From Methanococcoides sp. AM1 (lineage in GTDB: Archaea; Halobacteriota; Methanosarcinia; Methanosarcinales; Methanosarcinaceae): a stretch of DNA of 64,000 bases. Of the stretch, positions 1 to 64,000 are shown one piece after another. Every line of letters starts with the position of its first letter. Within the stretch, counting starts at the first letter, position 1. The translations under genes were made by a program, and so were the position numbers. The notes below the pieces were generated by a model, which did not search any database, was not told where the DNA came from, and worked only from the letters and a program-made list of their open reading frames with translations. The DNA is taken from the NCBI RefSeq assembly GCF_900774055.1, contig NZ_CAAGSW010000001.1:79797-143796 (forward strand), written 5' to 3'.

Positions 1-1062
1 TGCCACGTCTACCTGTTCAGCTTTAGCCTTATCAAGGCACTCCAAATAGACGCGGTAGGCTGCCACTAATGAACCCAGAAGTATCGGGGCTGCAAAGAAA
101 CCGGCAATTCCACCTACAAATGCACCACCCAGGAATGTCAGCATGATAAGGAACGGGTGAATGTGAGATTTTATACCTGCAAGATATGGACGCAGGAACA
201 ACTCAGGTGGCACGTAGATGACGATCGAACATATAACAAAGAATATCAGAGCGCTCTCAAGACCAAGACTGAAATAGCGTACAATCGAAAGAACGACCAG
301 CACCATGTAGCCTGCAAACATGGGTATCGCAGATGCAACGAAGATAAGGGTTGCCAGCGCAAGCACATGTGACAGACCAAATGCATAGAATACGATAACA
401 GAAAGCGTACTTACTGAAAGTGCAGCATACGCATTTCCAATGAACACACCACTAAGGATCACATCCATGTGATGTACATATCTTTTGACAACATTCTGAT
501 CCCCATCCGGAACGATCCTGAGCATTGAACGGTAAAGCGCATCACCATCTGCAAGAAGGAAAAAGCACATAAAAATAGCGATCATAAGATTGATCATGAA
601 CATCGCGATCCCACGTGCGTAGGAGACAAATACAAGATTGCCAAGAAGAGGCAGGACAGATAGAGAGGAATCCCATATCGTTTGCTGTATCTGTTCATAG
701 TATGCCTGAGGTATATTGAGATTGCGTATAAAATCGAACAGAGATCCCAGTACAACACTTTGATTCTCGGTTATCCAGATTATCTGGTTAGCGATCTCGA
801 GAATACCCATACCAAGTATCAGAATAATAGGTGCCACAATGAACATTGTAGCCACAAAAGCACCAAGATGCCGTTTCTTCTTCAATGGCATATAGATAGG
901 ACGTGCTATATATGCAAATACGAGTCCAAGCATTATGCCATCAGCAAGCGGCAGCAAGATATAAACAAAAGTGCAAAAAAGTATAACTAAAGCTATGATT
1001 ACAAGGACCTTCCACCTGGAACCGATATGCCGGGACAGTTCATTCGATATGTTTGCTACCAT
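1..1062 (-). CDS. AI-2E family transporter (PerM/UPF0118), 3' end cut by the window edge
   Basis: The reading frame is open from an ATG at 1062 to the left edge (354 codons, no stop), so the C-terminus is missing. The protein is very hydrophobic. It has a first membrane segment at about residues 15-40 and a long polar/amphipathic middle, then several closely spaced membrane helices with glycine-rich loops (LTFLGGAFVGGIAGFFAAPI near the visible end). That layout is typical of the AI-2E/PerM permease family, whose archaeal members export or exchange unknown small solutes. An AT-rich TATA-like stretch lies near 1105-1118. Family assignment is fairly firm; the substrate is unknown. Confidence 0.85.
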   Translation of the reverse strand, partial: MVANISNELSRHIGSRWKVLVIIALVILFCTFVYILLPLADGIMLGLVFAYIARPIYMPLKKKRHLGAFVATMFIVAPIILILGMGILEIANQIIWITENQSVVLGSLFDFIRNLNIPQAYYEQIQQTIWDSSLSVLPLLGNLVFVSYARGIAMFMINLMIAIFMCFFLLADGDALYRSMLRIVPDGDQNVVKRYVHHMDVILSGVFIGNAYAALSVSTLSVIVFYAFGLSHVLALATLIFVASAIPMFAGYMVLVVLSIVRYFSLGLESALIFFVICSIVIYVPPELFLRPYLAGIKSHIHPFLIMLTFLGGAFVGGIAGFFAAPILLGSLVAAYRVYLECLDKAKAEQVDVA

Positions 1063-1139
1063 CAAAAACACGTGCAGTAATTTTAACGAATAATAATATT
1101 ATTTAGCATATAATATAACTATAACACACTATTAATACT

Positions 1140-3194
1140 TCACTCAAAGGACGTTCTTCTTGCGGACCTTCCATCCAGTTTCAGGATGTCGGAGAGAAGC
1201 CTGTCCGAATATTTCAGGACAACACAGGCATCTGTGCACCTGCCACACCGTATGCATTCATCACTTATGAACAACTTCCCCTTTTCGGATCCAAGAGCAA
1301 TAGCATTAACAGGACAGACCTTCAGGCATATGCCACATTCGGTGCACTTGTTTATACGCATCAGTTGTTCTGCGGTCCTTTTGAGATATTCCCGGGCATC
1401 ATCCTCAGTTCTTGCAGTAACCTTGAGACTTCCGGAAGAAAAGAATTTTATCGAATCCGTGCCTGTTCTGACAAGCAACATGCCAAGATCTTCCGAAAGA
1501 ACTGTGGTTCCAATTATATTCAAAACTGCAGCAGCTTCGCTTAAAAGCACTCCACTGACAACTGCTTCAACGGTGAACCCACCTTCCCTGCAAGGAGAAA
1601 AACCTGAAGTGAGAGTGATAGCAAAATCTTCATCCACCCGGACCTGTTCAGTCCCGATCCCGAGTTCCTTAGCAAGATTTACCATCTTAGGAGGTAACTC
1701 TTTCCAGCGCCACAGCCCATGCTTCACATAATCATCCGAAAGACCTCTGGAACGTGACCACTTCAGGAGATATTCATTCCACCTGCCATATAACGATGGG
1801 TGGATATCACGCAACCTTTCATACTCCGCAGATAATTCCGCAGGGCACAGGTAGCAGCCCACCCGCTCAAAGCCGGTATCGTAGAGAGGATTGTACTCCA
1901 GCCCGCGCCAGTGTATGTAGAGCCATACCTCAATAGCACGCCAGTCCCTTATCGGGAAGATGTTCAGCTGGTCAGGAACAAAGGGATTCTTTTCACTGGC
2001 AGCAATATTTGCCCTGGAGAATGACTCATGCTTGCGCTTTCCATCAATGGTCAGGCACACACCACCACCTTCAGTGCAACGATCGATTATCCTTCCGGCA
2101 GGAGCAAGTTTACAGACCTTGCAGCACCAGCGGAAATCCTTTGCAGGCGGACCGAAGCTTTCAAGGTTATCCCAGAAAGCGTTCTCTGCTTTTTCTTCGA
2201 TAAGTTCAATGCCCCGTTTTTCACAGTGGTCGTGCACAAAATCCACAGTCTCCGGAAACTCTATCCCCGTGTTCAGGAAGAAAGCGTTCACATCCCGATT
2301 CTTAAGAGCACTTAATGTTAGGTCCAGTACCACAAGACTGTCCTTTCCTCCGCTGAAAGACACATGTACAGGCAGCTTCCGGCATTCTTTCTGGTTTGCA
2401 ATGCCCTTGATGGTGTTCATTGCATTCTTCCCTAATTGCCTCAGGTGAGGCAGATTGGCCTTGATGGCATCATCCATCATGGATATCTTTGGGTTCAGCA
2501 TCAGACTATTGCCAAGGATCTTCCTTACCCGGATAACCGGACCTTCTGCCTGACCCATGTCCTCACTATTGCACAAAGCAATACCAGAACCAACGAGATT
2601 ACCGGACACCACGATCACATGATCTCCTTTTTTGATGTTATTACTAAAGTGATCCAACATCTCTGCCTGCACCTTCTTGCCATTGAGATGGGACCTTGTC
2701 TTCTTCAGGACAACAGTCCTGCTGTCGGTCATAGAGTGCAATAACTGTGCACCCGTTGCAGATGGCTCGAACCGATGCCCCATTAGAGACATGTCATAGA
2801 ACAACACACCTACCTTCAGCCCGTCAACAATGACCTCATCAGTCTTATCTTCACCAGGGATCTTGTTCAAAAGAACCATATGAAGTCCGATAGGATCGCA
2901 ACCATATTCGGACAACAGCAGACCTCCAAGTACCTCACGTTCATAAGGCGAACAGAAACGTATGTCACCAGTGCCTGAAAGTTTCACTTCGAGGATCTCG
3001 CCATCACAGGAACCACATCCCGGATCAAGAAGAGGTACATTGCATTCCTTGCACCAGAAGATACGAGGATTCTCCTGTCCAACAGGCTTCCTGAAACCTT
3101 TTTTCTTTTCAGGAGAAACTTTGTTTCTATTATTGCCTTTTTTAGAAGGAGATTTATGCATCTGTGAGTCGGCCTTTTTTAAGTGCATTGACAT
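1140..3194 (-). CDS. PAPS reductase family protein with zinc ribbon, PUA-like domain and C-terminal ferredoxin
   Basis: This is a 684-residue multidomain protein. A zinc ribbon (Cys 48, 51, 60, 63) is followed by a PUA-like segment at about 187-230. An adenine-nucleotide alpha-hydrolase/PAPS reductase core has the PP-loop SGGKDS at 281-286 and the cysteine motifs WCCKVC (357-362) and GCYLCP (446-451). The C-terminus holds two 4Fe-4S ferredoxin motifs (CTECGICLKVCP and CIRCGRCTDAC). The family is widespread in methanogens, where it is annotated as phosphoadenosine phosphosulfate reductase. The PUA and zinc-ribbon parts would also fit thiolation or modification of RNA or a cofactor, so sulfate reduction is not proven. 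The fused ferredoxin suggests the electrons come from ferredoxin-linked partners. A later ATG at 3188 is also possible. Confidence 0.85.
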   Translation of the reverse strand: MSMHLKKADSQMHKSPSKKGNNRNKVSPEKKKGFRKPVGQENPRIFWCKECNVPLLDPGCGSCDGEILEVKLSGTGDIRFCSPYEREVLGGLLLSEYGCDPIGLHMVLLNKIPGEDKTDEVIVDGLKVGVLFYDMSLMGHRFEPSATGAQLLHSMTDSRTVVLKKTRSHLNGKKVQAEMLDHFSNNIKKGDHVIVVSGNLVGSGIALCNSEDMGQAEGPVIRVRKILGNSLMLNPKISMMDDAIKANLPHLRQLGKNAMNTIKGIANQKECRKLPVHVSFSGGKDSLVVLDLTLSALKNRDVNAFFLNTGIEFPETVDFVHDHCEKRGIELIEEKAENAFWDNLESFGPPAKDFRWCCKVCKLAPAGRIIDRCTEGGGVCLTIDGKRKHESFSRANIAASEKNPFVPDQLNIFPIRDWRAIEVWLYIHWRGLEYNPLYDTGFERVGCYLCPAELSAEYERLRDIHPSLYGRWNEYLLKWSRSRGLSDDYVKHGLWRWKELPPKMVNLAKELGIGTEQVRVDEDFAITLTSGFSPCREGGFTVEAVVSGVLLSEAAAVLNIIGTTVLSEDLGMLLVRTGTDSIKFFSSGSLKVTARTEDDAREYLKRTAEQLMRINKCTECGICLKVCPVNAIALGSEKGKLFISDECIRCGRCTDACVVLKYSDRLLSDILKLDGRSARRTSFE

Positions 3195-3301
3195 AAAAAT
3201 AGGGTTTGGTGTTCATAAATACTTCCATAACACATCAGTAATACCTGCATCCAATCGAGACTTGCAGTTCATTGTGATAGAAAAATGAAAAGAAAAGAAA
3301 T

Positions 3302-3320
3302 GCAGATCATCATGACCTGC
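3302..3320 (-). terminator. Intrinsic terminator after the GltA/SudA-like gene
   Basis: On the minus strand a 7-bp stem (GCAGGTC/GATCTGC, one G-U pair) is followed by a long T-rich run (plus-strand A-rich 3279-3300). It lies just past the stop at 3339. Confidence 0.6.
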
Positions 3321-3338
3321 TTCAAGTATTCCTCAGAC

Positions 3339-4709
3339 TTATTTTGAAAGGTGTTCGTTGATGGTCTCTGCAGCCAGTTTTCCTGCACCCATCGCACTGA
3401 TAACTGTAGCAGCACCGGTCACAGCATCACCACCTGCGCAGACCCCTTCAAGGGATGTCATACCAGCCTCGTTCACAACAATGGTACCCCATGGAGTGAC
3501 CTCAAGGCCTTTTGAACCGTCGAAGATTATCGGATTAGGTGAAGTGCCTATCGCAATGATGACAATATCAGCATCGATAACATGTTCGGAACCTTCCACC
3601 GTCACAGGTCGCCTACGGCCAGATTCATCCGGCTCGCCAAGCTCCATCTTGATGCATTCCACACCATTGACGGACATGTTCTCACCCTCAAGAATGCGAA
3701 CAGGGTTATTCAGAAGACGGAAGACGATACCCTCCTCCTTAGCGTGCTCGATCTCCTCGCGCCTTGCAGGAAGTTCTTCATCACTGCGTCTGTAAACAAT
3801 GCTTACATCATCAGCACCAAGTCTTAAAGCACTACGTGCTGCATCCATTGCAACATTACCGCCACCTACTACGATGACATGGTTACCGCGCTTGATAGGA
3901 GTATCAGATTCAGGGAAACGGTATGCTTTCATCAGGTTCACACGTGTCAGGAACTCATTTGCAGAGTAAACACCATTCAGGTTCTCTCCCTCTATACCCA
4001 TGAACTTTGGAAGACCTGCACCGGTTCCAAGGAAAACTGCATCAAACTCATCCTCGAGCTGGTCAAGGGTCTTTATGCGACCGATCACATAGTCGACCTT
4101 AAGCTCTGCGCCCAGCTTCATGATATATTCGACCTCTTCCTTTACGATTGCCTTTGGAAGCCTGAATTCAGGGATACCATAGATCAATACGCCACCAGCC
4201 TCATGCAAAGCTTCGAACATGGTCACAGAATGACCTGCCTTTGCAAGATCTGATGCTGCAGTAAGCCCGGCAGGACCGGTACCTACAATAGCCACTCTCT
4301 TGCCGGTTGGCTCAGCAACAACCGGATCCTTTACACCGGACTCGCGCTCACGGTCTGCACAGAACCTTTCAAGACGTCCAATAGAGATAGGTTCGCTCTT
4401 CTTACCGAGGATGCAAAGCTTCTCACACTGTTCTTCCTGCGGGCAGACACGGCCGCAAACTGCAGGAAGGGTGTTCGTTCTCTTGATGACACCGATAGCT
4501 TCCTCGAAATTGCCTTCTTTCATTTTCGAGACAAAGCCGGGAATGTCGATGTTCACAGGGCAGCCTTCCACACACTTTGGCTTTTTGCATTCGAGGCAAC
4601 GTTCTGCTTCAAGGATAGCCTGCTCTTCGGAGTAACCTAATGCAACCTCATCAAAATTATGGATACGTGCATCAGCAGGTTGTTCAGGCATTTCCTGTGT
4701 TATTGACAT
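3339..4709 (-). CDS. gltA: NADPH-dependent glutamate synthase small-subunit-like / SudA-NfnB flavoprotein
   Basis: The protein has two N-terminal cysteine clusters (CLECKKPKCVEGCP and CGRVCPQEEQCEKLC) expected to bind 4Fe-4S. An FAD-binding Rossmann motif (VAIVGTGPAGLTAA) and an NAD(P)-binding motif (VIVVGGGNVAMDAARSA) follow. This is the layout of glutamate synthase small subunits and of SudA/NfnB. No glutamate synthase large subunit is nearby, while the upstream gene is a SudB/NfnA-like FAD/NAD protein. A two-subunit flavoprotein (sulfide dehydrogenase or ferredoxin:NADP transhydrogenase type) is therefore the better reading. The ATG at 4709 is preferred over an in-frame TTG at 4715. It overlaps the upstream gene's stop by 10 bp, so the two are coupled. 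Confidence 0.88.
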   Translation of the reverse strand: MSITQEMPEQPADARIHNFDEVALGYSEEQAILEAERCLECKKPKCVEGCPVNIDIPGFVSKMKEGNFEEAIGVIKRTNTLPAVCGRVCPQEEQCEKLCILGKKSEPISIGRLERFCADRERESGVKDPVVAEPTGKRVAIVGTGPAGLTAASDLAKAGHSVTMFEALHEAGGVLIYGIPEFRLPKAIVKEEVEYIMKLGAELKVDYVIGRIKTLDQLEDEFDAVFLGTGAGLPKFMGIEGENLNGVYSANEFLTRVNLMKAYRFPESDTPIKRGNHVIVVGGGNVAMDAARSALRLGADDVSIVYRRSDEELPARREEIEHAKEEGIVFRLLNNPVRILEGENMSVNGVECIKMELGEPDESGRRRPVTVEGSEHVIDADIVIIAIGTSPNPIIFDGSKGLEVTPWGTIVVNEAGMTSLEGVCAGGDAVTGAATVISAMGAGKLAAETINEHLSK

Positions 4710-5551
4710 TTGCAATCATCCCCACAGCCTTTTTTGTAACTCTCAAGGGAATCCATTTCCTCTTTACGATACAATGATAAGCGGCTCATGAGAAGATTGA
4801 AGTCCACATCCTTTGCATTGAACTCAGGACCATCCACACATGCGAATTTGGTCTCGCCACCAATATTCACACGGCATCCGCCGCACATACCGGTACCATC
4901 CACCATGATCGGGTTAAGGCTTACAATCGTCTCCACATCATATGGATCGGTGACACCTGCAACTGCACGCATCATAATAGGAGGACCAATAGCTACGATC
5001 CTGTCTATCTTCTCATCACCGTCAAGGAGTTCCTTGACGAGGTCTGTGACAAAACCGTGATGACCTTTAGAACCATCGTCCGTTGCCACAAGAAGTTCGT
5101 CACTTACAGCATTCATCTCATCTTCAAGGATAAGCAAACTCTCATTGCGTGCACCAATTATGGAGATCACCTTGTTGCCTATTTCACGATATGCCCTGGC
5201 CTGAGGATAAACAGGAGCAATGCCTACTCCCCCACCTACAAGAACTACAGTGCCGATCTTCTCGATCTCGGACGCTTTGCCCAGAGGACCTACGAAATCC
5301 TGAAGCTCATCCCCTGCAGCCATCTTAGCGAGTTGCTTTGTTGTTTTGCCCATTTCCTGGAAGATAATGGTAACAAAACCCTCTTCTACATCATAATCTG
5401 CAATTGTCAGAGGGATCCTTTCACCCTCTTCATCAATACGAAGAATAATGAACTGACCGGGCTTTGCAGCTGCAGCCACATCAGGAGCCTCGATGTTCAT
5501 TAGGTGCACATCCGGCACCAACTGACGTTTCTCTACTATTTTGTATGCCAT
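4700..5551 (-). CDS. Sulfide/dihydroorotate dehydrogenase-like FAD/NAD-binding subunit (SudB/NfnA-like)
   Basis: A ferredoxin reductase-type protein of 283 residues. It carries the FAD motif around RIPLTIADYD, the NAD motif VVLVGGGVGIAPV and the C-terminal cysteine cluster GMCGGCRV...FACVDGP, which binds an iron-sulfur cluster in PyrK and SudB relatives. The tail adds three more cysteines (GCGDDCKC). The ATG at 5551 is chosen because GTGATC sits about five bases upstream; an earlier in-frame start at 5572 would lack such a site. The gene overlaps the following GltA/SudA-like gene, so the pair is probably one enzyme. A role in ferredoxin/NAD(P)H/polysulfide electron transfer is inferred. Confidence 0.87.
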   Translation of the reverse strand: MAYKIVEKRQLVPDVHLMNIEAPDVAAAAKPGQFIILRIDEEGERIPLTIADYDVEEGFVTIIFQEMGKTTKQLAKMAAGDELQDFVGPLGKASEIEKIGTVVLVGGGVGIAPVYPQARAYREIGNKVISIIGARNESLLILEDEMNAVSDELLVATDDGSKGHHGFVTDLVKELLDGDEKIDRIVAIGPPIMMRAVAGVTDPYDVETIVSLNPIMVDGTGMCGGCRVNIGGETKFACVDGPEFNAKDVDFNLLMSRLSLYRKEEMDSLESYKKGCGDDCKCQ

Positions 5552-5760
5552 TAGATCACTTTCACAATACAATAGGAAGTACGCGTACTTTTCACTAATA
5601 TATTAATGTTATCCAAGAAATATCCATCTTATTTTAAGTTTTCTGTTCAAAACAAAAAACAGTACCTAAAGACCGATTTAGATAATAATGATAAGATGAT
5701 TTGATAATTTGCAATATTAGCTTAAAGTTAATAAACATTTGTAAAAATTAGAAAATTATT

Positions 5761-5779
5761 ACCGGCAGAATTTGCCGGT
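5761..5779 (-). terminator. Terminator downstream of tRNA-Asp
   Basis: ACCGGC/GCCGGT stem with an AAATTCT loop on the minus strand, followed by a T-rich stretch (AATAATTTTCTAATTTTT). It starts about 10 bp after the tRNA 3' end. Confidence 0.65.
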
Positions 5780-5788
5780 AAAATTGTA

Positions 5789-5861
5789 CGCCCGAACCGG
5801 GATTCGAACCCGGGTCGGAGCCTCGACAGGGCTCCATGATAGGCCTCTACACTATTCGGAC
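5789..5861 (-). tRNA. tRNA-Asp(GTC)
   Basis: The 73-nt cloverleaf was folded by hand. The acceptor stem is GTCCGAA/TTCGGGC with one wobble at 2:71, and the discriminator is G73. The anticodon stem is GAGCC/GGCTC with loop CTGTCGA, giving anticodon GTC. The T arm is CCGGG-TTCGAAT-CCCGG. CCA is not encoded. It has its own promoter upstream and a hairpin terminator downstream. Confidence 0.95.
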
Positions 5862-5905
5862 ATTGCGTTTGATTGCTGTTGTGAGCACACCCTAATACGC
5901 TGCCA

Positions 5906-5922
5906 GATATATAAACCTTTCG
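5906..5922 (-). promoter_or_regulatory. BRE/TATA promoter of tRNA-Asp
   Basis: On the minus strand CGAAAGG (BRE-like) is followed directly by TTTATATATC, a near-ideal archaeal TATA box. It lies about 45 bp upstream of the mature tRNA 5' end, so a start about 25 bp downstream would leave a leader of roughly 20 nt. It separates tRNA-Asp transcription from tRNA-Tyr. Confidence 0.7.
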
Positions 5923-5940
5923 CGCTTTTAGGATGTTTAG

Positions 5941-6049
5941 TCCCGCCTCCCAGACTCGAACCGGGGACATCGCGGTGCCTGCGCGGTATGTGCGACAAGT
6001 CGCATGAACCATACTACAGCCGCGCACTCTACCACTGAGTTAAGGCGGG
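5941..6049 (-). tRNA. tRNA-Tyr(GTA) with a 37-nt intron
   Basis: Exon 1 is 6049-6014 and exon 2 is 5976-5941, giving a 72-nt mature tRNA. The acceptor is CCCGCCT/AGGCGGG with discriminator A73; C1:G72 is the archaeal/eukaryal tyrosine identity pair. The anticodon stem is CGCGG/CCGCG and the loop CTGTAG-A has anticodon GTA. The T arm is CCCGG-TTCGAGT-CTGGG. The intron (5977-6013) sits at the canonical 37/38 position and contains the hairpin GCGAC-TT-GTCGC. CCA is not encoded. Confidence 0.93.
5977..6013 (-). other. Intron of tRNA-Tyr (position 37/38)
   Basis: These 37 nt interrupt the anticodon loop immediately after G37 and must be removed to give a 7-nt loop. They contain TATG...CATA flanking a GCGAC/GTCGC hairpin, plus a second copy of CCGCG that could pair with the 5' anticodon strand. 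The shape is consistent with a bulge-helix-bulge substrate for the archaeal splicing endonuclease; the exact bulges were not modelled. Confidence 0.85.
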
Positions 6050-6243
6050 CCTTCCGCTGAATACAGCATCCATTACACCCCACCACTGTGAGATGCAACC
6101 CCTCCATATCCATAATCATACTTATTCTTTTCGCCGTTTGAGCGAAAACAAGGCAAATAATAGAATAAATGACAGTGTAATCCAGTAAAAAAGAGTGTTA
6201 AGTGTAAAAGAAAAGGACCACAAATAAAAAAACAAAAAGAAAT

Positions 6244-6275
6244 GGCAGTTACAAAGCCTGTTCCCGGTAACTGCC
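6244..6275 (-). terminator. Intrinsic terminator of the MAT gene
   Basis: Perfect 9-bp stem GGCAGTTAC/GTAACTGCC on the minus strand, followed by CATTTCTTTTTGTTTTTTT. It lies about 30 bp beyond the stop codon. Confidence 0.8.
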
Positions 6276-6303
6276 CACTTGTAAAAGACTTATTAATTCC
6301 TTC

Positions 6304-7509
6304 TCAGAAGGTCATGACGTCGCCGTTGACGACCATATCAGTGATCTTTGTGATGTTCTCAAGCCAGTCATCAATGACAACTTCTGCCTCAGACCTTATG
6401 TTAGCGAAGTTTGCACCTTCTTCAGGGATAATACGGGCATTTGCCACCAATGGCTGGTCAATAGGCTGTCCGATCTGGGAGAGCAACTTCACATGAACAT
6501 CGCTAACCTCATCCACTGCACTTACGACATCCCTTGCCATCTGTGTGGACAGGATGTTGTAGATCTTACCAATGTGATTGATCGGATTCTTACCACTTGT
6601 TGCTTCCATGCTCATTGGCCTGTTTGGAGTGATAAGACCGTTAGAACGGTTACCACGTCCTACTGAACCATCGTCACCCATCTCTGCAGATGTTCCTGTA
6701 ACGGTAAGGAAAACACAGTCGCATCCACCTTCAACATCATCCGCAGTATTGATGTGGGCGAAGACATTCCTTTCAGTATACTTGGTAGCAAGGTCAAGGA
6801 CGTACTCGGTCATCTCTTCCTTTGCATTAATATAGTGGTCCATATCATCAATGTGCTTTCCCACCATACCACAGCAGATGGTAAGGGAAATATCGTCTTT
6901 GTCCCTCAGGCCCATTACCTTGATATCCTCTCCGATGCCAGGGATCTTCTTCTTTTTAAGATCGGTAAGAAGCTGCCTCTCGGTATTGTAAACGATCTGC
7001 TCAAGTTCTGAGAAAGGAGCATGACCTACACCAAATGATGTGTCATTTGCCATAGGCACATGGTCCCTGTGGAAAACATCCCTGAGATCGGAAGAACCGG
7101 TTCCAAGCTTACAGTCGATGATCATGTCGCGCTCCATATCCATGTCAACAATAGTGTTTCGGACATAGTCACGTGCGGCTTCAAGAGCAACTGACTCAAC
7201 AGGGATCTCCATGCCATCGAATGTCTTGGTTGCCCTTCCCACAAGAAGAGTGTATATCGGCTTGGTAACTTCTCCACCACCGAACTGAGGATTGGACCTT
7301 CCTGCAACGATCTGAGTCTCATCAGTGTTGTGGTGAAGTACTGCACCGCACTTGTTGATGTACTCTTTACAGAGAGCACGGCTTACAGCTTCTGCCAGAC
7401 CGTCACTGATACTGTCCGGATGACCTATACCTTTTCTTTCTACAAGCTCGATTTCCTGCTTCTCGATGGGAGTCTCGTGAAGGTGTTCAACTTTGATATT
7501 TCGCATCAT
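6304..7509 (-). CDS. mat: Archaeal-type S-adenosylmethionine synthetase (methionine adenosyltransferase)
   Basis: About 401 residues, the usual length of archaeal MAT, which makes S-adenosylmethionine from methionine and ATP. Hallmarks are the N-terminal [17 protein letters not shown], the [14 protein letters not shown] stretch, and a C-terminal half with [19 protein letters not shown]. These belong to the archaeal family, which is only distantly related to bacterial MetK. The start is ambiguous among ATGs at 7521, 7509 and 7506; 7509 has an AGG element at a suitable distance. A TATA-like box lies at 7553-7562 and a strong terminator follows the gene, so it is probably monocistronic. Confidence 0.96.
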
Positions 7510-7552
7510 TTTTAGCCTCATTTAATAAGTTTAAGACGAACAAGATTGAGAT

Positions 7553-7562
7553 CCATATAAAT
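7553..7562 (-). promoter_or_regulatory. TATA box of the MAT gene
   Basis: AATTTATATGG on the minus strand, about 45 bp upstream of the start codon, which would leave a leader of roughly 20 nt. Confidence 0.5.
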
Positions 7563-7720
7563 TGAATGGTCTTTGGAATTAGCCTATAAGATGAATAAAT
7601 TATATAAAATTGTTACTACCCAAGTTTCATTTAATTACTCATAGTAATATCATTGCACATGTGTAAGAATTATAACAAATGAAAGAAACAAGGAAGGAAC
7701 TTCGGACCATCCATGCAATA

Positions 7721-7728
7721 CTTATAAA
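7721..7728 (+). promoter_or_regulatory. TATA box of the hisGAB operon
   Basis: CTTATAAAGG, preceded by a purine/C-rich BRE-like stretch, is the best archaeal TATA match in the 300-bp divergent spacer between the MAT gene and hisG. It predicts a start near 7750 and a leader of about 70 nt. The rest of the spacer is AT-rich with no recognisable gene. Confidence 0.5.
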
Positions 7729-7822
7729 GGATAAATGTATTTCAGAACATAATTCCCAAAAAAGTTAGACTAATCATTGATCATCAAAACACAGATCGTT
7801 CTGATCTTCAGAAGGACTTCAA

Positions 7823-8677
7823 ATGATACGCATTGCAATACCCAACAAAGGAAGATTACACGACCCCACAGTAGAACTGTTCAAGGAAGCAGGCCTTCCG
7901 GTACTCGGAGGATCTAACAGAAAACTGTTTGCAAAGACCACAGATCCGGAAATTACATTCCTCTTCGCAAGGGCTGCAGACATCCCCGAATATGTGCAGG
8001 ATGGTGCCGCAGACGTAGGCATAACCGGACTTGACCTGATCTCAGAAACAGAATCCGATGTCGAGATACTCCTTGATCTGAAATATGGAGGAGCAGACCT
8101 TGTACTTGCTGTACCGGAAGATTCGGAGATCTCATCTTCAAAGGACCTTGAAGGCATGCGAGTAGCGACTGAGTTCCCCGGGATCACAGCCAGATACTTT
8201 GAGAACATGGGGGTTAATATTGACGTGATAAAAGTTAGCGGCGCCTGTGAAATGACACCACATGTCGGCATCGCGGATGCAATTGTGGACATTTCAAGTT
8301 CCGGAACCACACTCACCATGAATCACCTGAAGATGATCGAAAAAGTATTTACTTCATCGATCTACCTCATAGCCAACCATAAGACACTGGAAGCAGAAGA
8401 GAAGATCCAGCACATCAAGACAGCTCTTGAAAGCGTTCTCCATGCCAAGCAAAAGAGGTACCTTATGATGAACGTGCCTTCTGACAAACTTGAAAGCGTA
8501 AAGGAAGAGCTGCCAGGGCTTGCCGGCCCCACGGTTATGAAGGTCGAATCTAAAAAGAACATCATGGCAGTACATGCCGTCGTCGATGCCGACATGATAT
8601 TTGCCACCATCAACCGACTCAAGTCTGCAGGTGCATTTGACATACTGGTCGTACCTATTGAGAGAATGATACCCTGA
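7823..8677 (+). CDS. hisG: ATP phosphoribosyltransferase, long form (HisG)
   Basis: Catalyses the first step of histidine synthesis, ATP + PRPP to phosphoribosyl-ATP. At 284 residues it is a long-form HisG. The N-terminus MIRIAIPNKGRLHDPTVELF is typical, GITGLDLI lies near 75, and the PRPP-binding loop reads VDISSSGTTL near 155. The last 75 residues look like the ACT-like regulatory domain (MAVHAVVDADMIFATINRLK) found in long forms that work without HisZ and are inhibited by histidine. It is the first gene of a plus-strand cluster with hisA 12 bp and hisB about 775 bp downstream of its stop. A weak AAGGA-type site precedes the ATG. Confidence 0.97.
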   Translation: MIRIAIPNKGRLHDPTVELFKEAGLPVLGGSNRKLFAKTTDPEITFLFARAADIPEYVQDGAADVGITGLDLISETESDVEILLDLKYGGADLVLAVPEDSEISSSKDLEGMRVATEFPGITARYFENMGVNIDVIKVSGACEMTPHVGIADAIVDISSSGTTLTMNHLKMIEKVFTSSIYLIANHKTLEAEEKIQHIKTALESVLHAKQKRYLMMNVPSDKLESVKEELPGLAGPTVMKVESKKNIMAVHAVVDADMIFATINRLKSAGAFDILVVPIERMIP

Positions 8678-8689
8678 TGAGGCTACAAG

Positions 8690-9430
8690 ATGAGCTTTGA
8701 AGTTATCCCCGCAGTTGATATGAAAGGTGGAAAATGTGTCCAGCTTGTCCAGGGTGTCCCCGGAAGCGAGATGATTTCCCTTGATGACCCCGTACAAGTT
8801 GCTCTTGATTGGGTATCACAGGGAGCAAAGACACTGCACCTTATCGACCTTGACGGTGCGATCGAAGGAAGTCGCACAAATGCACCCATAATCAGGAAAA
8901 TCGTGGAAAAATGCAAGCCTCAGGGGATCTATATACAGGTAGGCGGAGGCATACGTTCCTTTGAGGACGCTGCTGCATTACTTGAGATCGGTGTTGATAG
9001 GGTCATCCTCAGTACTGCTGCATTGAAAGATCCTGAACTTATCAGCAGGCTTTCCAGTGAATTTGGAAGTGACCGTGTTAATGTTGCCCTTGATTCGAAG
9101 AACGGGAAGATCTCAATCGAAGGCTGGACAAAAGAATCCGAACACACAGCATTGGAGATGGGATCAATGTTCGAAGATAAGGGAGCTGGCACCATACTGT
9201 TCACGAACATCGATACAGAAGGACTTTTGAGCGGAGTTGACCCAAAACCTACTGAAGAGCTCGTAAAAGCCGTCAATATACCAGTGATCGCATCTGGAGG
9301 GGTTACAACACTTGAGGACATAGTCACCCTTAAAGATACAGGAGCAAGTGGTGTTGTTGTGGGAAGTGCCCTCTACAAGAAAAAGTTCACATTGACGGAA
9401 GCAATAAATACGATCACTAATCAAGTTTAA
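8690..9430 (+). CDS. hisA: Phosphoribosylformimino-AICAR ribotide isomerase (HisA)
   Basis: A 246-residue beta/alpha barrel that isomerises ProFAR to PRFAR in histidine synthesis. Family marks are VIPAVDMKGGKCVQLVQG at the N-terminus with the catalytic Asp, DLDGAIEGSRTN, the half-barrel phosphate motif VGGGIRS, and VIASGGVTTLEDI with GVVVGSALY near the C-terminus. Both phosphate-binding half-barrel repeats are present. It begins 12 bp after hisG and ends 24 bp before hisB, consistent with one transcript. GAGGC lies upstream of the ATG. Confidence 0.96.
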   Translation: MSFEVIPAVDMKGGKCVQLVQGVPGSEMISLDDPVQVALDWVSQGAKTLHLIDLDGAIEGSRTNAPIIRKIVEKCKPQGIYIQVGGGIRSFEDAAALLEIGVDRVILSTAALKDPELISRLSSEFGSDRVNVALDSKNGKISIEGWTKESEHTALEMGSMFEDKGAGTILFTNIDTEGLLSGVDPKPTEELVKAVNIPVIASGGVTTLEDIVTLKDTGASGVVVGSALYKKKFTLTEAINTITNQV

Positions 9431-9454
9431 GTACAGATCGGCAAGAGGAACAGT

Positions 9455-10030
9455 ATGAGAAATGCAAAGATCGCACGAAAGACGAAAGAGACGGATATTC
9501 GGATAGAACTTGACCTGGACGGCACAGGGTCATCAGAGATCAATACAGGTATCGGGTTCTTTGATCATATGCTCACATCCTTTGCAAGGCATGGAAATTT
9601 TGATCTGAAGGTCGATGCAACCGGTGATCTGATAGTTGATGAGCACCACCTCATAGAAGATACTGCCATTGTTCTGGGCCAGGCTATCGCAAACGCGATC
9701 GGTGATAAGAATGGGATCGCAAGGTTCGGAGAAGCTCGCATACCCATGGATGAAGCCCTGGCAGATGTAGTCCTTGATCTGGGCGGTCGAACTTACCTTG
9801 TGATAAATGCTGAATTCGAATCACCACGCGTTGGTGAGATGAATACACAGCTAGTCAGGCATTTCTTTGAGTCTCTGACAGAAAATGCAAAAATGAACCT
9901 GCATGCAACTGTTACAGGCTACAATGACCACCACAAGATAGAGGCACTTTTCAAAGCCTTCGCCTATGCACTTCGACGTGCAGTGAAAATCGAAGGTGAA
10001 GGTATCAAAAGCACAAAAGGCGTGCTTTAA
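9455..10030 (+). CDS. hisB: Imidazoleglycerol-phosphate dehydratase (HisB)
   Basis: A 191-residue monofunctional dehydratase acting on imidazoleglycerol phosphate. The metal-binding histidine motifs are intact: [35 protein letters not shown] and [20 protein letters not shown]. There is no phosphatase domain, unlike the enterobacterial fusion. It is the last gene of the hisG-hisA-hisB cluster, with AGGA before the ATG. A hairpin shared with the convergent MutS-like gene follows. Confidence 0.97.
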
Positions 10031-10052
10031 AGTTTAATTATCAAAATGTAAT

Positions 10053-10089
10053 TTCCAGGTAAGCCCCAAGCAACAGAGGCTTACTGGAA
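10053..10089. terminator. Bidirectional hairpin between hisB and the convergent MutS-like gene
   Basis: TTCCAG-GTAAGCC pairs with GGCTTAC-TGGAA across a 12-nt loop, with one bulged base. TTTTTCTTTT follows on the plus strand. The 3' arm contains the stop codon of the minus-strand gene (10081-10083). Confidence 0.6.
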
Positions 10090-12210
10090 TTTTTCTTTTA
10101 GTTTCCTATAGAACTCCTGTTCAATACCATCAGATCTTCTTGATAGCCTTTCAACTATGAGCTCAGGTGTGCTCTTTGCCACATAATTATATCTCGGGGT
10201 CCTCTCAACGATCAAGTTAAGGTCCTTGTCAAGACCACTAGCCTCAATTCCATCAACCCGCACAGGACATTCAGTATTCTCAAGAATAAGCTCCGAAAGA
10301 TGTGATACGAATATAGACATACTATTGCTGTTCTCTGAAAGGACCTCAAGGATACCACCGATTATCTTTGCAGATGCACCAGGCTCAGTAATAGATTCAA
10401 GTTCATCGGCAAGCACGATCTTGGGAGAATTGTTAGCAACTACCGAAAAATCAACAAGAGTAGTTTCAAATGCACCTGCATCCAGTGTTCCCTTGGATTT
10501 TCCAAAATAATAGAAACCTTCTGTAAGACCGACCTCAAGGTATTTTGCAGGGGTCGGGAAGCCCATATGAGCCAGAATTATGCATTGTGCCACCAGCTCG
10601 AGCATCGAGGTCTTTCCACCGGAATTCACACCACTCAATAACACAACACCGCTCTGGTTTCCATCGGGGTCACGTGTGGTCCCACCAACTGAGTAATCGA
10701 TAGGAACTACAGAACCATGCCGTGTTTTTATGAAAAGGTTCGTAGCATCTTCAAAGGCAATACCGGAACTTTCCATCAATTCCGGCATCTGGAGATCGAA
10801 CTCCCTGGCAAAACAACCTATAGAAAAACCGACATCGAAATCCAGTGCTTCACGCACCATCTTTTGTGCAATATCATGGTACATGGAAAGTGCCTTTGCA
10901 ATATTGCGTTTGTGCTGGACTTTCTTCCTCTGAATCTGGTTGGCTATCTGCTGCTTGAAGGCATAAAGCTGTTCCTGCTGCACTTCCAGTGGATGTGAGA
11001 TATCTTCAGGGAAGAATGATTCCAGAAGCAATAGCTCACCTTTCTCAAGACGAAGTTCGCTTGAAAGTCTTTCCTTTGCGTCCTTTACAACGGAATTATA
11101 GGAATGATAAAGCTCCTTTTCAAGCAGGTCCTTTATCTCGATCTTACCATTCATGACCTGAAGCATATCCTGACCACTGAGAGTAAGTTTACTTTGTTCA
11201 AGACATGAATTAAGAGTCGCGTTTGCACCGGATATTACTTCCGAAACACATTCATCTACCTTATCCGAGATCAGAACAAGGCGATCTATCGCAGCATCTG
11301 AACCGGCTTTCACATCTCCGCTACCATCAATAAGAGAAAGTGTGCTTTTAAGGTCCTCAAGGCGATCATCCCCGACCTCCCCCACAAACCCGATCCCTGA
11401 TGTACGCAACATCTGTGCCATTAGTATAGTGCTTTCCAGTGACCCGAGATTCTTTGCAAAGAATGCGATCTCAAGTTCCGGCACCATGTACCACATATCA
11501 ACTTTCTGAATATCGGTCATGAACTCAGGATCAATGTCTTCCGGGAGATCAAAAGCCATGCATTTGTCATCTGCTGCTAAAACATGTGAATAACCTCTTG
11601 CGACATCCACAAATTCCCCGCCCCCCCTGACAAGCTGGACGTCCATCAGATCACCATATATCTGCTTTGCGACCTCATACTGTTTGCTGTCGGTCGTAAG
11701 TATGGCACGATCGCGTATTTTAGGAATTGCACATTTGCATTCAAGGGTTCTGATGCAGGACAGAAGGGAAACAAGATCCTGATTATCACCCATTATACGA
11801 GCTGTTTCCATATAGCCTGCTGTGGCTGTGCGTATTTCCTCTATCTTATCCCTTTTGCTTTCAGGATATGGAATATAGACATGCAGCTTATCCTTTGCAT
11901 ACTTTGTATGACTGAACTGCTTAATGATATCAAGAAGACGTTCATAGATATCAACACCCTCTTTTGTCTTTAGAAAATCATTCATGGTAACCCCTTCGAA
12001 CTGCGCCCGAACCTCATGTACTAGGGAGATGGCATAACGCTGACCGACACCTTCTACTTCGGATATACCTGCAATATCCCCACCCATAATGGCTTCAAGA
12101 GCAGCATTCTCACTGCCAAAATGGTCTTCAAACCTCTTTGCCATCTTTTCTCCTATACGCGGAATATCCTGTAGACCTTTCATAATTTCACCTTGTAGTC
12201 CATCGGTCAT
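10081..12210 (-). CDS. MutS-like ATPase with N-terminal helix-hairpin-helix
   Basis: A 709-residue protein. Residues about 10-70 contain two helix-hairpin-helix elements (LQDIPRIGEKMAKRFEDHFG and ISEVEGVGQRYAISL). A long central region has a helical, clamp-like composition. The C-terminal MutS-type ATPase has Walker A GVNSGGKTS near 530, Walker B IVLADELES near 600 and a VSHLSE switch-like motif. The mismatch-recognition domain I of classical MutS is not apparent, so this is an archaeal MutS-related family rather than canonical mismatch repair. Its ATG overlaps the stop of the upstream DUF4130-type gene (ATGA), making the two coupled. DNA repair or recombination intermediates are the likely substrate (inference). 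Confidence 0.87.
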   Translation of the reverse strand: MTDGLQGEIMKGLQDIPRIGEKMAKRFEDHFGSENAALEAIMGGDIAGISEVEGVGQRYAISLVHEVRAQFEGVTMNDFLKTKEGVDIYERLLDIIKQFSHTKYAKDKLHVYIPYPESKRDKIEEIRTATAGYMETARIMGDNQDLVSLLSCIRTLECKCAIPKIRDRAILTTDSKQYEVAKQIYGDLMDVQLVRGGGEFVDVARGYSHVLAADDKCMAFDLPEDIDPEFMTDIQKVDMWYMVPELEIAFFAKNLGSLESTILMAQMLRTSGIGFVGEVGDDRLEDLKSTLSLIDGSGDVKAGSDAAIDRLVLISDKVDECVSEVISGANATLNSCLEQSKLTLSGQDMLQVMNGKIEIKDLLEKELYHSYNSVVKDAKERLSSELRLEKGELLLLESFFPEDISHPLEVQQEQLYAFKQQIANQIQRKKVQHKRNIAKALSMYHDIAQKMVREALDFDVGFSIGCFAREFDLQMPELMESSGIAFEDATNLFIKTRHGSVVPIDYSVGGTTRDPDGNQSGVVLLSGVNSGGKTSMLELVAQCIILAHMGFPTPAKYLEVGLTEGFYYFGKSKGTLDAGAFETTLVDFSVVANNSPKIVLADELESITEPGASAKIIGGILEVLSENSNSMSIFVSHLSELILENTECPVRVDGIEASGLDKDLNLIVERTPRYNYVAKSTPELIVERLSRRSDGIEQEFYRKLKEKFQ

Positions 12211-13040
12211 GCAAAACTGTCAAGCCTGCAATTTGCTATACCTCTCTCGACCTTGTATCGATCCCTCTTCGCCATCTTGCTCATTGAAGCTGAGAACTTT
12301 GGCTGCATCTTCTTTGCGAGACCGATGTTTCGACGTGATTCAATCATCTGTGAGTCATAATAGACATCCCACAGATCATCAACATCATCTGATCCTGATG
12401 TTGACTGGAGACTTTCAATAAAAGCTGCCGTTATCTTTGCAAAGCGATCAAGTCCTATGAGATCACCATTGCCCACCCATGCTGTGGAATTCACAATCAC
12501 AGCAACAGGAACATCGGGGTTTTTCCTTGCCAGCCAACTGCAGAAAAGCTCACCTATATCGTGTGGTGAATCGATCACAACAGATAATATCCCACCTTTG
12601 AACTCCGGCCGTGAGAACATGCATAGTCTTTCATATGCCCTTGACACATCGCGCATGTAATTGTAGTACCTTTTTGCAAGCCTTCCCTTGCCGGAATAAA
12701 GCTGATCAGTATCCCCATTGCATGAAACGATCAATTGTACCAGCTCAACCGGGTCACAGTCCTTGTGCCTAAGAAGAAGGTCCACATAACGCAGGGGATT
12801 CGGATCGAAACGTGCCATTCGTGTTTTTCGCTTGCCAAAGATCTCTTTTGAAAGCGATTCAGCCCTTCCACAAGGAGTGAAACCTAATCTCCGGACCTGA
12901 CAATTCGAACCTGAAAAACGAAGTTTACGATCAAGTTCCCCTACATCCTTTGCAAAGACCAGTTCAGCATCGGGATCATCCCTGAAACAGGAACATGCAA
13001 GAAGGACGCCATCCACAGTAGGATTAAAAGCTATTATCAT
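12207..13040 (-). CDS. TIGR03915/DUF4130-type putative DNA metabolism protein
   Basis: A 277-residue protein whose C-terminal half (from about FGKRKTRMARFDPNPLRYVDLLL) has features of DUF4130/TIGR03915, a family regularly paired with the radical SAM protein encoded upstream. No catalytic motif is identifiable by eye. The C-terminus is basic (KMQPKFSASMSKMAKRDRYKVE). Its ATG at 13040 overlaps the upstream stop as ATGA, and its own stop overlaps the next ATG in the same way, so three genes are translationally coupled. The family has no established biochemical function; a DNA-processing role is inferred from partners. Confidence 0.6.
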   Translation of the reverse strand: MIIAFNPTVDGVLLACSCFRDDPDAELVFAKDVGELDRKLRFSGSNCQVRRLGFTPCGRAESLSKEIFGKRKTRMARFDPNPLRYVDLLLRHKDCDPVELVQLIVSCNGDTDQLYSGKGRLAKRYYNYMRDVSRAYERLCMFSRPEFKGGILSVVIDSPHDIGELFCSWLARKNPDVPVAVIVNSTAWVGNGDLIGLDRFAKITAAFIESLQSTSGSDDVDDLWDVYYDSQMIESRRNIGLAKKMQPKFSASMSKMAKRDRYKVERGIANCRLDSFA

Positions 13041-14176
13041 GAACATGCCCCCATGAAAGATGCCAGATTTGCCTGCCTGGAACCGTTTATCGAAATATAT
13101 GGTCGTGCATGGGTTACAACAACACCCATACGCGCGAGCTCCTGCTCAGAGGCTATGGGACGTGTACGTATGATCCGGTTTGCACTTATCGGGCCGATCC
13201 CGGGTACCAGAAGCAGATCGGACATATCCGCAGAATTGATATCCACCGGGAATAGATCAGGTTGTGATTGCGCGAGCATTACTTTAGGATCAGAATTTCC
13301 AAGAAAGCCATGTTCATCATAGACATCATCAAAATCATTTGCCTTCAACCCATAATCCTTCAGCAGGAAAGACATCTGATACAATCTCTGTTCACGCCAT
13401 TTCGGTGATGGCTTGCCGTCCTCAAGCGGAGTGTCAGGAACAGGATCAAAGCTCATAAAATACGGTCTTCTAAGCTCATACTTGTCCATGAACTTATCAA
13501 CCGTCCTCACAATATCCTTGTCAGATTCCGACACCGCACCAACTACGAACTGTGTATCATTGGCTCCAACCAACCTGCCCATCCCAGAATACTCTTTCCT
13601 CTTCTTCTGTATGAGGTCCTTTGTCCATTTGAGTCTCTGGAGAACATCGTTCTTATAATCGAAATTCGGACATATCTCTGAGTAGTTCACTGAATTTGTA
13701 GTCTCTGCATTTACACCGAACTTGTTTGCATGTTCAGCTATTTGCTCAAGTAAGTACTTAGGAGTGCCTGGCATCACCCGTATATTGATGTAGCCTTTGA
13801 ATCCCTGCCCTCTCAAAAGCTCAACAACTTCCAGCTGCTTCTGTGATGTCTGCTCGGCGTCACCCATTATGCCGGAAGAGAGGAACAAACCCTCGATAGC
13901 ATTCCTTCTGTAAAAGGACCAGGTGATCTTTGCGATCTCCTCAGGATCAAGTGTTGCCCTCATTGTATCCCTTTCACAGCGATTCGGGCAATAAGCACAC
14001 TCTCCTGCACAGGAATTTGATAATAATGTCTTATAAAGTTGTATGCATCTTCCATCGGGACCGAACGCATGGCAGACTGCACTCTGGTTGCAGCTGTCAT
14101 ATTTAGTTCCTGAGGAGAGTAATTTCATCCTCTCCGATAATGTCAGGTGTTGTTCGTTCCTTCGTTCAGCAATCAT
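13037..14176 (-). CDS. Putative DNA modification/repair radical SAM protein (TIGR03916-like)
   Basis: From the ATG at 14176 the protein has 379 residues. The radical SAM cluster motif CAGECAYC is at 56-63, preceded by extra conserved cysteines (YDSCNQSAVC, GRC). Other family-like segments are LSSGIMGDAEQT and a FDPVPDTPLEDG stretch. The C-terminus has a helix-hairpin-helix (INSADMSDLLLVPGIGPISA), pointing to DNA binding. This is the radical SAM family that co-occurs with TIGR03915 or uracil-DNA-glycosylase-like proteins; its reaction is unknown. An upstream in-frame extension to 14257 is possible, but a TATA box at 14200-14207 supports the shorter, leaderless form. Confidence 0.85.
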   Translation of the reverse strand: MIAERRNEQHLTLSERMKLLSSGTKYDSCNQSAVCHAFGPDGRCIQLYKTLLSNSCAGECAYCPNRCERDTMRATLDPEEIAKITWSFYRRNAIEGLFLSSGIMGDAEQTSQKQLEVVELLRGQGFKGYINIRVMPGTPKYLLEQIAEHANKFGVNAETTNSVNYSEICPNFDYKNDVLQRLKWTKDLIQKKRKEYSGMGRLVGANDTQFVVGAVSESDKDIVRTVDKFMDKYELRRPYFMSFDPVPDTPLEDGKPSPKWREQRLYQMSFLLKDYGLKANDFDDVYDEHGFLGNSDPKVMLAQSQPDLFPVDINSADMSDLLLVPGIGPISANRIIRTRPIASEQELARMGVVVTHARPYISINGSRQANLASFMGACS

Positions 14177-14199
14177 CAATTGATAGATTGCAACATAGC

Positions 14200-14207
14200 T
14201 ATATAAT
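14200..14207 (-). promoter_or_regulatory. TATA box for a leaderless radical SAM transcript
   Basis: GATTATATAGC on the minus strand lies about 25 bp upstream of the ATG at 14176. That spacing would place the transcription start at or next to the start codon. No Shine-Dalgarno element precedes this ATG. Confidence 0.45.
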
Positions 14208-14253
14208 CGCCAGCCAAGCGGAGTGAAAGTATTATTTTCAAAAAAAGAGAAGA

Positions 14254-14769
14254 TCATTCCTTCACATGTATGTCAAGCTTGATCTTTGTGACAGGTTCCA
14301 GCTTCTTCCATTCTATTGTCGTATCTTCATCAAGAACACAGTTCTTAACAGATTTTTCCGAGAACTCGCCGTTTATCTCATAGACGTAAAGACCTTCTTC
14401 ACCATCTGTAGAAACAATAACTTCTCGATCGCCTTTCTTCTGGACTTTGATAGCTGCAACTCCACGAAGAGCGTCAAGTAACGTTGTACCTTTTTCTACC
14501 TCTATTGATTTTGTAGGTGCAAACACATTCATAGCAAGGTAAATATTCTCCCGGTTTGGCTTCAACACGTGAGTTTTCCCGAAGATCTTTCGCTCAACAA
14601 GGTCAGCCTCTTCTAATATCTTAACGTGCTTTGCAGCCACAGGCACAGAAATACCCAACATTCTGGCAAGTTCAGATATGTGCTTCTCCCCCTCATCAAG
14701 CAATTCAAGCATCCTGACACGTGTATCGCTTCCCAGGGCATGGAAGACTTTATTATCTAACTGACTCAT
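14254..14769 (-). CDS. ArsR-type winged-helix transcriptional regulator
   Basis: 171 residues. The N-terminus (KVFHALGSDTRVRMLELLDE, then ISELARMLGISVPVAAKHVKIL) is a clear ArsR/HTH-20-type winged helix at about 5-75. The C-terminal 90 residues (EVEKGTTLLDALRGVAAIKV...LYVYEINGE) resemble a small ligand-binding module with DUF4430-like flavour. No metal-binding cysteines are visible, so metal sensing is not supported. It lies immediately upstream, on the same strand, of the radical SAM/DUF4130/MutS-like run and may control it or itself. The target is unknown. Confidence 0.85.
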   Translation of the reverse strand: MSQLDNKVFHALGSDTRVRMLELLDEGEKHISELARMLGISVPVAAKHVKILEEADLVERKIFGKTHVLKPNRENIYLAMNVFAPTKSIEVEKGTTLLDALRGVAAIKVQKKGDREVIVSTDGEEGLYVYEINGEFSEKSVKNCVLDEDTTIEWKKLEPVTKIKLDIHVKE

Positions 14770-14856
14770 AAGTTTAAAGGGAGTTTTATCATATATAAAC
14801 TTGTTGTCACGCCGTTAACTCTTAACATATTTTCGTTATCCCCATGAAGCAGAATT

Positions 14857-15582
14857 TCATTTTATACCCATTCTTCCAAGTGCCCCCAGACTTTTGAGCA
14901 CATCCTCTTCACACTTATTCTCTATGATTTTAATTGCCTTACTTTTGTTAAGCAACCCTGAAAAGGATGAAAAATCAATATTGCCCCCACCAATAAAGAA
15001 ATGGTCATCAATTTCCCCATTATTATCGTGCAGGTGAAAATGCGAGATCGATTCTCCCATATCCAGGAAATTGTTAAGGTTGCCCAATGTGTTCGCATGC
15101 CCAACATCCAGAGTAAAGCCATTACTTCCAAGATCAAGTTCAGGGTGTCTAAGTAAAAAACAATCCCATTTTGGCATGTTCTCGATACAGATCCTGACAC
15201 CTGTATCCTTTGATATACCCTCAAGGTCAAGAATTGATCTTTCAAATGCCCTCTGTGCATGTATCATATCCACAGGATAGGAAAAATATCCGGGATGAAC
15301 AACCAGAACATCAGAATCCAGCTCATTGCATATGTCAGCCATCTCTTTGACCAGACTGATAGCTGCAAGGCGTATTGGTTCTCTCAGGCTGGAGAGGTTC
15401 ATATCAGTGCTTGGGGCGTGGACAGTATACTTCATGTTATAAGAGTATGCAAGTTCTTCCTCGCGGAAGAGGTCATGTGCACCTTCAGAGAAGATCTCTG
15501 CACAATTTGCCATCGGTTCGATCTTTTCAAGTGCTTCCGAAAGTGGAAGCTCATGAAAAGCAAAGGATGATACACCTATCAC
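14857..15582 (-). CDS. Sugar phosphate isomerase/epimerase-like TIM barrel (AP endonuclease family 2 fold)
   Basis: 241 residues of the xylose isomerase-like superfamily. Typical strands carry metal ligands: MKYTVHAPSTDMNLSS, VLVVHPGYFS, VRICIENMPKW, FTLDVGHANTLGN, ISHFHLHDNNGEIDDHFFIGGGNIDF, and a terminal KIIENKCEED. The His, Glu and Asp residues for metal binding are all present. Archaeal members are annotated either as sugar-phosphate isomerases or as endonuclease IV-like; the sequence is shorter than Nfo and lacks some of its motifs. Substrate unknown. It stands alone between the ArsR gene and a divergent surface-protein gene. Confidence 0.85.
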   Translation of the reverse strand: MIGVSSFAFHELPLSEALEKIEPMANCAEIFSEGAHDLFREEELAYSYNMKYTVHAPSTDMNLSSLREPIRLAAISLVKEMADICNELDSDVLVVHPGYFSYPVDMIHAQRAFERSILDLEGISKDTGVRICIENMPKWDCFLLRHPELDLGSNGFTLDVGHANTLGNLNNFLDMGESISHFHLHDNNGEIDDHFFIGGGNIDFSSFSGLLNKSKAIKIIENKCEEDVLKSLGALGRMGIK

Positions 15583-15804
15583 ATTGTCAACTCCACAGAT
15601 GCTACTAACTTATCGAATATATTTGTGTTCACTGAGGATCTCATCTAAAATTTAGAGTTTTGCGGCATGTAACCTGAAAGAATGCAATTAAGATTTCATG
15701 TATAATGACAGTAAATTTTATTTGATTCCAGAGCCTCATTGTTATCCATAATACTTATGAATATATTGTTTTTATAATGACATATGAGATCTTTTTTCAA
15801 AATA

Positions 15805-15817
15805 GTTATATATATAG
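15805..15817 (+). promoter_or_regulatory. TATA box of the large PKD/DUF4430 surface-protein gene
   Basis: AGTTATATATATAG lies about 60 bp before the ATG and predicts a start near 15840. GGTGA follows at the correct distance from the start codon. Confidence 0.5.
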
Positions 15818-15871
15818 AAGACAACAGTAACCATTCAAAATTAAAAACATTATCTAAATAGGTGAGAACAT

Positions 15872-18394
15872 ATGAATATAACAAGAACAAAAGTGTTTTT
15901 TAATAAAATAAGTATAATCTTATTAACACTGATGATATTATCCATTCCGGCAGCAGCAGCTGGAGATGAGATAACAGCAACACAAACACTTTCTGAGACC
16001 ACAGCCAGTCCTGGTGACACAATTGATGTGACTGTTCAGATGACAATGAACACTAATCTAAAAGCACTAACATATCAAGCAGATGTTCCGGATGGCTGGA
16101 CGGTTTCCTGGCAAAATGATTACATAGCTGAATTCAAATCCAACACATCCGAATGGATATGGGCTTCGCAGTACCCAGCAGGATTTACCCGTAGCATTAC
16201 ATACCAACTGGAGATACCGGAATCAACATTCGGCGGAACCTACACGCTCACAGGAGCTGCATCCGGTTATGAAATAACTCCAATAGCCACGACCGGACAG
16301 ACACAACTAACCGTAACAGGACCAACACCACCCCTTCCAGCAGCTGACTTTGAGGCAAATGCTACATCAGGACTCGAATCTTTGACCGTCCAGTTCACCG
16401 ACCTCTCAATAAATACGGATACATGGGTATGGGATTTTAACAACGACGGCGAGATTGACTCAACGGAACAAAACCCTGTGTATGAATTCACAAACCCAGG
16501 GGTTTACACGGTTTCCCTTAAGGCAAACAATTCATATGGAGAAATTACTGAGACAAAAGAAGACCTGATCACTGTTTCCAGAGATACGGTTGAAGTCTAC
16601 AGTGGTACAGTTTCACTTTATCCGGATGAAAGAACCGCCCTTGGTGCACTTAATGCAACCGGCATGACCATTGGCTTTGATGATTCTAATATGATTGTTT
16701 CAATTGACGGGCATGCATCTGATTGGGATAACGAAAGTAACTTCTGGCAATTCTATTTGAACGGTGCTTTTGCTACGGATGGATTGGCAGAAGCTGTCGT
16801 TGAACATGGCGATGTTGTTGAGCTTATCCTCACAAGTAGCGAAGTCATAAGTTGGGATCCTTTCGTATCCGAGATGAACGAATGGGATGTAAAGGCCACC
16901 GTTACGATCAATGTTATTGACAAAATATCCCCTGTAGCAACGCTGATCTCGATCACACCGAACCCGGCTGCTGAAGGCGAGGAGGTCACATTCAACGGAA
17001 CCGGAGTGGATGATGATGGGGCTGTTGTAGGCTACAACTGGACATCCAGCATTGATGGCCCGTTAAGCACCTCTGCTAATTTCAGCACATCAGATCTTTC
17101 GATCGGAACACACACCATTTACTTCAAGGTACAGAACGATATCGGACATTGGTCCTATGAAGTTCAGGACACACTCGAGATCATTGATGACATTGCCCCT
17201 GAGGTAACTATCGAGGAAGTTGCAACTCCAACAAATGTGGCCAATACAACGATCACAGGCACTTTTGTAGAAAAGCACCTTGACCAGATCACAGTAAATG
17301 GCATAAACGCTACAATTGGAGATGGCACATACTCAGCAGAATTGACACTTGAAGAAGGAATGAACACGATCACAGTTGTTGCTACTGACACCACAGGCAA
17401 CACAGCTACTGAGACAACACAGATCGTACTTGACACAATTGCACCTGTGATCTATTCAACTTTCACCCACAATAGCACTCATGGAATGATTGATGTAACA
17501 TCTTCTGAAAACGTTACAGAATTAGAAGTAAATGTTAATTCCAATCCAATAGTGATTGCTCCTAATGGCGATCTTATGTGGACAGGATCATTCCTGCTTG
17601 AAGATGAAAGCACATTCAATGTCAATGTAACTGGTACTGATGCTGCAGGCAACATTGGTTCAAGTAGTTCTACAGCCTTTGTAGAAACAGTCGAGTTTGT
17701 AAATGGAACTGCATTATTCAATAGCAGTACACATGGCACATCTATTAAATTCAGTGCCGCAAACGTCACCAATGCTAGCATTATCGTAACAGAAAGTACG
17801 AATCCAATGGCAAATTTGACAGATGAATATGTAGGATTGCACTTCATAAACGTAGAACTTGATGACAATCTTGCAGGTAATATGACAGATGCCATGATCG
17901 CAATACCAATAAGCACATTCAACCCTCTGCCTGATGGAATAACTAAAACTGATGTCAAGATCCATTATTACAATGCAACATCAGACAGTTGGGAAGAACT
18001 CGACACTTCAATCGAGATAATTGATGGCGAAGAATGCTGGGTCACACATGTAACTCACTTCTCCATCTACGCAGCAATTGCACCAACTCCAGTAGTAGAA
18101 GAGCCAGAGCCAACAACTAGACCACGTTCCTCAGGTGATAGCAGCGGTTCAAGAGCCAATATCATCACCAGCACTACTGAAATTACAGATACTGAAGAAG
18201 AAGAAGAAGAAGTGCAAGCACAGGATGAAGAGGAAAGTACCACATCTGTCGATTCAGAAACAACAACTCCAAGTGTTGGATCTGAGACCGAGGACAATGA
18301 AGAAAATGCCAGGAACGTTCCTATGATGGATGGCGTGCTTGGAACATGCGCTATTGTCATTGTTGGTATGTACCTCATACGCAGAAGAGACTAA
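15872..18394 (+). CDS. Large secreted surface protein: beta-sandwich, PKD, DUF4430-like and PGF-pre-PGF-like domains with C-terminal TM tail
   Basis: 840 residues with a signal peptide (cleavage near AAAAG, about 33). Residues about 35-145 form the same SPGDT...VTVQM beta-sandwich found in several proteins further right. A PKD domain at 155-235 contains WVWDFNNDGEIDSTEQNP. A DUF4430-like module at about 240-345 contains FWQFYLNGAFATDG. Ig/PKD-like repeats follow, then a PGF-pre-PGF-like domain near 610-730 (VTHVTHFSIYAAI). A Ser/Glu-rich linker with a six-Glu run leads to one membrane helix and RRRD. The tail carries VPMMDG instead of the PGF triad. It is probably anchored at the cell surface; binding partner unknown. 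GGTGA precedes the ATG. Confidence 0.82.
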   Translation: MNITRTKVFFNKISIILLTLMILSIPAAAAGDEITATQTLSETTASPGDTIDVTVQMTMNTNLKALTYQADVPDGWTVSWQNDYIAEFKSNTSEWIWASQYPAGFTRSITYQLEIPESTFGGTYTLTGAASGYEITPIATTGQTQLTVTGPTPPLPAADFEANATSGLESLTVQFTDLSINTDTWVWDFNNDGEIDSTEQNPVYEFTNPGVYTVSLKANNSYGEITETKEDLITVSRDTVEVYSGTVSLYPDERTALGALNATGMTIGFDDSNMIVSIDGHASDWDNESNFWQFYLNGAFATDGLAEAVVEHGDVVELILTSSEVISWDPFVSEMNEWDVKATVTINVIDKISPVATLISITPNPAAEGEEVTFNGTGVDDDGAVVGYNWTSSIDGPLSTSANFSTSDLSIGTHTIYFKVQNDIGHWSYEVQDTLEIIDDIAPEVTIEEVATPTNVANTTITGTFVEKHLDQITVNGINATIGDGTYSAELTLEEGMNTITVVATDTTGNTATETTQIVLDTIAPVIYSTFTHNSTHGMIDVTSSENVTELEVNVNSNPIVIAPNGDLMWTGSFLLEDESTFNVNVTGTDAAGNIGSSSSTAFVETVEFVNGTALFNSSTHGTSIKFSAANVTNASIIVTESTNPMANLTDEYVGLHFINVELDDNLAGNMTDAMIAIPISTFNPLPDGITKTDVKIHYYNATSDSWEELDTSIEIIDGEECWVTHVTHFSIYAAIAPTPVVEEPEPTTRPRSSGDSSGSRANIITSTTEITDTEEEEEEVQAQDEEESTTSVDSETTTPSVGSETEDNEENARNVPMMDGVLGTCAIVIVGMYLIRRRD

Positions 18395-18408
18395 GCGAAA
18401 GCAATCGA

Positions 18409-18430
18409 AAGGAGACGATCGAGTCTCCTT
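18409..18430 (+). terminator. Intrinsic terminator of the large surface-protein gene
   Basis: Perfect 8-bp stem AAGGAGAC/GTCTCCTT with a 6-nt loop, followed by TTGAATCTTTTTTATTTTT; 14 bp after the stop codon. Confidence 0.85.
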
Positions 18431-18653
18431 TTGAATCTTTTTTATTTTTACGTACGTACATTTTTATATCGCTTTTTCTAACAAGATAATAATCCTAGCC
18501 CGAGCTTCGTCCACGGACTCTTCAGGATAGAACAGACTATTGTACCTCATTTGTTCAAGCACCTAGAACAGGTCAACAGATAGAAAGATTGGACCCGGAT
18601 CAAGTAAGTTAATTTGTTCATTTATACTAAAAATCAACGTTATGGCCGTTTGA

Positions 18654-18875
18654 GGAGGAGCTACAAGCAACACCAAATCAAAAATAACCGAATCATTGCC
18701 AACGATTGGTGGAAGATATGGCCTACAAATTCAACCATGTGATCCAGAACCTAAATTCAAGCACTGGTTCAATGAAAAAAGAAAAAGAAAAACTCGACCG
18801 GATATGAGATCCAGGTTTAGAACAATTGAACAAATCCTTCCCAATACATGGCTACAAATCCTGAAAGATCGCTAA
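18654..18875 (+). pseudogene. Open 73-codon fragment without a start, probable remnant of a decayed gene
   Basis: Within the 500-bp gap after the terminator, a reading frame runs from a stop at 18651 to a stop at 18873. It encodes a basic, protein-like sequence (RYGLQIQPCDPEPKFKHWF, then KRKRKTRPDMRSRFRTIEQ). It has no ATG near its 5' end. Another open stretch (PELRPRTLQDRTDYC...) lies just upstream near 18500. Composition suggests a former transposase or other DNA-binding protein, but the family was not recognised. Confidence 0.3.
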
Positions 18876-18898
18876 AAGCAATTCAGGATTAGTGAATA

Positions 18899-20071
18899 TC
18901 AGGGAAGAATCACCTCAACCTCCCTTGTTGTTATCCATACCGTTTTATTCTGGAAAGAAGAAGAAGAAGAAGAAACCGTGTTGTTCTCTACCCTTGTATC
19001 ATTGGTCATTAAGATCAGGTATTTTTTCCATGCATCGGCCTGATCTGAACTTATATCCATACTTATGTTGCTGACATTGGAATAAACGTAATCCTCACTA
19101 CCAACAACCCGAAGAGTGACGATCGAGTTCCCATTTCCGCTGAGACTGGACTTTTTTCCGGTAATATTAAAGACAGACATATGCAGTAAAGAATCATTGT
19201 TCTCAAAGGACATGAAGGGACAGGATCTTATCTCCGAATTGCGGCCTTGTTTCAGCATAACTGCACCGTTCTCAAAGATCAGTTCCTGATCGATCCAATA
19301 ATTATTGGATGCCCTGTATTTGAAATATCCCGTACTTATGTTCAATGTTTCATTCACAGGTTTGTAAGTTACCTGGAAAGACCCATTAAAAGTCAAAGAG
19401 AAAGGTAAAGAATCAGGGTCATTGTAAGTATTGTTTAGAATCACGGGAAAATCAGATTGGTGCATGTTCAAAAGATCCATACCAAATGTGTTTCCAAGTA
19501 TCAGTGAGTCACCCGGAATCCCGGACCGTAATGTAATATTACCAAGGGATGAATTATTTGCAAACGTATTTGTTACCAGAGCACCATTTTGAGATACAAA
19601 TATTGAAGTCCTGTTCTCAGTATTATTATTGATAAATACGCTATACTCACCTGGTTCCAGATCATTGGTCCACATCCTTAAGGACGAGACATTGGTGATA
19701 TTGTAGATGGTAGTAACACCATCAACATCCTTACTTATCTCAGAGATGTTTCCCAGAGATATATTGATACTACTGCCACCCGGATCCAGAGTGATGATCC
19801 CGCTTGAAGAAAGTGATGAATAGAAAGGCAAGCCACCATCTCCAAGAGGAATGTGGACAAGGGCACTTGGAGTATCTGAACATGCTTTGGCAGCAAATTC
19901 AGTGAAGCTTTTGTGAACCTCCTGCATATGATCGATCTCGTGCTCTGCAGCAAGAGCAGGAATATAATAAGCACGTATCGCCGTAACAAAGGTTGTGAGA
20001 ACTACCAGAACAAGAAGTACTGACACTACCGCTGTTATTGCCTGACGGTCACGGAACAAAGCAATTACCAT
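18899..20071 (-). CDS. Pilin-like secreted protein, last gene of the type IV pilus operon
   Basis: 390 residues. Near the N-terminus a hydrophobic helix (AITAVVSVLLVLVVLTTFV) follows a charged stretch (FRDRQ), as in archaeal type IV pilin-like proteins. The remainder is a Ser/Asn/Thr-rich, beta-type, exported domain with many N-glycosylation sequons (NIS, NNT, NVS). Near the C-terminus a run of six serines is encoded by a TTC/TCT-type microsatellite (about 18955-18975). The start overlaps the stop of the preceding small gene by 7 bp. A minor pilin or pilus-tip/assembly component is inferred. Confidence 0.7.
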   Translation of the reverse strand: MVIALFRDRQAITAVVSVLLVLVVLTTFVTAIRAYYIPALAAEHEIDHMQEVHKSFTEFAAKACSDTPSALVHIPLGDGGLPFYSSLSSSGIITLDPGGSSINISLGNISEISKDVDGVTTIYNITNVSSLRMWTNDLEPGEYSVFINNNTENRTSIFVSQNGALVTNTFANNSSLGNITLRSGIPGDSLILGNTFGMDLLNMHQSDFPVILNNTYNDPDSLPFSLTFNGSFQVTYKPVNETLNISTGYFKYRASNNYWIDQELIFENGAVMLKQGRNSEIRSCPFMSFENNDSLLHMSVFNITGKKSSLSGNGNSIVTLRVVGSEDYVYSNVSNISMDISSDQADAWKKYLILMTNDTRVENNTVSSSSSSFQNKTVWITTREVEVILP

Positions 20072-20493
20072 ACCGGACTCACCTCTGCTGTTGCAAGAAC
20101 TGCTCTGGGGTGTACTACAGAAATTTCTGTTATGTTCGTAAGGTTGGTACTCAAATGAAGCGTATCACCGAACTTCCAGTATTCCATATAGGAATCATTT
20201 TCCCATTCACCAGAAGTCCAGTTCATCTTCCATACGGAGTTTCTATCATTCAGCTTTATTTCCGGGTATGCCCCACTGGCATTGGATATCAGGATCTTCA
20301 TATCGATGGAATGTACCGGATCGCCACCAACATGCCTTATATCGGCCGAGGAAGACGTTACATTGGTTATCTCGATCTCAACATAAGGTACCCTTTCATC
20401 AGGCATATTTCCATATACTGCTATTGAGAGCACTGACACCAGCGTTACTGCTATCGCGAGTTTCAACATTTCCCCTATAATCTCTGAGACCAT
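20065..20493 (-). CDS. Small pilin-like protein of the type IV pilus operon
   Basis: 142 residues. A hydrophobic N-terminal segment (MLKLAIAVTLVSVLSIAVYG) precedes a beta-rich domain containing ITNVTSSSADIRHVGGDPVHS. That stretch closely resembles one in the two pilins at the start of the operon (VEHLGGDPIYMDF; IKHISGDSIDTKD). This shared HxGGDP-like motif supports a common pilin fold. The gene lies 13 bp from the TadC/FlaJ-like gene and overlaps the next gene. Likely a minor pilin. Confidence 0.72.
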   Translation of the reverse strand: MVSEIIGEMLKLAIAVTLVSVLSIAVYGNMPDERVPYVEIEITNVTSSSADIRHVGGDPVHSIDMKILISNASGAYPEIKLNDRNSVWKMNWTSGEWENDSYMEYWKFGDTLHLSTNLTNITEISVVHPRAVLATAEVSPVW

Positions 20494-20506
20494 TTTTAAT
20501 CACCAC

Positions 20507-22318
20507 TCAATAACCCATTAGCATAGTAAACGATGCATATGTCAACAACAAACAAAGAATGGAATGTTTTAATCCATGCAAGACGCTACCCTCAGCCATT
20601 TCGCCAAGTATAAGGCCTGAAAAAAACCCAAGTATTCCACATGTATTGAACATCGTTGTCTTTATGTGTTCCACATCAAGCAAATTCTGTCCCCCAAGAC
20701 TGGTAACAGAAGGGAGGAACTGGGTAGAGAAAGAATAGCAAACATAAAGAAATGTTCCAAATGCGAGATATACCGTTGCGATGTAAATAATGCTGGTTTC
20801 AAGTCTTTGTTTTCTCAAAGACAACATGTTCTCAGCATCTTCTGCAGCGATGAGGAGGACATCCCTTGTATCCTCACTTACAAGACTGGCATTTACAATA
20901 AGAGTTACCGCACGCCTTAGTGAAGGAGTGCCTATTCGGTTCTCAAAACGTACCAGCGCATCTTTCATCTCGCCTCCCCACTCCATATCAAGCCATACCC
21001 TGTTTATCTCTCCTGAAAGGCGACCTACATCGGATTTCAATAGCATGCCTATTGCATTGTTCAATGTCAGACCCATTTCGTTGATCTCTGCAAGACGACG
21101 AAGGAAATCCGGAACCGCTTTATCGAGCTTTGCAAGTGTCCTCATCTTATATTCATAAGCTGCTGCCACTGGAAGAAGTGCAAGAATTGCCGAGATCAGA
21201 ATCTGCTTGTTGATACCCAGATCAAGGTAGATGAATGGTATCAGCATCAAAGGAATACTTATGACAGAAGCCTTGAGAGGTTCTCTGAGAATCGGCTCCA
21301 GAGGATTCTTCAGTTGTTTTAATATTTTCTTATAGAGCTTTTTCTTGTTATAGAATTTCAATTTTGTTGCATATTCATTTTCATTTATCTCTTCTTCATC
21401 TATAGACATTGATTTTCGCAATACTACCTTCTCAACATACCTCATACCAAGATCTTCTTTGGGAGATATGGAATCCAGCAATATTATCAATGCAATAGAG
21501 CCTACTGGCAATCCAATGTAAAGTGCCTGAAAAAGGTAAGGCGCCTGTTCAAGATTTAGTAAACCTATCGTCACAAGAGTTATTAGAAGAAAGATTGGAA
21601 CCGCCACAAAAGCTACAACATAGACCTCCGAGATCAACTCAAGGGTTTTAAGGAACATCTCCTGAGTTTTTCTTGCATGCTCAAAATACTGATTGGTCTT
21701 TATTTCAAAATAATGATGGATGTTACTACCACCTTCCATCATCGGGATCAGGTTTTCCAGAAAGTCTTTAAAGACAGGTGAAGGACTTACACTTGCAGTA
21801 TTCTTTAGTGCAGTGACAAGGTCTTTACCCATCATGTCCACATCCCTGACAACATATGATGCCTCTGTTGCGATCTCACCATAGATGTGAGGGTTTTTCA
21901 TAAGTTCCTTGAATATCTCATATATGGATGAACCTCCTTTGCTCATTCCAAAGCAGAATGATGCGGCATAGGGAAGAACCATGTCTATCTTTGTTTTGCG
22001 TGATTTTGCCGTAAAGGAGGGATACATGAGATAGAGGCGGAAAACAGAAAAACCGAATACAAGGGGAACAACTGCCAAAACAAGATCAGAAACGATAATC
22101 GACCTGTATGGCTCTAAAATAGAGAAATAGGGTGTTAAGAACATATAAGGAGTCAAAAAGAAAAAAATGAACATCAGAATATATGTCTGAACTCCATAGG
22201 ATACGGCCTTCTCATAAAATGTGGAATAATGCATATCCATCCTTGCAGATCTGATGGACATTTGAAGATCAGTATATTTGCCAGGATACCTTCTCACATA
22301 ACGACTGATAAAACTCAT
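20507..22318 (-). CDS. Type II/IV secretion membrane platform protein (FlaJ/TadC/PilC-like)
   Basis: From the ATG at 22318 the protein has 603 residues with two halves, each carrying a T2SF domain and membrane helices. The first has helices near 45-100 and 235-290, the second near 350-390 and 510-600. PYAASFCFGMSKGGSSIYEIF and VPDFLRRLAEINEMGLTLNNAI are typical T2SF segments. It is the inner-membrane platform on which pilins are assembled. The start overlaps the ATPase stop as ATGA, with GGGGAT just upstream, so the pair is coupled. Length and double T2SF architecture match archaeal adhesive-pilus platforms rather than shorter archaellar FlaJ. Confidence 0.9.
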   Translation of the reverse strand: MSFISRYVRRYPGKYTDLQMSIRSARMDMHYSTFYEKAVSYGVQTYILMFIFFFLTPYMFLTPYFSILEPYRSIIVSDLVLAVVPLVFGFSVFRLYLMYPSFTAKSRKTKIDMVLPYAASFCFGMSKGGSSIYEIFKELMKNPHIYGEIATEASYVVRDVDMMGKDLVTALKNTASVSPSPVFKDFLENLIPMMEGGSNIHHYFEIKTNQYFEHARKTQEMFLKTLELISEVYVVAFVAVPIFLLITLVTIGLLNLEQAPYLFQALYIGLPVGSIALIILLDSISPKEDLGMRYVEKVVLRKSMSIDEEEINENEYATKLKFYNKKKLYKKILKQLKNPLEPILREPLKASVISIPLMLIPFIYLDLGINKQILISAILALLPVAAAYEYKMRTLAKLDKAVPDFLRRLAEINEMGLTLNNAIGMLLKSDVGRLSGEINRVWLDMEWGGEMKDALVRFENRIGTPSLRRAVTLIVNASLVSEDTRDVLLIAAEDAENMLSLRKQRLETSIIYIATVYLAFGTFLYVCYSFSTQFLPSVTSLGGQNLLDVEHIKTTMFNTCGILGFFSGLILGEMAEGSVLHGLKHSILCLLLTYASFTMLMGY

Positions 22319-24060
22319 TCTATCCCCTGTGAGACCAGCATTTCGTTTTCGCATTCATCGATATTCAGAAGGCAATTCCCGGAAAGTATGGAATGCATTG
22401 GATCGGAACCATCCCCATCCAAAAGAGACAGCGTGTCAACAGGGTTTTTACAATATGCATTGATCCAGCGAACGACACTATCATAATCCCGAATACCACG
22501 TTCAATTAACTTTACCAAGAACTTTGAACGCATTTGCAGGATATCTTCAACTTCTTCGATGCTCCATCCCCTGCGCCTCCGGATATCTTCGAGTACGCCA
22601 GAACCTCCAAAATTGAGACCGTCTGCCACAACATCCCAGTGGAAGATATCTTTTGTATGAACATCTTTTCCTACGCCTGTAACCTCTGCAACCACTGATA
22701 CTTTTCTTTTTTCAGTTCCATTTTCATAGGAATTGCTCAACATGCAGATCACATCAAGTGCAGTGAACATTGCAGCAGGCACGCTGATCGGCGGGTTCGT
22801 GAACCTGTTGATGACTTCTTTGGGGGTTCCGGCATGGAAGGTCGAACAGGTTGCATGGCCTGCATTCATTGCCTGGAATAATATCTCGGCCTCTCTGCCC
22901 CTTACTTCTCCAACAAGGAGATACTCAGGCCTTTGCCTGAGGGATGCACGGAGCAGGTCTTCCAGGTCGATGGTCGCAGCATCAATGCTGGAAACACCAT
23001 CTCTGGTTACGGTCGGGATCCAGTTCTCATGAGGAAGCTGGATCTCACGCGTATCCTCCAGGGTCACAATACGTATGGTAAGGGGAATGAACATACAGAT
23101 AGCATTAAGAGCAGATGTCTTGCCCGTTGCAGTTCCACCACATATCAATATGTTCTTGCGGTTCTCCATACAGAGCCAGAAATATGCCATCATTTCAGCT
23201 GAAAATGATTTCCATGCAATAAGGTCAAGGGGTGTAAGAGGAACCTTTTTCTGCCTGCGTATACTGAAAGAACTACCCAGAGGGCTTATGTCATGCCCAT
23301 AGGTTATATTGATACGAGACCCATCTTTCATGACCGTATCAAGAATAGGGTTGGACTTGGACAGATGTCTGCGAGCCTGTTGCGCAATACGCATGACAAA
23401 AGAATCAAGCTCATCGTCCGTACTGAATACGATGCTCGTTGGAAGATCACCATAACCGGAATGGTAAACATAGATAGGAATACCAACTCCATTGCACCAT
23501 ACATCTTCCACACTATGATCACGCATTATAGCACTGATCTTACCAAACTCTACAAAGTCACGTTTTACATAGTAGAATATCTTTTCGAACGATCTGGTAT
23601 CAAGTTTAGAATACTCCGAAAGGATGGAAGATGTTTTTTTTCTCAAAAGTTCAGATCTGTCGACACTCTCAAGCTCATCTATATTGCCAATACCCTTTAA
23701 GCTCAGAACATCCTCAAGCATCATCATGACCTCTTCAAGGAGTGTCTTCTCGAACCTGTTGAGCTTTGGCTCGACCACGACATATTTTGTGTCACTGCGG
23801 ATGGTGTCATACAGGATCGATACAAATGAATAGGGTTCATCCACCCAGTATCTTTCAAGCTCATCGAAACCTTCCGGTATATTGAAAGATAACAGATCCT
23901 CATTTAACAGATCATGGCTGTCAGAAACATCATGTTCCTTTGATAATCTTCTCCCCTTAAGGCTACCCAGCAATCCACTAATCCCTTTAGAGGGCATCTT
24001 TTTCAAATTTGGGTTGGACTTGGACAGGTAGCTTTTGATACTTCCGGTAATTCTCTTCAT
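22315..24060 (-). CDS. Type IV pilus/secretion ATPase (FlaI/GspE/VirB11 superfamily)
   Basis: 581 residues. It contains Walker A GGTATGKTS near 320, an Asp box/Walker B region around TLEDTREIQLPHENW and LVGEVRGREAEI, and the His-box AGHATCSTFHAG near 415. An N-terminal domain of about 200 residues precedes the ATPase. This hexameric ATPase powers assembly of pilin subunits. It is followed by the coupled platform gene and preceded, 65 bp away, by two pilin genes. No archaellum accessory genes (flaC-H) are nearby, so an adhesive pilus is more likely than an archaellum. Confidence 0.93.
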   Translation of the reverse strand: MKRITGSIKSYLSKSNPNLKKMPSKGISGLLGSLKGRRLSKEHDVSDSHDLLNEDLLSFNIPEGFDELERYWVDEPYSFVSILYDTIRSDTKYVVVEPKLNRFEKTLLEEVMMMLEDVLSLKGIGNIDELESVDRSELLRKKTSSILSEYSKLDTRSFEKIFYYVKRDFVEFGKISAIMRDHSVEDVWCNGVGIPIYVYHSGYGDLPTSIVFSTDDELDSFVMRIAQQARRHLSKSNPILDTVMKDGSRINITYGHDISPLGSSFSIRRQKKVPLTPLDLIAWKSFSAEMMAYFWLCMENRKNILICGGTATGKTSALNAICMFIPLTIRIVTLEDTREIQLPHENWIPTVTRDGVSSIDAATIDLEDLLRASLRQRPEYLLVGEVRGREAEILFQAMNAGHATCSTFHAGTPKEVINRFTNPPISVPAAMFTALDVICMLSNSYENGTEKRKVSVVAEVTGVGKDVHTKDIFHWDVVADGLNFGGSGVLEDIRRRRGWSIEEVEDILQMRSKFLVKLIERGIRDYDSVVRWINAYCKNPVDTLSLLDGDGSDPMHSILSGNCLLNIDECENEMLVSQGIE

Positions 24061-24125
24061 AATTAATTATTAATAATGTTTCGTTTGGTTTCATGTCTAA
24101 AAAATCGAAATAGAACCTGAAATTA

Positions 24126-24641
24126 TCAAGGACCCATTACAATCTTTGCAGAAGATATTGGCAGATCGGTCTCACGATCCACTACTGTTACTGTGAATGG
24201 GACTCCAAGCCCTATCACCTGGTCGGCAACAACACCATATTCTTGGCCCGGAGGCGCTTGATCGTATGATACAAAGCTGATCTTTGCAACTTTACCCGGT
24301 CCGAGTATATCCGGATTATAGGCGTTAGTATTTTTCGGATACAAAGTAACATTCGATTTGTCCACATAACTGGACATTACAGGTCGGCCGGAGCTGATTT
24401 CAAATTTTATAAAATCCATATAGATTGGATCTCCACCCAGATGTTCCACAGTGATATTTAATTCCGAATATGATGCTGATGCTTTCAAAGTAGCTGACGG
24501 GATCTCATCTTTCGTACCAATACTTCCAGTAAAAGAGCTAACTGCTGCGGCAAGAATAACGGTGACAACTATCATCAGCATAACTCCAATTACAGGGCTG
24601 ACGCCACGTTTATCACTTATAAATGATAGAGAGGGGAACAT
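24126..24641 (-). CDS. Archaeal type IV pilin
   Basis: 171 residues. The N-terminus has the archaeal pilin signature KRGVSPVIGVMLMIVVTVIL at about 11-30, with a charged leader and a hydrophobic helix that forms the pilus core after prepilin peptidase cleavage. The remainder is a beta-type head with VEHLGGDPIY. GGTGATC precedes the ATG. The start codon directly abuts the stop of the upstream paralogous pilin, so the two are co-translated. Probably a structural subunit of the pilus. Confidence 0.9.
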   Translation of the reverse strand: MFPSLSFISDKRGVSPVIGVMLMIVVTVILAAAVSSFTGSIGTKDEIPSATLKASASYSELNITVEHLGGDPIYMDFIKFEISSGRPVMSSYVDKSNVTLYPKNTNAYNPDILGPGKVAKISFVSYDQAPPGQEYGVVADQVIGLGVPFTVTVVDRETDLPISSAKIVMGP

Positions 24642-25349
24642 TTAGATCACCCTCACATCTGAATCGAAGATCACAGTTTGACTTGGAGTATGAATTATTT
24701 TTATGTTAAGATGATCACCACTTTCGACACTTTCCCAATCTGCAAACATTGCCTGTATCCCTGTAATCTCATCCACCTCAGGATTTACTAAGAAGCCATT
24801 GCTATTCCTATAGCCCCATCCTTCGTCACCTTCAGACCAGTCTGCCTTATTATAGTTCGACCATGTATCAGCCATCATGCTTCTCCCGGGTTCAAGAGTA
24901 TATTCTCCAAAGAAAGAATTCGGTTGGCTACTAAAGAATCCTCCCTGGTTCCACATCGGTGCAGTACCTCTGTAGGCCCCGGCACTGCCTAACGTATTGG
25001 TGTTATTCTGGTTTGGATAAATTTCCCTGAAACCATCACCTCCACGAGCTTTTGGGTTTTCTGTGATGATCATCAGGTCTTTGGTATCTATCGAATCACC
25101 TGAAATATGCTTAATATAGGCATATGATGTAGTCTCTTGGCTGCTACTATTCCCCATCGGTACTTTTATGTCTTTTACAATCTCGGCACTGAACACAGCA
25201 GAAGGTGCCTGCTCTGTTCCAACAAGCATTCCACCTGCATAATTACTGACTGCAGCTGCCAGAACCACAGTAACCACTATCATAAGCATAACACCTATAA
25301 CCGGGGACACAGCCCGGGAATCATTCACAAGTTTCATTTTTCTTTTCAT
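24642..25349 (-). CDS. Archaeal type IV pilin, first gene of the pilus operon
   Basis: 235 residues from the ATG at 25349. The signature SRAVSPVIGVMLMIVVTVVL follows a short basic leader (MKRKMKLVND). The head domain is larger than in its neighbour and contains HISGDSIDTKDLMI and an aromatic/Asn-rich, sequon-containing section. A longer in-frame start at 25448 is rejected: it gives a second, unrelated hydrophobic stretch and would overlap the TATA box at 25419-25430. GGTGG precedes the ATG at 25349. Probably the major or co-major pilin. Confidence 0.9.
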   Translation of the reverse strand: MKRKMKLVNDSRAVSPVIGVMLMIVVTVVLAAAVSNYAGGMLVGTEQAPSAVFSAEIVKDIKVPMGNSSSQETTSYAYIKHISGDSIDTKDLMIITENPKARGGDGFREIYPNQNNTNTLGSAGAYRGTAPMWNQGGFFSSQPNSFFGEYTLEPGRSMMADTWSNYNKADWSEGDEGWGYRNSNGFLVNPEVDEITGIQAMFADWESVESGDHLNIKIIHTPSQTVIFDSDVRVI

Positions 25350-25418
25350 TGCCAGACCACCTATATCATGAGTTGAACCGTATACAAGACTAGATAGAAG
25401 AGAGAGTGTTAGCATAAA

Positions 25419-25430
25419 GATATATAAAGA
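25419..25430 (-). promoter_or_regulatory. TATA box of the type IV pilus operon
   Basis: TCTTTATATATC on the minus strand predicts initiation near 25395 and a leader of about 45 nt before the pilin ATG at 25349. Confidence 0.55.
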
Positions 25431-25627
25431 TTGGGATTTTAATAACAAAATTTAACCATATAGATAATATACAATTGGATAACACTAACCATCATGTATT
25501 ATAAATGTAATTAAAGTTTGTATTTTGAATTACAAAAATATATTATATAAAAACATAAAAGAGTTATTTAATTAATATATGATATTAGATAACTAAACAA
25601 TAATTCTAAAAATAAACGGTGGTTGAT

Positions 25628-27259
25628 ATGAACACTCAAATATTTAAAAATTTATTAACACTGACAATTGTATTGATGTGTATAGTAACAATGTCATCTA
25701 ACGTCCTGGCTACACCTGCCATGGAAGATGAATGGCATCAGTACCAGAAAAATGCACAACACATAGGATTTACAAATTCCGATGCTCCGGATACCAATAC
25801 CATATTGTGGACAAGTAATGATATCGGGGCCATAAGCGGATCTTCACCGGCAGTTGCAGAAGGTAAGGTTTATGTCAACTGCGGCGATGCCGTAAAAATA
25901 CTGGATATGTACAACGGTACATATCTAGGAAATGCAGATGTATTCGGAAGTTCCGGTTTTGATTCGTGGACCTCGCCTTCATATCATGGAGGAAGGGTCT
26001 GGTGTGGCCATCCTACTGGCGTAAATGGCGGTACACTCATAGCTGATGGAAAATATTATCATGGAGACTATGGAGGTTATATGTATCATTGCTACAACGA
26101 GAGCACTGACACTGAACTGTGGAGTTTTTATGTGAACGGATATTCACAGGGAACTCCTGCATATAGCGATAATAAAGTATACTTCACAGGATGCCTCTAT
26201 CAGGACAGCGGCTATGTTTATTGTGTCGATGCAGACACCGGCTCAGAGATATGGAGCAAAACATTTGATAGCGAGACCGATGGGACTCCAACTATCCATG
26301 GCAATACATTGTACGTTACAACCTATAATTGGGAATCTAATACGTATGGAGACCTTATTGCAATGGATAAGAACACAGGTGAGATACTTTGGTCACAGAC
26401 TATTCAAAGGACCGATTCGGCACCATCGATCGCTTATGGAAACGTCTACGTATCCGGTGGCTGTTATGCATTCTCAGCACTTCAAACATATTGCTTCAAT
26501 GCTACTACGGGCGAACTTGTGTGGAGTACCGAGGAGAGCGGAACAGGCCTTGGCGACTGGAAAGTTTCCCCGGTAGTTGCTGATGGAAAGGTCTTCGTCG
26601 GGAAAGCTGATGGATCCTACACCTACGCAGGCCTTTATGCTCTGGATGCTTTCACCGGAGAGACGGTCTGGGCATATGCAAGAGGAGGATCAAGCCCTGC
26701 CATATCAGATGGTATTGTCTTTACGGTCGGGAAAGCCGGAAAAGTTACGGCCTATGCTGAAACATCACCGGACCTTGAAACTTCGACCATAGTACAATCA
26801 TTTGCATCTTTCGGACAATCAAATAATATGACTGTCCAGATCAAAAACAATGGTAATGTGGATGCAGGTTCGTTTGAAGTTATGATGTTAGTGGATGGAG
26901 TCACATTAGATACAAAGACTGTGTCATCCCTGGCAAAGACCTCAAACGCAGAAGTCACCTTTGAGTGGACACCTGCAGCCGAGGGAGAATATGAACTGCA
27001 GATTGCCCTGGACACACTGAATAGCATCGATGAAAGGGATGAAGCCAATAATTACTTTGCCAAGACCGTAACAAGTGCTAACGATGTAGACTGGAACCCA
27101 TGGAACAATATGAATTCTGATGGAGCAATGGCAATTACAACCCCTGAGTTGCAGGAAGGTATCTACTACTGGCTAAGCGATTTGCCGGCTCCGGTCACTG
27201 GAGAAGTCATCACTACTGAAAGACTACAGCAATTGATCTACGACTGGCTGAACTCTTAA
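25628..27259 (+). CDS. Secreted PQQ-like beta-propeller protein with CARDB domain and WNPW dockerin-like C-terminal module
   Basis: 543 residues from the ATG at 25628. GGTGGTTGAT lies directly upstream and an earlier GTG start is rejected. A signal peptide (cleavage near VLA-TP, about 30) is followed by six to seven PQQ/quinoprotein-type blades (GLYALDAFTGETVWAYARGG and similar) to about 375. A CARDB-type adhesion domain (about 380-480: TVQIKNNGNVDAGSFEVMML) comes next. The last 55 residues are VDWNPWNNMNSDG followed by two helices of the form ITTPELQEGIYYWL and ITTERLQQLIYDWL. No PGF-CTERM tail. The C-terminal module recurs in five other places here. Confidence 0.85.
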   Translation: MNTQIFKNLLTLTIVLMCIVTMSSNVLATPAMEDEWHQYQKNAQHIGFTNSDAPDTNTILWTSNDIGAISGSSPAVAEGKVYVNCGDAVKILDMYNGTYLGNADVFGSSGFDSWTSPSYHGGRVWCGHPTGVNGGTLIADGKYYHGDYGGYMYHCYNESTDTELWSFYVNGYSQGTPAYSDNKVYFTGCLYQDSGYVYCVDADTGSEIWSKTFDSETDGTPTIHGNTLYVTTYNWESNTYGDLIAMDKNTGEILWSQTIQRTDSAPSIAYGNVYVSGGCYAFSALQTYCFNATTGELVWSTEESGTGLGDWKVSPVVADGKVFVGKADGSYTYAGLYALDAFTGETVWAYARGGSSPAISDGIVFTVGKAGKVTAYAETSPDLETSTIVQSFASFGQSNNMTVQIKNNGNVDAGSFEVMMLVDGVTLDTKTVSSLAKTSNAEVTFEWTPAAEGEYELQIALDTLNSIDERDEANNYFAKTVTSANDVDWNPWNNMNSDGAMAITTPELQEGIYYWLSDLPAPVTGEVITTERLQQLIYDWLNS

Positions 27260-27290
27260 GGCGTTATAAATAGCTGAATGGTCAGCATAA

Positions 27291-27309
27291 GGCACCTCCT
27301 GCAGGTGCC
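27291..27309 (+). terminator. Intrinsic terminator of the beta-propeller/CARDB gene
   Basis: Perfect 7-bp stem GGCACCT/AGGTGCC followed by ATCTTTTTTATT. Confidence 0.85.
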
Positions 27310-27414
27310 ATCTTTTTTATTAATTGTGCCTGAACCTGAAAAATGAAGAAAATCATACGGCAGTCAGGATTATTATTATTAATAAAACTAACAACTGTTA
27401 TGCTGAAGAGAAAC

Positions 27415-27423
27415 TTTTTATAG
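27415..27423 (+). promoter_or_regulatory. TATA box of the ABC importer operon
   Basis: AGAAAC (BRE-like) precedes TTTTTATAG, about 50 bp upstream of the ATG at 27469, inside a 209-bp spacer. Confidence 0.4.
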
Positions 27424-27468
27424 TGATATACCGATTGATTGTAAACTTAAGAAAAGAGAGAGATAATA

Positions 27469-28596
27469 ATGTTCAAAGGTTTTTATGTCTTATTTTTAAT
27501 CCTTGCACTGATATCTGCTTCAAATGCAAGCGCGATAGAATCCGGTATGACAGAATACCCGCTTACCATAGTGGATAATGTGAACAATACTATTACAATA
27601 GAAAGTAAGCCTGAAAGGATAGTGTCCACCATGCCAAGCAACACAGAGATACTTTTTGCTGTAGGTGCCGGAGATAATGTGGTCGGCGGCACGATCCACG
27701 ATGAGTATCCACCCGAAACTGCAGATATCCCGAAGGTGGGAGGATATACCAACCTTGAATTTGAATCGATCGTCAGCCTTGAGCCTGATGTTATATTTGC
27801 TTCTGAAGCAAACGGCGAAGATGCCATCAATATACTAAAGGACCTGGGATTTACTGTAATAGTAATCGAGCCAAAAACCATCGATGATATCATGAGCAAC
27901 ATCGAACTGATAGGAGAAGTGACCGGGAATAAAGAGATGGCACTATCGATCACCGATGATATGAGAACACAGATGGATGCCATCACAAGTAAAACAACCA
28001 ACATCCCTGCTGAGGAAAGGCCTCGTGTGCTCTACCTGGTCTGGCATGATCCAATGTACTCTGCCGGACTTAATTCATACCCGGACAACCTCATAACCAT
28101 GGCCGGTGGAGACAATATACAGAAAGCTGAAGGATGGCCGGTCATCAATCTTGAAGATGTCGTAGACAGCAATCCACAGATCATAATCTGTTCCGGAATG
28201 GGCGGAGCATCATATACAATTATGGACTCAATCAAAAATAATGATGCGCTGGCCCAGACAGATGCCATAAAGAATAACAGGATCTACCCTATCGCTGACC
28301 CCAGCATCATCGAGATCCCTGGCCCCAGGATCGTGGAAGGATTGAAGGAATTAGATATATACATCGAAGCTGAGATAGGGGGCTATGAAGTGGAAGAAAC
28401 TGTGATCAAAGCCAATGATGAACAGTCAGAAGATGCGACACCACTGGACAATACACCCGAAAACAGCGAGTCAGATATCCCGGCCAGTGAAGATGGAAAC
28501 TGCGAGGAAGTCCCGACAACCAGCTCACCTGGATTCAGCGTCCTGATAGCTTCATGTATGCTAGCAGCAGGATACCTCAGGGCAAAGCGTTCCTGA
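27469..28596 (+). CDS. ABC importer substrate-binding protein (BtuF/FecB type) with PGF-CTERM tail
   Basis: 375 residues. A signal peptide (about 1-22, NASA) leads to a periplasmic-binding-protein type 2 domain. Its typical segments are KPERIVSTMPSNTEILFAVGAGDNVVGGT, SLEPDVIFAS and RVLYLVWHDPMYSAG. There is no lipobox. An acidic/Pro/Ser linker at about 310-350 ends in SSPGFSVLIASCMLAAGYL and basic KRS, a PGF-CTERM sorting tail, so the protein is probably archaeosortase-processed and anchored at the surface. It precedes a permease and ATPase in one operon. Ligand class is a metal chelate such as cobalamin, haem or siderophore; which one cannot be told. Confidence 0.9.
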   Translation: MFKGFYVLFLILALISASNASAIESGMTEYPLTIVDNVNNTITIESKPERIVSTMPSNTEILFAVGAGDNVVGGTIHDEYPPETADIPKVGGYTNLEFESIVSLEPDVIFASEANGEDAINILKDLGFTVIVIEPKTIDDIMSNIELIGEVTGNKEMALSITDDMRTQMDAITSKTTNIPAEERPRVLYLVWHDPMYSAGLNSYPDNLITMAGGDNIQKAEGWPVINLEDVVDSNPQIIICSGMGGASYTIMDSIKNNDALAQTDAIKNNRIYPIADPSIIEIPGPRIVEGLKELDIYIEAEIGGYEVEETVIKANDEQSEDATPLDNTPENSESDIPASEDGNCEEVPTTSSPGFSVLIASCMLAAGYLRAKRS

Positions 28597-28614
28597 ATAC
28601 AAATACGGAAAAGG

Positions 28615-29646
28615 ATGAAGATGGCAAGAGACGGAAAAGCTGTAATGGTCTTACTTTCGGTATTGCTGGTAGCCATGATCGCCAGCAATACCGCAATAGG
28701 CAGCAGCGATATTTCACCTGTCGACACCGTTAAGATAATGGTTACTGCCATTACTGAAAAATTAATGCTCGGAGATATCCTGAATATCGAGAAGGTATGG
28801 AGCGATAGCCAGGGAACTATTATAATGAACATAAGGCTTCCGAGAGTCCTCCTTGGAGCTTTGGTGGGTGCAGCTCTTGCAACCGCCGGTTGTGCCATGC
28901 AGGGATTGCTGAAAAATCCCATGGCTGACCCATACATAATAGGGATGTCTTCAGGTGCCGGCCTTGGTGCAGCTCTTGCTTTTGCACTGATGTTACCCTT
29001 ACAGCTTCTTGCTTTTGTGACAGCAGCAGGATCCATTTTCATAGTCTACAATATATCGAGGATCGGAGAAAGAGTACCTACGGAAACACTGTTGCTTGCA
29101 GGAATTGCTGTTGGTTTCTTTCTCTCGGCAGTCACGTCTTTCATCATATTCCTTTCCCAGTCACCACACCAGATAATATACTGGATGATGGGAGGGCTGT
29201 GGACTGCCAGCTGGGATAAAGTGAAGATCACTTTTGTTATGATACTTGTGGGTATTTTCATGCTCTACCGGCAATCATGGAACCTCAATGTTATGCTCCT
29301 TGGTGAGGAACAGGCACAGTGCATGGGAGTGGATATCGAGAAGGTAAAACGAAGCGTACTCATATTCTCATCACTTGTTACTGCAGCTGCAGTATCTGTT
29401 AGCGGGATCATAGGTTTTGTAGGACTTATCATACCACACATAATGAGGATTATCGTGGGGCCTGATCACAGGATACTCCTGCCCACATCAACCCTCATGG
29501 GAGCAGTATTCCTGGTGTTCTCAGACACTATTGCAAGGACAATACTCGAATCCACCGACCTGCCCGTAGGAGTTGTTACCGCCTTTTTCGGAGCTCCTTT
29601 CTTCATTTACCTGTTAAGGAAGAGGAGAAAGACAATCTATGCTTGA
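28615..29646 (+). CDS. BtuC/FecCD-type ABC permease
   Basis: 343 residues with about ten membrane helices. Family marks are IMNIRLPRVLLGALVGAALA, GCAMQGLLKNPMADPYIIGM (the conserved NPLADP-like loop) and GFVGLIIPHIMRIIVGPDHR (the EAA-like coupling segment). It forms the homodimeric membrane channel of a metal-chelate importer. It lies 18 bp after the binding-protein gene and overlaps the ATPase gene by 8 bp. Two close ATG starts (28615 and 28621) are possible. Confidence 0.95.
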   Translation: MKMARDGKAVMVLLSVLLVAMIASNTAIGSSDISPVDTVKIMVTAITEKLMLGDILNIEKVWSDSQGTIIMNIRLPRVLLGALVGAALATAGCAMQGLLKNPMADPYIIGMSSGAGLGAALAFALMLPLQLLAFVTAAGSIFIVYNISRIGERVPTETLLLAGIAVGFFLSAVTSFIIFLSQSPHQIIYWMMGGLWTASWDKVKITFVMILVGIFMLYRQSWNLNVMLLGEEQAQCMGVDIEKVKRSVLIFSSLVTAAAVSVSGIIGFVGLIIPHIMRIIVGPDHRILLPTSTLMGAVFLVFSDTIARTILESTDLPVGVVTAFFGAPFFIYLLRKRRKTIYA

Positions 29647-30418
29647 GATCAAAGGCCTTAATGTGAGCTATGGCAGCCGAAAGATACTGGAAGACATTAA
29701 CATATCTGCTGAAAAAGGCGAGTTCCTGGGCATCCTTGGGCCGAACGGATCCGGCAAGACAACATTAGTTAAAGCTATCACCAAAGTTCTCAAACCCGAA
29801 TCCGGAGAGATAAACCTTAACGGAAGATCCATAAAACATATGAATGGCTCTGAACTTGCCAGACATATAGCAGTGGTTTCGCAAGTCATATCCATCAATT
29901 TCGAGTTTGCTGTAAAAGATATAGTGATGATGGGGCGTACTCCTTACATAAAGGGTAATGAATCCCCTGAGGACTTTGACATCGTTGAAGAATCCATGGA
30001 AAAAACTAAAACAGACTTCCTGAAGGATAGGCTTGTCACACAGCTGAGTGGCGGTGAACTTCAGCGTGTCATCATAGCAAGAGCACTTGCGCAGCAAACG
30101 GACATCCTGCTTCTCGATGAACCAACATCACATCTTGATATCACGAACCAGATCGATATCCTGAACCTAGTCAAAGATGAATCAAGAAAGGGGAAGCTTG
30201 TAGTTGCAGTGGTACATGACCTGAACCTTGCAGCATATTACTGTGACAAGATAGCACTCATACGGGATGGAAACCTGATGTCGTTGGGCACACCAGCAGA
30301 AGTGCTCACCCCGGAAATCATTGGAAAAGTATATAATCTGCCTGTAGAGGTTGTCACCAATGAGATCACGAATTCCCTGTATGTGATACCAAAGCTAGAG
30401 CCTTTAGCACACCCTTGA
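29639..30418 (+). CDS. ABC importer ATPase (BtuD/FecE type)
   Basis: 259 residues. Walker A GPNGSGKTT at about 34-42, signature LSGGELQRVIIARALA near 139, Walker B ILLLDEPTSHLD and the switch histidine VVHDLNLAA are all intact. The sequence matches the iron-chelate/cobalamin family of ABC ATPases. It completes the importer begun at 27469 and overlaps the permease gene, so the three proteins are coupled. Confidence 0.96.
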   Translation: MLEIKGLNVSYGSRKILEDINISAEKGEFLGILGPNGSGKTTLVKAITKVLKPESGEINLNGRSIKHMNGSELARHIAVVSQVISINFEFAVKDIVMMGRTPYIKGNESPEDFDIVEESMEKTKTDFLKDRLVTQLSGGELQRVIIARALAQQTDILLLDEPTSHLDITNQIDILNLVKDESRKGKLVVAVVHDLNLAAYYCDKIALIRDGNLMSLGTPAEVLTPEIIGKVYNLPVEVVTNEITNSLYVIPKLEPLAHP

Positions 30419-30472
30419 GATCTCATTTTTAAGCAAATGGTAAAAGAAATAAAAACCTTTTGGGATATATCT

Positions 30473-31117
30473 TTATTCTATTTCGGCCCAAACCACGAGT
30501 ATTCCCTTCATAGAACCAATATTTGAGTAATCAGAAGGTACATGAAGGGTAAGGTCCGCAGTCCCCATTTCTTTTGGACCAAGCAATGCAGAATATTCAT
30601 ACCACACTCCGGAATTAATGTGCAGACCACTTATGAACAGATCATCTGCTGTACCAATCACATTCACAGAGATAGTTGCATCAGCTCCTCCTCCATTATG
30701 CACTTTGATTATCTTTACATCACTTACCTCACCTGCTTCAAGGCAACCAAAATTGATGGTACCGGGAGTTGCGACGACCCCAACTGCCGGAATGATCTCT
30801 GCACCAAGAGATACACCTGAATACATTGAAGCGTTGTTCAACGTTTCATTCCCATCATCGTTGTCATTGTCGTCTTCATCTTTGTCATCGTGAGAGTGGC
30901 CATTCCTTTTACCACGATTATTGCCACTATATCTTGGAGCATCAATTGCATTGATATTGGCGGTGCTTGGATGTTCCAGGTCAGAATATGTGATCTCATG
31001 ATGATCTTCTGTGGGAGAGGAGGCAAGCTCCGGCGAATTCGTAGAAATGTTTGCAAGACCACTCAGTAGCAATGTCGTAAAGAGTAGAAGCCCTAAAGGT
31101 TTGATCATCGGATGCAT
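30473..31117 (-). CDS. Exported protein sharing its C-terminal domain with the neighbouring PKD protein
   Basis: 214 residues from the ATG at 31117, which has GTGGCGG upstream; other ATGs at 31141 and 31108 are possible. A signal peptide is followed by a low-complexity Asp/Asn/Glu section (HDDKDEDDNDNDDGNE). The last 110 residues (AEIIPAVGVVATPGTINFG ... MKGILVVWAEIE) are closely similar to the C-terminus of the protein at 31412-32506. That shared unit reads as a small beta-sandwich with PGTINFG and DADLTLHVP-like strands. The acidic stretch could bind calcium. No sorting tail. Function unknown. Confidence 0.75.
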   Translation of the reverse strand: MHPMIKPLGLLLFTTLLLSGLANISTNSPELASSPTEDHHEITYSDLEHPSTANINAIDAPRYSGNNRGKRNGHSHDDKDEDDNDNDDGNETLNNASMYSGVSLGAEIIPAVGVVATPGTINFGCLEAGEVSDVKIIKVHNGGGADATISVNVIGTADDLFISGLHINSGVWYEYSALLGPKEMGTADLTLHVPSDYSNIGSMKGILVVWAEIE

Positions 31118-31379
31118 AATTAACCGCCACACATTGTACAAAGATCACTACTTTTTCCCTGAAATCGACATTTTACACGCTTTATCAAGATAATGCCACC
31201 AAATGACAAATTTAACACATAACACCATAGCAACATACCTTTTTAGTGTACAAAACCGAACAGAAGAAATGATCAATATGTACGATAAGGCAAGCTTGGG
31301 ATGAAACATTACATCACATGAGATGCACAGAGACAATCACAGTAATCACGATTTAGTTCGTATAGATAAAAAAGAAAAG

Positions 31380-31394
31380 GAAAAGATCCTTTTC
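31380..31394 (-). terminator. Terminator of the PKD surface-protein gene
   Basis: Minus-strand stem GAAAAG-GAT-CTTTTC followed by CTTTTCTTTTTTAT, 17 bp past the stop codon. Confidence 0.55.
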
Positions 31395-31411
31395 AAAATT
31401 TACCTTAAGCT

Positions 31412-32506
31412 TCACTCAATTTCTGCCCAGACCACAAGTATACCTTTCATAGAACCAATATTAGAGTAATCAAAAGGCACATGAAGGGTAAGGTCCGCTG
31501 TCGTCATTTCCTTAGAACCAAGCCATGCCGAATAATCATCCCACATTCCATTATCAACATACAGACCATCCATGAACAGGTCATCTGCAGCGTCTATCAC
31601 ATCAGCTGTGATTATTGCATCATCTGCACCCCTGTTAGTAATCTGTACAGTTCTCACGTCACTGACCTCACCTGCTCCAAGGAAACCGAAATTGATAGTA
31701 CCTGGAGTGACAACAATACCTACTGCAGGGATGATCTCTGCACCAAGAGATACTGCTGCAGATATTGATTCATTCTCAAGTTCTTCATCGCCGGGATCGG
31801 AAACGACGATATGGTTGGGCTTTATGATTGAATCACTGCCTACGGAGTTTGCCACAGTGAGAGTTACGTCAAAGCTACCTGCTGAAATGAATGTATGTTC
31901 AGGATCCTGTTCAGTTGAATCGATGATACTATCATTGTTAAAATCCCATGCCCATTCTGTAGGAGTACCCGTTGAAAGATCGGCGAACTGAACCGTCAGC
32001 GGAAATGTACCGGAAACGACGCTTGCAGAGAAATCGGCTTCTGGTGCAACTAGCGGATCGCTGGCAGTGGTAGATACAACGATTTCCTCATCGCCAAAAG
32101 TGCTTGAGTAGGGAATTTCATTTGCGGAATAGGCTCCCGATATTGTATAGCTCCCTTCCGGCGTATCTGAGGGTACTGTTACATCATAGATTATCGTTCT
32201 GCTTTCCCCTGCATTGAAAAGGGACACAAATACCCATTCTAAAGCAGACTCTTTGAAAATGGAAGCCCCAGCATCGTCAATTACAGTCAAATTCCACCCA
32301 TCAGGAAGGTTTTCTTTAACAGCCGGACTTGATATCGCTGAATTTATAGATAGGGTAACAAATACCCTGAAAGTATCCCCTGGCACTACCTCTGAGGTCG
32401 ATATCGATCTTGTAGCACTTAGTTCCCCTGCTGCCATTGCAGGCATGGAAACTGAAATAAGCACGAAAAATACCATCAATACCGTTATTATTCTTCTTTT
32501 GTTCAT
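31412..32506 (-). CDS. Secreted PKD surface protein with N-terminal beta-sandwich
   Basis: 364 residues. A signal peptide ends near AMAAG (about 26). Residues 28-145 are the recurring EVVPGDTFRVFVTLSI beta-sandwich. A PKD domain at about 155-240 contains EWAWDFNNDSIIDSTEQDPEH, and the C-terminal 110 residues duplicate those of the protein at 30473. GGTGGTGCGAT precedes the ATG. There is neither a PGF tail nor a WNPW module, so it is either freely secreted or bound through another protein. Its 5' end closely resembles the decayed copy at 41550-41796. Confidence 0.8.
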   Translation of the reverse strand: MNKRRIITVLMVFFVLISVSMPAMAAGELSATRSISTSEVVPGDTFRVFVTLSINSAISSPAVKENLPDGWNLTVIDDAGASIFKESALEWVFVSLFNAGESRTIIYDVTVPSDTPEGSYTISGAYSANEIPYSSTFGDEEIVVSTTASDPLVAPEADFSASVVSGTFPLTVQFADLSTGTPTEWAWDFNNDSIIDSTEQDPEHTFISAGSFDVTLTVANSVGSDSIIKPNHIVVSDPGDEELENESISAAVSLGAEIIPAVGIVVTPGTINFGFLGAGEVSDVRTVQITNRGADDAIITADVIDAADDLFMDGLYVDNGMWDDYSAWLGSKEMTTADLTLHVPFDYSNIGSMKGILVVWAEIE

Positions 32507-32533
32507 TATCGCACCACCTTTTTCACCTAGATC

Positions 32534-33295
32534 TTATTTTTGTCTTTTAGTACCTTTTACACAAAATAAAGACATCAGTAGTCCTGAAACAGCCATTATA
32601 AGTTCAAAACCCGGAGTATTAGGCTCCGAATCCTGAGATTGTACATCATCCCGGGAAACTTCAGTGTTTTCAAGTTCCCCTACAGGTTCTCCCCCGGTGA
32701 CCGGATCAACATTACTTTCTTCTTTATTCACTTCAACGCTTTCTTCCGGAATTATTTCAGCAGAAGAAGTGGAAGTATCTGTTAAAGAAGAGACAGTTGA
32801 AGAAGAATCGTCGGTATTACCTGTGTTTCCAGAAGACGAAGAGCCTGTAATAGTGATCGTGTCATCACCTATGATCGGGACGGAAATGTATTCATCGGAA
32901 CTTGTATAAAACGATGCTTTACCATGAATAATATAAGTTCCTGCTTTTTCACTTGATGGAACCGTCACTTCATATACCAGATCCCTGGATTCACCCGGGA
33001 GTATATGACCAGACCACATCCATTCATGGGTCGATTCCTTGAAAAGAGCTCCATTATCCTGAACCATGCTCACAGTCCACCCTTCAGGAAGGTCTTCGTC
33101 AATCATTGGAGCCTTGTATGAGTCAGTGGAAGACAAACTAACGGTTACTATGAAGCTGTCACCTGCACTAACGGTATCTTCTGAAATATCTCTACCAACA
33201 GTAATACCTTCATCGGCTAGTGCCGGAGAAGACATTAATGATAACGCTATAACCAATAAACTCAGAAAAACACTGTACTTTTTTAGATTAAACAT
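32534..33295 (-). CDS. PGF-CTERM-anchored surface protein with a single beta-sandwich domain
   Basis: 253 residues. A signal peptide (about 1-27) leads to the recurring SAGDSFIVTVSLSS domain with DEDLPEGWTVSMV. Its second half contains SGHILPGESRDLVYEVTVP. A Ser/Thr/Glu linker of about 75 residues follows (SSSGNTGNTDDSSSTVSS). The tail NTPGFELIMAVSGLLMSLF plus basic KGTKRQK is a canonical PGF-CTERM signal for archaeosortase-mediated anchoring. It is adjacent to, and on the same strand as, the PKD protein with the same N-terminal domain, 27 bp apart. Confidence 0.82.
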   Translation of the reverse strand: MFNLKKYSVFLSLLVIALSLMSSPALADEGITVGRDISEDTVSAGDSFIVTVSLSSTDSYKAPMIDEDLPEGWTVSMVQDNGALFKESTHEWMWSGHILPGESRDLVYEVTVPSSEKAGTYIIHGKASFYTSSDEYISVPIIGDDTITITGSSSSGNTGNTDDSSSTVSSLTDTSTSSAEIIPEESVEVNKEESNVDPVTGGEPVGELENTEVSRDDVQSQDSEPNTPGFELIMAVSGLLMSLFCVKGTKRQK

Positions 33296-33852
33296 ATTAA
33301 TTTTCCCATATATTCTTTTAATTTATTTGTGATCATCAACGGACTTTGCCAAAACCGAAATGTATAGGACTGTTTAAATATCTTTGATTTGGATTTGCTT
33401 TACTTTTATCAGTGCTATTAATATTTGATCCAATTTCTTCATAATTTATGAAGTAGATCGAGGAACATACATACGAACATTCTTATAGCTGTGGAATTCA
33501 AAGGCGACAAGAAATCGAATGATATCTTAATTTGAAAGCAAAATACGAAAGGAGCTCATACCCACATTTCAGAACTTACCATCGATATGCTTCCACTTTA
33601 TCGGGAAATTATACCCATCGTTCACATTCCTGTCAAACTTGTCATTTCTCGTAAATACATGTATAAGCGATCTTATCATCCACCATCCAACTTATGCACA
33701 ATAGACTTTAATTAATATAATAAAGCCAATTATATAAGCTAAAATCCATAAAGACATTATATGATTTAAACATATCTTTTTGGGTTATTTACATTATCTT
33801 GATGCATAACAGTATAAGAGAATCTCTTTTAAATGCTTAAATAGATGTACAC
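33296..33852. other. AT-rich intergenic DNA with one short coding-like fragment
   Basis: No gene of usual size. On the minus strand 33569-33679 encodes a 36-codon frame that reads like protein (RNDKFDRNVNDGYNFPIKW) but has no ribosome binding site or recognised family; it may be a gene remnant. The remainder is AT-rich and should contain the promoter of the gene ending at 32534. Confidence 0.35.
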
Positions 33853-34341
33853 TTATTCTTGTACATCCCTTCGTCTCCTGTACATTACATAAGCAAAAGT
33901 GCCTGCAATTAACATTAGGAAAAGTACAGCTCCTTTTGCAAACACATTCGAAACATGGACATTAACAGGGATCTTAATACCACTCCCCACCCCAAGGTCA
34001 CCTTCCGGGGATGTGGATAGAACATAAGCTTTAAACTCGTGCTCACCAGCGCCAGAAACTGGGGGTTTTAGCTCAAGAGTTACTTCTTTAACCTCCCCTG
34101 CATCCAGAGTGAAATTATCATTAGAGATCAGGAACCATTCTGTATACTCATCATCCACATAAACAAGATAATTGGAAATCGAATCGCCTGTATTTTTTAC
34201 GTACAGGGACTGAGTATCTGAACTTCCAACCTCTACAGTGAAGTTCAACCTTCCCGGAGAAGCACCGACACCAGTTGCCGAACTTGCCTGTGCTATCATT
34301 AACAGTACCAGTATACTGATTACAATTTTTTTTAGCATCAT
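33853..34341 (-). CDS. Membrane-anchored exported protein with a NEW3/COG1470-like beta domain
   Basis: 162 residues. A signal peptide (cleavage near SSA-TG, about 23) is followed by a single beta-sandwich of about 95 residues with SPGRLNFTVEVGSSDTQSL and LDAGEVKEVTLELKPP, typical of archaeal NEW3/alpha-galactosidase-associated or COG1470-like domains. One membrane helix (AVLFLMLIAGTFAYVMY) and a basic RRRRD tail end the protein, with no PGF triad. AGGTGTGA precedes the start. Probably a cell-surface or S-layer-associated protein. Confidence 0.75.
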   Translation of the reverse strand: MMLKKIVISILVLLMIAQASSATGVGASPGRLNFTVEVGSSDTQSLYVKNTGDSISNYLVYVDDEYTEWFLISNDNFTLDAGEVKEVTLELKPPVSGAGEHEFKAYVLSTSPEGDLGVGSGIKIPVNVHVSNVFAKGAVLFLMLIAGTFAYVMYRRRRDVQE

Positions 34342-35188
34342 TCACACCTATAAAATCATTGTAAATAAGAGATGATAATATATAAACAAACTTATAAGAG
34401 TTTTATTCATATAATTAGAAACTTGATAATAACTATTGTTAGCTACAGTGCAAATGACAACTCATTAAGTTCTACAAAAACGTTCAATTAGGCCATAATT
34501 CCTTCCATTCTAATTGGATATCACCAAACTTATACGTAATTTACAAATGAATCCGAATCTATAACCATTTTGCAAGTTCGTCATCAAAGCAATTGATACG
34601 CTGTAAACGTTATTGTAACATACAACTTCTTGTTTTTTATTCCATTTGAATCAAGTATCAGAGTTCTTTGAATCAGCTATTTCCACATACATCGCAATTG
34701 TACCCAAAACAGATCCAATATCACAAGAAAGAAAGTAAAAGCGAGACATATTATAAGGAACCTTTCTGAAGGTATTCCCTAAGAACTTTCTTTCTGATAT
34801 GCCTAAAAGCTGCATTTGTTACATCGATATTAGTCCTATTAAATGGACAAAGAAGCGTGATACAAACTTATGATGTTATCTTTTTTGATAATGTATTTTT
34901 GCTTTAAGGGAAACTATATATATAATCGATCATTATCATTATGATCATAGTGTTACTTCTAAAATAAACACTATAAACTACAGGAAATCTGAGAAATAGA
35001 ACTTGAAAAATTAGATAATCGAGGGACTCCTGAAATCAATTTTGGTAAATGTAAACTGATTTCAAGAATCCGCATCAATAGATAGTTCTTTCTCCTAAAT
35101 AAGTTTTCCTGATTAGTCGATAAGAAATCACTTATTAGGTTTTTTATTGACACAAAATCGAAAAAGAAACATACGGAGAAACTAAAAC
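34342..35188. other. Long AT-rich intergenic region
   Basis: About 850 bp without a convincing gene. A short plus-strand stretch near 34985-35080 reads as a protein-like fragment (KLDNRGTPEINFGKCKLIS) interrupted by stops, perhaps a remnant. The segment before 35189 should contain the promoter of the beta-propeller gene. Confidence 0.4.
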
Positions 35189-36493
35189 ATGCAATCAAGA
35201 AATTTAGCACTAGTAATTAGTGCAATGATGCTCGTGGGTTTGCTTGCAATCCCTGCATCTGCCGATACAGACTGGGCACAGTTCCAGGGAGATTCCGACA
35301 AGAACGCTTTTACGGCTGAAGACGGACCTACCTCTGTCAGTACAAGTTGGGAAACCTATATTGGAGGCGGTGGCTGGATGGGAGTCGATTCCACCCCTAT
35401 TGTAGTAGGTAACTACGTATATGCAATGTCCTCTAATGGAAATCTTTCCAAGGTAAGTGATACAGGAACTGCAGTTACTTCAGGAAACTGGCCAGTTGAT
35501 CTGGCTGGAAGCGGTTTCCAGAATTCTGTAGCAGCAACAAACGGAAGTGCAATTTTCGTAGTAACAACAGGTTATAGCAGCGCCACACCAACGCTTTACG
35601 CAATCGATGCAGATGATGGTAGCACACTCTGGGATGAGACAATTGGAACCAGCGATTACCAGTGTTCATGCCCTATCCTCTACGATAATGGTAAACTTTA
35701 CTTTGGTACTGTCAAGATGAGCAACCTCGATGCCACCAATGATAGTGATGATGGAACCTATTATTGCTATGATGAAGACGGAACTCTGGAATGGAGCACT
35801 TCTACAACAGACAACAAAGGATACTACTGGGCAGGAGCATGCAGTGTAGGCAATTATATTGTCTATGGTAACGATGCCGGTAATGTAACCCTGGTCGAGA
35901 AAGCCGATGGTGATGTTGCAGATTCCTTTGACATCAGCACTGTATTCTCTGACAATGCAGAAATCAGGTCAACATGTGTTTTCGATAGTACAAATAAGAG
36001 AATATATTTCACCTCCAAGAGTGGCTATTGCTACTTTGTAGGACTGGATTACAACCAATTTACCCAGGTATACTCCTTCGACACCACCGATACCGCAAGC
36101 AGTTCCAGTATGTCCTACAGTACATCCACTCCTGCAATTGACATCGGCGGAGATGTTGTTTATGTTTGCGCAGGCAGCTTTAGCAGTGGCGGACTGTTTG
36201 CTCTGAATGCTGATGATCTCTCCGAGAACTGGCAACACGGTTCAGATGGCGCACAGTCATCCCCTGTGGTAAGTGAAGATCTGGACAGCACTAAGAACGT
36301 TGTCTACTACACTACAAACGTAGCCCAGGGCACATGTTATGCCGTAAGGGACGATGGTTCTGGTAGCAACGATTACACCCAAAAGTTCGCATACACTCCT
36401 ACCAACGATAACTACATACTTCAGGGTGTAGCAATTTCAGGCAGCCAGGTCTTCTTCGGTAACGATGATGGTTACCTTATTGGACTTGCATAA
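35189..36493 (+). CDS. Secreted PQQ-like beta-propeller protein without a C-terminal sorting module
   Basis: 434 residues. A signal peptide ends near ASA-DT (about 26). The rest is a beta-propeller of PQQ-type blades (PTLYAIDADDGSTLWDETIG; GGLFALNADDLSENWQHGS; final blade VFFGNDDGYLIGLA). It resembles the propellers at 39195 and 42640 but stops at the last blade with no WNPW module, CARDB domain or PGF tail. CGGAG lies upstream of the ATG and a strong terminator follows. It may be released, or captured by another surface protein. Confidence 0.85.
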   Translation: MQSRNLALVISAMMLVGLLAIPASADTDWAQFQGDSDKNAFTAEDGPTSVSTSWETYIGGGGWMGVDSTPIVVGNYVYAMSSNGNLSKVSDTGTAVTSGNWPVDLAGSGFQNSVAATNGSAIFVVTTGYSSATPTLYAIDADDGSTLWDETIGTSDYQCSCPILYDNGKLYFGTVKMSNLDATNDSDDGTYYCYDEDGTLEWSTSTTDNKGYYWAGACSVGNYIVYGNDAGNVTLVEKADGDVADSFDISTVFSDNAEIRSTCVFDSTNKRIYFTSKSGYCYFVGLDYNQFTQVYSFDTTDTASSSSMSYSTSTPAIDIGGDVVYVCAGSFSSGGLFALNADDLSENWQHGSDGAQSSPVVSEDLDSTKNVVYYTTNVAQGTCYAVRDDGSGSNDYTQKFAYTPTNDNYILQGVAISGSQVFFGNDDGYLIGLA

Positions 36494-36507
36494 ATAATTC
36501 CTAAATT

Positions 36508-36536
36508 GAGAAGATTGTGCTTAGGCAAATCTTCTC
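36508..36536 (+). terminator. Intrinsic terminator of the beta-propeller gene
   Basis: Perfect 9-bp stem GAGAAGATT/AATCTTCTC with an 11-nt loop, followed by TTCTTTTTTATT. Confidence 0.85.
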
Positions 36537-37051
36537 TTCTTTTTTATTATTCAAGCATCATAATTTAAATTAATTCACTCGAATTGTTGATGTAAACATA
36601 TGTCGTCCTGATCAAAGCAGCATTATCATTAATGTTTTCAACTTTACCAAAAAAGGAATTAAACGATAGTATCTTTAAGAACAAAATAGAAGATCCTTTG
36701 GTCGAATCTCTAGAAATCAAATAACAGGATGCATTATCTCATATTAAATGTTCATTTGTCTTTTTAATGATAAAGCTATCTGTGAATATGCGGTTCACAA
36801 GCCCTCAATAACTTGTTGCTATCAATACAACCTTTCCAAAGTTTGCTGAAATACCGGGAAATCCGAAAAATAATCGAGATTTTTAAAGGCAGATTTGTTC
36901 AAATCGGAAAGGACCTGTTGCTGACAAAAAAATCCAGATGTTCTCAGCTTTTTTTATATTTTAATTGCTAAAAATAAAGCCAAGAACACTAGTACCTAGT
37001 TTAACTTACAAAGATTAGACTCGAAGTTACAGACAATATAAAGCTAAATGT
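36537..37051. other. AT-rich intergenic region, nothing recognised
   Basis: About 500 bp between convergent genes. No reading frame with coding character, repeat or RNA fold was seen. Confidence 0.5.
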
Positions 37052-37450
37052 TTAGGAATTCAAACGATGTACGTCATACACTAACTGTTCATTTCCCAGG
37101 CGTACATCTATTGTTACATTTCCAATATCATACCCCTTTAGGTATTGGTCGCACATTTCAGAAGAGTACTCAAAGTATGCGTCTGCTTCAAAAGGATCAT
37201 GGAGTAAAACCACAAGTATTTTTTCACCATTTATGACCAGAAAACTGACTTCCTTAATGCCATCATCCTTTTCCAGTTCGATTTTAAGCTGCTCAATCGA
37301 TTCGTCAAACCCAGATGTATTATCTCCCGTAATCTGATCACCAGATACATCCGGGGATGTAGACGATTCTTTATTTATATCAGTACATCCGGAGGATATA
37401 CAAATTATGAGAACTAACAAAATAGAGAGGGATGTGGAGTTTCTATTCAT
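37052..37450 (-). CDS. Small predicted lipoprotein
   Basis: 132 residues. A signal peptide ends in a lipobox-like IISSGC-type motif (ICISSGC, Cys at 22), followed by a Ser/Thr/Asp linker. A compact domain of about 80 residues follows (IEQLKIELEKDDGIKEVSFLV, VLLHDPFEADAYFEYSSEMC, GNVTIDVRLGNEQL). No family was recognised. It would sit on the outer face of the membrane by a lipid anchor. It stands alone between long AT-rich spacers. Confidence 0.6.
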   Translation of the reverse strand: MNRNSTSLSILLVLIICISSGCTDINKESSTSPDVSGDQITGDNTSGFDESIEQLKIELEKDDGIKEVSFLVINGEKILVVLLHDPFEADAYFEYSSEMCDQYLKGYDIGNVTIDVRLGNEQLVYDVHRLNS

Positions 37451-37552
37451 AACTTAAGTTTCCTTTTTACTTTGATATTCATTATAGAAATAAATTATTT
37501 ATAACAACAATTAGGATTGTTATTTAGCCAGATTCTGGCTTCGAAAAGAAAG

Positions 37553-37576
37553 GAGCATCTGGGAAACCAGATGCTC
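37553..37576 (-). terminator. Terminator of the tandem DUF4430-like gene
   Basis: Perfect 10-bp stem GAGCATCTGG/CCAGATGCTC with a 4-nt loop; the minus strand continues with CTTTCTTTTCG. It is 10 bp beyond the stop codon. Confidence 0.75.
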
Positions 37577-37585
37577 ACTACCAAT

Positions 37586-38527
37586 TTACGTCTCGTCTAC
37601 CTCCACTTCGATCTCAACGACGTATGTTGCATTTGCTGCATCTACATCGATGTAAGGTGGTACAAATGTGTATTCAAACGGTGCATAAAGGAATGTCAGC
37701 TGATCGTTGTCACCTACATCATTGGCACTAAGTCCGTATGGTGCAAGCTGGTCATTTATGTAAATAAACCATGATGTTTCATCGGTATTTTCGATTCCAT
37801 TTATGTCAGTAAGGAAAAATGAACCGAAATATCCATAGTATGCATCAGATGCATTATAGGTAAATCCATCATTTTCATCATTAGAAGCTGCATCAAGGGC
37901 ACCATGATCAGTCAGTGTGTCAACCTGATAACTAGCAGTCGGGTTGTTGGAAGGCACGAAAGTGAAAGTACCTGTTTCTAGTTTGACTTCACCATCAAAG
38001 AACTCTATCAAGTCAATTTCGTCCTCAACTTCCTCGATTTCCACTTCAATCTCAACAATGTATGTTGCATTTGCTGTGTCTACATCAATGTAAGGTGCTA
38101 CAACTGTATATTCAAATGGAGCATAGAGGAATGTTATCTTATCATCATCTTCTACTGCATTGTCACTAAGTCCATATGGTGCAAGCTGGTCATTTATGTA
38201 AATGAACCATGATGTTTCATCGGTATTTTCGATTCCATTTATGTCAGTAAGGAAAAATGAACCGAAATATCCATAGTATGCATCAGATGCATTATAAGTA
38301 AATCCATCGATTTCATCATTAGAAGCTGCATCAAGGGCACCATGATCAGTCAGTGTGTCAACCTGATAACTGGCAGTAGGATTATTTGAAGGCACGAAAG
38401 TGAAAGTACCTGCTTCTAAGTTCACACCTCCATCAAATATTTCAACTGGCTCTGCTGCTGCAGCACCAACCATCATTACACTGAGAAGTGCAACTAAGGC
38501 TATACTTATTATTTTTTCTGTTTTCAT
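37586..38527 (-). CDS. Exported protein of two nearly identical DUF4430-like domains
   Basis: 313 residues. A signal peptide (cleavage near AAA-EP, about 26) is followed by two copies, about 146 residues each, of a DUF4430-like domain. The recognisable core is ENTDETSWFIYINDQLAPYG with a following FLYAPFEY strand. The copies differ at only a few residues (for example DEIDG versus DENDG). DUF4430 is related to cobalamin-binding/transcobalamin-like beta domains, but no ligand evidence exists here. Acidic linkers (VEIEVEIEEVEDEID) follow each copy. No anchor is visible, so it is probably secreted. Confidence 0.82.
   Translation of the reverse strand: MKTEKIISIALVALLSVMMVGAAAAEPVEIFDGGVNLEAGTFTFVPSNNPTASYQVDTLTDHGALDAASNDEIDGFTYNASDAYYGYFGSFFLTDINGIENTDETSWFIYINDQLAPYGLSDNAVEDDDKITFLYAPFEYTVVAPYIDVDTANATYIVEIEVEIEEVEDEIDLIEFFDGEVKLETGTFTFVPSNNPTASYQVDTLTDHGALDAASNDENDGFTYNASDAYYGYFGSFFLTDINGIENTDETSWFIYINDQLAPYGLSANDVGDNDQLTFLYAPFEYTFVPPYIDVDAANATYVVEIEVEVDET
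37588..38450 (-). repeat. 438-bp tandem duplication inside the DUF4430-like gene
   Basis: Matching stretches are exactly 438 bp (146 codons) apart; for example, the segment at 37805-37860 recurs at 38243-38298 almost unchanged. DNA identity remains high, including at third positions, over most of the unit, so the duplication is recent or maintained by gene conversion. Confidence 0.85.
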
Positions 38528-39194
38528 TTATTTCATCTCTTGCAAATATATATGGAATTATAATAATTTCTGCTAAAAATATTGTAATAATGTACAATGT
38601 TCTTGACTTAGCAATTATAATACCATTCAAAATATAACATTACGCATAATCAGATACTGTTAATATATATAACAATATCTTTTTTGATAATATATAATAG
38701 TTAAAAGGATAATATAATTTGGAGACGTTAAACCAGCAATCTGTTTGGAATTACTGTAGCGTCTATGAGTAAACACTAAACTCTCGTGAAATATTCAGAG
38801 TTTGGATGGAAACGTGCAGATAACCTGATTAGTATCAACTGCTTCGTCGCATTCGAAGGTCCTATGTACATACGATGAAGATAACACCGCCAAGAATGTG
38901 CAGAACATCCTGAAAGGCGTCTCCAGAAAACATCATGCTGGATAGACCATCAATTAGATTGCTCATACAATCTTTTCATCCCATGAACAACCCAGGACGA
39001 ATAATAAAAAAGAAAAAAGGGATTTTACAGATATAGCATCGGGTTTACAGACTGTGCCTTTTTGCACATGCCTCTGATCCGGGAACAAGACACTATACAT
39101 GTACAAAAATGCACAGAGAGTAAACTTGTCGATACATATCTTTTGTATTCACCAGCTTTTGATCTTTCTTCGGCGATCCATGTTTAGCATAGAC
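38528..39194. other. Intergenic region with weak coding-like remnants
   Basis: About 670 bp. Near 38795-38950 two plus-strand frames in different phases look protein-like (EFGWKRADNLISINCF, then DNTAKNVQNILKGVSRKHH) and are broken by stops and a phase change. This would fit a decayed gene, possibly a small transposase; the family could not be confirmed. Confidence 0.3.
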
Positions 39195-41069
39195 TTAGGA
39201 AGTTAGCCATAGATTGATCAGATTCTGCAACCTGTCAGTTGTGATTATAGAATCTGTTACTGGTGCGGGTTCATCCGTTAGCCAGCAATTGATCGCCTCC
39301 TGCAGTTCTGCTGTATCGATAGCTGAACTTAAAGTCGAGTGTGGATCATCCCATGGGTTCCACTCTGCAAGCCCGAAAAGATAGCCCCTGTCATTGCCAT
39401 AGAATATACGACCGTCCTTTATCGCCACACCATGCAGCGTATATTCATTCAGTTCAGAGGGGGCTTCATAGTACCACTGAAGTTCAGGCTCAGTATTTCC
39501 CGTATAATCCTTCAGGCAATATACCCTTGCATCATCAATGTTCGTGGTGAAGTAGATGTATACTTCCCCATCCCCGTCATCGTAGGCAGTGGATATTACC
39601 GGAGAGCCCTGTACACCACCATTCGGAGTGTATTTCCAGATCTGTGAAAGATCAGCTTCGTTGAGGCAATAAACATCTCCCGAGCCTGTGAAAGTACCTG
39701 TACCCACGTATACCCTGCCATTGTAAACAGTTGGAGTACATGTGCTTTTACCGATGGAGGCCTTCCGGGCATCCGCAGTGTTGAAGGTGCCGTCCTGATT
39801 GAAACCGATCGAGAAGCAGTAACCCGCTTCTGAAGAGGAATAGAGGCGACCTGTTTCCGGAACATATGTTATCGAATTCCTGATCTCATCCCGTTCTCCG
39901 CCATAACCAAAGCCCAGTAGTTCGGAAACGTTTACTTCATCAACAACGGTTCCGTCATATTTGTCCAGGGATGTAAGATGAAGGGCATCATCACCAAAAA
40001 TCATATATCTTCCCACAACTGACGCTCCGGCCCAGTAATAGCCCTTTCCGGTAGGTGAAACATATGTCCAGGCCAATGTGCCATCTTCATTATAACAGAA
40101 GTACTTGCGGTTTGTTTCTCCGAAACTTTGCCATTCCCCGAAATAAACCCTGCCATCATCATACATTACAGGAGTGTTCAACTGGGTGAATTCCAGGTTT
40201 TCAGAATCAACAGTGACATTAAACAGCTCATCGCCTGATATGGCGTCATACGCATAAAATTTCCCGAAAGCGGTAACAAACAGTTTACCGTTCCCGTAAG
40301 CCGGGGTTCCAAGGGGAGCAGTGACACCTTCGGCAATATCATTCGTCCATTTAATATCCCCTGTGTTCCTGTCAACTGCAAATACGGAGCCCATTGCTGA
40401 CACATAAACCATATCCCCTACTACAAGAGGGTGCACATCGATTCCATAAGCACCTGCTATCCCGTATGTCATAGTAGACCAGGATTCTGACATATCCGGT
40501 TCCTGAACAGGAGCCCTGTCGCTTGTGACAGCATTGTTGTACAGATCTTTGCCGATCAGGGGCCAGTCCGTGGAAGTGAATACCTCATCACCGATAATCT
40601 CTACTGTGGAATCACCGGTGACTGCACCACCCACAAGGATCTCTGCATCAAAAGCAAATGCATTTGCCTCCCCAGTAATACTTTTAGCACCGGGACCTTC
40701 TCCGGAAGGGATGGTGACAGTATAGACATAAGTTACGGTATCCCCGGGAGATATTTCCTGAGCAACAGCCTGCCATGTATAGGAATCTCCGATAGGAGTA
40801 GGACTGCCATAACCCGCATTGTCGACTTCTGCGAAAATCCAGCCACTTGGCAATGTTTCTGTAGTTTGCATGGATACAAGATGATCAGTGGAAGAACCGG
40901 TACATTCCAGCTCCACTGTAACGGTAAAGGTATCTCCCGGCTCTGCATCAGTCACCGAAATAGATCGAGTTGCTGTCAACCCTATATCTGCCAGGGCAGG
41001 AGTTGCCATGACAGTAAGGTAAACTATTACCATAAGCAGCAATAAACTAATTGTTCTTTTTACATTCAT
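39195..41069 (-). CDS. Surface protein: N-terminal beta-sandwich, PQQ-like beta-propeller, WNPW dockerin-like C-terminus
   Basis: 624 residues from the ATG at 41069, chosen because GAGGT precedes it; an ORF extension to 41090 lacks such a site. A signal peptide (ALA-DI) is followed by the recurring DAEPGDTFTVTVELEC beta-sandwich at about 30-145. A seven- or eight-blade PQQ-type propeller runs from 160 to 560 (SVFAVDRNTGDIKWTNDIAE; GDVYCLNEADLSQIWKYTP). The C-terminal module is WNPWDDPHSTLSS followed by IDTAELQEAINCWL and IITTDRLQNLINLWL. N-terminal DNA is almost the same as in the genes at 41838 and 44607. Probably a surface adhesin or enzyme scaffold; no ligand known. Confidence 0.85.
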   Translation of the reverse strand: MNVKRTISLLLLMVIVYLTVMATPALADIGLTATRSISVTDAEPGDTFTVTVELECTGSSTDHLVSMQTTETLPSGWIFAEVDNAGYGSPTPIGDSYTWQAVAQEISPGDTVTYVYTVTIPSGEGPGAKSITGEANAFAFDAEILVGGAVTGDSTVEIIGDEVFTSTDWPLIGKDLYNNAVTSDRAPVQEPDMSESWSTMTYGIAGAYGIDVHPLVVGDMVYVSAMGSVFAVDRNTGDIKWTNDIAEGVTAPLGTPAYGNGKLFVTAFGKFYAYDAISGDELFNVTVDSENLEFTQLNTPVMYDDGRVYFGEWQSFGETNRKYFCYNEDGTLAWTYVSPTGKGYYWAGASVVGRYMIFGDDALHLTSLDKYDGTVVDEVNVSELLGFGYGGERDEIRNSITYVPETGRLYSSSEAGYCFSIGFNQDGTFNTADARKASIGKSTCTPTVYNGRVYVGTGTFTGSGDVYCLNEADLSQIWKYTPNGGVQGSPVISTAYDDGDGEVYIYFTTNIDDARVYCLKDYTGNTEPELQWYYEAPSELNEYTLHGVAIKDGRIFYGNDRGYLFGLAEWNPWDDPHSTLSSAIDTAELQEAINCWLTDEPAPVTDSIITTDRLQNLINLWLTS

Positions 41070-41090
41070 ATTTGTACCTCTATTATTCAA

Positions 41091-41549
41091 GATAATTACA
41101 TTCGAATTTGTTATACTCAGTTAAACACAAATAACTGGATTTCCGAGTTCAAAAATATGTGGTACGTGGCCGGAATGATTCTGTTTTTCCGCAAGAATCG
41201 ATGCTACTAGGAGCTACGGACATATGGAGAATAACACGAATGATGCTATTGTTAATATCATATTCTTATGTAACACCACACCACCTGTCTGAAACCGAAT
41301 GCAAATCTACCACAATTAAACTCTAAAGATCACCTTTACCAGAAACGGAACTTAAGTGTCAGTCCCGGCGAAATGTACCAATAAAATATTTAAGGTATTT
41401 TACACCAAATTATAAAATAAATATATTTAACCGTTGCGCTTAACCTTACATATATAATTTAAAAAGATTTCATGAATTAAAGAAAACGTTTGACGTCAAA
41501 AATAATTTTCATACTTTTTGCTTGTTTTTTCTAGTTCAACACAATAAAT
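41091..41549. other. AT-rich spacer, no gene recognised
   Basis: No coding-like frame was seen between the propeller gene start and the decayed paralog. It presumably contains the promoter of the gene ending at 39195. Confidence 0.4.
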
Positions 41550-41796
41550 GGATTGCCGGAATTAACTAAACTCAAATTCCAGCCTTCAGAAAGGTCTTCA
41601 TGGATGGCTAGAAACTAATTTCGATGATCTAATAGATAGTCCTAGCAGATAGCCATGCTGTGTACCCTAACGCCATACTGGATCAAAAACGACCATCATC
41701 CCCTTCGTAATAACTCCTCTGCTGCCATTGCAGGCAGGAAAAACGAAACAACTAGTAAAAATGCCACCAATCGCAATAATGTTCTTTTATATTCAT
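41550..41796 (-). pseudogene. Decayed 5' end of a beta-sandwich surface-protein gene
   Basis: An ATG at 41796 has a perfect GGAGGTGAT site, but the frame breaks after a few codons. One base shifted, the DNA continues as a signal peptide (RTLLRLVAFLLVVSFFLPAMAAEEL) matching that of the intact gene at 31412-32506, including near-identical bases over the CCTGCTGCCATTGCAGGCA region. After a deletion, a further piece reads EDLSEGWNLSLVNSGNP, matching ENLPDGWNLTVIDDAG of the same protein. It is therefore a frameshifted, internally deleted paralog. Confidence 0.75.
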
Positions 41797-41837
41797 TATC
41801 ACCTCCCTTTTCCATTAGAGAGTATGCTTTACCTTAT

Positions 41838-42614
41838 TCAGTATCTTTTACACAAATACACGGACATCAATAGCCCTACAACAGCTAACATAAGATCGAA
41901 AACCGGGAGTTTAGTCTCAGAATCCGGATGTTGTACATCAGCCTCGGAAACATCAGAGTTCGGAAGTTCCTCCGCAGACCCTTTCCCAATGATAGAATCG
42001 ATACTGCTCCCTTCTTCATTCACTTCAACATTACCTTCAGAAATTGATTCAGTAGTGAACGTGGAAGTACTTGTTGAAGAAGAGTTGCTTGAAGAAGGTT
42101 CATCAGAAATATCAGCGTTTCCGGAAGATGCCGATCCCATTACAGTGATCGAAGAGTCACCTGAAACCGCACCACCCACAATGATCTCTGCGTCAAATGA
42201 AAATGCATTTGCTTCCCCGGTAATACTTTTAGCCCCGGATTCTTCCCCGGAAGGGATGGTGATATTATACACATAAGTTACTGTATCCTCAGGATACATT
42301 TCCTGAGCAACAGCCTGCCATGTATATGAATCTCCGATAGGAGTAGGGGTGCCATAACCCGCATTGTCCATTTCGGCGAAGATCCAGCCGCTTGGCAACG
42401 TTTCTGTAGTCTGCATGGATACAAGATGATCAGTGGAAGGACCACTACATTCCAGCTCTACTGTAACGGTAAAGGTATCTTCTGGCTCCGCATCAGCCAC
42501 CGAGATAGATCGAGTTGCTGTCAACCCTATATCTGCCAGGGCAGGCGTTGTCATGACAGAAAGGAAAACTATTGCCATAAGCAGCAATAGTCCCACTATC
42601 CTTCTTACATTCAT
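41838..42614 (-). CDS. Surface protein with one beta-sandwich and a degenerate PGF-CTERM-like tail
   Basis: 258 residues from the ATG at 42614; a longer frame to 42674 would run into the preceding gene and has no ribosome site. A signal peptide is followed by the DAEPEDTFTVTVELEC beta-sandwich (about 30-145), nearly the same as in the gene at 39195. A Ser/Thr/Glu-rich linker follows (SSSNSSSTSTSTF and a Glu/Asp section). The tail KLPVFDLMLAVVGLLMSVYL plus CKRY has the position and layout of PGF-CTERM, but with PVF in place of PGF. It thus corresponds in architecture to the protein at 32534. Confidence 0.8.
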   Translation of the reverse strand: MNVRRIVGLLLLMAIVFLSVMTTPALADIGLTATRSISVADAEPEDTFTVTVELECSGPSTDHLVSMQTTETLPSGWIFAEMDNAGYGTPTPIGDSYTWQAVAQEMYPEDTVTYVYNITIPSGEESGAKSITGEANAFSFDAEIIVGGAVSGDSSITVMGSASSGNADISDEPSSSNSSSTSTSTFTTESISEGNVEVNEEGSSIDSIIGKGSAEELPNSDVSEADVQHPDSETKLPVFDLMLAVVGLLMSVYLCKRY

Positions 42615-42639
42615 ATTCGCACCCTTATTTTCAAGATTA

Positions 42640-44346
42640 TTACATCGGGGTCTGCTTTTTCCATTTAAACACAAGTAGCTGGATGTCCGAATTTGAAATT
42701 ATGTGACCCGTATCTATCGGGGTCTGCTTTTTCCATTTGAACACGGCAAACTGAATCTCGCTGTTTGTTATCAAGCTTCCACCATCTGACTCAGGGTTGT
42801 TCCAGGGATTCCAATCGACATTGATATAGCCCACCTTTGTTTTCATGTCCATTCCCTGTGAACCTATCGCTGTCAGGGTTACGTTGTAAACGCCTGCCGT
42901 ATCATAAATGTGTACAGGATCCCTTACGGTATAGTCCGTGTTTCCATCACCATCCACGTCCCATCTCCACATGGTTGCTCCGGTGGACAGATCGTTGAAT
43001 TGCACAGTGAGTGGAGCATCCCCTGAGGTTGTATTTGCCGTGAAATCCGCAAAGACATATTGCGTGTTGAGGCTTTCACTGGTAGCAAGGCTGAACAGGT
43101 AGCCAAGATCATTGCCATAGAATATCCTGCCGTTCGAGATGGAAACTCCCTGAAGGGTATACTGGTTCTTCTCTGAAGGTGGCTGGTATTCCCACATCAC
43201 GTCCATCTGGGTGTTTCCCGGAAGATCCTTCAGGCAATATGTCTTTGAATATTGACTATTTGTGGTGAAGTAGATATAGATCTCACCGTCCCCGTTATCA
43301 TAGGCTGTGGATATCACAGGAGAAGCCTGTACACCGCCATTTGGAGTATGGCTCCATATTGGTGAGAGGTCCGATTCATTCAGGCAATAGAATTTCCCAT
43401 TAGATCCGTAAAGGCCACTTCCTACGTATACCCTGCCATTATAGACCACAGGAGTTGAGGTACTCGCCAGATCAATATCCTGCCTGATTACATCCGATTC
43501 ATTGAAAGTTCCGTCCGGGTTCATACCTACGGCATAGCAGTAACCTGCTTTGGATGAAAAGTAGATCCTGTTGTTCTCCTCGTTGTAGCAGATCGATGAA
43601 GAGATCTGGAGGGCATCAAAACCCGGCCACAGGGAGGACATATTAAGTTCGTCCACGGTTGTGCCGTCATTTTTGTTGACGGAAGTAATATAGGACCCAT
43701 CGTCCCCGAAAACAAGGTAATCCCCTGAACTTCCAACCACTGATGCTCCTGCCCATTTATACTGTTTTCCGCTGGAAGATGGCCTGCTCCAGCATTCTGT
43801 CCCGGTACCATCATAGCAGTAATATTTGTTATCTCCTTCAAAGTCACCGATGTATATCCTGTCACCAATGAACGTGATAGGAGAATTCAATTCTCCGGAA
43901 GATACTGTGACATTCCAGAGCTGAACTCCTGTCACAGCGTCGAAAGCATGGACCTTCCCGGCATTGGTGGGAACGAACAGCTTTCCGTTACCGTACGCAA
44001 GGTTCCCTGTAAGGAAACCACCGCCACTTGAGGAATTTGTCCATTGCAGCACTCCTGTGTTCTTATCATATGCCCACACCGACCCGTCAAATGTTGATAC
44101 ATACACCATGTCCCCGACAACAAGAGGAACAATATCTATTCCCCCCATGCCATTTGAAGCCACATACGTGTCCCAGCACTGCGAAGTTTCAGGCGCGGTT
44201 ATAGGTGCTTTGTCAGACGTTATGCCTGTCCTTTGTGTATTCACCTGGAATTGTGTCCAGTCGGCTGCTGAAACCAACATCGGCATAAATATCAGAATTA
44301 TGAGTATTGAACTTAGAAACAAAAATGTTCGTTGATCTTTTTTCAA
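42640..44346 (-). CDS. Surface protein: PQQ-like beta-propeller, PKD domain, two-repeat WNPW/WKKQTP C-terminus
   Basis: 568 residues with a TTG start at 44346 supported by GGAGGG seven bases upstream. After a signal peptide (SAA-DW) comes a PQQ-type propeller to about 430 (SVWAYDKNTGVLQWTNSSSG). A PKD domain follows (about 435-510: DAPLTVQFNDLSTGATMWRW). The C-terminal module is VDWNPWNNPESDGGS then ITNSEIQFAVFKWKKQTPI and IISNSDIQLLVFKWKKQTPM. Those two repeats are 24 residues apart, and the encoding DNA repeats at 72-bp spacing. The 3' end lies 26 bp before the next gene's start. Confidence 0.85.
   Translation of the reverse strand: MKKDQRTFLFLSSILIILIFMPMLVSAADWTQFQVNTQRTGITSDKAPITAPETSQCWDTYVASNGMGGIDIVPLVVGDMVYVSTFDGSVWAYDKNTGVLQWTNSSSGGGFLTGNLAYGNGKLFVPTNAGKVHAFDAVTGVQLWNVTVSSGELNSPITFIGDRIYIGDFEGDNKYYCYDGTGTECWSRPSSSGKQYKWAGASVVGSSGDYLVFGDDGSYITSVNKNDGTTVDELNMSSLWPGFDALQISSSICYNEENNRIYFSSKAGYCYAVGMNPDGTFNESDVIRQDIDLASTSTPVVYNGRVYVGSGLYGSNGKFYCLNESDLSPIWSHTPNGGVQASPVISTAYDNGDGEIYIYFTTNSQYSKTYCLKDLPGNTQMDVMWEYQPPSEKNQYTLQGVSISNGRIFYGNDLGYLFSLATSESLNTQYVFADFTANTTSGDAPLTVQFNDLSTGATMWRWDVDGDGNTDYTVRDPVHIYDTAGVYNVTLTAIGSQGMDMKTKVGYINVDWNPWNNPESDGGSLITNSEIQFAVFKWKKQTPIDTGHIISNSDIQLLVFKWKKQTPM
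42646..42744 (-). repeat. 72-bp-spaced DNA repeat encoding the WKKQTP tails
   Basis: CGGGGTCTGCTTTTTCCATT occurs at 42646 and 42718 with matching flanks. It encodes the two halves of the C-terminal module of the upstream propeller gene. Confidence 0.75.
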
Positions 44347-44558
44347 AAATTTCCCTCCATCCCTGCAGATTTGCTTAATTTGATAAATTGATAAATTTGC
44401 CTTTTATCACACAGGACACCTGTTCATACTAACTCCAGCCCTTCAGGTAACCTGAAGAAAACATATCCCACCTGGACAAAAACCTGCTATTGTTATTCAT
44501 ATTCTCTCAAAAATTATATTCCACCACATTTTCCGTATTATCAAAAAATTAAAAAAAA

Positions 44559-44582
44559 GTTCACCCGGTTTCCCGGATGAAC
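44559..44582 (-). terminator. Strong terminator of the beta-helix surface-protein gene
   Basis: GTTCATCCGGG/CCGGGTGAAC-type stem with an AAA loop on the minus strand, followed by TTTTTTTTAATTTTTT; about 25 bp after the stop. Confidence 0.85.
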
Positions 44583-44606
44583 AAGACCTGAAATCGCAAT
44601 TCAGGT

Positions 44607-47087
44607 TTATTCAGGAGAGTCAAGCCACTGTGTGATGACGAACTGCAACCTGTCTGTGGTAATTTGTGCCTCTGTTACCGGAGCAGGTGCGTCGGTAAGC
44701 CAGCAGTTGATTGCCTGCTGCAGTTCACTGGTGACCACGTTCTCATCAGCTACAGAGTCAACATCATCCCATGGGTTCCAGTCATCGCTGATTGCAATAG
44801 AAGCATCCCCACCTACAGGAATGTCATCAACATCTGCTCCAAGAGCGAATGCAGAAACCAGACCTGTGAAGGTATAGTCAGCCATAGGCTCATCGTATGG
44901 AATCTGTACGATGTATGAGATGGTTACTTCCTCTCCATCAGTCATATTGTCTGCCCATACCCATTCATAGGTATCTGCTGCATCAGGGTATTCCCTGAAT
45001 GATGAACCATTGTTGTCTGAAGGAGTTAATATCCATCCTTCTGGAACATTTTCCTTAAGAGTCAATGCTTCAATATCTCCTACAGCTTCCATTGTAATGG
45101 TCACAAGGGTTGCATTGTGCTGTGTGACACCTTCAGCTTCGAGGAAGCTGTCCTGCATGAAGGTCTGGTACATGATATCCCTGGTTGCAATTACCGGAGT
45201 ATTTTCGTTCATGTTGACATTGATGCACACACCATAGTTTGCACCGTCTGCGCCAGCAACCCATGTACCGGTTTCATCCTGTGTCCAGAGTGGAGCATAG
45301 AACTCAACGACATCGCCATCATTGAGATAATTGGCACCGAGACCATTATCTGCTGGAATTCCATTGATCAGAATTCCCCAACCTGTACCGCCTACAGCAC
45401 CGATATCATTGATCCAGAAGGAAGCAGGATATGGATCTGATGCAGGGGAATAGCTTGCATCGATATCAAGACCGGTTTCCATAAGAGCTGCAAGGTCTGT
45501 ACTGGAATCCCAGGAAGTTCCTGCAGCAGGGTCGACTGAACTTGGATCGATCTTGCCGTATTTGTCAAGTGTAACTTCATATGACATCAACACAAGGCTG
45601 GATTCGACTTCACTGTTCTCAGCATTCCATGCGCCCATGAGTGGGTAGGTGTCGTTAACCGGAGGAATGTCAGAGATCAAATACCAATCTTCACCAACAC
45701 CGTCACCGTTGCTGTCTTCACCTGCGTAGTCGGAATAGTAGTTACCGAGGTAACCTGTGTAGGTTGTACCCCTGTAGGAGTAGGTTACCGGAGTGGAGGT
45801 GTTACAAACTGCCGGTACTCCGTTATTGTATGCGCTAATACCGTCACAATTAATGAAATTGTTCAGGTATACCTGGCCATTAAATTTTATGGCAGATGTA
45901 GCATTTCTGAATTCATTGTAACGAATGATGTTACTACCGGAGTTGTAAGCATTAATATTTCCAGAAGTGCCTTCAAATACATTGTTCTCTATTAAGAGGT
46001 TACCCCCTTGATTGACAATGTACACGTTATCAAGTGTGTTGCCTCTTAAAATCAAATTGCTGGAGTCACCTCTTATATTACCATTGCCGCTGTTATCCTC
46101 AATTGTTACATCATTGCCAGTAAGCACGAGCTTAGTATATGCTCCAAATGTAGAATTTCTGACAACTGAATTGTCTGCAAGACAAAGGGTTTCAAAATCA
46201 CCAGCAGGAAGGTTAAAGCTACAACCATCATATAACGCATCAGAGTAAGCGTATGCACTATTGCTATCACCAATAGATTCAGGACAACTTATAGCAAGTC
46301 CATCATCAAAAGTTATTCCTACAAATGAAGTTCCAGATGCATCATATATTGGAAATGCTGAAAAGTCGTCTGCTGGATCTAACCCTATAAAAATTGAAGG
46401 CATGCCGCCTGTTGGAGCAATGATTACTTCCCCGCCGTCAGCCATGAAAGTAAGGTTAGGCTTGGCTATGGACAAAACACCCATTCCAATTGAGTTAACA
46501 TCAAGATCATATGCACCAGGAGCCATCATGATTGTGTCCCCGTCCTGTGCAGCGTCCACTGCTGCCTGCAGGGAGTCGCCTGGGCTGATTGAAATTATTG
46601 GGTTGTGAAGGACATTGACATCTGTGTCGCCGAGAGTCGTGCCCGATAAATATACCTCAGAGTCAAATGTCCATGCAGATGATGTTCCGCTGATACTCTG
46701 GACACCACCACTTTCACCGGCAGGAATGGTAACATCATAAACAAAGGTTACAATGTCCCCGGGAACCATTTCCTGGGCAACAGCCTGCCAAGTGTATGAA
46801 TCACCGATAACAGTGGGACTGCCATAACCTGTACTGTCCACTTCTGTGAAAATCCAGCCGCTTGGAAGGATTTCTGTAACAGCCATCGCGGTAAGATGAT
46901 CAGTGGAGGTAAAATCTGTGCATTCCATCGACACTGTAACTGTGAAAGTATCACCTGGTGCCGCCTCGGTAACCGAGATGGATCGATCTGAAGTCAAACC
47001 TATATCTGCCAGGGCAGGGGTTGCCAGGGCAGTAACAGCTACTATTGCCACCATCAACAATAGCCCAAATGTTCTATTTACATTCAT
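44607..47087 (-). CDS. Surface protein: beta-sandwich, right-handed beta-helix, DUF4430-like domain, second beta-sandwich, WNPW C-terminus
   Basis: 826 residues from the ATG at 47087 (GAGGTACG upstream). A signal peptide is followed by the EAAPGDTFTVTVSMEC beta-sandwich. A right-handed parallel beta-helix follows, of the NosD/pectate-lyase-like kind, from about 175 to 460 (SLQAAVDAAQDGDTIMMAPG; later GNTLDNVYIVNQGGNLLIENN). A DUF4430-like section comes at about 520-620 (INDIGAVGGTGWGILINGIPADNG) and a second beta-sandwich to 765. The terminal module is WNPWDDVDSVADEN with VTSELQQAINCWL and ITTDRLQFVITQWL. The beta-helix suggests binding or cleavage of polysaccharide; active residues were not identified. 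Confidence 0.84.
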   Translation of the reverse strand: MNVNRTFGLLLMVAIVAVTALATPALADIGLTSDRSISVTEAAPGDTFTVTVSMECTDFTSTDHLTAMAVTEILPSGWIFTEVDSTGYGSPTVIGDSYTWQAVAQEMVPGDIVTFVYDVTIPAGESGGVQSISGTSSAWTFDSEVYLSGTTLGDTDVNVLHNPIISISPGDSLQAAVDAAQDGDTIMMAPGAYDLDVNSIGMGVLSIAKPNLTFMADGGEVIIAPTGGMPSIFIGLDPADDFSAFPIYDASGTSFVGITFDDGLAISCPESIGDSNSAYAYSDALYDGCSFNLPAGDFETLCLADNSVVRNSTFGAYTKLVLTGNDVTIEDNSGNGNIRGDSSNLILRGNTLDNVYIVNQGGNLLIENNVFEGTSGNINAYNSGSNIIRYNEFRNATSAIKFNGQVYLNNFINCDGISAYNNGVPAVCNTSTPVTYSYRGTTYTGYLGNYYSDYAGEDSNGDGVGEDWYLISDIPPVNDTYPLMGAWNAENSEVESSLVLMSYEVTLDKYGKIDPSSVDPAAGTSWDSSTDLAALMETGLDIDASYSPASDPYPASFWINDIGAVGGTGWGILINGIPADNGLGANYLNDGDVVEFYAPLWTQDETGTWVAGADGANYGVCINVNMNENTPVIATRDIMYQTFMQDSFLEAEGVTQHNATLVTITMEAVGDIEALTLKENVPEGWILTPSDNNGSSFREYPDAADTYEWVWADNMTDGEEVTISYIVQIPYDEPMADYTFTGLVSAFALGADVDDIPVGGDASIAISDDWNPWDDVDSVADENVVTSELQQAINCWLTDAPAPVTEAQITTDRLQFVITQWLDSPE

Positions 47088-47148
47088 TTTCGTACCTCTA
47101 TTTTTCACTCTGTGTTTTTACTCTTCTTTTTATTTTTCAAAGCTTGTT

Positions 47149-50100
47149 TTACATGGGAGTTTGTTTTTTCCACTTGAATACAAGTAGCTGGATATTCGAA
47201 TTTGATATCACATAACCTGTACTCGGCAGAAGTGTCTGCTTTTTCCACTTGAATACAGCATACTGTATCTCGGAATTGGAGATCACTGCACCACTTTCAG
47301 AGAGCTCATCATTGAAAGGATTCCACTCACTTTCAATGCAGTAGACACCAGCATTGGTACCATAGTACACCTTGCCCTGGGAAACTGCAGCTCCCTGTAA
47401 AACATAGCTATTATCACCAGGAGGATTATACTCCCAGATGAGCATGCCATTCTCGTCGATACAATACAAGGACCCGTCCTCCATTGCCGACGTGAAATAA
47501 ATAAACGGTTTATCGTAATAGGTTGAAACGGCCGGTGATGATTTTACACCATCCGGTACATCGTATGACCAGATCAACTGCCCTGTGGAATCATCCACAC
47601 AGTTGAGCTTACCAGTATAGCCGTGCTCCCCCTGTCCGACATACACCCTGCCATTATAGACCACTGGAGTAGACGTGCTGAAACCCTGCATCAGGCTCCA
47701 TCCATCATTCAGGATTTGACCTGTACTGGAATCAAAACCTACCTTCCAGAGGAAACCCATAGCCTGGCCCTGCTCAGAGGTTGTATAGACATAACCGTCT
47801 TCATATACCACTGAAGAGCGGAACAGACCCGGAGTTTCGTTTGCAAAAGAGATCCTGGTATCCAGATCGCTGTCAAGGTTCACCTCATCGACAAGTGTAC
47901 CGACCTTCCGGTCAAGGCATACCAGTTTACCCTCATGTGTAGAATAAACAACATAATCTCCGACAACTGCAGCACCGTTCCAGAGGAAGCCGCCACAATC
48001 AGCATTCGGATGGCTCCACAGGTGATTCCCAAGATCATCATAACAATGGAAATATTTGGTGCCCACACCCTGTCCCAGGCCATCACCAATGTATATCCTG
48101 TGATCATAGTAGGTTATCGGGGATTCGAAACAGTCCCCAGCAACATCGATTGTCCACTGCTCAACACCGGTATCAGCATTGTAGGCAGACAGGGATCCAC
48201 TCTTTGATGCAACGAATATATTACCATCGCCGTATGCCGGAGTACTGGACTGGATAACGGCAGGATCAAGACCTTTCTTCCACAGGTAAGTTCCATCGTT
48301 CTTATTATAGGCATACAGTGAACCATTTGAAGTGAAAGTGTAAACCACATCTCCAACCACAACCGGCGGACAATCCACACGTTCTCCTGAAAGATCTACA
48401 CTCCATTTGAGAGCTGCAGAGTCCTCGATCGGAGCATAGCTACCTGTTTCACCAAGGTTGTTCCACCCATTCTGGAACTGCGCCCAATCATCGACTGCAA
48501 GGGTCTCGATCGTCGTTTCGGGCATCACAGAAACTGAGACATCTAACGCGTTGTTTGATTCTGAAAGTTCCTCATTCCCATAATCCGTGTCAACGGTAAC
48601 GGTTAATGAACTGTCACCGGTGGTGGATGGTGTCCATGTAAAACTGACATCTTCACTTGTACCCGGAGCCACTGCAGGCAATGTAACATCACCAATAATA
48701 GTACTGCCTTCCTTAACAGTAACAGTGCAGGGAACAGAATACTTGTAACCGATGTTATTGACAGTAGCTGTCATATCATAGACCTGGTTCACGTAGATCT
48801 CAGATGGCGTAAGAGATATAGGCTGAAGGTCACAACCTCCGTCCATCACGTAGATGGATTCCGAGATGATATTGTTTGCTTCATTATTTTCCACGATAGA
48901 ATCCTGCGGATCAACAGAGATCGAAATTGTGTGCGTACCTGCCTCAGCTACTGTAGGTGTCCAGACAAATGTGACATCCTCTGACCAACCTGCGGCAACA
49001 TCGATTGTCTGACTGCTGATCTCCACCCCGTCGTCCAGCAGGGAAACCTTTACATCGGTGATGTAAGTTGTTCCCTGGTTTTCGATGGTCGCTGTAAACT
49101 CATTTGGAATATCAACATATGCCTCCAGGGTTGCAAGATCAAGGCTCGTAGGCGTCAGGTCATTGACAGCATTGCCTCCATCATAACAATATAGGCTCTT
49201 ATCATTGTGTATCGTGAACAGTTTGCCATTGTATATTGCCGGCGAGGAACCTCCGTAAGGAGCTATCCAACGCATTTCACCGGTGAGTGCATCCAGGGCG
49301 TACAAAGTATCATAGCCACTCGTCATTTCGCTACCACTAGGCGCAGCGCCCCTTCCGACATACACCTTCCCATCAGCAACAGCTACCGATTCAGTCCAGT
49401 GTCCGATCCAGAGAGAACCGTCTGTTTCCCACACAGTATTACCGGTAGTTGCATTGAAACAGTAGACTTTACCCCATTCGTAGCCACCAGCCACATAGAC
49501 ATTGCCATATGCAAGTGCGGGGGTTCCATCCGTCCTCCATGTTTCACGCTCCCAGATTATTGAACCGTCATTGGCATCAAGCGCATACGTGGCACCATTA
49601 CCGTAGAAATTATAACTAGATACGTAAACACGTCCATCGTCCCCGCAAGCCACAGAACCGCATCCATTCTGTTCCATTGAGGTCTTCCACTTTTCAGTAC
49701 CGGTTTCAGCATCGACACAATATACGAAACCCTGTGCAAGAGAACCATTCTCAACGTGCTGGTAACTGAAACTTGTCAGGTATGCTTTACCATCCATATA
49801 GGCAACACAGCCCTGAGCCCTGGGACCATTAAGTCCTGTTCCACCGGAGTCATAAACTGAAAAGTTCCATAACTGTGTACCGTCCGCTTCATTAAGACAA
49901 TAATAGTGCCCTCCATCCCAGTCGCTGCAGAATACCTTTCCATCTGCAATGGTCGGACCACCATTTACAGAAGCAGCTATAACACCTTCAACCGGCGGAT
50001 TCACAAATGTCCATTCAATATTCCCTGTTGCTGCATCGATACATGATGTGTTTCGCCCCGATGATGTGAACACATAGCCATTATGGTATGCAGGTGAAGA

Positions 50101-50454
50101 CCAGGACCCATATTCCATGGAATCTAACTCAGTACTCCAAACCAGACTTCCATCGGTAATATCAACTGCTTTGATCCAGCTATAACCGTCAGGTCCGACG
50201 TATTGATAGCAATTCACAAAGGCCTTACCCTCAGCAATGACCACAGATGAATCCTTTATAGCATGAATAGGACCAGTTGTCCAGGCGATATTGTTCGTGT
50301 CCGGCCCATCGACCTGATAACCTGTGTGCTCAACATCCTTGTGGAACTGATGCCACGAAACATCTGTTGTCTCTTCTGCCATAGCTGGCGAAACAAGCAA
50401 TACTAAACTCAAAAAAATGAGTGTAAAGATAATTGTTTTCAACTTATTATTCAT
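47149..50454 (-). CDS. Giant surface protein: two PQQ-like beta-propellers, two CARDB domains, WNPF/WKKQTP C-terminus
   Basis: 1101 residues from the ATG at 50454, with GGAGGTT upstream. A signal peptide (AMAEE) is followed by a first propeller to about 430 (ATYALDANDGSIIWERETW), whose beginning matches the protein at 25628 (WHQFHKDVEHTGY versus WHQYQKNAQHIGF). Two CARDB domains lie at about 435-635 (TIENQGTTYITDVKVSLL; TVNNIGYKYSVPCTVTV). A second propeller runs to about 1040. The tail is SEWNPFNDELSESGA then ISNSEIQYAVFKWKKQTLL and ISNSNIQLLVFKWKKQTPM. It is the largest member of the local family and a likely outer-surface scaffold or adhesin. Confidence 0.86.
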   Translation of the reverse strand: MNNKLKTIIFTLIFLSLVLLVSPAMAEETTDVSWHQFHKDVEHTGYQVDGPDTNNIAWTTGPIHAIKDSSVVIAEGKAFVNCYQYVGPDGYSWIKAVDITDGSLVWSTELDSMEYGSWSSPAYHNGYVFTSSGRNTSCIDAATGNIEWTFVNPPVEGVIAASVNGGPTIADGKVFCSDWDGGHYYCLNEADGTQLWNFSVYDSGGTGLNGPRAQGCVAYMDGKAYLTSFSYQHVENGSLAQGFVYCVDAETGTEKWKTSMEQNGCGSVACGDDGRVYVSSYNFYGNGATYALDANDGSIIWERETWRTDGTPALAYGNVYVAGGYEWGKVYCFNATTGNTVWETDGSLWIGHWTESVAVADGKVYVGRGAAPSGSEMTSGYDTLYALDALTGEMRWIAPYGGSSPAIYNGKLFTIHNDKSLYCYDGGNAVNDLTPTSLDLATLEAYVDIPNEFTATIENQGTTYITDVKVSLLDDGVEISSQTIDVAAGWSEDVTFVWTPTVAEAGTHTISISVDPQDSIVENNEANNIISESIYVMDGGCDLQPISLTPSEIYVNQVYDMTATVNNIGYKYSVPCTVTVKEGSTIIGDVTLPAVAPGTSEDVSFTWTPSTTGDSSLTVTVDTDYGNEELSESNNALDVSVSVMPETTIETLAVDDWAQFQNGWNNLGETGSYAPIEDSAALKWSVDLSGERVDCPPVVVGDVVYTFTSNGSLYAYNKNDGTYLWKKGLDPAVIQSSTPAYGDGNIFVASKSGSLSAYNADTGVEQWTIDVAGDCFESPITYYDHRIYIGDGLGQGVGTKYFHCYDDLGNHLWSHPNADCGGFLWNGAAVVGDYVVYSTHEGKLVCLDRKVGTLVDEVNLDSDLDTRISFANETPGLFRSSVVYEDGYVYTTSEQGQAMGFLWKVGFDSSTGQILNDGWSLMQGFSTSTPVVYNGRVYVGQGEHGYTGKLNCVDDSTGQLIWSYDVPDGVKSSPAVSTYYDKPFIYFTSAMEDGSLYCIDENGMLIWEYNPPGDNSYVLQGAAVSQGKVYYGTNAGVYCIESEWNPFNDELSESGAVISNSEIQYAVFKWKKQTLLPSTGYVISNSNIQLLVFKWKKQTPM

Positions 50455-50513
50455 CAATAATAACCTCCATTAGAGATTTTACAATTTTTTATCCAAAGTT
50501 ATGTTATATATTA

Positions 50514-50784
50514 AGATCATACCTGGTCACCACACCAATTATATATTGTATGATATTTAAACAATATATTGCATATTGAACTTAAAATTAAAAGGATTAT
50601 ATATACTTAAAGGTATTGAGTTAGATAACTTATTTTAGCTATATTGATAATATGAAATATATAAGATTCAAATATTAGACTAATTCCATCATTTCCCCTA
50701 TTAAGAGGGGACATCACGCTTTTTTTATCCAATCTAAAATTACATTTTGAGATCATACCCGGTCACCACACCAATTGTATATTG
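50514..50784. repeat. Direct 35-bp repeat pair upstream of the giant surface-protein gene
   Basis: AGATCATACCTGGTCACCAC followed by ACCAATTATATATTG at 50514-50548 recurs at 50750-50784 with two substitutions. Poorer similarity continues on both sides (TTTTTTATCCAA before; TTATATATA/AAGTTAG-type text after), so a segment of roughly 236 bp seems to have been duplicated and then diverged. Confidence 0.65.
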
Positions 50785-51239
50785 AACATCTTCAGATAAA
50801 CAGTTAGGATTCTGACTTTAAAATGATAGGTTTTTACATATATAAAGTTAGTTATTTGAATAATACAACTTATTGAATTGGATAATTGTAGCAAAATATT
50901 AACAGTCACCAACTTGCCAAAATTTCGAAATCCACGGTTACAAACAGGCCTGATAACTTGCATTAAACCAATATAATCAAAAGCAGCTTTTGGTATCCTT
51001 CAGAAAAAGTTCTGCTCTATTTACATTGAAAATATTTCAAAAAATAACAGAGCAAAAAACGAGTCAATTTGAGCAGATCAATGAAAAAGAAGCGTCCTTT
51101 TGATCAAATATCTATCTGGTTCCCACCTTCTTTGTATAAATGTGAACAGACATGAAAATGATGTCTGATCCCATATCAATATGCGTATTGGACGGATGTC
51201 CGCTAGTATCCGGCATCAACTTACGTTATGAAAATGTAT

Positions 51240-51269
51240 GCAGTTATCCCCATTAAAAGAGATAACTGC
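51240..51269. repeat. 9-bp perfect inverted repeat
   Basis: GCAGTTATC and GATAACTGC flank a 12-nt A-rich loop. No T-run follows on either strand, so it is not an obvious terminator; it may be an operator or transcript structure. Confidence 0.4.
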
Positions 51270-51352
51270 ACAATTCCGCTTATGTGCCCGACAAAGTCCT
51301 TCTATAATAGAAACGAACCTATCCCACTTTTCAGATGCCAGCAACGACCATT

Positions 51353-51625
51353 TTACATGGGGTACTGGTTTTTCCAGTAGAGCACTGCGAGCTGAATCTC
51401 GCTATTTGCTATAAGGCTACCTCCGTCCGAATCCGGATCATTCCAGGGATTCCAGTCCAACACAATATAAGGCCTGTAAATGACATAATCACTTACCTCA
51501 GCCACTGCATGGTTCACCACCCCGCTGTAACCAGAACCGTCTGTTCCGGTGTAGGTCTGCACATTACCACTAATGTTTGCACCGGTGATCAGCACATTTA
51601 CAGCACCCGAGTATACAAATTGAAT
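51353..51625 (-). pseudogene. Truncated 3' fragment of a surface-protein gene ending in the WNPW module
   Basis: An open frame from 51625 (preceded directly by two stop codons) to the stop at 51353 has no convincing start; a GTG at 51595 is possible but lacks a clear ribosome site. It encodes VYSGAVNVLITGANISGNVQ and similar text, then YIVLDWNPWNDPDSDGGS and IANSEIQLAVLYWKNQYPM. Only one half of the two-repeat tail remains. It is best read as the surviving end of a larger gene of the local family. Confidence 0.7.
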
Positions 51626-51799
51626 TTATTAAAAATGTTGTTATGACTTATTTATTAGAAAAATATTATTAGATATGATTATTGAGATATCTTTTAATGC
51701 TAACATATGGTTGTCATAAAACAGGTGGAAGTGAATCGAGCATCCTGGTTATATATCCTGTCCTTGACCACCCTGCTTCATTAGATAAGCTTCAAGTAG

Positions 51800-53149
51800 T
51801 TATTGCCCCTCATCCACCCCGACCTCCAGCCACCTTAAAAAAGTAGCCGAAGACACCGTATCCCCAAGCCCCACCGTAGATACAGGCTTTTCACAGATGA
51901 TTGTCGGCAGGATACACACCGAATAACCCCTGTACTCCCCGCATACACCGCCCTCAAGCTGTTCACCGCCGATACAATCCTGCAATTTGTTCAACTGATC
52001 AACTCCTTCTTCACTTCTGGCAAGACCACTCACCGATTTCTCAAGTTGTGATCGAACAGGCAGTTTTCCTGATGCTGCAAAGGCTGCTGCACACATCACA
52101 CCGAATTGCATACTTTGCATTTCACGAATGGTACTGGAAGTTCCTTTCCTGAAAATGCTCATAATGAAATCACGGGTATGCAGGATGATCTTCTTCAGGC
52201 CCGTCGATAAAGCACATCTCACACAGGCATCCAGAATAGCACAGGCATCCATTTTTCGGATCATGTCCGATGGAACACCATGAAGTTCAGCAAGCATCAC
52301 CAGTTCGTCCTCGTTCATTCCAATGCTATCCGCCGTACCGGCAAGTTCGGAAAAAATGGAAACACCCATATCCATGCTCATGAAATGACCTAGCTCAACA
52401 TGTATCGGCAGATCAGGATTCCGTTCTTTCCAACCAATTAATTGAGAATGTGCCCTTTCAAAGCGCTCAGAATAACCGGAACCGTCAGGATAGCATTTCT
52501 GCAGTTGGTTGAAACCGGAAATGATCGCACCATCCATCTCGGCCACGTGCTCAAGGCTGTATTCTTCAAATTCAGGAGTGATGGTAAGTTCTGTATTGAC
52601 ATCATCATAAGTAGCAATGAAACGATTCTCCCGGGGTACGATTACATCAGTACCAAAAAAATCGAACTGGGTCCCACTGCTAAAATCAAAAACGAAATGG
52701 ATGATCTCATTTGCTTCTCTGGAGAGTGGAACATCCTGTGGAACAGACTTTCCCGAAAAAACAATATTTTCCCCTGAAATCAATGGTTTTATAGATCCTA
52801 TATCGCCAACCGCATTCATGACAACGTGCTCTGCACCCATATGGGACATGATGTTTGCCATTATGCCCGCGTTACCACCAAGGCGGATCTCACTCTTTTC
52901 ATAATAACGGCTTTTCAGGAAATGGAAAACATCGTCCGAATAAATGAACCATTCCGCACCTGTTCCTTTCTGCATATGCAGGATCAGTCCGGCCACTAGA
53001 TCAGAAAGTGACCTTATTTCACCCGGAGCATCGCATATTTTCCCGATCAGTTCATCTTTATCCACCAACTTCAGCAGATCAGACATCTCCAGCCCGGTTA
53101 TCGTGTACAAAAAATCAATATTCACATTATATCCGCAAAGGACCTTCAT
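51800..53149 (-). CDS. ADP-dependent sugar kinase family protein (paralog of PfkC)
   Basis: 449 residues of the ADP-dependent phosphofructokinase/glucokinase family (ribokinase-like fold). The C-terminal catalytic motif is VSTVGLGDTVSSA, with the GxGD aspartate intact. RLGGNAGIMANIMSHMGAEHV, IHFVFDFSSGTQF and VELGHFMSMD are family-type segments. It starts near the family's common core (MKVLCGYNVNIDFLY), so it lacks about 30 N-terminal residues seen in the neighbour. It begins 9 bp after the stop of the PfkC-like gene. Which sugar or nucleoside it phosphorylates is not clear; the tandem arrangement suggests divergence after duplication. Confidence 0.82.
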   Translation of the reverse strand: MKVLCGYNVNIDFLYTITGLEMSDLLKLVDKDELIGKICDAPGEIRSLSDLVAGLILHMQKGTGAEWFIYSDDVFHFLKSRYYEKSEIRLGGNAGIMANIMSHMGAEHVVMNAVGDIGSIKPLISGENIVFSGKSVPQDVPLSREANEIIHFVFDFSSGTQFDFFGTDVIVPRENRFIATYDDVNTELTITPEFEEYSLEHVAEMDGAIISGFNQLQKCYPDGSGYSERFERAHSQLIGWKERNPDLPIHVELGHFMSMDMGVSIFSELAGTADSIGMNEDELVMLAELHGVPSDMIRKMDACAILDACVRCALSTGLKKIILHTRDFIMSIFRKGTSSTIREMQSMQFGVMCAAAFAASGKLPVRSQLEKSVSGLARSEEGVDQLNKLQDCIGGEQLEGGVCGEYRGYSVCILPTIICEKPVSTVGLGDTVSSATFLRWLEVGVDEGQ

Positions 53150-53158
53150 GCAAAACCC

Positions 53159-54619
53159 TCATTTAAGCTTTGAAAGAAATGCCACAAAAGCAGTAGCTGA
53201 TATCGCATCCCCTATTCCAACTGTGGCAACCGGTTCGCTTACGACCTTTGTCGGGACGACAAGTGCATCATAATAGGGAGTGCAAATACATCCGTTCTCG
53301 AAGTCCTCCATGCTTGACATTCCACTCCTCACAAGATGCTTTTCGAGCTTTTCAAGTTCTTTGTGACCTTCATCAGAAATGGGAACATCAAGACCTGACT
53401 CCGTACTTTCAAGAGAAACGATCTCACCATGAGATGCCTTTGCAGCTGCAACCGTTGATCCAAAAAGCAGGGCACTGCGGTGATCCTCAATGGACACCGG
53501 ACAGTCTTTCGATACAAGACATATGTAAAAACCGAGGGAATGAATGTGTACCCTTTCAAGTTCAAGCTCCCTCAAAAGCTTCACCGCACCCTCATATAGT
53601 GAAATGATAGAATTCTCACCCTTATTAATTACAGAATAGGCCAGTTCCTCATAACCAAGAACATTCAGGGCATTTGCAACCTCAACGGTATCAAGGCCAA
53701 GAGAATGAACATGCTGTCGGACTATATGTTTTAGTATTGCCTTCCTGATAACCTTGTTCTGTATTGAGGTGAATTCCACGTGTATACGTATGTCAGGATT
53801 TCCTTCCTTGAGCTCTTCGATGACATTTACTGCCTTCCCAACATAATCCATGTAGGTTGAACCGTCCTCATACTCCTCTTTTATCATCTGGTAGCCTGCA
53901 AGTATAGCACCGTCAATGTCCGCCTGCAACTGAGGTATCCTCTCGTAAAGCTCAGGGTCCATCTCGATACGGATCCACTTTGGCCGGGAAGAGATGATCA
54001 GACGATTATCTCTTGGAATGACGAAATGTTCTCCCGCAAACTTCACCTCCATTCCCTTTGAGAATTCCAGTATCCAGTTGACCTTTGGACTGTTATCAGG
54101 ATCAAATGCCTCTTTGGGATGCTTGAGAATCAACTTCCCGTCCTCCACAACAGGAAAAAGCAGGTTCTCAGAATCAACAAAGTACTCTGCCTGCTCCTCA
54201 GAAAGCCATGGTACATAGGTAATTACTTTCTCTATCCCCATGGATGCAAGAAGATTGGAGATAATTCCTGCCTGCCCGCCCATTCGTGCAGAATCAAAGA
54301 CAAGATGATCAGTAAGCCAGTCATGTATGTCAGTTGTGTTCGTAGGTACCTCTGCAGCCTTACCATCGCGCATAGCGATGATAAGTCTTGCAACAAGGTC
54401 AGAAGGAGAATCTATCTGGCGCGGATATTCGAAAACCTTCTCCCGGACCTCTGAGATATCCACATTCATCAGCAAATGCTCAATATCCTCCGCACCTATG
54501 TGCTTGATGGCATCGATATTGCTGTTATATGCAACAAATATCCCCCTTACATTTCCAATAGACGAAAGAATGTCCTCATAGGACTTATGATAAATAGACT
54601 CCCACTCCCTTATTTCCAT
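53159..54619 (-). CDS. pfkC: ADP-dependent phosphofructokinase/glucokinase
   Basis: 486 residues, the normal family length. Motifs are GIFVAYNSNIDAIKHIG (sugar-binding N-terminus), RMGGQAGIISNLLASMGI, WILEFSKGMEVKF, IHVEFTSIQNKVIRKAI and the catalytic PVATVGIGDAISA. ADP-dependent PFK transfers phosphate from ADP to fructose 6-phosphate in the modified glycolysis used by methanogens to mobilise glycogen. It shares a minus-strand run with argJ (36 bp upstream) and the paralog downstream. Methanogen members can be bifunctional for glucose; substrate cannot be assigned from sequence alone. Confidence 0.9.
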   Translation of the reverse strand: MEIREWESIYHKSYEDILSSIGNVRGIFVAYNSNIDAIKHIGAEDIEHLLMNVDISEVREKVFEYPRQIDSPSDLVARLIIAMRDGKAAEVPTNTTDIHDWLTDHLVFDSARMGGQAGIISNLLASMGIEKVITYVPWLSEEQAEYFVDSENLLFPVVEDGKLILKHPKEAFDPDNSPKVNWILEFSKGMEVKFAGEHFVIPRDNRLIISSRPKWIRIEMDPELYERIPQLQADIDGAILAGYQMIKEEYEDGSTYMDYVGKAVNVIEELKEGNPDIRIHVEFTSIQNKVIRKAILKHIVRQHVHSLGLDTVEVANALNVLGYEELAYSVINKGENSIISLYEGAVKLLRELELERVHIHSLGFYICLVSKDCPVSIEDHRSALLFGSTVAAAKASHGEIVSLESTESGLDVPISDEGHKELEKLEKHLVRSGMSSMEDFENGCICTPYYDALVVPTKVVSEPVATVGIGDAISATAFVAFLSKLK

Positions 54620-54655
54620 AAGATCACCTTCATTTAAAATGCCAGATCGGCCATT

Positions 54656-55840
54656 TTACGTGGTATATTCGGCATTGATCCTCACATAATCGTACGTCAG
54701 ATCGCAGCCCCATGCTGTCGCACAGGAATCACCCATGTGGAGATCTACCTTAATAATTACCTCCGGGCTACCCATGATCGACCCCAGCTTTTTTAGCAGA
54801 TCATTATCCTCTGATACGATCTTCCCGTTATCAACCAGAACTGCAGAATCCGAAATATTGGAAAATGCAAGCGATATCTTATCCTGATCAACATCCGCAC
54901 CGGAATAGCCTGCTGCTGCCACAACTCTCCCCCAGTTAGGGTCCTTCCCGAAAACTGCAGATTTAACAAGTGGAGACCTGACAATAGCTTTTGCGACAAG
55001 TCTGGCGTCTTCCAGTGAAACTGCACCACTGACCTGTGCCTCGATCAGCCTTGTAGCACCTTCTCCATCTTTTGCGATCTGTTTTGCAAGATCCATCAGG
55101 ACATGCTCAAGCCCCTGCTGGAACTCGTTCATATCAGGCTTTTTCCCGGAAGCACCTGTGGCTGTAAGCAACACCATGTCGTTGGTACTGGTGTCCCCAT
55201 CCACTACCACCATATTGAAACTCTTATCCACAGCTTTTTTCAGGCAACTATCAAGAACATCGGTAGCAACTTCAGCGTCCGTGTATACAAAACCAAGCAT
55301 CGTTCCCATATTCGGTTCGATCATTCCGGAACCTTTGCCAATACCACCAATACAAATGCCAGAACTAAGTTCAACAGCAGCCATCTTCGGAACAGTGTCC
55401 GTTGTCATAATAGCGCGTGCAGCATGGCTGTTTCCCTGAGGTGATGATATAAGTGAATCCACGACTTCATCGATGTTGTCTTTTATCCAGCCAACATCAA
55501 GTTTCCTTCCGATCACACCTGTGGATGCCACCCCAATAAGCTCACTGTCAACCCCAAGTTTTGCCGAAAGAACAGATGCCATCTCCCTGGCATCAGCCAG
55601 ACCGTCCTCACCGGTAAAAGCATTTGCATTGCCACTGTTAGCTATTATAGCAGCCAGTTTTCCATTCTTTTGGAGCGCTTCACGGGTCACGACCAGAGGA
55701 GCAGCTATCACTTTATTTCTGGTAAAAACGCCTGCTGCATTCCCTTCGCCTACGATCACCGCAAGCCCCATCTTTCCCGGCTTGATACCGTAAGAACGTA
55801 CACCTTTTACTGAACAGATCCCACCATCTATAATTTTCAT
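54656..55840 (-). CDS. argJ: Glutamate N-acetyltransferase / ornithine acetyltransferase (ArgJ)
   Basis: 394 residues. It transfers acetyl groups from N-acetylornithine to glutamate in the cyclic arginine pathway. The self-cleavage and nucleophile site lies in AIMTTDTVPKMAAVE, cleaved before the conserved Thr. KGSGMIEPNMGTMLGFVYTDA and DPNWGRVVAAAGYSG are family signatures. GTGAT precedes the ATG. It follows the CBS-domain gene by 10 bp and shares the operon with argC, so three of five genes in this run have clear metabolic links to arginine or sugar phosphorylation. Confidence 0.97.
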   Translation of the reverse strand: MKIIDGGICSVKGVRSYGIKPGKMGLAVIVGEGNAAGVFTRNKVIAAPLVVTREALQKNGKLAAIIANSGNANAFTGEDGLADAREMASVLSAKLGVDSELIGVASTGVIGRKLDVGWIKDNIDEVVDSLISSPQGNSHAARAIMTTDTVPKMAAVELSSGICIGGIGKGSGMIEPNMGTMLGFVYTDAEVATDVLDSCLKKAVDKSFNMVVVDGDTSTNDMVLLTATGASGKKPDMNEFQQGLEHVLMDLAKQIAKDGEGATRLIEAQVSGAVSLEDARLVAKAIVRSPLVKSAVFGKDPNWGRVVAAAGYSGADVDQDKISLAFSNISDSAVLVDNGKIVSEDNDLLKKLGSIMGSPEVIIKVDLHMGDSCATAWGCDLTYDYVRINAEYTT

Positions 55841-55850
55841 TTAAATCACA

Positions 55851-56315
55851 TTAAATACCTGCAAGACCGCGAATTATATCCCCACGTGTAATTATACCCA
55901 CAAGCTTATCACCATCGAGCACCGGAAGCCTGTTAACTTTATGCTTTGTCATTAATCTGGAAGCATCTTCAACTGAACTATCAAGGCTTACCGTAAAAAT
56001 ATCTTTCACCATGATCTCACTGACCGGTTTTGAACCGACATCTGAAAGCATCTTCTTGGTATCCTCCCAGCTGATAAGTTCACGTATGGGTATCTCTATG
56101 ACCTCAAATGGACTGGGAAGCCATAGACCGCCATGTTCAGGGATCTCCAGAAGTTTAAGAAGGTCAACTTCTGAGACAATGCCCATGACATTACTATCAG
56201 AGACCACAGGAACTCCGCTTATGTCCTCTTTCTTCAGCAACTGTGCAACACTACTGATGGAATCTTCAGGACTGCATACAATGACACTGCTGCTCATAAT
56301 ATCCTTTACTTTCAT
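55851..56315 (-). CDS. CBS-domain pair protein
   Basis: 154 residues from the ATG at 56315 (GGAGAT six bases before; an ATG at 56321 is also possible). Two CBS motifs occupy almost the whole protein: VKDIMSSSVIVCSPEDSIS...VPVVSDSNVMGIVSEVDLL and VSEIMVKDIFTVSLDSSVEDA...LPVLDGDKLVGIITRGDII. CBS pairs bind adenosyl ligands (AMP, ATP, SAM) and control partner enzymes. Sitting between argC and argJ with gaps of 23 and 10 bp, it could sense energy charge or SAM for arginine synthesis. This is inference; no effector domain is fused. Confidence 0.93.
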   Translation of the reverse strand: MKVKDIMSSSVIVCSPEDSISSVAQLLKKEDISGVPVVSDSNVMGIVSEVDLLKLLEIPEHGGLWLPSPFEVIEIPIRELISWEDTKKMLSDVGSKPVSEIMVKDIFTVSLDSSVEDASRLMTKHKVNRLPVLDGDKLVGIITRGDIIRGLAGI

Positions 56316-56338
56316 GATCATATCTCCTTTTTCATTAT

Positions 56339-57361
56339 TTATGGTGAAGTTGCCGGAGTCCAGAGACCTGTGGTCTCATCAAGCCCACACATCACATTCA
56401 TGTTCTGGATCGCCTGCCCTGAAGCACCTTTAACAAGATTGTCTATCGCTGAGATCACAACGATGCGACCATTATTAGCATCTACTTCAAATCCGATGTC
56501 ACAGAAGTTAGAACCCCTTACAGCACCAAGGGACGGGATGTCATCCAGTACCCTGACAAAGGGTTTGTCCTTGTAGAAATCTGCATAAATGTCCCTGACA
56601 TCTTCCACTGACAAGCTGTCATTTACGAAAAGGTGAGCTGTTGTAAGAATTCCACGAATGGATGGAATTACATGTGGCGTAAAACTAACATCCGTGAGTT
56701 TGCTGTCCAGGCGATTCAGTTCCTGGAAGATCTCAGCCCTGTGCCTGTGGGTTGTCAGCTTGTACGCCTGCACATTCTCTGCCATGTTAGGATAATGAGA
56801 TGACAGTGTTGGATTGATACCCGCACCTGTGATCCCTGATTTGGAATCGAATATGGCCATTTTAAGAAGCCGGGCAGCAGCAAGTGGAGCTGCAGATAGA
56901 GTTGCCCCTGTGGGATAGCAGCCCGGATTCGCAATGAATGACTGTTCCTTTATTTCCGGATGGAGCTCCACAAGACCAAAGACCACATCCCTTGGATCAG
57001 CGTGTTCCATTCCATAGACATCTTCGAAAATATCGGTCTTCAAGCGATAATCTGCGCTCAGGTCAATTACCTTCACATCATTGCCAATAAGCTCAGGAAC
57101 TATGTTCATTGCAGTTCCATGCGGTACTGCCACAAAAACAACATCACACCGCTCTTTGATCTCTTCCGGATCAAGATCTTCGAACTTAAGGTCAGAAAAA
57201 CCACGCAGATGCTTGTGAGTATCACTTACAGCTTCCCCTGACAGACGGCGGGATGTCGCTGCCTCAATATTAACATTCGGATGGTTTAAAAGCAGGCGCA
57301 TCAGTTCGCCACCTGTGTAACCGGAGGCACCGACTATTCCTGCATTGATCATATCGGTCAT
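56339..57361 (-). CDS. argC: N-acetyl-gamma-glutamyl-phosphate reductase (ArgC)
   Basis: 340 residues; reduces N-acetylglutamyl phosphate to the semialdehyde in arginine synthesis. The nucleotide-binding N-terminus is INAGIVGASGYTGGELMRLL and the catalytic cysteine lies in FIANPGCYPTGA near 148. HPNVNIEAATSRRLSGEA and LTTHRHRAEIFQEL are typical. It is the first gene of the argC-CBS-argJ-pfkC-kinase run. The start could be the ATG at 57361 or at 57352; neither has a strong ribosome site. Confidence 0.96.
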   Translation of the reverse strand: MTDMINAGIVGASGYTGGELMRLLLNHPNVNIEAATSRRLSGEAVSDTHKHLRGFSDLKFEDLDPEEIKERCDVVFVAVPHGTAMNIVPELIGNDVKVIDLSADYRLKTDIFEDVYGMEHADPRDVVFGLVELHPEIKEQSFIANPGCYPTGATLSAAPLAAARLLKMAIFDSKSGITGAGINPTLSSHYPNMAENVQAYKLTTHRHRAEIFQELNRLDSKLTDVSFTPHVIPSIRGILTTAHLFVNDSLSVEDVRDIYADFYKDKPFVRVLDDIPSLGAVRGSNFCDIGFEVDANNGRIVVISAIDNLVKGASGQAIQNMNVMCGLDETTGLWTPATSP

Positions 57362-57942
57362 GCATTTATGTATAGTTCCAAGATTAATTAAGGTTGTTAT
57401 TTTTACGAGAAATTAAGGTTGTTATTTTCACGAGATATTTTGTGAGAAAAAAACTGAAATATAGGTGAACAGAACAGTTCATGGATGAGGTTTAGTAAAA
57501 GAAGAAATTATTATTAAAGATTTGGTCTAAAAGTATCATATTAGCTTTAAGAACAGGAATATTCAAAATATTTCGATGAATATCAGAACGCATCTTGATA
57601 TTCTATCGGATGTAAAAGCAATATCGTTCACCTGATTTGAAACTCCCACCACGGCAACATCCTAAGATTTGTATAAACTAATTCACTGAAACAAATACTA
57701 AACACATGTATTTATTTCAGAACCACCCACTAATATGTCAACTACTTTTGAGTCTGTTCTACACTGCATTAGTATTTTGGGACAGAATCGCATAAATATG
57801 TGAAACTATTTATTATGAAGAATCAAATAAAAGACTAGATATACAATTAAAAGTTAAATGCTGTGCAAAGCCTCCCATAAATAGATGTAAAGCACATAAT
57901 ATATTTACAAATGTGCTGCCACATAAACTGTTGAGAAATAAA
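57362..57942. other. AT-rich divergent intergenic region with a short tandem repeat
   Basis: About 580 bp between argC and the DUF1616 gene, with no coding-like frame. A 25-bp unit is tandemly duplicated at 57386-57435. Divergent promoters are expected here but none stands out clearly. Confidence 0.45.
57386..57435. repeat. Two tandem copies of a 25-bp unit upstream of argC
   Basis: AATTAAGGTTGTTATTTTTA plus CGAGA at 57386-57410 is repeated directly at 57411-57435 with a single T-to-C change. It lies 25-75 bp upstream of the argC start, in the region where a promoter or operator would sit. Confidence 0.85.
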
Positions 57943-58827
57943 ATGTCACATAGGAATAAGATTCCCTCCGATATTCAGGTTGTCATAGCACTTGTTCTAC
58001 TTACCTGCATATTCATAATGGTCCCCACTTTGAGCAACACACCCATACGAACTGCCCTGGGGCTTCCAATGATCTTGTTCTTATCAGGTTATGCATTGAT
58101 AGCAGCACTTTTTCCAGCCAGAGATGATCTGGACGGAATCGAGAGATTCGCCCTTAGTTTTGGTATGAGTATTGCAGTAGTTCCTCTTATTGGCCTTGCA
58201 CTCAACTATACACCATGGGGGATCAGGCTTTATCCCATACTAATATCACTTTCAGCCTTTAGTATCATAATGTGTACAGTAGCAGTGTTCAGGAGAAAAT
58301 CCTTACCCGAAGATGATCAGTTTACGGTTCCTTTTCAGTCAGCATATGTTTCATTAAAAGAAGATATCTCAAAGAAACCGGAGAAAAAACTTGACTGGAT
58401 CCTGACCATTCTTCTGGTGCTATCAATAGTGGCCTCAATGATAGCGCTTGCAAATGTAGTTGTTACACCAGAAGAAGGTGAAAAGTTCACTGAGTTCTAC
58501 ATCCTTGGACCTGAGGGCATGGCTGAAGGTTATCCCACAGACCTACAACTTGGTCAAAATGGTACCGTAATCATTGGGGTTGTAAACCATGAATATACAG
58601 ATACAGAATATTCTATAGAGCTAATGCTTGATAATAATTCACAACTGATGGATACGGAATCACTTCACATAATCCTCCCACACAATGAGACTTGGGAAAA
58701 GGAAGTATCTTTTACACCAGCATCTGCAAATGAAGACATAAAACTTCAATTCCTGCTCTACAAAGATAAGGATATGACAGAACCATATAGAGACCTCCAT
58801 TTATGGATTGATGTCAGGGAGATCTAA
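57943..58827 (+). CDS. DUF1616 family membrane protein
   Basis: 294 residues from the ATG at 57943. Four N-terminal membrane helices (about 12-110) contain the family-type segments LGLPMILFLSGYALIAALFP and DGIERFALSFGMSIAVVPLI. A fifth follows near 165. The C-terminal 110 residues form an extracellular beta domain of the kind seen in DUF1616 proteins (GPEGMAEGYPTDLQLGQNG). The family is common in archaea, often near surface-glycan or sorting genes, with no proven biochemical role. The next gene starts one base after its stop, so the two probably work together. Confidence 0.88.
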   Translation: MSHRNKIPSDIQVVIALVLLTCIFIMVPTLSNTPIRTALGLPMILFLSGYALIAALFPARDDLDGIERFALSFGMSIAVVPLIGLALNYTPWGIRLYPILISLSAFSIIMCTVAVFRRKSLPEDDQFTVPFQSAYVSLKEDISKKPEKKLDWILTILLVLSIVASMIALANVVVTPEEGEKFTEFYILGPEGMAEGYPTDLQLGQNGTVIIGVVNHEYTDTEYSIELMLDNNSQLMDTESLHIILPHNETWEKEVSFTPASANEDIKLQFLLYKDKDMTEPYRDLHLWIDVREI

Positions 58828-58828
58828 A

Positions 58829-59770
58829 ATGGAGACTGAAGCTGAAGATTTTGTTGTAGAAAACGAGATATTTAGCAAAATAAGGAGGGCGGACCAATTC
58901 CAAATTGATCTTCTTGTTATAGCCATCCCTTCAATAATGATAATAATTGCAGAGATGTCATTCTTTACTGGTATGACAAAGTTCACGTTGTGGACACATT
59001 TGGTCCTGCTGATAACTTTAACATTCTCTACAATGATATTTAACGACAAGAACAAACAGCATATATTAAGTGCATTCATTCTCCTGTCCTTGCTAAGGAT
59101 AGTCAATCTATCAATGCCAGTGTTCTTTGAGATGACACTTCATTCATATATATTGATATATGCGCCTCTGGCAATTCCGATATATATTTTTGTAAAGAAC
59201 CAGAACCTTGGGATCTCAGACCTTGGAATTACCAGGAATATAAAGTACTATGACCTGCCTCTTGTTCTGATAGCAAGTGTTGTGATCGCAGCAGGGGAAT
59301 TCCTCATCATCAAACCCAGCTATCTGATACCTGATCTATCATTATTGAACTTATTTAAATTATCGATCATAATGATTTTTTTTGTAGGGCTTATTGAAGA
59401 ACTTATATTCAGGTCAATACTGCAAACGAAGCTTGAAGAAATGATAGGCAGGTATCAGGGACTTATCCTTGCAACTATACTTTTCGCAGTTATGCATTCC
59501 GGATATAGCACTCCATATGAAATAGCATTTGCCGGGTTTGCAGGTTTTATACTTGGAACCATTTATTTAATAAGAAGAAATCTGTTACTTGTGACGATGA
59601 CACAGGGATTGGTGAACATACTACTCTTTGGAGTACTACCTCACATAGTAATTCCAAAATTGAATACTTCAGGGTTAGCCATGGAAAATACCAAGTTGAT
59701 AGTTGGATTCATATTTTTGATCATATCAATCGTTGCAATCGGATTCATTGAATTAAGAAAGAAAAAATGA
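58829..59770 (+). CDS. CPBP (CAAX/Abi-type) intramembrane metalloprotease
   Basis: 313 residues from the ATG at 58829, with GGAGATC directly upstream. About eight membrane helices. The catalytic features are GLIEELIFRSIL (EExxxR, the first Glu pair and Arg) and LFAVMHSGYS (His), followed by a third polar element (TQGLVNILLF). These define the CPBP/CAAX protease family, which cleaves or processes membrane proteins and prenylated or sorted substrates. It is coupled to the DUF1616 gene. In a genome full of PGF-CTERM proteins a maturation role is possible, but it is not the archaeosortase itself. Confidence 0.9.
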   Translation: METEAEDFVVENEIFSKIRRADQFQIDLLVIAIPSIMIIIAEMSFFTGMTKFTLWTHLVLLITLTFSTMIFNDKNKQHILSAFILLSLLRIVNLSMPVFFEMTLHSYILIYAPLAIPIYIFVKNQNLGISDLGITRNIKYYDLPLVLIASVVIAAGEFLIIKPSYLIPDLSLLNLFKLSIIMIFFVGLIEELIFRSILQTKLEEMIGRYQGLILATILFAVMHSGYSTPYEIAFAGFAGFILGTIYLIRRNLLLVTMTQGLVNILLFGVLPHIVIPKLNTSGLAMENTKLIVGFIFLIISIVAIGFIELRKKK

Positions 59771-59899
59771 TCCAAACCAAAACATTCCCTTTGAACTATC
59801 TTAATATAAGTTCTGCTTCAATTAATGGTCAGACTTAGAAAAGCAAATATAATTTCATAACGTCCTTATAAATACTAATAATGTTTTAATTAAGGGAGA

Positions 59900-60160
59900 G
59901 TGTCGCAAATTCTAACGAGCATAATTCCAGCTACTGGTGCTGTATCATCAACTGTAGTACTAATGATGACAGAGATAGGATTGCATGAATATGACATACT
60001 AACAGTTATTGTTCTTATATTTCTACTGTCTGCAAAGGAGATATTATCTGCTTCAAAGTACTGGACAAAATCGTTAGGTACATCCCTTAATATGAGTATA
60101 CTCACACTTCTCGTAGTCTTTGCAAGCATTGTGATCTTCAAGATAACAGAAATAATTTAA
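59900..60160 (+). CDS. Small two- to three-helix membrane protein
   Basis: 86 residues starting with a GTG preceded by AGGGAG. Helices lie near 5-25, 30-47 and 63-84 (TVIVLIFLLSAKEILSA; LTLLVVFASIVIFKI). It resembles small integral membrane proteins common in methylotrophic methanogens, with no known function. It stands alone. Confidence 0.6.
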   Translation: MSQILTSIIPATGAVSSTVVLMMTEIGLHEYDILTVIVLIFLLSAKEILSASKYWTKSLGTSLNMSILTLLVVFASIVIFKITEII

Positions 60161-60300
60161 AATTATATCAAAATAGCAGAAAAAGTTATTTCCTTTCAAT
60201 TTTTCGACTTTTTAATTTGTTTCTTGTTTATGGAATCTTGAGAAATATTCCCTGCAAGTACATTTTCAAATGAATTATCAAGAATCACTTCAACCTTATT

Positions 60301-60316
60301 TTCAACTGAAGTTCAA
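60301..60316. promoter_or_regulatory. Upstream palindrome related to the 60399 operator-like site
   Basis: TTCAACT-GA-AGTTCAA matches TTCAACT-AC-AGTTGAA at 60399-60414 except for the spacer and one arm base. The two sites are 98 bp apart. Confidence 0.5.
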
Positions 60317-60383
60317 CTTCATTGAAAAACATACATTGTGAAATGAAAGTGGATCAATTACATCAAAAACCATCGGAAATAGA

Positions 60384-60393
60384 GTTTATAAAC
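60384..60393 (+). promoter_or_regulatory. TATA box of the deoxyribosyltransferase-like gene
   Basis: GTTTATAAAC predicts transcription start near 60412, which falls at the end of the palindrome at 60399-60414. Confidence 0.5.
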
Positions 60394-60398
60394 AACAA

Positions 60399-60414
60399 TT
60401 CAACTACAGTTGAA
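60399..60414. promoter_or_regulatory. Operator-like palindrome TTCAACT-N2-AGTTGAA
   Basis: Perfect 7-bp arms with a 2-bp spacer, placed between the TATA box and the predicted start of transcription, where a bound dimeric regulator would block RNA polymerase. Confidence 0.55.
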
Positions 60415-60482
60415 GTCTCCAGAATGATTATGAATCTTAACTTACATTACGTAGAGGGCAGAATCAAGTCAAGGGAGATAAA

Positions 60483-60911
60483 ATGAGCATAACTAAAAGA
60501 ATATATCTTGCAGCGCCCCTGTTCTCTGAAGCTGAACAGGAATTCAACAAAAAGCTGGAAACTGCACTGGAAGAGCTTGGATTCTCGGTCTTTGTGCCTC
60601 AGGAGGACTCGAACGATACAGAAGCAGCAAGAGAGGATATGAACTCCGGTAATATCTTCAATCTGAATGTTGAAGCCATCGATGACTGTGACATAGTCGT
60701 TGCTGTTCTTGATGGCGGCACTGATGTGGACTCAGGGACTGCATGGGAGATTGGCTACGCCTATGCAAAGAGCAAGACAGTAATAGGCATTAAGACCGAT
60801 TTCAGAACACTGGGACCTGAAGGTCTTGTAAACCTTATGATCGGAGAATCTGTTGATGAGCTTGAGACCAGCTTCAAAATCCTTCTGAAAACAATGGAAA
60901 AATACAGTTAA
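60483..60911 (+). CDS. Nucleoside 2-deoxyribosyltransferase family protein
   Basis: 142 residues, a typical length. The N-terminus KRIYLAAPLFSEAEQEF and the segment DIVVAVLDGGTDVDSGTAWEIGYAYA carry the family's nucleoside-binding and catalytic (Glu) elements. The fold is Rossmann-like. Archaeal members may transfer deoxyribose between bases or hydrolyse modified deoxynucleotides (DNPH1-like); which applies here is not known. GGGAG lies upstream of the ATG. A palindromic operator-like site sits between the TATA box and the start, suggesting specific regulation. Confidence 0.88.
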   Translation: MSITKRIYLAAPLFSEAEQEFNKKLETALEELGFSVFVPQEDSNDTEAAREDMNSGNIFNLNVEAIDDCDIVVAVLDGGTDVDSGTAWEIGYAYAKSKTVIGIKTDFRTLGPEGLVNLMIGESVDELETSFKILLKTMEKYS

Positions 60912-60928
60912 GAGGACTCTAACCCTCT

Positions 60929-61531
60929 TCACTTACAACATGAATTGAACTTTTCTTCTTCAATGTCGCCCCGCGGGCTCATCTCTTTGAAGATCTGTCC
61001 TTCAAACCAATACATTTGTGCACTTGTAAGCCAGGCATCGTGCGACAGACCAGCCTTTAAGCAGGTATGGCTCAAAAAATCAATAGCATCAAAATCGTTT
61101 TCAGGTGCCACCTGTGGAAGCAACAACCCCTGGTATGGACCGTCCTTAGCAATAAGACCGTGTCGACCTATTTCGATAACCTCAGGAAGCTTTTGCGGAG
61201 GCACGTCGATAAGTTCAGGTTGCGTCAGTACAGTTACCTCCACAACAATATCATCCATCTCAGAGATATTCACTGCAGGGAAGCGAGGATCCCTTGTTGC
61301 TGCCGAAATAGCAGAATCAATGATAGCATCATTCAAAGGTGAGTCAGGATATGGATGACCGATACAACCCCTTAGTTCACCTTCTATTGTCAATGTAACA
61401 AAAACACCGCGTAATTCATCGAAAACTTTCGGCAGTTCGGATACATGCATTTTCTTGCCGCTCCTAAGGAACAGTTCGATCGTATCCCTTGCGAGACCTA
61501 CAGCCTTCTTACCTTCGGAATCACTGAGCAT
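60929..61531 (-). CDS. AMMECR1 domain protein
   Basis: 200 residues from the ATG at 61531, which is preceded by GGGGGGTT; the longer frame to 61567 would overlap the pgk gene. The hallmark LRGCIGHPYPDSPLNDAI is present, followed by SAATRDPRFPAV and VEVTVLTQPELID. GLLLPQVAPENDF and the C-terminal helix FLSHTCLKAGLSHDAW are also typical. AMMECR1 proteins occur in all archaea and eukaryotes with no settled biochemical function. The C-terminus here has CC at the end of an acidic tail. It lies 22 bp after pgk. Confidence 0.95.
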   Translation of the reverse strand: MLSDSEGKKAVGLARDTIELFLRSGKKMHVSELPKVFDELRGVFVTLTIEGELRGCIGHPYPDSPLNDAIIDSAISAATRDPRFPAVNISEMDDIVVEVTVLTQPELIDVPPQKLPEVIEIGRHGLIAKDGPYQGLLLPQVAPENDFDAIDFLSHTCLKAGLSHDAWLTSAQMYWFEGQIFKEMSPRGDIEEEKFNSCCK

Positions 61532-61553
61532 ATTCAACCCCCCCATATCACAT

Positions 61554-62795
61554 TCATTCAATGTCAAGATATTTCCTTGCAGCCACTTTCAAGGCTTCTA
61601 TACCGGGTAGTGCATCCCCGGCAAGGAAATCGATACATGCACCACCGCCGGTACTGATATGTGAGAACTTGTCCTGATAACCCATATTGCGCACCTCAGC
61701 AGTGATATGACCGCCGCCAGCAATCGAGTATTCGGCATTCGCTGCAGCTTTTATGATCTCAAATGTGCCGATCTCAAATCCATCGATCTCCGAAACGCCT
61801 GCAGGACCGTTCAGGACAACTGTCTTTGCATTCTCGATCTCACTGGAATATGCAACAATGGTCTCAAGGCCAATGTCATTTATCGGAAGGTTCCTTGAAC
61901 CAACTTCTTCAATGCTAACATTGACCCGGTTACCCTTATCGTTCAGTGCAGCATCGCGAGGCAGGCCGATCTTTCCATCAAAATGATCAAGGACCTGTTT
62001 TGCTTTATCGATCTGGTCCAGATAACCCTGGGATTCGATGAATTTCATATTGGGTTCACCAATATCAACACCTGATGCAGCAAGCATGACGTTTGCCACA
62101 ACACCTGTGACCAGCACCCTGTCAGCACCGCCACTGGAGAGAACGTTCTCTGCAACTTTGATGGAATCATCCACTTTTGCACCCCCAAGTACGAATATAC
62201 ATGGACATTCATTCCCTTTCAAACTCTTATCAAGAGCTGTGATCTCTTGCTCCATCAAACGTCCAGCACCACTTGGAAGCAGCCCGGTAAAACCAACGAT
62301 GGAGAGTTGTGACCTATGGGATACTGCAAAAGCGTCATTAAGGAAAATATCAAATAGTGGAGCCAGTTGTCGTACCATGTGAGTACCCTGCTGCTCGCTT
62401 ACAGGCCTTTTCAGGGACTCTTCCGAATAGAAACGCACATTCTCAAGAAGTAGAACATCACCATTTTCCATTGCCGATATCCTTGACCTTGCATACGTGC
62501 CAAAGATATCATCAATATAGGTCACCTTGCGACCAAGGTGCACGGACATTATCCGCGCATGTGCCTCCATGGTAGAAAAATCGTTCTTCCCGGGCCGGCT
62601 CTGGTGGGCAAGAAGTACTACCTTTGCGTTCTCAAGGGCCCTCAGAGTAGGAATGTGGCTATTGATCCTCATGTCATCAAGAATGCCACCCTCCGGATCC
62701 ATTGGAGAATTCAGGTCAACCCTCACAAGAATTGTTCTATCCTCAATGTCAAAATCGTCGATCGTGAGAAAATCTTTAGCAGTCAAGGTATTCAT
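61554..62795 (-). CDS. pgk: Phosphoglycerate kinase
   Basis: 413 residues from the ATG at 62795 (a GTG at 62798 and a TTG further upstream are alternatives). It interconverts 1,3-bisphosphoglycerate and 3-phosphoglycerate. Motifs: TILVRVDLNSPMDPEGGI at the N-terminus, LLENVRFYSEESL, FLNDAFAVSHRSQ, FVLGGAKVDDSIKV and the ATP-binding C-terminal STGGGACIDFLAGDALPGIEAL. The sequence is of archaeal type. In methanogens it works mainly in gluconeogenesis, in keeping with the ADP-dependent kinases upstream. Confidence 0.96.
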   Translation of the reverse strand: MNTLTAKDFLTIDDFDIEDRTILVRVDLNSPMDPEGGILDDMRINSHIPTLRALENAKVVLLAHQSRPGKNDFSTMEAHARIMSVHLGRKVTYIDDIFGTYARSRISAMENGDVLLLENVRFYSEESLKRPVSEQQGTHMVRQLAPLFDIFLNDAFAVSHRSQLSIVGFTGLLPSGAGRLMEQEITALDKSLKGNECPCIFVLGGAKVDDSIKVAENVLSSGGADRVLVTGVVANVMLAASGVDIGEPNMKFIESQGYLDQIDKAKQVLDHFDGKIGLPRDAALNDKGNRVNVSIEEVGSRNLPINDIGLETIVAYSSEIENAKTVVLNGPAGVSEIDGFEIGTFEIIKAAANAEYSIAGGGHITAEVRNMGYQDKFSHISTGGGACIDFLAGDALPGIEALKVAARKYLDIE

Positions 62796-62913
62796 CACCA
62801 GTATCAATATTTGGATTAGTAAGATAATTTTGTTTTAAATCGAAACGAATGCAATGCACGACATTATATACCAATTTTATATTTATCTATATCCATCTGA
62901 AATATTCCAGATC

Positions 62914-63981
62914 TCATAGACCTATAATTGATAACAAGCTATTAACGTCCACATTATTCTCGATAAGCTCAACCATGCGACCGAGTTTATGCTCTTTCCT
63001 GAATCTTGCATGCCCGATCAGGCTTTCCATCCTACCTATGGTAGACATGGTATCACCTCGAACAAGTATTACAGGAATTCCTGCTTCGTCCGCACTTCCC
63101 AGCACCGCGCCGCTCGGCTGGAGATTGCCGGTAAGCACAAGACATTTCACACGTGCTTCAATGGCAGCCATCTGAATATCTGCCCTGTCACCACCGGTAA
63201 TGACAACTGAACCAGGATTGCGTCGGAAATACTTGATAGCCGAGTTAACCTCCATTGCACCTACAAGATAGTGTTCCACAAGCTCTTCAAGGTGCTCTGA
63301 ACCAGCAAGGACCTCTGCATGCAGATCTTCAACTATCTCGGAGAGAGGAACTGAACGAAGTGTTGAGTCTTTTGGTAAAACACCAACGACCTTGATGCCC
63401 TTATCCTCCAGGAAAGGAACAACCAGTTCGCAAACATACGTCATCTGCCCCTCATCGACCTCGTTGAGTATAACGCCTGCAAGCATATCAGGATCATTTA
63501 TCAACTTAATATCACAGAGGATTCGGTCCACAGCATAGACAGAATCATAGCGCGTCACCAGAAGCATCTTTGTTCCAAGTATAGAACTTACCTGAGGATC
63601 AGAAAGACCATACATCGCGCCTCCCCCAATGCCACCTGTACCTTCAATGAGAACGACATCCTTGCCTTTTGAAACTTCAGAGAATGCATTGGTAAGAGTT
63701 CTATCGAAGTGCTTCTCAACGCCTGCAAGAGCATCTTCCGCGAGGTTGTCGGTCAGCAATATAGGAGTGATATGATTTATATCATCTTTCAGGTCGAAGA
63801 CCCTGCGCATCTGTTCCGCATCCTCATCGGAGAGGACACCGTTAACATCCACCAGCATGTTACCTATCGGTTTCATATAACCGACAGAATAACCCTTGTT
63901 CTGGAGGATGATACCAATTCCCGTACAAAGAGAGCTTTTACCCGAGTATTTTTCAGAGGAACTTATCAATATAGATGCCAC
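62914..63981 (-). CDS. Phosphotransacetylase-family protein with BioD-like and DRTGG domains
   Basis: 355 residues from a GTG at 63981, supported by GGTGGT just upstream; another GTG at 63990 is in frame. The N-terminal 220 residues form a dethiobiotin synthetase-like P-loop domain (SSSEKYSGKSSLCTG; VVLIEGTGGIGG; LLVTRYDS). The C-terminal part (about 225-330) is a DRTGG domain (YFRRNPGSVVITGGDRADIQ; CLVLTGNLQPS). This arrangement is the N-terminal region of long bacterial phosphotransacetylases, here without the Pta catalytic domain. Archaeal members are annotated as Pta-like; a regulatory or nucleotide-dependent role is guessed. Confidence 0.88.
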   Translation of the reverse strand: MASILISSSEKYSGKSSLCTGIGIILQNKGYSVGYMKPIGNMLVDVNGVLSDEDAEQMRRVFDLKDDINHITPILLTDNLAEDALAGVEKHFDRTLTNAFSEVSKGKDVVLIEGTGGIGGGAMYGLSDPQVSSILGTKMLLVTRYDSVYAVDRILCDIKLINDPDMLAGVILNEVDEGQMTYVCELVVPFLEDKGIKVVGVLPKDSTLRSVPLSEIVEDLHAEVLAGSEHLEELVEHYLVGAMEVNSAIKYFRRNPGSVVITGGDRADIQMAAIEARVKCLVLTGNLQPSGAVLGSADEAGIPVILVRGDTMSTIGRMESLIGHARFRKEHKLGRMVELIENNVDVNSLLSIIGL

Positions 63982-64000
63982 AATTACCACCTTTGTCTTT

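Follow-up and report, generated by a model that had tools for sequence, protein, structure and literature searches.

The window analysed here, a stretch of 64,000 nucleotides from Methanococcoides sp. AM1, carries the genes for an ArsR-type regulator, a radical SAM protein (rSAM), a DUF4130 protein and a MutS-like ATPase (MutSL), whose features are collected in Table 1. The first-pass annotation had described the last three as joined by two ATGA overlaps with an ArsR-type regulator just upstream, and this description holds. The rSAM/DUF4130 overlap amounts to the 4 nt of ATGA when counted from the second methionine of DUF4130 (13040), and to 10 nt from the first (13046). A third ATGA, at 14254–14257 between ArsR and the rSAM open reading frame (ORF), is absent from that annotation and probably spurious.

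Table 1. Features of the ArsR–rSAM–DUF4130–MutSL locus, in window coordinates.
Feature	Position	Strand	Basis or remark
TATA-like element, 30 nt 5' of ArsR	14792-14799	minus	sequence
ArsR-type HTH regulator, 5' neighbour of rSAM	14254-14769	minus	ORF; HTH_5 41.8 bits
TATA-like element, 30 nt 5' of rSAM M28	14200-14206	minus	sequence
Radical SAM protein rSAM, TIGR03916-like	13037-14176 (ORF to 14257)	minus	probable start M28
Second cysteine site, C56, C62-H63, C71	14045-14092	minus	alignments, locus counts
CxxxCxxC radical-SAM cluster motif, C83/C87/C90 (ORF numbering)	13988-14011	minus	intact
C-terminal helix-hairpin-helix of rSAM, residues 338-375	13133-13246	minus	HHH_3 28.0 bits, cut-off 27
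ATGA overlap, rSAM stop/DUF4130 second Met	13037-13040	minus	sequence
DUF4130 protein	12207-13040 (alternative start 13046)	minus	DHH-like fold predicted
ATGA overlap, DUF4130 stop/MutSL start	12207-12210	minus	sequence
MutS-like ATPase (MutSL)	10081-12210	minus	ORF and profile matches
N-terminal helix-hairpin-helix of MutSL, residues 13-67	12010-12174	minus	HHH_5 24.5 bits, under the cut-off of 27
ATPase resembling MutS domain V, Walker A GVNSGGKT	10267-10641	minus	MutS_V 29.5 bits, cut-off 30.2

Relatives of rSAM begin near M28 (14176), and residues 1–33 of the ORF fall below pLDDT 50 in the predicted model; this probable start, together with the positions of the TATA-like elements, argues against translational coupling of ArsR to rSAM. 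A TATA-like element precedes rSAM in 32 of 35 related loci (7% in shuffles) and ArsR in 31 of 35 (14% in shuffles), and ArsR probably has a promoter of its own. Upstream of MutSL no such element was found in 29 of 31 loci carrying the rSAM/DUF4130 pair, nor in 10 of 13 MutSL loci lacking it. Since the unpaired loci mostly lack it too, its absence from paired loci is no proof of promoter loss, and a separate MutSL promoter is uninformative as a contrast between the two groups. Across 38 named loci a start at −4 is possible in 30 for rSAM to DUF4130, in 13 for DUF4130 to MutSL and in 2 for ArsR to rSAM (ArsR being found in 31), so that stoichiometric co-translation, as first proposed, does not stand as a conserved trait of the DUF4130/MutSL junction.

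The rSAM protein scores 283.8 bits against the NCBIfam family TIGR03916 (rSAM_link_UDG), under the cut-off of 343.5, which among the matches listed was passed in 3 of 149 genomes of the class. Its CxxxCxxC motif is invariant in all 29 rows of the wider rSAM alignment (A4). Shortly N-terminal to it, cysteines C56, C62 and C71 are spaced as CX5CX8C and probably hold an auxiliary Fe-S cluster; a zinc site would fit as well. C196, considered as a further ligand, was rejected: it is invariant in alignment A1 and variable in A4. Lipoyl synthase likewise combines a radical SAM barrel with three cysteines just ahead of CxxxCxxC, and its match to the rSAM model (Z 18.4, residues 38–301) spans that region, with HydE giving the same score over residues 67–301. 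However, the auxiliary motif of lipoyl synthase is CX4CX5C according to PMC12246082, and rSAM differs further in its helix-hairpin-helix (HhH) and its DUF4130 partner. The arrangement of an rSAM with CxxxCxxC and a C-terminal HhH followed by DUF4130 is that of the TIGR03916/TIGR03915 pair, from which the window departs by the addition of MutSL downstream and by lacking a fused or neighbouring uracil-DNA glycosylase; the sole match to that enzyme in the genome lies on another contig.

An association between one form of the second cysteine site, CHx7C, and the DUF4130 gene links the two proteins. In 93 rSAM loci, the motif and a DUF4130 gene directly downstream occur together in 76 and are jointly missing in 11. 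The motif without an adjacent DUF4130 gene is seen in five, of which L093, L101 and L105 end at a contig boundary and L098 has a split DUF4130 gene, leaving L140 as the true exception; L125, in which DUF4130 is present and rSAM is cut before the motif, was set aside. A genome-wide look at 35 genomes found DUF4130 in six, and these were precisely the six controls; 30 rSAM loci read gave 6 with both features, 23 with neither, 1 with the motif only and none with DUF4130 only. On a tree of 49 rows, absence of DUF4130 takes six changes, at least five of them forced by well-supported branches, and every row without DUF4130 except L140 also lacks CHx7C. This association, and the recurrent joint absence of motif and DUF4130, suggests that rSAM and DUF4130 form one functional unit. 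The rule also suggests where the subunits meet, which opens the way to single-residue tests.

That the two make up a linked pair with no known reaction, as already noted from the sequence, agrees with the literature: searches under the family names or on a MutS/radical SAM operon returned no study or reaction of the pair, and TIGR03915 and TIGR03916 go unmentioned in the literature searched, where DUF4130 and TIGR03914 do occur, in one paper each. The pair is present in both archaea and bacteria. Assignment to an anti-phage defence system was discarded, as rSAM and DUF4130 gave no PADLOC match at E 0.01, MutSL reached only 15.4 bits and the ArsR matches were mostly regulators sharing a common HTH.

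The DUF4130 protein matches PF13566 at the margin (27.0 and 28.1 bits, gathering score 27) and TIGR03915 (SAM_7_link_chp) at 17.5 bits, under the NCBIfam cut-off of 112.25. Its AlphaFold model (pLDDT 80.6) resembles, over residues 1–215, PAP phosphatase (8a8k, VIA-align Z 11.3), RecJ (8y30, 10.8) and Cdc45 (5dgo, 9.3), and nearly all of the 50 VIA-align rows are entries of the DHH superfamily, to which several presumably belong by our own assignment. Sequence comparison gave no support for this homology: Pfam yielded no DHH or DHHA1 match in 31 DUF4130 members searched to E 10, the PDB sequence search nothing useful, and profile comparison by hhalign, run with eight RecJ-like proteins from relatives, only probabilities below 1%, as low as controls, a weak test given few and close sequences. 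Foldseek likewise returned nothing under E 0.001 for the model. In contrast to the superfamily, the window protein has no DHH motif and a shortened N-terminal domain of only three modelled strands, after which the short archaeal forms begin. This single model suggests a RecJ/Cdc45-like fold devoid of the DHH motif, and would provide a first structural hypothesis for DUF4130.

MutSL can be assigned to the MutS superfamily by its domain V match, which stands just under the cut-off at an E-value of 9e-7, and by GVNSGGKT in 17 of 17 rows. With its N-terminal HhH, it bears out the earlier statement that two of the three products carry such elements. It scores 17.4 bits against mutS1 (NCBIfam cut-off 641.7) and 46.6 against MutS2 (cut-off 400), with no Smr match. 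The mismatch-recognition domain MutS_I gave no match in MutSL, and FxE, which we take to be the mismatch-recognition motif of MutS1, was not found in its first 150 residues. Archaeal MutS5 likewise has the MutS core ATPase and lacks a domain for mismatch recognition; MutSL differs from it in sharing an operon with rSAM and DUF4130. From this domain content, and from the two MutSL-type genes in most sampled halobacterial genomes among the matches listed, we infer orthology to Haloferax MutS5a/b or Pyrococcus MutS5. In PMC11276520 and PMC7776575, Pyrococcus horikoshii MutS5 is cited as binding Holliday junctions (PMC11276520), Haloferax MutS5 is noted as outside mismatch repair, and both Haloferax mutS5 deletions, by elimination, lower survival in a gene-conversion assay. 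A position of Haloferax MutS5a beside an orc gene was dropped, as the passages of PMC7776575 consulted did not confirm the locus number, and the orthology is accordingly left at that level.

The initial proposal was made to depend on MutSL standing beside the pair in more than this one genome. Among the matches listed, it lies one gene downstream of rSAM in 47 of 49 rSAM-bearing Methanosarcinaceae-like genomes, the other two being split across contigs, and the gene layout is thus far beyond chance. The linkage is therefore shared within the family, and the initial proposal survives its own test. Over the phylum no co-occurrence is seen: by counts compiled by hand from the matches listed, rSAM and MutSL are independent over 216 genomes (odds ratio 0.83, p 0.58). 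Within the class almost every genome has MutSL (146 of 149, among matches listed), whereas outside it 17 of 18 genomes bearing the pair or rSAM lack the gene. It occurs in all 78 Methanosarcinaceae-like genomes listed, 29 of them without rSAM; in G008, for instance, ArsR–MutSL–hisB is kept and the pair is missing. This distribution is not that of an obligate partner and, with no MutS_I match, the suggestion that MutSL recognises lesions for the pair finds no support. As hisGAB is moreover no less syntenic (MutSL 34/35, hisG 31/34, hisA 32/35, hisB 32/35, counts including the Methanocella locus L103), MutSL looks like a widespread core gene that joined the rSAM/DUF4130 operon once, in one lineage; on the MutSL tree, linkage to the pair takes one gain and one loss. 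Two questions on the MutS-like gene are thereby separated: one concerns a recombination-type ATPase of the core gene set, the other its coupling to the pair in one lineage, which genetics in the methanogenic Methanosarcinaceae could test.

Our favoured explanation, held tentatively and at a little under an even chance, is that a radical enzyme of two subunits, working on DNA, and a MutS5-type recombination ATPase are co-expressed for DNA maintenance. Mechanistically, rSAM would generate the 5'-deoxyadenosyl radical at the CxxxCxxC cluster while its C-terminal HhH grips DNA, the inferred substrate, possibly damaged; the N-terminal cysteine site, probably an auxiliary cluster, would in its CHx7C form work with DUF4130, and the latter, probably a DHH-fold subunit lacking the catalytic motif, would hold the DNA strand for rSAM. 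MutSL may act as a MutS5-type clamp on branched or recombining DNA, having presumably entered the operon in an ancestor of most Methanosarcinaceae. Should the pair act on DNA, it would join spore photoproduct lyase among the radical SAM enzymes with a DNA substrate. The absence of that lyase from the family and fold matches listed for rSAM excludes nothing.

A serious contender, likewise short of an even chance, is that the operon merely groups bystanders, slow rearrangement having kept the stretch of ArsR, the pair, MutSL, hisBAG and SAM synthetase together with no common pathway. The synteny of the unrelated his genes fits this well, since it implies that a common operon need not mean a common pathway, as do the phylum-wide independence, the retention of MutSL at unpaired loci and the separation of rSAM and MutSL in 12 of 38 listed genomes having both, all 12 from two other families. 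Slow rearrangement accounts less readily for the gene next upstream of ArsR, kept in just 5 of 37 loci, for junctions short or overlapping in all 38 named loci, and for the same strand and a gap of 839–935 nt between rSAM and MutSL in 47 of 47 assessable genomes among the matches listed.

It is unlikely, though worth weighing, that the target of the pair is RNA or a small molecule, with the HhH binding RNA or protein. In structure rSAM comes closest to HydE, lipoyl synthase, BioB, PylB and ThiH, and ThiH is also its second NCBIfam match (36.7 bits); yet the HhH matches are kept in most scanned relatives without DUF4130, a B-family DNA polymerase gene lies within 3.5 kb upstream of rSAM in 4 of 4 Methanocellales loci, and both the NCBIfam name and PMC3765255 tie relatives to uracil-DNA glycosylase.

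The DNA-maintenance reading has a more specific form, which we consider improbable: a two-cluster radical enzyme that alters C-H bonds of DNA, by sulfur insertion or otherwise, while a catalytically inactive RecJ/Cdc45-like subunit offers it the strand and either completes the CHx7C site or docks there, with MutS5-type clamp coupling at recombination intermediates in Methanosarcinaceae. If true, this radical SAM chemistry on DNA would differ from that of spore photoproduct lyase. Very improbable is a DUF4130 that itself cuts at the lesion as a DHH-type nuclease or phosphodiesterase, for which its fold matches to RecJ and PAP phosphatase speak and against which stand the missing motif and the reduced N-terminal part. 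Least probable of all is MutSL as a reactivating ATPase like KamC, named for lysine 5,6-aminomutase: KamC is its top NCBIfam match and both would adjoin a 5'-deoxyadenosyl-radical enzyme, but the score (75.6 bits) is far under the cut-off of 300, a halobacterial relative prefers MutS2 (91.7) to KamC (84.1), 57 of the 95 genomes with full-length MutSL, among the matches listed, have no rSAM, and its N-terminal HhH, a point of difference from KamC, points to DNA.

Like the polymerase gene, further neighbours in other archaea speak for the favoured DNA reading: a DEAD-family helicase gene lies near MutSL in 3 of 3 Methanocellales loci, the one scanned being MrfA/HRQ1-like, and in 2 of 2 halobacterial loci Orc1/Cdc6 adjoins MutSL or lies close to it.

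On the minus strand, four consecutive genes encode an ArsR-type regulator, a TIGR03916-like radical SAM protein (rSAM), a DUF4130 protein and a MutS-like ATPase with a helix-hairpin-helix (HhH) element (MutSL), with convergent hisG, hisA and hisB (names by reading of the ORFs) downstream. The genome is close to Methanococcoides, and its rSAM shares 98% identity with the one from M. vulcani. The gene arrangement described in the first-pass annotation is real, and we confirmed the ATGA overlaps joining rSAM, DUF4130 and MutSL (13037-13040 and 12207-12210). Family scores were 283.8 bits for rSAM against TIGR03916 (below the cut-off of 343.5), 27.0 for DUF4130 against PF13566 (barely at the cut-off of 27) and 29.5 for the MutSL ATPase against MutS_V (slightly below 30.2). 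The ArsR-type protein, unlike a classical metal sensor, has only one cysteine; its C-terminus gives a weak, below-cut-off DUF4430-like match (E 0.0015).

Genes and promoter-like elements of the operon
Feature	Position	Strand	Basis
ArsR-type regulator	14254-14769	-	ORF, first of four genes
rSAM	13037-14257 (ORF)	-	CxxxCxxC + C-terminal HhH
DUF4130	12207-13046 or 12207-13040 (alternative start)	-	PF13566
MutSL, MutS-like ATPase	10081-12210	-	N-terminal HhH + MutS_V-like ATPase
TATA-like element, rSAM (M28-type start)	14200-14206	-	consensus scan
TATA-like element, ArsR	14792-14799	-	consensus scan

The unit within this operon appears to be the pair of rSAM and DUF4130; MutSL looks like an old independent gene that now shares the operon. 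In an alignment of 29 rSAM rows, Cys56 is present throughout, while Cys62, His63 and Cys71, the CHx7C form of the N-terminal site, occur in 27; the exceptions, Anaerolineae loci L129 and L139, are both without a nearby DUF4130. Among 93 rSAM loci, 76 combine CHx7C with an adjacent DUF4130, 11 have neither, one has DUF4130 with an rSAM truncated ahead of the motif, and five have CHx7C without adjacent DUF4130 (the contig runs out in three, DUF4130 is split in one, and L140 is a true exception). A whole-genome search of 35 genomes recovered DUF4130 in six, exactly those expected, and not in 27 that bear rSAM; two more had neither gene. Thirty rSAM loci read gave motif and DUF4130 in 6, neither in 23 and motif only in 1. 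A 49-row tree requires six changes to account for where DUF4130 is absent, five of them forced by starred branches; of its 12 DUF4130-less rows, several being long branches, all miss the CHx7C form except L140. Since some of these rows keep other cysteine patterns there, the site may persist in altered form. In genome G270, a DUF763 gene overlaps the end of a DUF4130-less rSAM (L174 8099-9163) and is perhaps an alternative partner. DUF4130 of Methanohalophilus profundi (L098 8185-9044) is split into two overlapping ORFs by a frameshift or sequencing error.

The first-pass annotation suggested one lesion-recognition and repair pathway for all three proteins, which is right only in part; the pair holds as a unit, and MutSL has its own distribution. 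Among the matches listed, it is present in 146 of 149 genomes of the class. In the Methanosarcinaceae-like family MutSL was matched in all 78 genomes, in one by a fragment, and rSAM in 49, which leaves 29 with MutSL but not rSAM. Adjacency extends well beyond the window's genome, so the proposal survives the refuting observation named in the first-pass annotation, a MutS-like neighbour in this genome only. In 47 of those 49, MutSL follows on the same strand, 839-935 nt past the rSAM match, a gap that corresponds to DUF4130; G081 and G136 make up the remaining two and have the genes on separate contigs. One locus (L044, genome G008) retains ArsR, MutSL and hisB with the pair gone, and whole-genome search found rSAM and DUF4130 nowhere else in G008 or in G073. 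On a 42-row MutSL tree, the paired label changes twice, being gained once and lost once, the latter at L044. In a Methanosarcina-like genome (L049 8606-15849), genes for polyphosphate kinase and Ppx/GppA come after MutSL. A 4.1-kb contig of a genome from another family of the class (L177, G140:C223) carries a Methanosarcinaceae-like rSAM-DUF4130, by transfer or binning error.

Among 80 named rSAM loci, MutSL was not found in the flanks of those from Methanothrix, Methanomassiliicoccales, Thermoplasmata, Altiarchaeales, Woesearchaeota, Micrarchaeota, Anaerolineae and Methanocella. Whole-genome search of 18 such genomes (Methanothrix excluded) gave a full MutSL in one, Methanocella, and matches below 41 bits or none in the other 17. 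Across 216 phylum genomes searched at E 1e-30, the matches listed place a MutSL-type gene in 131 and rSAM in 92; with full-length HhH-type MutSL (95 genomes), 38 have both, 57 MutSL only, 54 rSAM only and 67 neither, showing no association (odds ratio 0.83, p 0.58, kinship ignored). In 26 of the 38, those of the Methanosarcinaceae-like family, the two genes are always neighbours; in the 12 from two other families they never are. Families taken for Halobacteria have MutSL without rSAM, and several families the reverse. In one of these 12, the Methanocellales genome G189, rSAM and MutSL are 10.6 kb apart; MutSL, a hisB-like gene, polymerase B and rSAM-DUF4130 fall within 15 kb (L160 2683-17325), perhaps what remains of an older arrangement.

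At non-Methanococcoides loci with sufficient flank, synteny covers DUF4130 (38/38), MutSL (34/35), ArsR (36/41), hisG (31/34), hisA (32/35) and hisB (32/35), and the next upstream gene in only 5/37. Because the conserved block is larger than the operon, MutSL adjacency alone is weak evidence of a common pathway with the pair. To the reading that MutSL is a mere bystander we give slightly less than even weight.

The longest rSAM ORF start overlaps ArsR; relatives start near M28 (14176), and residues 1-33 of the AlphaFold model have pLDDT below 50. The promoters are predictions from a consensus scan of the sequence: TATA-like elements about 30 nt ahead of the M28-type start occur in 32 of 35 related loci (shuffles, 7%), ahead of ArsR in 31 of 35 (shuffles, 14%), ahead of MutSL in 2 of 31 (6%) and ahead of unpaired MutSL genes in only 3 of 13. 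Starts, model confidence and element positions together make a transcript of rSAM-DUF4130-MutSL likely, with ArsR promoted separately.

The DUF4130 model (pLDDT 80.6; residues 249-277 poor) has DHH proteins at the top of its VIA-align list (8a8k, Z 11.3, rmsd 4.5, 206 aligned; RecJ, Z 10.8; Cdc45, Z 9.3), and a best Foldseek E of 0.001. Sequence tests for a DHH relationship found nothing, and the DHH motif is missing, which suggests that the protein would bind rather than cut. The rSAM model (pLDDT 82.9) resembles HydE (Z 18.4, rmsd 2.2, 212 aligned, residues 67-301), lipoyl synthase (Z 18.4, rmsd 3.2, 225 aligned, residues 38-301) and human LIAS (Z 17.8). Lipoyl synthase carries a sacrificial auxiliary cluster on CX4CX5C ahead of CX3CX2C (PMC12246082); the window rSAM has CX5CX8C instead, a likeness in place that does not imply membership.

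Neighbouring genes suggest a DNA context. All four Methanocellales loci have a B-family polymerase upstream of rSAM, at most 3.5 kb away (one identified by Pfam, the rest by BLAST cluster), and 3/3 have a DEAD-family helicase near MutSL, the single one scanned having MrfA Zn-binding and HRQ1 domains; Orc1/Cdc6 neighbours MutSL at two halobacterial loci (one scanned). DUF4130 has been described as an enzyme with a predicted role in mutagenesis, linked with SplB-like radical SAM proteins and uracil-DNA glycosylases (PMC3765255). Haloferax MutS5 is noted as uninvolved in mismatch repair (PMC7776575). A gene-conversion assay found that 16 of 22 deletions lower survival; mutS5a and mutS5b are not among the six named as unaffected, so by elimination both would be affected (PMC11276520).

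Motifs, models and neighbours suggest that rSAM, anchored on DNA through its HhH, would cleave SAM and abstract hydrogen from a DNA residue presented by DUF4130, the N-terminal cysteine site serving as auxiliary cluster or docking site. MutSL, probably under the same promoter as the pair in most Methanosarcinaceae, would act on branched DNA as an ATP-driven clamp; it may recruit the pair there or merely be co-expressed. The sole uracil-DNA glycosylase match of the window's own genome (G000:C2:503202-504243) lies away from the operon; its neighbour is a DHHA1 match within a RecJ-like frame of 437 aa.

Follow-up and report, generated by a model that had tools for sequence, protein, structure and literature searches.

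Five predicted secreted proteins of Methanococcoides sp. AM1, and one gene remnant, share a C-terminal tail of about 55 residues, which is probably a docking module that would act like a dockerin on partners fixed to the cell surface. We regard it as a dockerin-like variant, so far unrecognised, that has two or more specificities. This reading draws on co-variation between the two repeats of the tail, on its exchange with other C-terminal modules, on the matching of one tail subtype within genomes, and on neighbouring genes for anchored proteins with a cohesin or cohesin-fold domain. The window is the whole 64,000-nucleotide stretch of contig that was analysed, and positions count from its first letter.

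The tail family

The preliminary description of the window had placed the tail at the ends of five complete proteins, at 27259, 39195, 42640, 44607 and 47149; all were found there, the first on the forward strand and the other four on the reverse strand, each tail ending 2–5 residues before the stop codon (Table 1). A sixth copy, at 51353 on the reverse strand, is present, but as half a unit only, WNPW plus repeat 1. It lies on a gene remnant whose two pieces align to residues ~737–776 and 887–932 of an intact 958-aa relative, and is by this comparison evidently an internally deleted relative of that tail protein of other genomes. A profile search of the whole 2.48 Mb genome gave exactly six matches (E 7e-31 to 2.6e-17), which excludes chance as the source of the family.

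In the alignment, WNPW or WNPF is followed by a Ser/Gly/Asp loop, helix 1 and, at an offset of 25 residues, helix 2, so that the two-repeat unit described earlier is borne out while its repeat length of about 24 residues is corrected. The WNPW lead is indeed conserved, yet conservation reaches wider: across 56 non-redundant tails, one Ser of the loop and the Glu at the start of helix 1 never vary. The proposed subtypes, type 1 ending in WL and type 2 in WKKQTP, recur as two classes in relatives.

Pfam and NCBIfam identify PQQ propellers, CARDB, PKD, NosD and DUF4430 in the protein bodies. Neither assigned a model to the tails or matched them to a characterised membrane-anchor or autotransporter domain; searching the tail profile against genomes and Pfam, as had been suggested, recovered the family with no Pfam name. 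Each of the five window proteins starts with a hydrophobic signal, and none has a membrane segment at its C-terminus. Among 100 tail proteins examined, none showed a hydrophobic segment within its final 70 residues, so the tails lack the PGF-CTERM combination of PGF motif, membrane helix and basic end. We found no prior description of the tail in the open-licence literature searched.

Table 1. Tails, candidate partners and associated genes (positions in the window unless a locus is given)
Feature	Position	Strand	Content and basis
Type IV pilus-like operon	18899..25448	-	DUF7289, small protein, T2SSF, T2SSE/PilB3-like, two pilins; immediate neighbour of the first tail gene
Tail, type 1 (WL)	27083..27256	+	On PQQ-propeller/CARDB protein 25619-27259; alignment, genome profile, modelled structure
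Second putative anchor	32534..33295	-	Cohesin-fold domain and PGF-CTERM (PF18204, E 2.7e-4)
Secreted PQQ propeller	35189..36493	+	Neither tail nor membrane anchor; in tail cluster
Tail, type 1	39198..39371	-	On protein 39195-41090, cohesin-fold domain and PQQ propeller; alignment, genome profile
Putative surface anchor	41838..42614	-	Signal peptide, cohesin-fold (NEW3/DUF11-like) domain, Ser/Thr linker, PGF-CTERM-like end
Tail, type 2 (WKKQTP)	42643..42816	-	On protein 42640-44346, PQQ propeller and PKD; alignment, genome profile
Tail, type 1	44610..44783	-	On protein 44607-47108, cohesin-fold domain, NosD beta-helix, DUF4430, second cohesin-fold domain; alignment, profile
Tail, type 2	47152..47328	-	On protein 47149-50457, double PQQ propeller, two CARDB; alignment, genome profile
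Gene remnant with half tail	51356..51610	-	WNPW and repeat 1, type 2; profile, comparison with relative
Two tandem pilin-like heads	L039:8759-10912, L046:6319-8154, L048:2406-4586		Secreted, 612-727 aa; Methanolobus-type clusters
Two-tail adaptor-like proteins	L043:3932-5497, L044:9306-11078, L075:696-3224, L040:2701-4566, L047:8172-10046		

Predicted fold and relation to dockerins

An AlphaFold2 model of the 27259 tail, built from 35 sequences, gives the paired loop-helix organisation with high confidence (pLDDT 92.4, pTM 0.76), as the preliminary description had expected; helices at 21–32 and 46–58 make up the two loop-helix repeats. Foldseek returned nothing significant for this model (E > 1 for dockerins). 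When its hits were re-aligned, dockerins made up four of the six matches listed (Z 2.5–3.0), and the top PDB matches are the dockerins 6kgc_B and 2vn5_B, at a weak Z of 3.0 over 48–50 residues (rmsd 2.9–3.6). These matches, weak though consistent, lend some support to a dockerin-like tail.

Type I dockerins (PF00404), which occur in cellulosomes and in archaeal non-cellulosomal cohesin–dockerin systems, share with the tail a length of ~55–60 residues, a C-terminal place on modular secreted proteins, duplicated loop-helix repeats with internal symmetry at the same contact positions, and two or more specificities. The tail differs in its WNPW lead, in its repeat spacing (25 residues versus ~29–35) and in lacking a family match: Dockerin_1 (PF00404) matches none of 51 tails, its two genomic hits lying elsewhere. 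Hhalign of the tail against genuine dockerins gave a probability of 0.3% (E 0.24) with a reference set of only nine archaeal dockerins. The tails also lack the calcium ligand pattern of two F-hands (positions 1, 3, 5, 9 and 12); in dockerins, cohesin binding usually depends on calcium. In loop 1, position 12 is always Glu and the ligand at position 5 is lost (Gly in 47 of 56 tails); loop 2 has no acidic pattern and usually carries Arg at position 12 (33 of 56). Given no family match, no detectable profile similarity and a second loop devoid of calcium ligands, we do not file the tail in PF00404. The tail had been proposed to be either a divergent dockerin or a new docking or sorting domain. 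Docking is supported, by the paired fold, repeat symmetry, module swaps and within-genome matching, whereas membership of the dockerin family in the strict sense is not established.

Two other candidates were set aside. DUF3717 gave weak matches to 7 of 51 tails (best E 4e-4), which we put down to chance similarity in a single amphipathic helix, and a PDB sequence search returned only PDCD6 EF-hands and two other chains (E 0.2–1). Separately, genome G078, which also has a tail, encodes at ~1500–1660 of L211 a genuine dockerin with two calcium sites (DVNGDGDVDMADALRIMNYWLYG / DMNDDGDVDMADALWIMNCWLNG) and with helix ends similar to the tail's INCWLND; it is a possible bridge between both families.

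Symmetry between the repeats

Repeats 1 and 2 of the same tail are 49% identical, against 27–30% for shuffled pairs. The own-tail similarity has z 10.8–18.9 at every redundancy cut-off (sets of 29 to 126 tails); the shuffles ignore kinship, but the strictest thinning (n = 29) still gives z 10.8. We set the register from outgroup forms that keep a canonical EF-hand loop, which puts EF position 1 at alignment column 9 and position 12 at the invariant Glu, column 20. In this F-hand loop numbering, positions 10, 11, 13–15, 17, 18 and 20–23 co-vary between repeats, and positions 1–9, 12 (Glu versus Arg) and 16 (Ala versus Leu) do not.

Cohesin contacts in type I dockerins lie at 11, 12, 18, 19, 22 and 23 of each F-hand (PMC4728124). 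From our reading of the Ser-Thr pair we took that numbering as one higher than loop numbering, and with this one-off shift the contacts fall at 10, 11, 17, 18, 21 and 22, all six of which co-vary in the tails. Co-variation extends to positions 13 and 20, which belong to the core in dockerins. Fourteen genuine dockerins of Methanosarcinales likewise co-vary at 10, 14, 17, 18 and 21. The tails thus have the internal symmetry of cohesin-contact positions found in dockerins, where it has been tied to dual-mode cohesin binding (PMC4728124). Selection on a repeated contact surface would explain the co-variation better than gene conversion between repeats: plain homogenisation of the DNA is argued against by the lack of co-variation at loop positions 1–9, 12 and 16, and 12 and 16 never homogenise.

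Exchange with membrane anchors and genuine dockerins

Seven tail-less homologues of the 47149 and 25619 propellers, from six Methanococcoides genomes (the tail-less G091, G092, G094, G098 and G099, and one extra copy in G096), have a PGF-CTERM-like end instead; PF18204 picks up two of them at E 0.003, narrowly short of its cut-off, and the other five were called by eye. Identity is 50–54% over a propeller, and a PGF-CTERM-like end never occurs on the tail-bearing homologues. Related cluster proteins carry a genuine dockerin in place of the tail, namely a NosD homologue in G096 and a propeller in G093, both recognised by eye from DxNxNGxxDxxD loops. Some tail-less homologues of the 42640 propeller (in G096, G098 and G099) have neither tail nor PGF-CTERM end. 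PGF-CTERM, a hydrophobic helix processed by archaeosortase A, serves surface retention; the tail has no such helix but takes the same C-terminal place on homologous propellers. Since homologous or related cluster proteins end in one or another of them, the tail, the membrane anchor and the dockerin look like alternatives for one job. Secreted propellers of ~430 aa without tail or anchor, like the one in the window cluster, also occur at L038:15658–16938, L039:4183–5469 and L045:18332–19615.

Candidate receptors

The 41838 gene starts 26 nt past the 42640 gene on the same strand, and its protein ends in a membrane helix with a basic end. Its beta-sandwich domain is 84% identical to that of 39195 and 60% identical to the first one in 44607. 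For the related domain of 32534 the predicted structure has pLDDT 96; Foldseek ranks a cohesin first for it (E 1.4e-5), with structural scores of Z 11.5–12.3 for cohesins and 13 for pilin and integrin domains. The presumed receptor domain resembles cohesin (PF00963) as a beta-sandwich with a cohesin as top Foldseek match, but it fits Ig-like domains of pilins and integrins equally well, the fold is common to many Ig-like domains, and there is no significant family match: PF00963 gave nothing over cut-off on the 32534 and 41838 domains and one weak match on 44607 (E 0.003), and the profile link of the window domains to cohesin is weak (27%, E 7e-4).

In G078, G082 and Methanoxibalbensis the immediate neighbours of lone tail genes encode proteins with a domain of the 41838/32534 type. 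In other relatives true cohesin anchors lie beside tail genes: cohesins with a PGF-CTERM-like end (hhalign 99.9%) overlap tail genes by 12 nt in two Methanococcoides genomes (G093 and G096), and in an ANME-2-like genome a two-cohesin protein lies 332 nt from a tail gene. At ~15 tail loci in all there is no receptor-like gene nearby, and the single tails of Methanosarcina type have none within ~5 kb. The cohesin-like anchor family that adjoins tail genes in other Methanococcoides was not found in the AM1 genome by a weak single-genome search. Taking the cohesin-fold domain of 41838 and 32534 as the partner of the tail is a reasoned guess. Co-occurrence of cohesin and tail across the order was uninformative, cohesins being present in 115 of 186 genomes.

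Some relatives encode proteins in which two tails of different subtype surround a cohesin-fold domain (tail 1 – domain – tail 2), an adaptor-like arrangement (Table 1).

The adjacent pilus-like operon

Six other Methanococcoides/Methanolobus genomes keep the type IV pilus-like operon next to the tail cluster, and an ANME-2-like genome from another family has more distant pilus genes beside its tail genes. A full-length operon pilin occurs in 8 of 8 Methanococcoides/Methanolobus genomes with at least five tails and in 4 of the remaining 30 (Fisher p 1e-5, not corrected for kinship). In three Methanolobus genomes, moreover, the tandem pilin-head proteins have half a tail (TTDELQEVIHYWLN) before each head, replacing the pilin membrane helix. 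From this adjacency in two families, the pilin counts and the half tails one could read the tail as a targeting module for the pilus-like machine, with propellers hung on the pilus, or exported or assembled by its machine, and no cohesin-like anchor. We consider this unlikely: seven genomes have the operon but no tail, ~30 Methanosarcina-type genomes have a tail with no such pilus genes nearby, and signal peptides are enough for export in a one-membrane cell. Pilus and tail are strongly, though not exclusively, associated.

A FecCD/BtuCD-type ABC transporter with a substrate-binding protein (27469–30418) also lies beside the pilin operon, and stays by it in genomes without tails; it is seen as well at L136, L138, L140, L141 and L135.

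Matching of type 2 tails within genomes

When the 42640 and 47149 orthologues of six genomes are compared, identity between their type 2 tails is 71% for pairs from one genome and 41% for pairs from different genomes; for the bodies it is 36% in both cases. The true tail pairing is the best of 720 permutations. Type 1 tails are alike between genomes. A genome-specific partner would give such a match in type 2, and whole-tail gene conversion between the 42640 and 47149 genes is an alternative that explains the within-genome matching alone.

Self-recognition would also be expected to produce the match, and two-tail proteins exist. That tails of one subtype simply pair, so that propellers oligomerise with no separate receptor, is nonetheless improbable, as it leaves unexplained both the surface retention of anchor-less proteins and the swap with PGF-CTERM ends and genuine dockerins. 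Slightly less probable still is binding to a non-protein surface component such as an S-layer glycan or polysaccharide, which the tryptophan-rich lead (WNPW) and helices might suggest, since the fast genome-matched change of type 2 and the two-fold symmetry at dockerin contacts fit a protein partner better.

Proposed mechanism

As a dockerin-like module the tail would work as follows. Tail proteins, having no membrane anchor of their own, would be exported via the signal peptide, after which the folded tail, with two loop-helix repeats and a repeated binding face, would plug into a receptor domain with a beta-sandwich fold, carried by proteins that PGF-CTERM ends hold in the membrane or S-layer. 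The most likely receptor would be the cohesin-fold domain of 41838 and 32534 here, and true cohesins in some relatives. The 39195 and 44607 proteins, which combine a receptor-fold domain with a tail, could chain together, and the two tail subtypes would represent two specificities.

More tentatively, the tails may form a second dockerin-type docking code, largely calcium-independent and with at least two specificities, one conserved and one fast-changing and genome-matched. Such a code would let methanogens and ANME-2 archaea assemble a multi-protein layer of beta-propellers, encoded together with a type IV pilus-like filament to which it may be attached. Quinoprotein-like propellers on the surface of Methanosarcinales have been considered as potential electron acceptors for direct interspecies electron transfer (PMC10470525), and ANME cohesin–dockerin systems as an unsolved part of cell–cell contact (PMC9012536, PMC5244752). 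A docking tag missed by current annotation would name the proteins of such an assembly and give a candidate receptor, and the tail–receptor pair could be a new orthogonal pair for protein engineering.

Distribution and possible origin

The tail is present in 47 of 186 genomes of the order Methanosarcinales, and in a phylum sample of 393 genomes only nine outside the order match its profile, most of them weakly. Named tail-bearing relatives are Methanococcoides seepicolus, Methanolobus profundi, M. psychrotolerans, ANME-2 archaea and Candidatus Methanoxibalbensis; the highest counts per genome are 21 and 22. The ~30 Methanosarcina-type genomes usually have one tail, on a papain-like protease with a lectin-like domain. 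Nearly all copies lie 1–12 residues from the stop codon, and a scan of IMG/VR for the tail found no viral copy.

C-terminal tails with an EF-hand in other Halobacteriota (e.g. YDSNGNGRIEDQELITAIMDWLNNELSDHELINVIMKWLS) give weak matches to the tail profile and have the same helix-pair pattern, and the WxxW lead is present in one genus as well. They differ in keeping a canonical EF-hand loop 1 and in a shorter linker to the second helix, and are likely the ancestral form. The canonical loop kept in these forms hints at an EF-hand ancestor of the tail, from which most calcium ligands have been lost. Distant tail-like helix pairs, unnamed in Pfam, occur in other Halobacteriota (L104, L105, L154–L156, L159 and L160), some of them internal, after PKD or NEW3-type domains.
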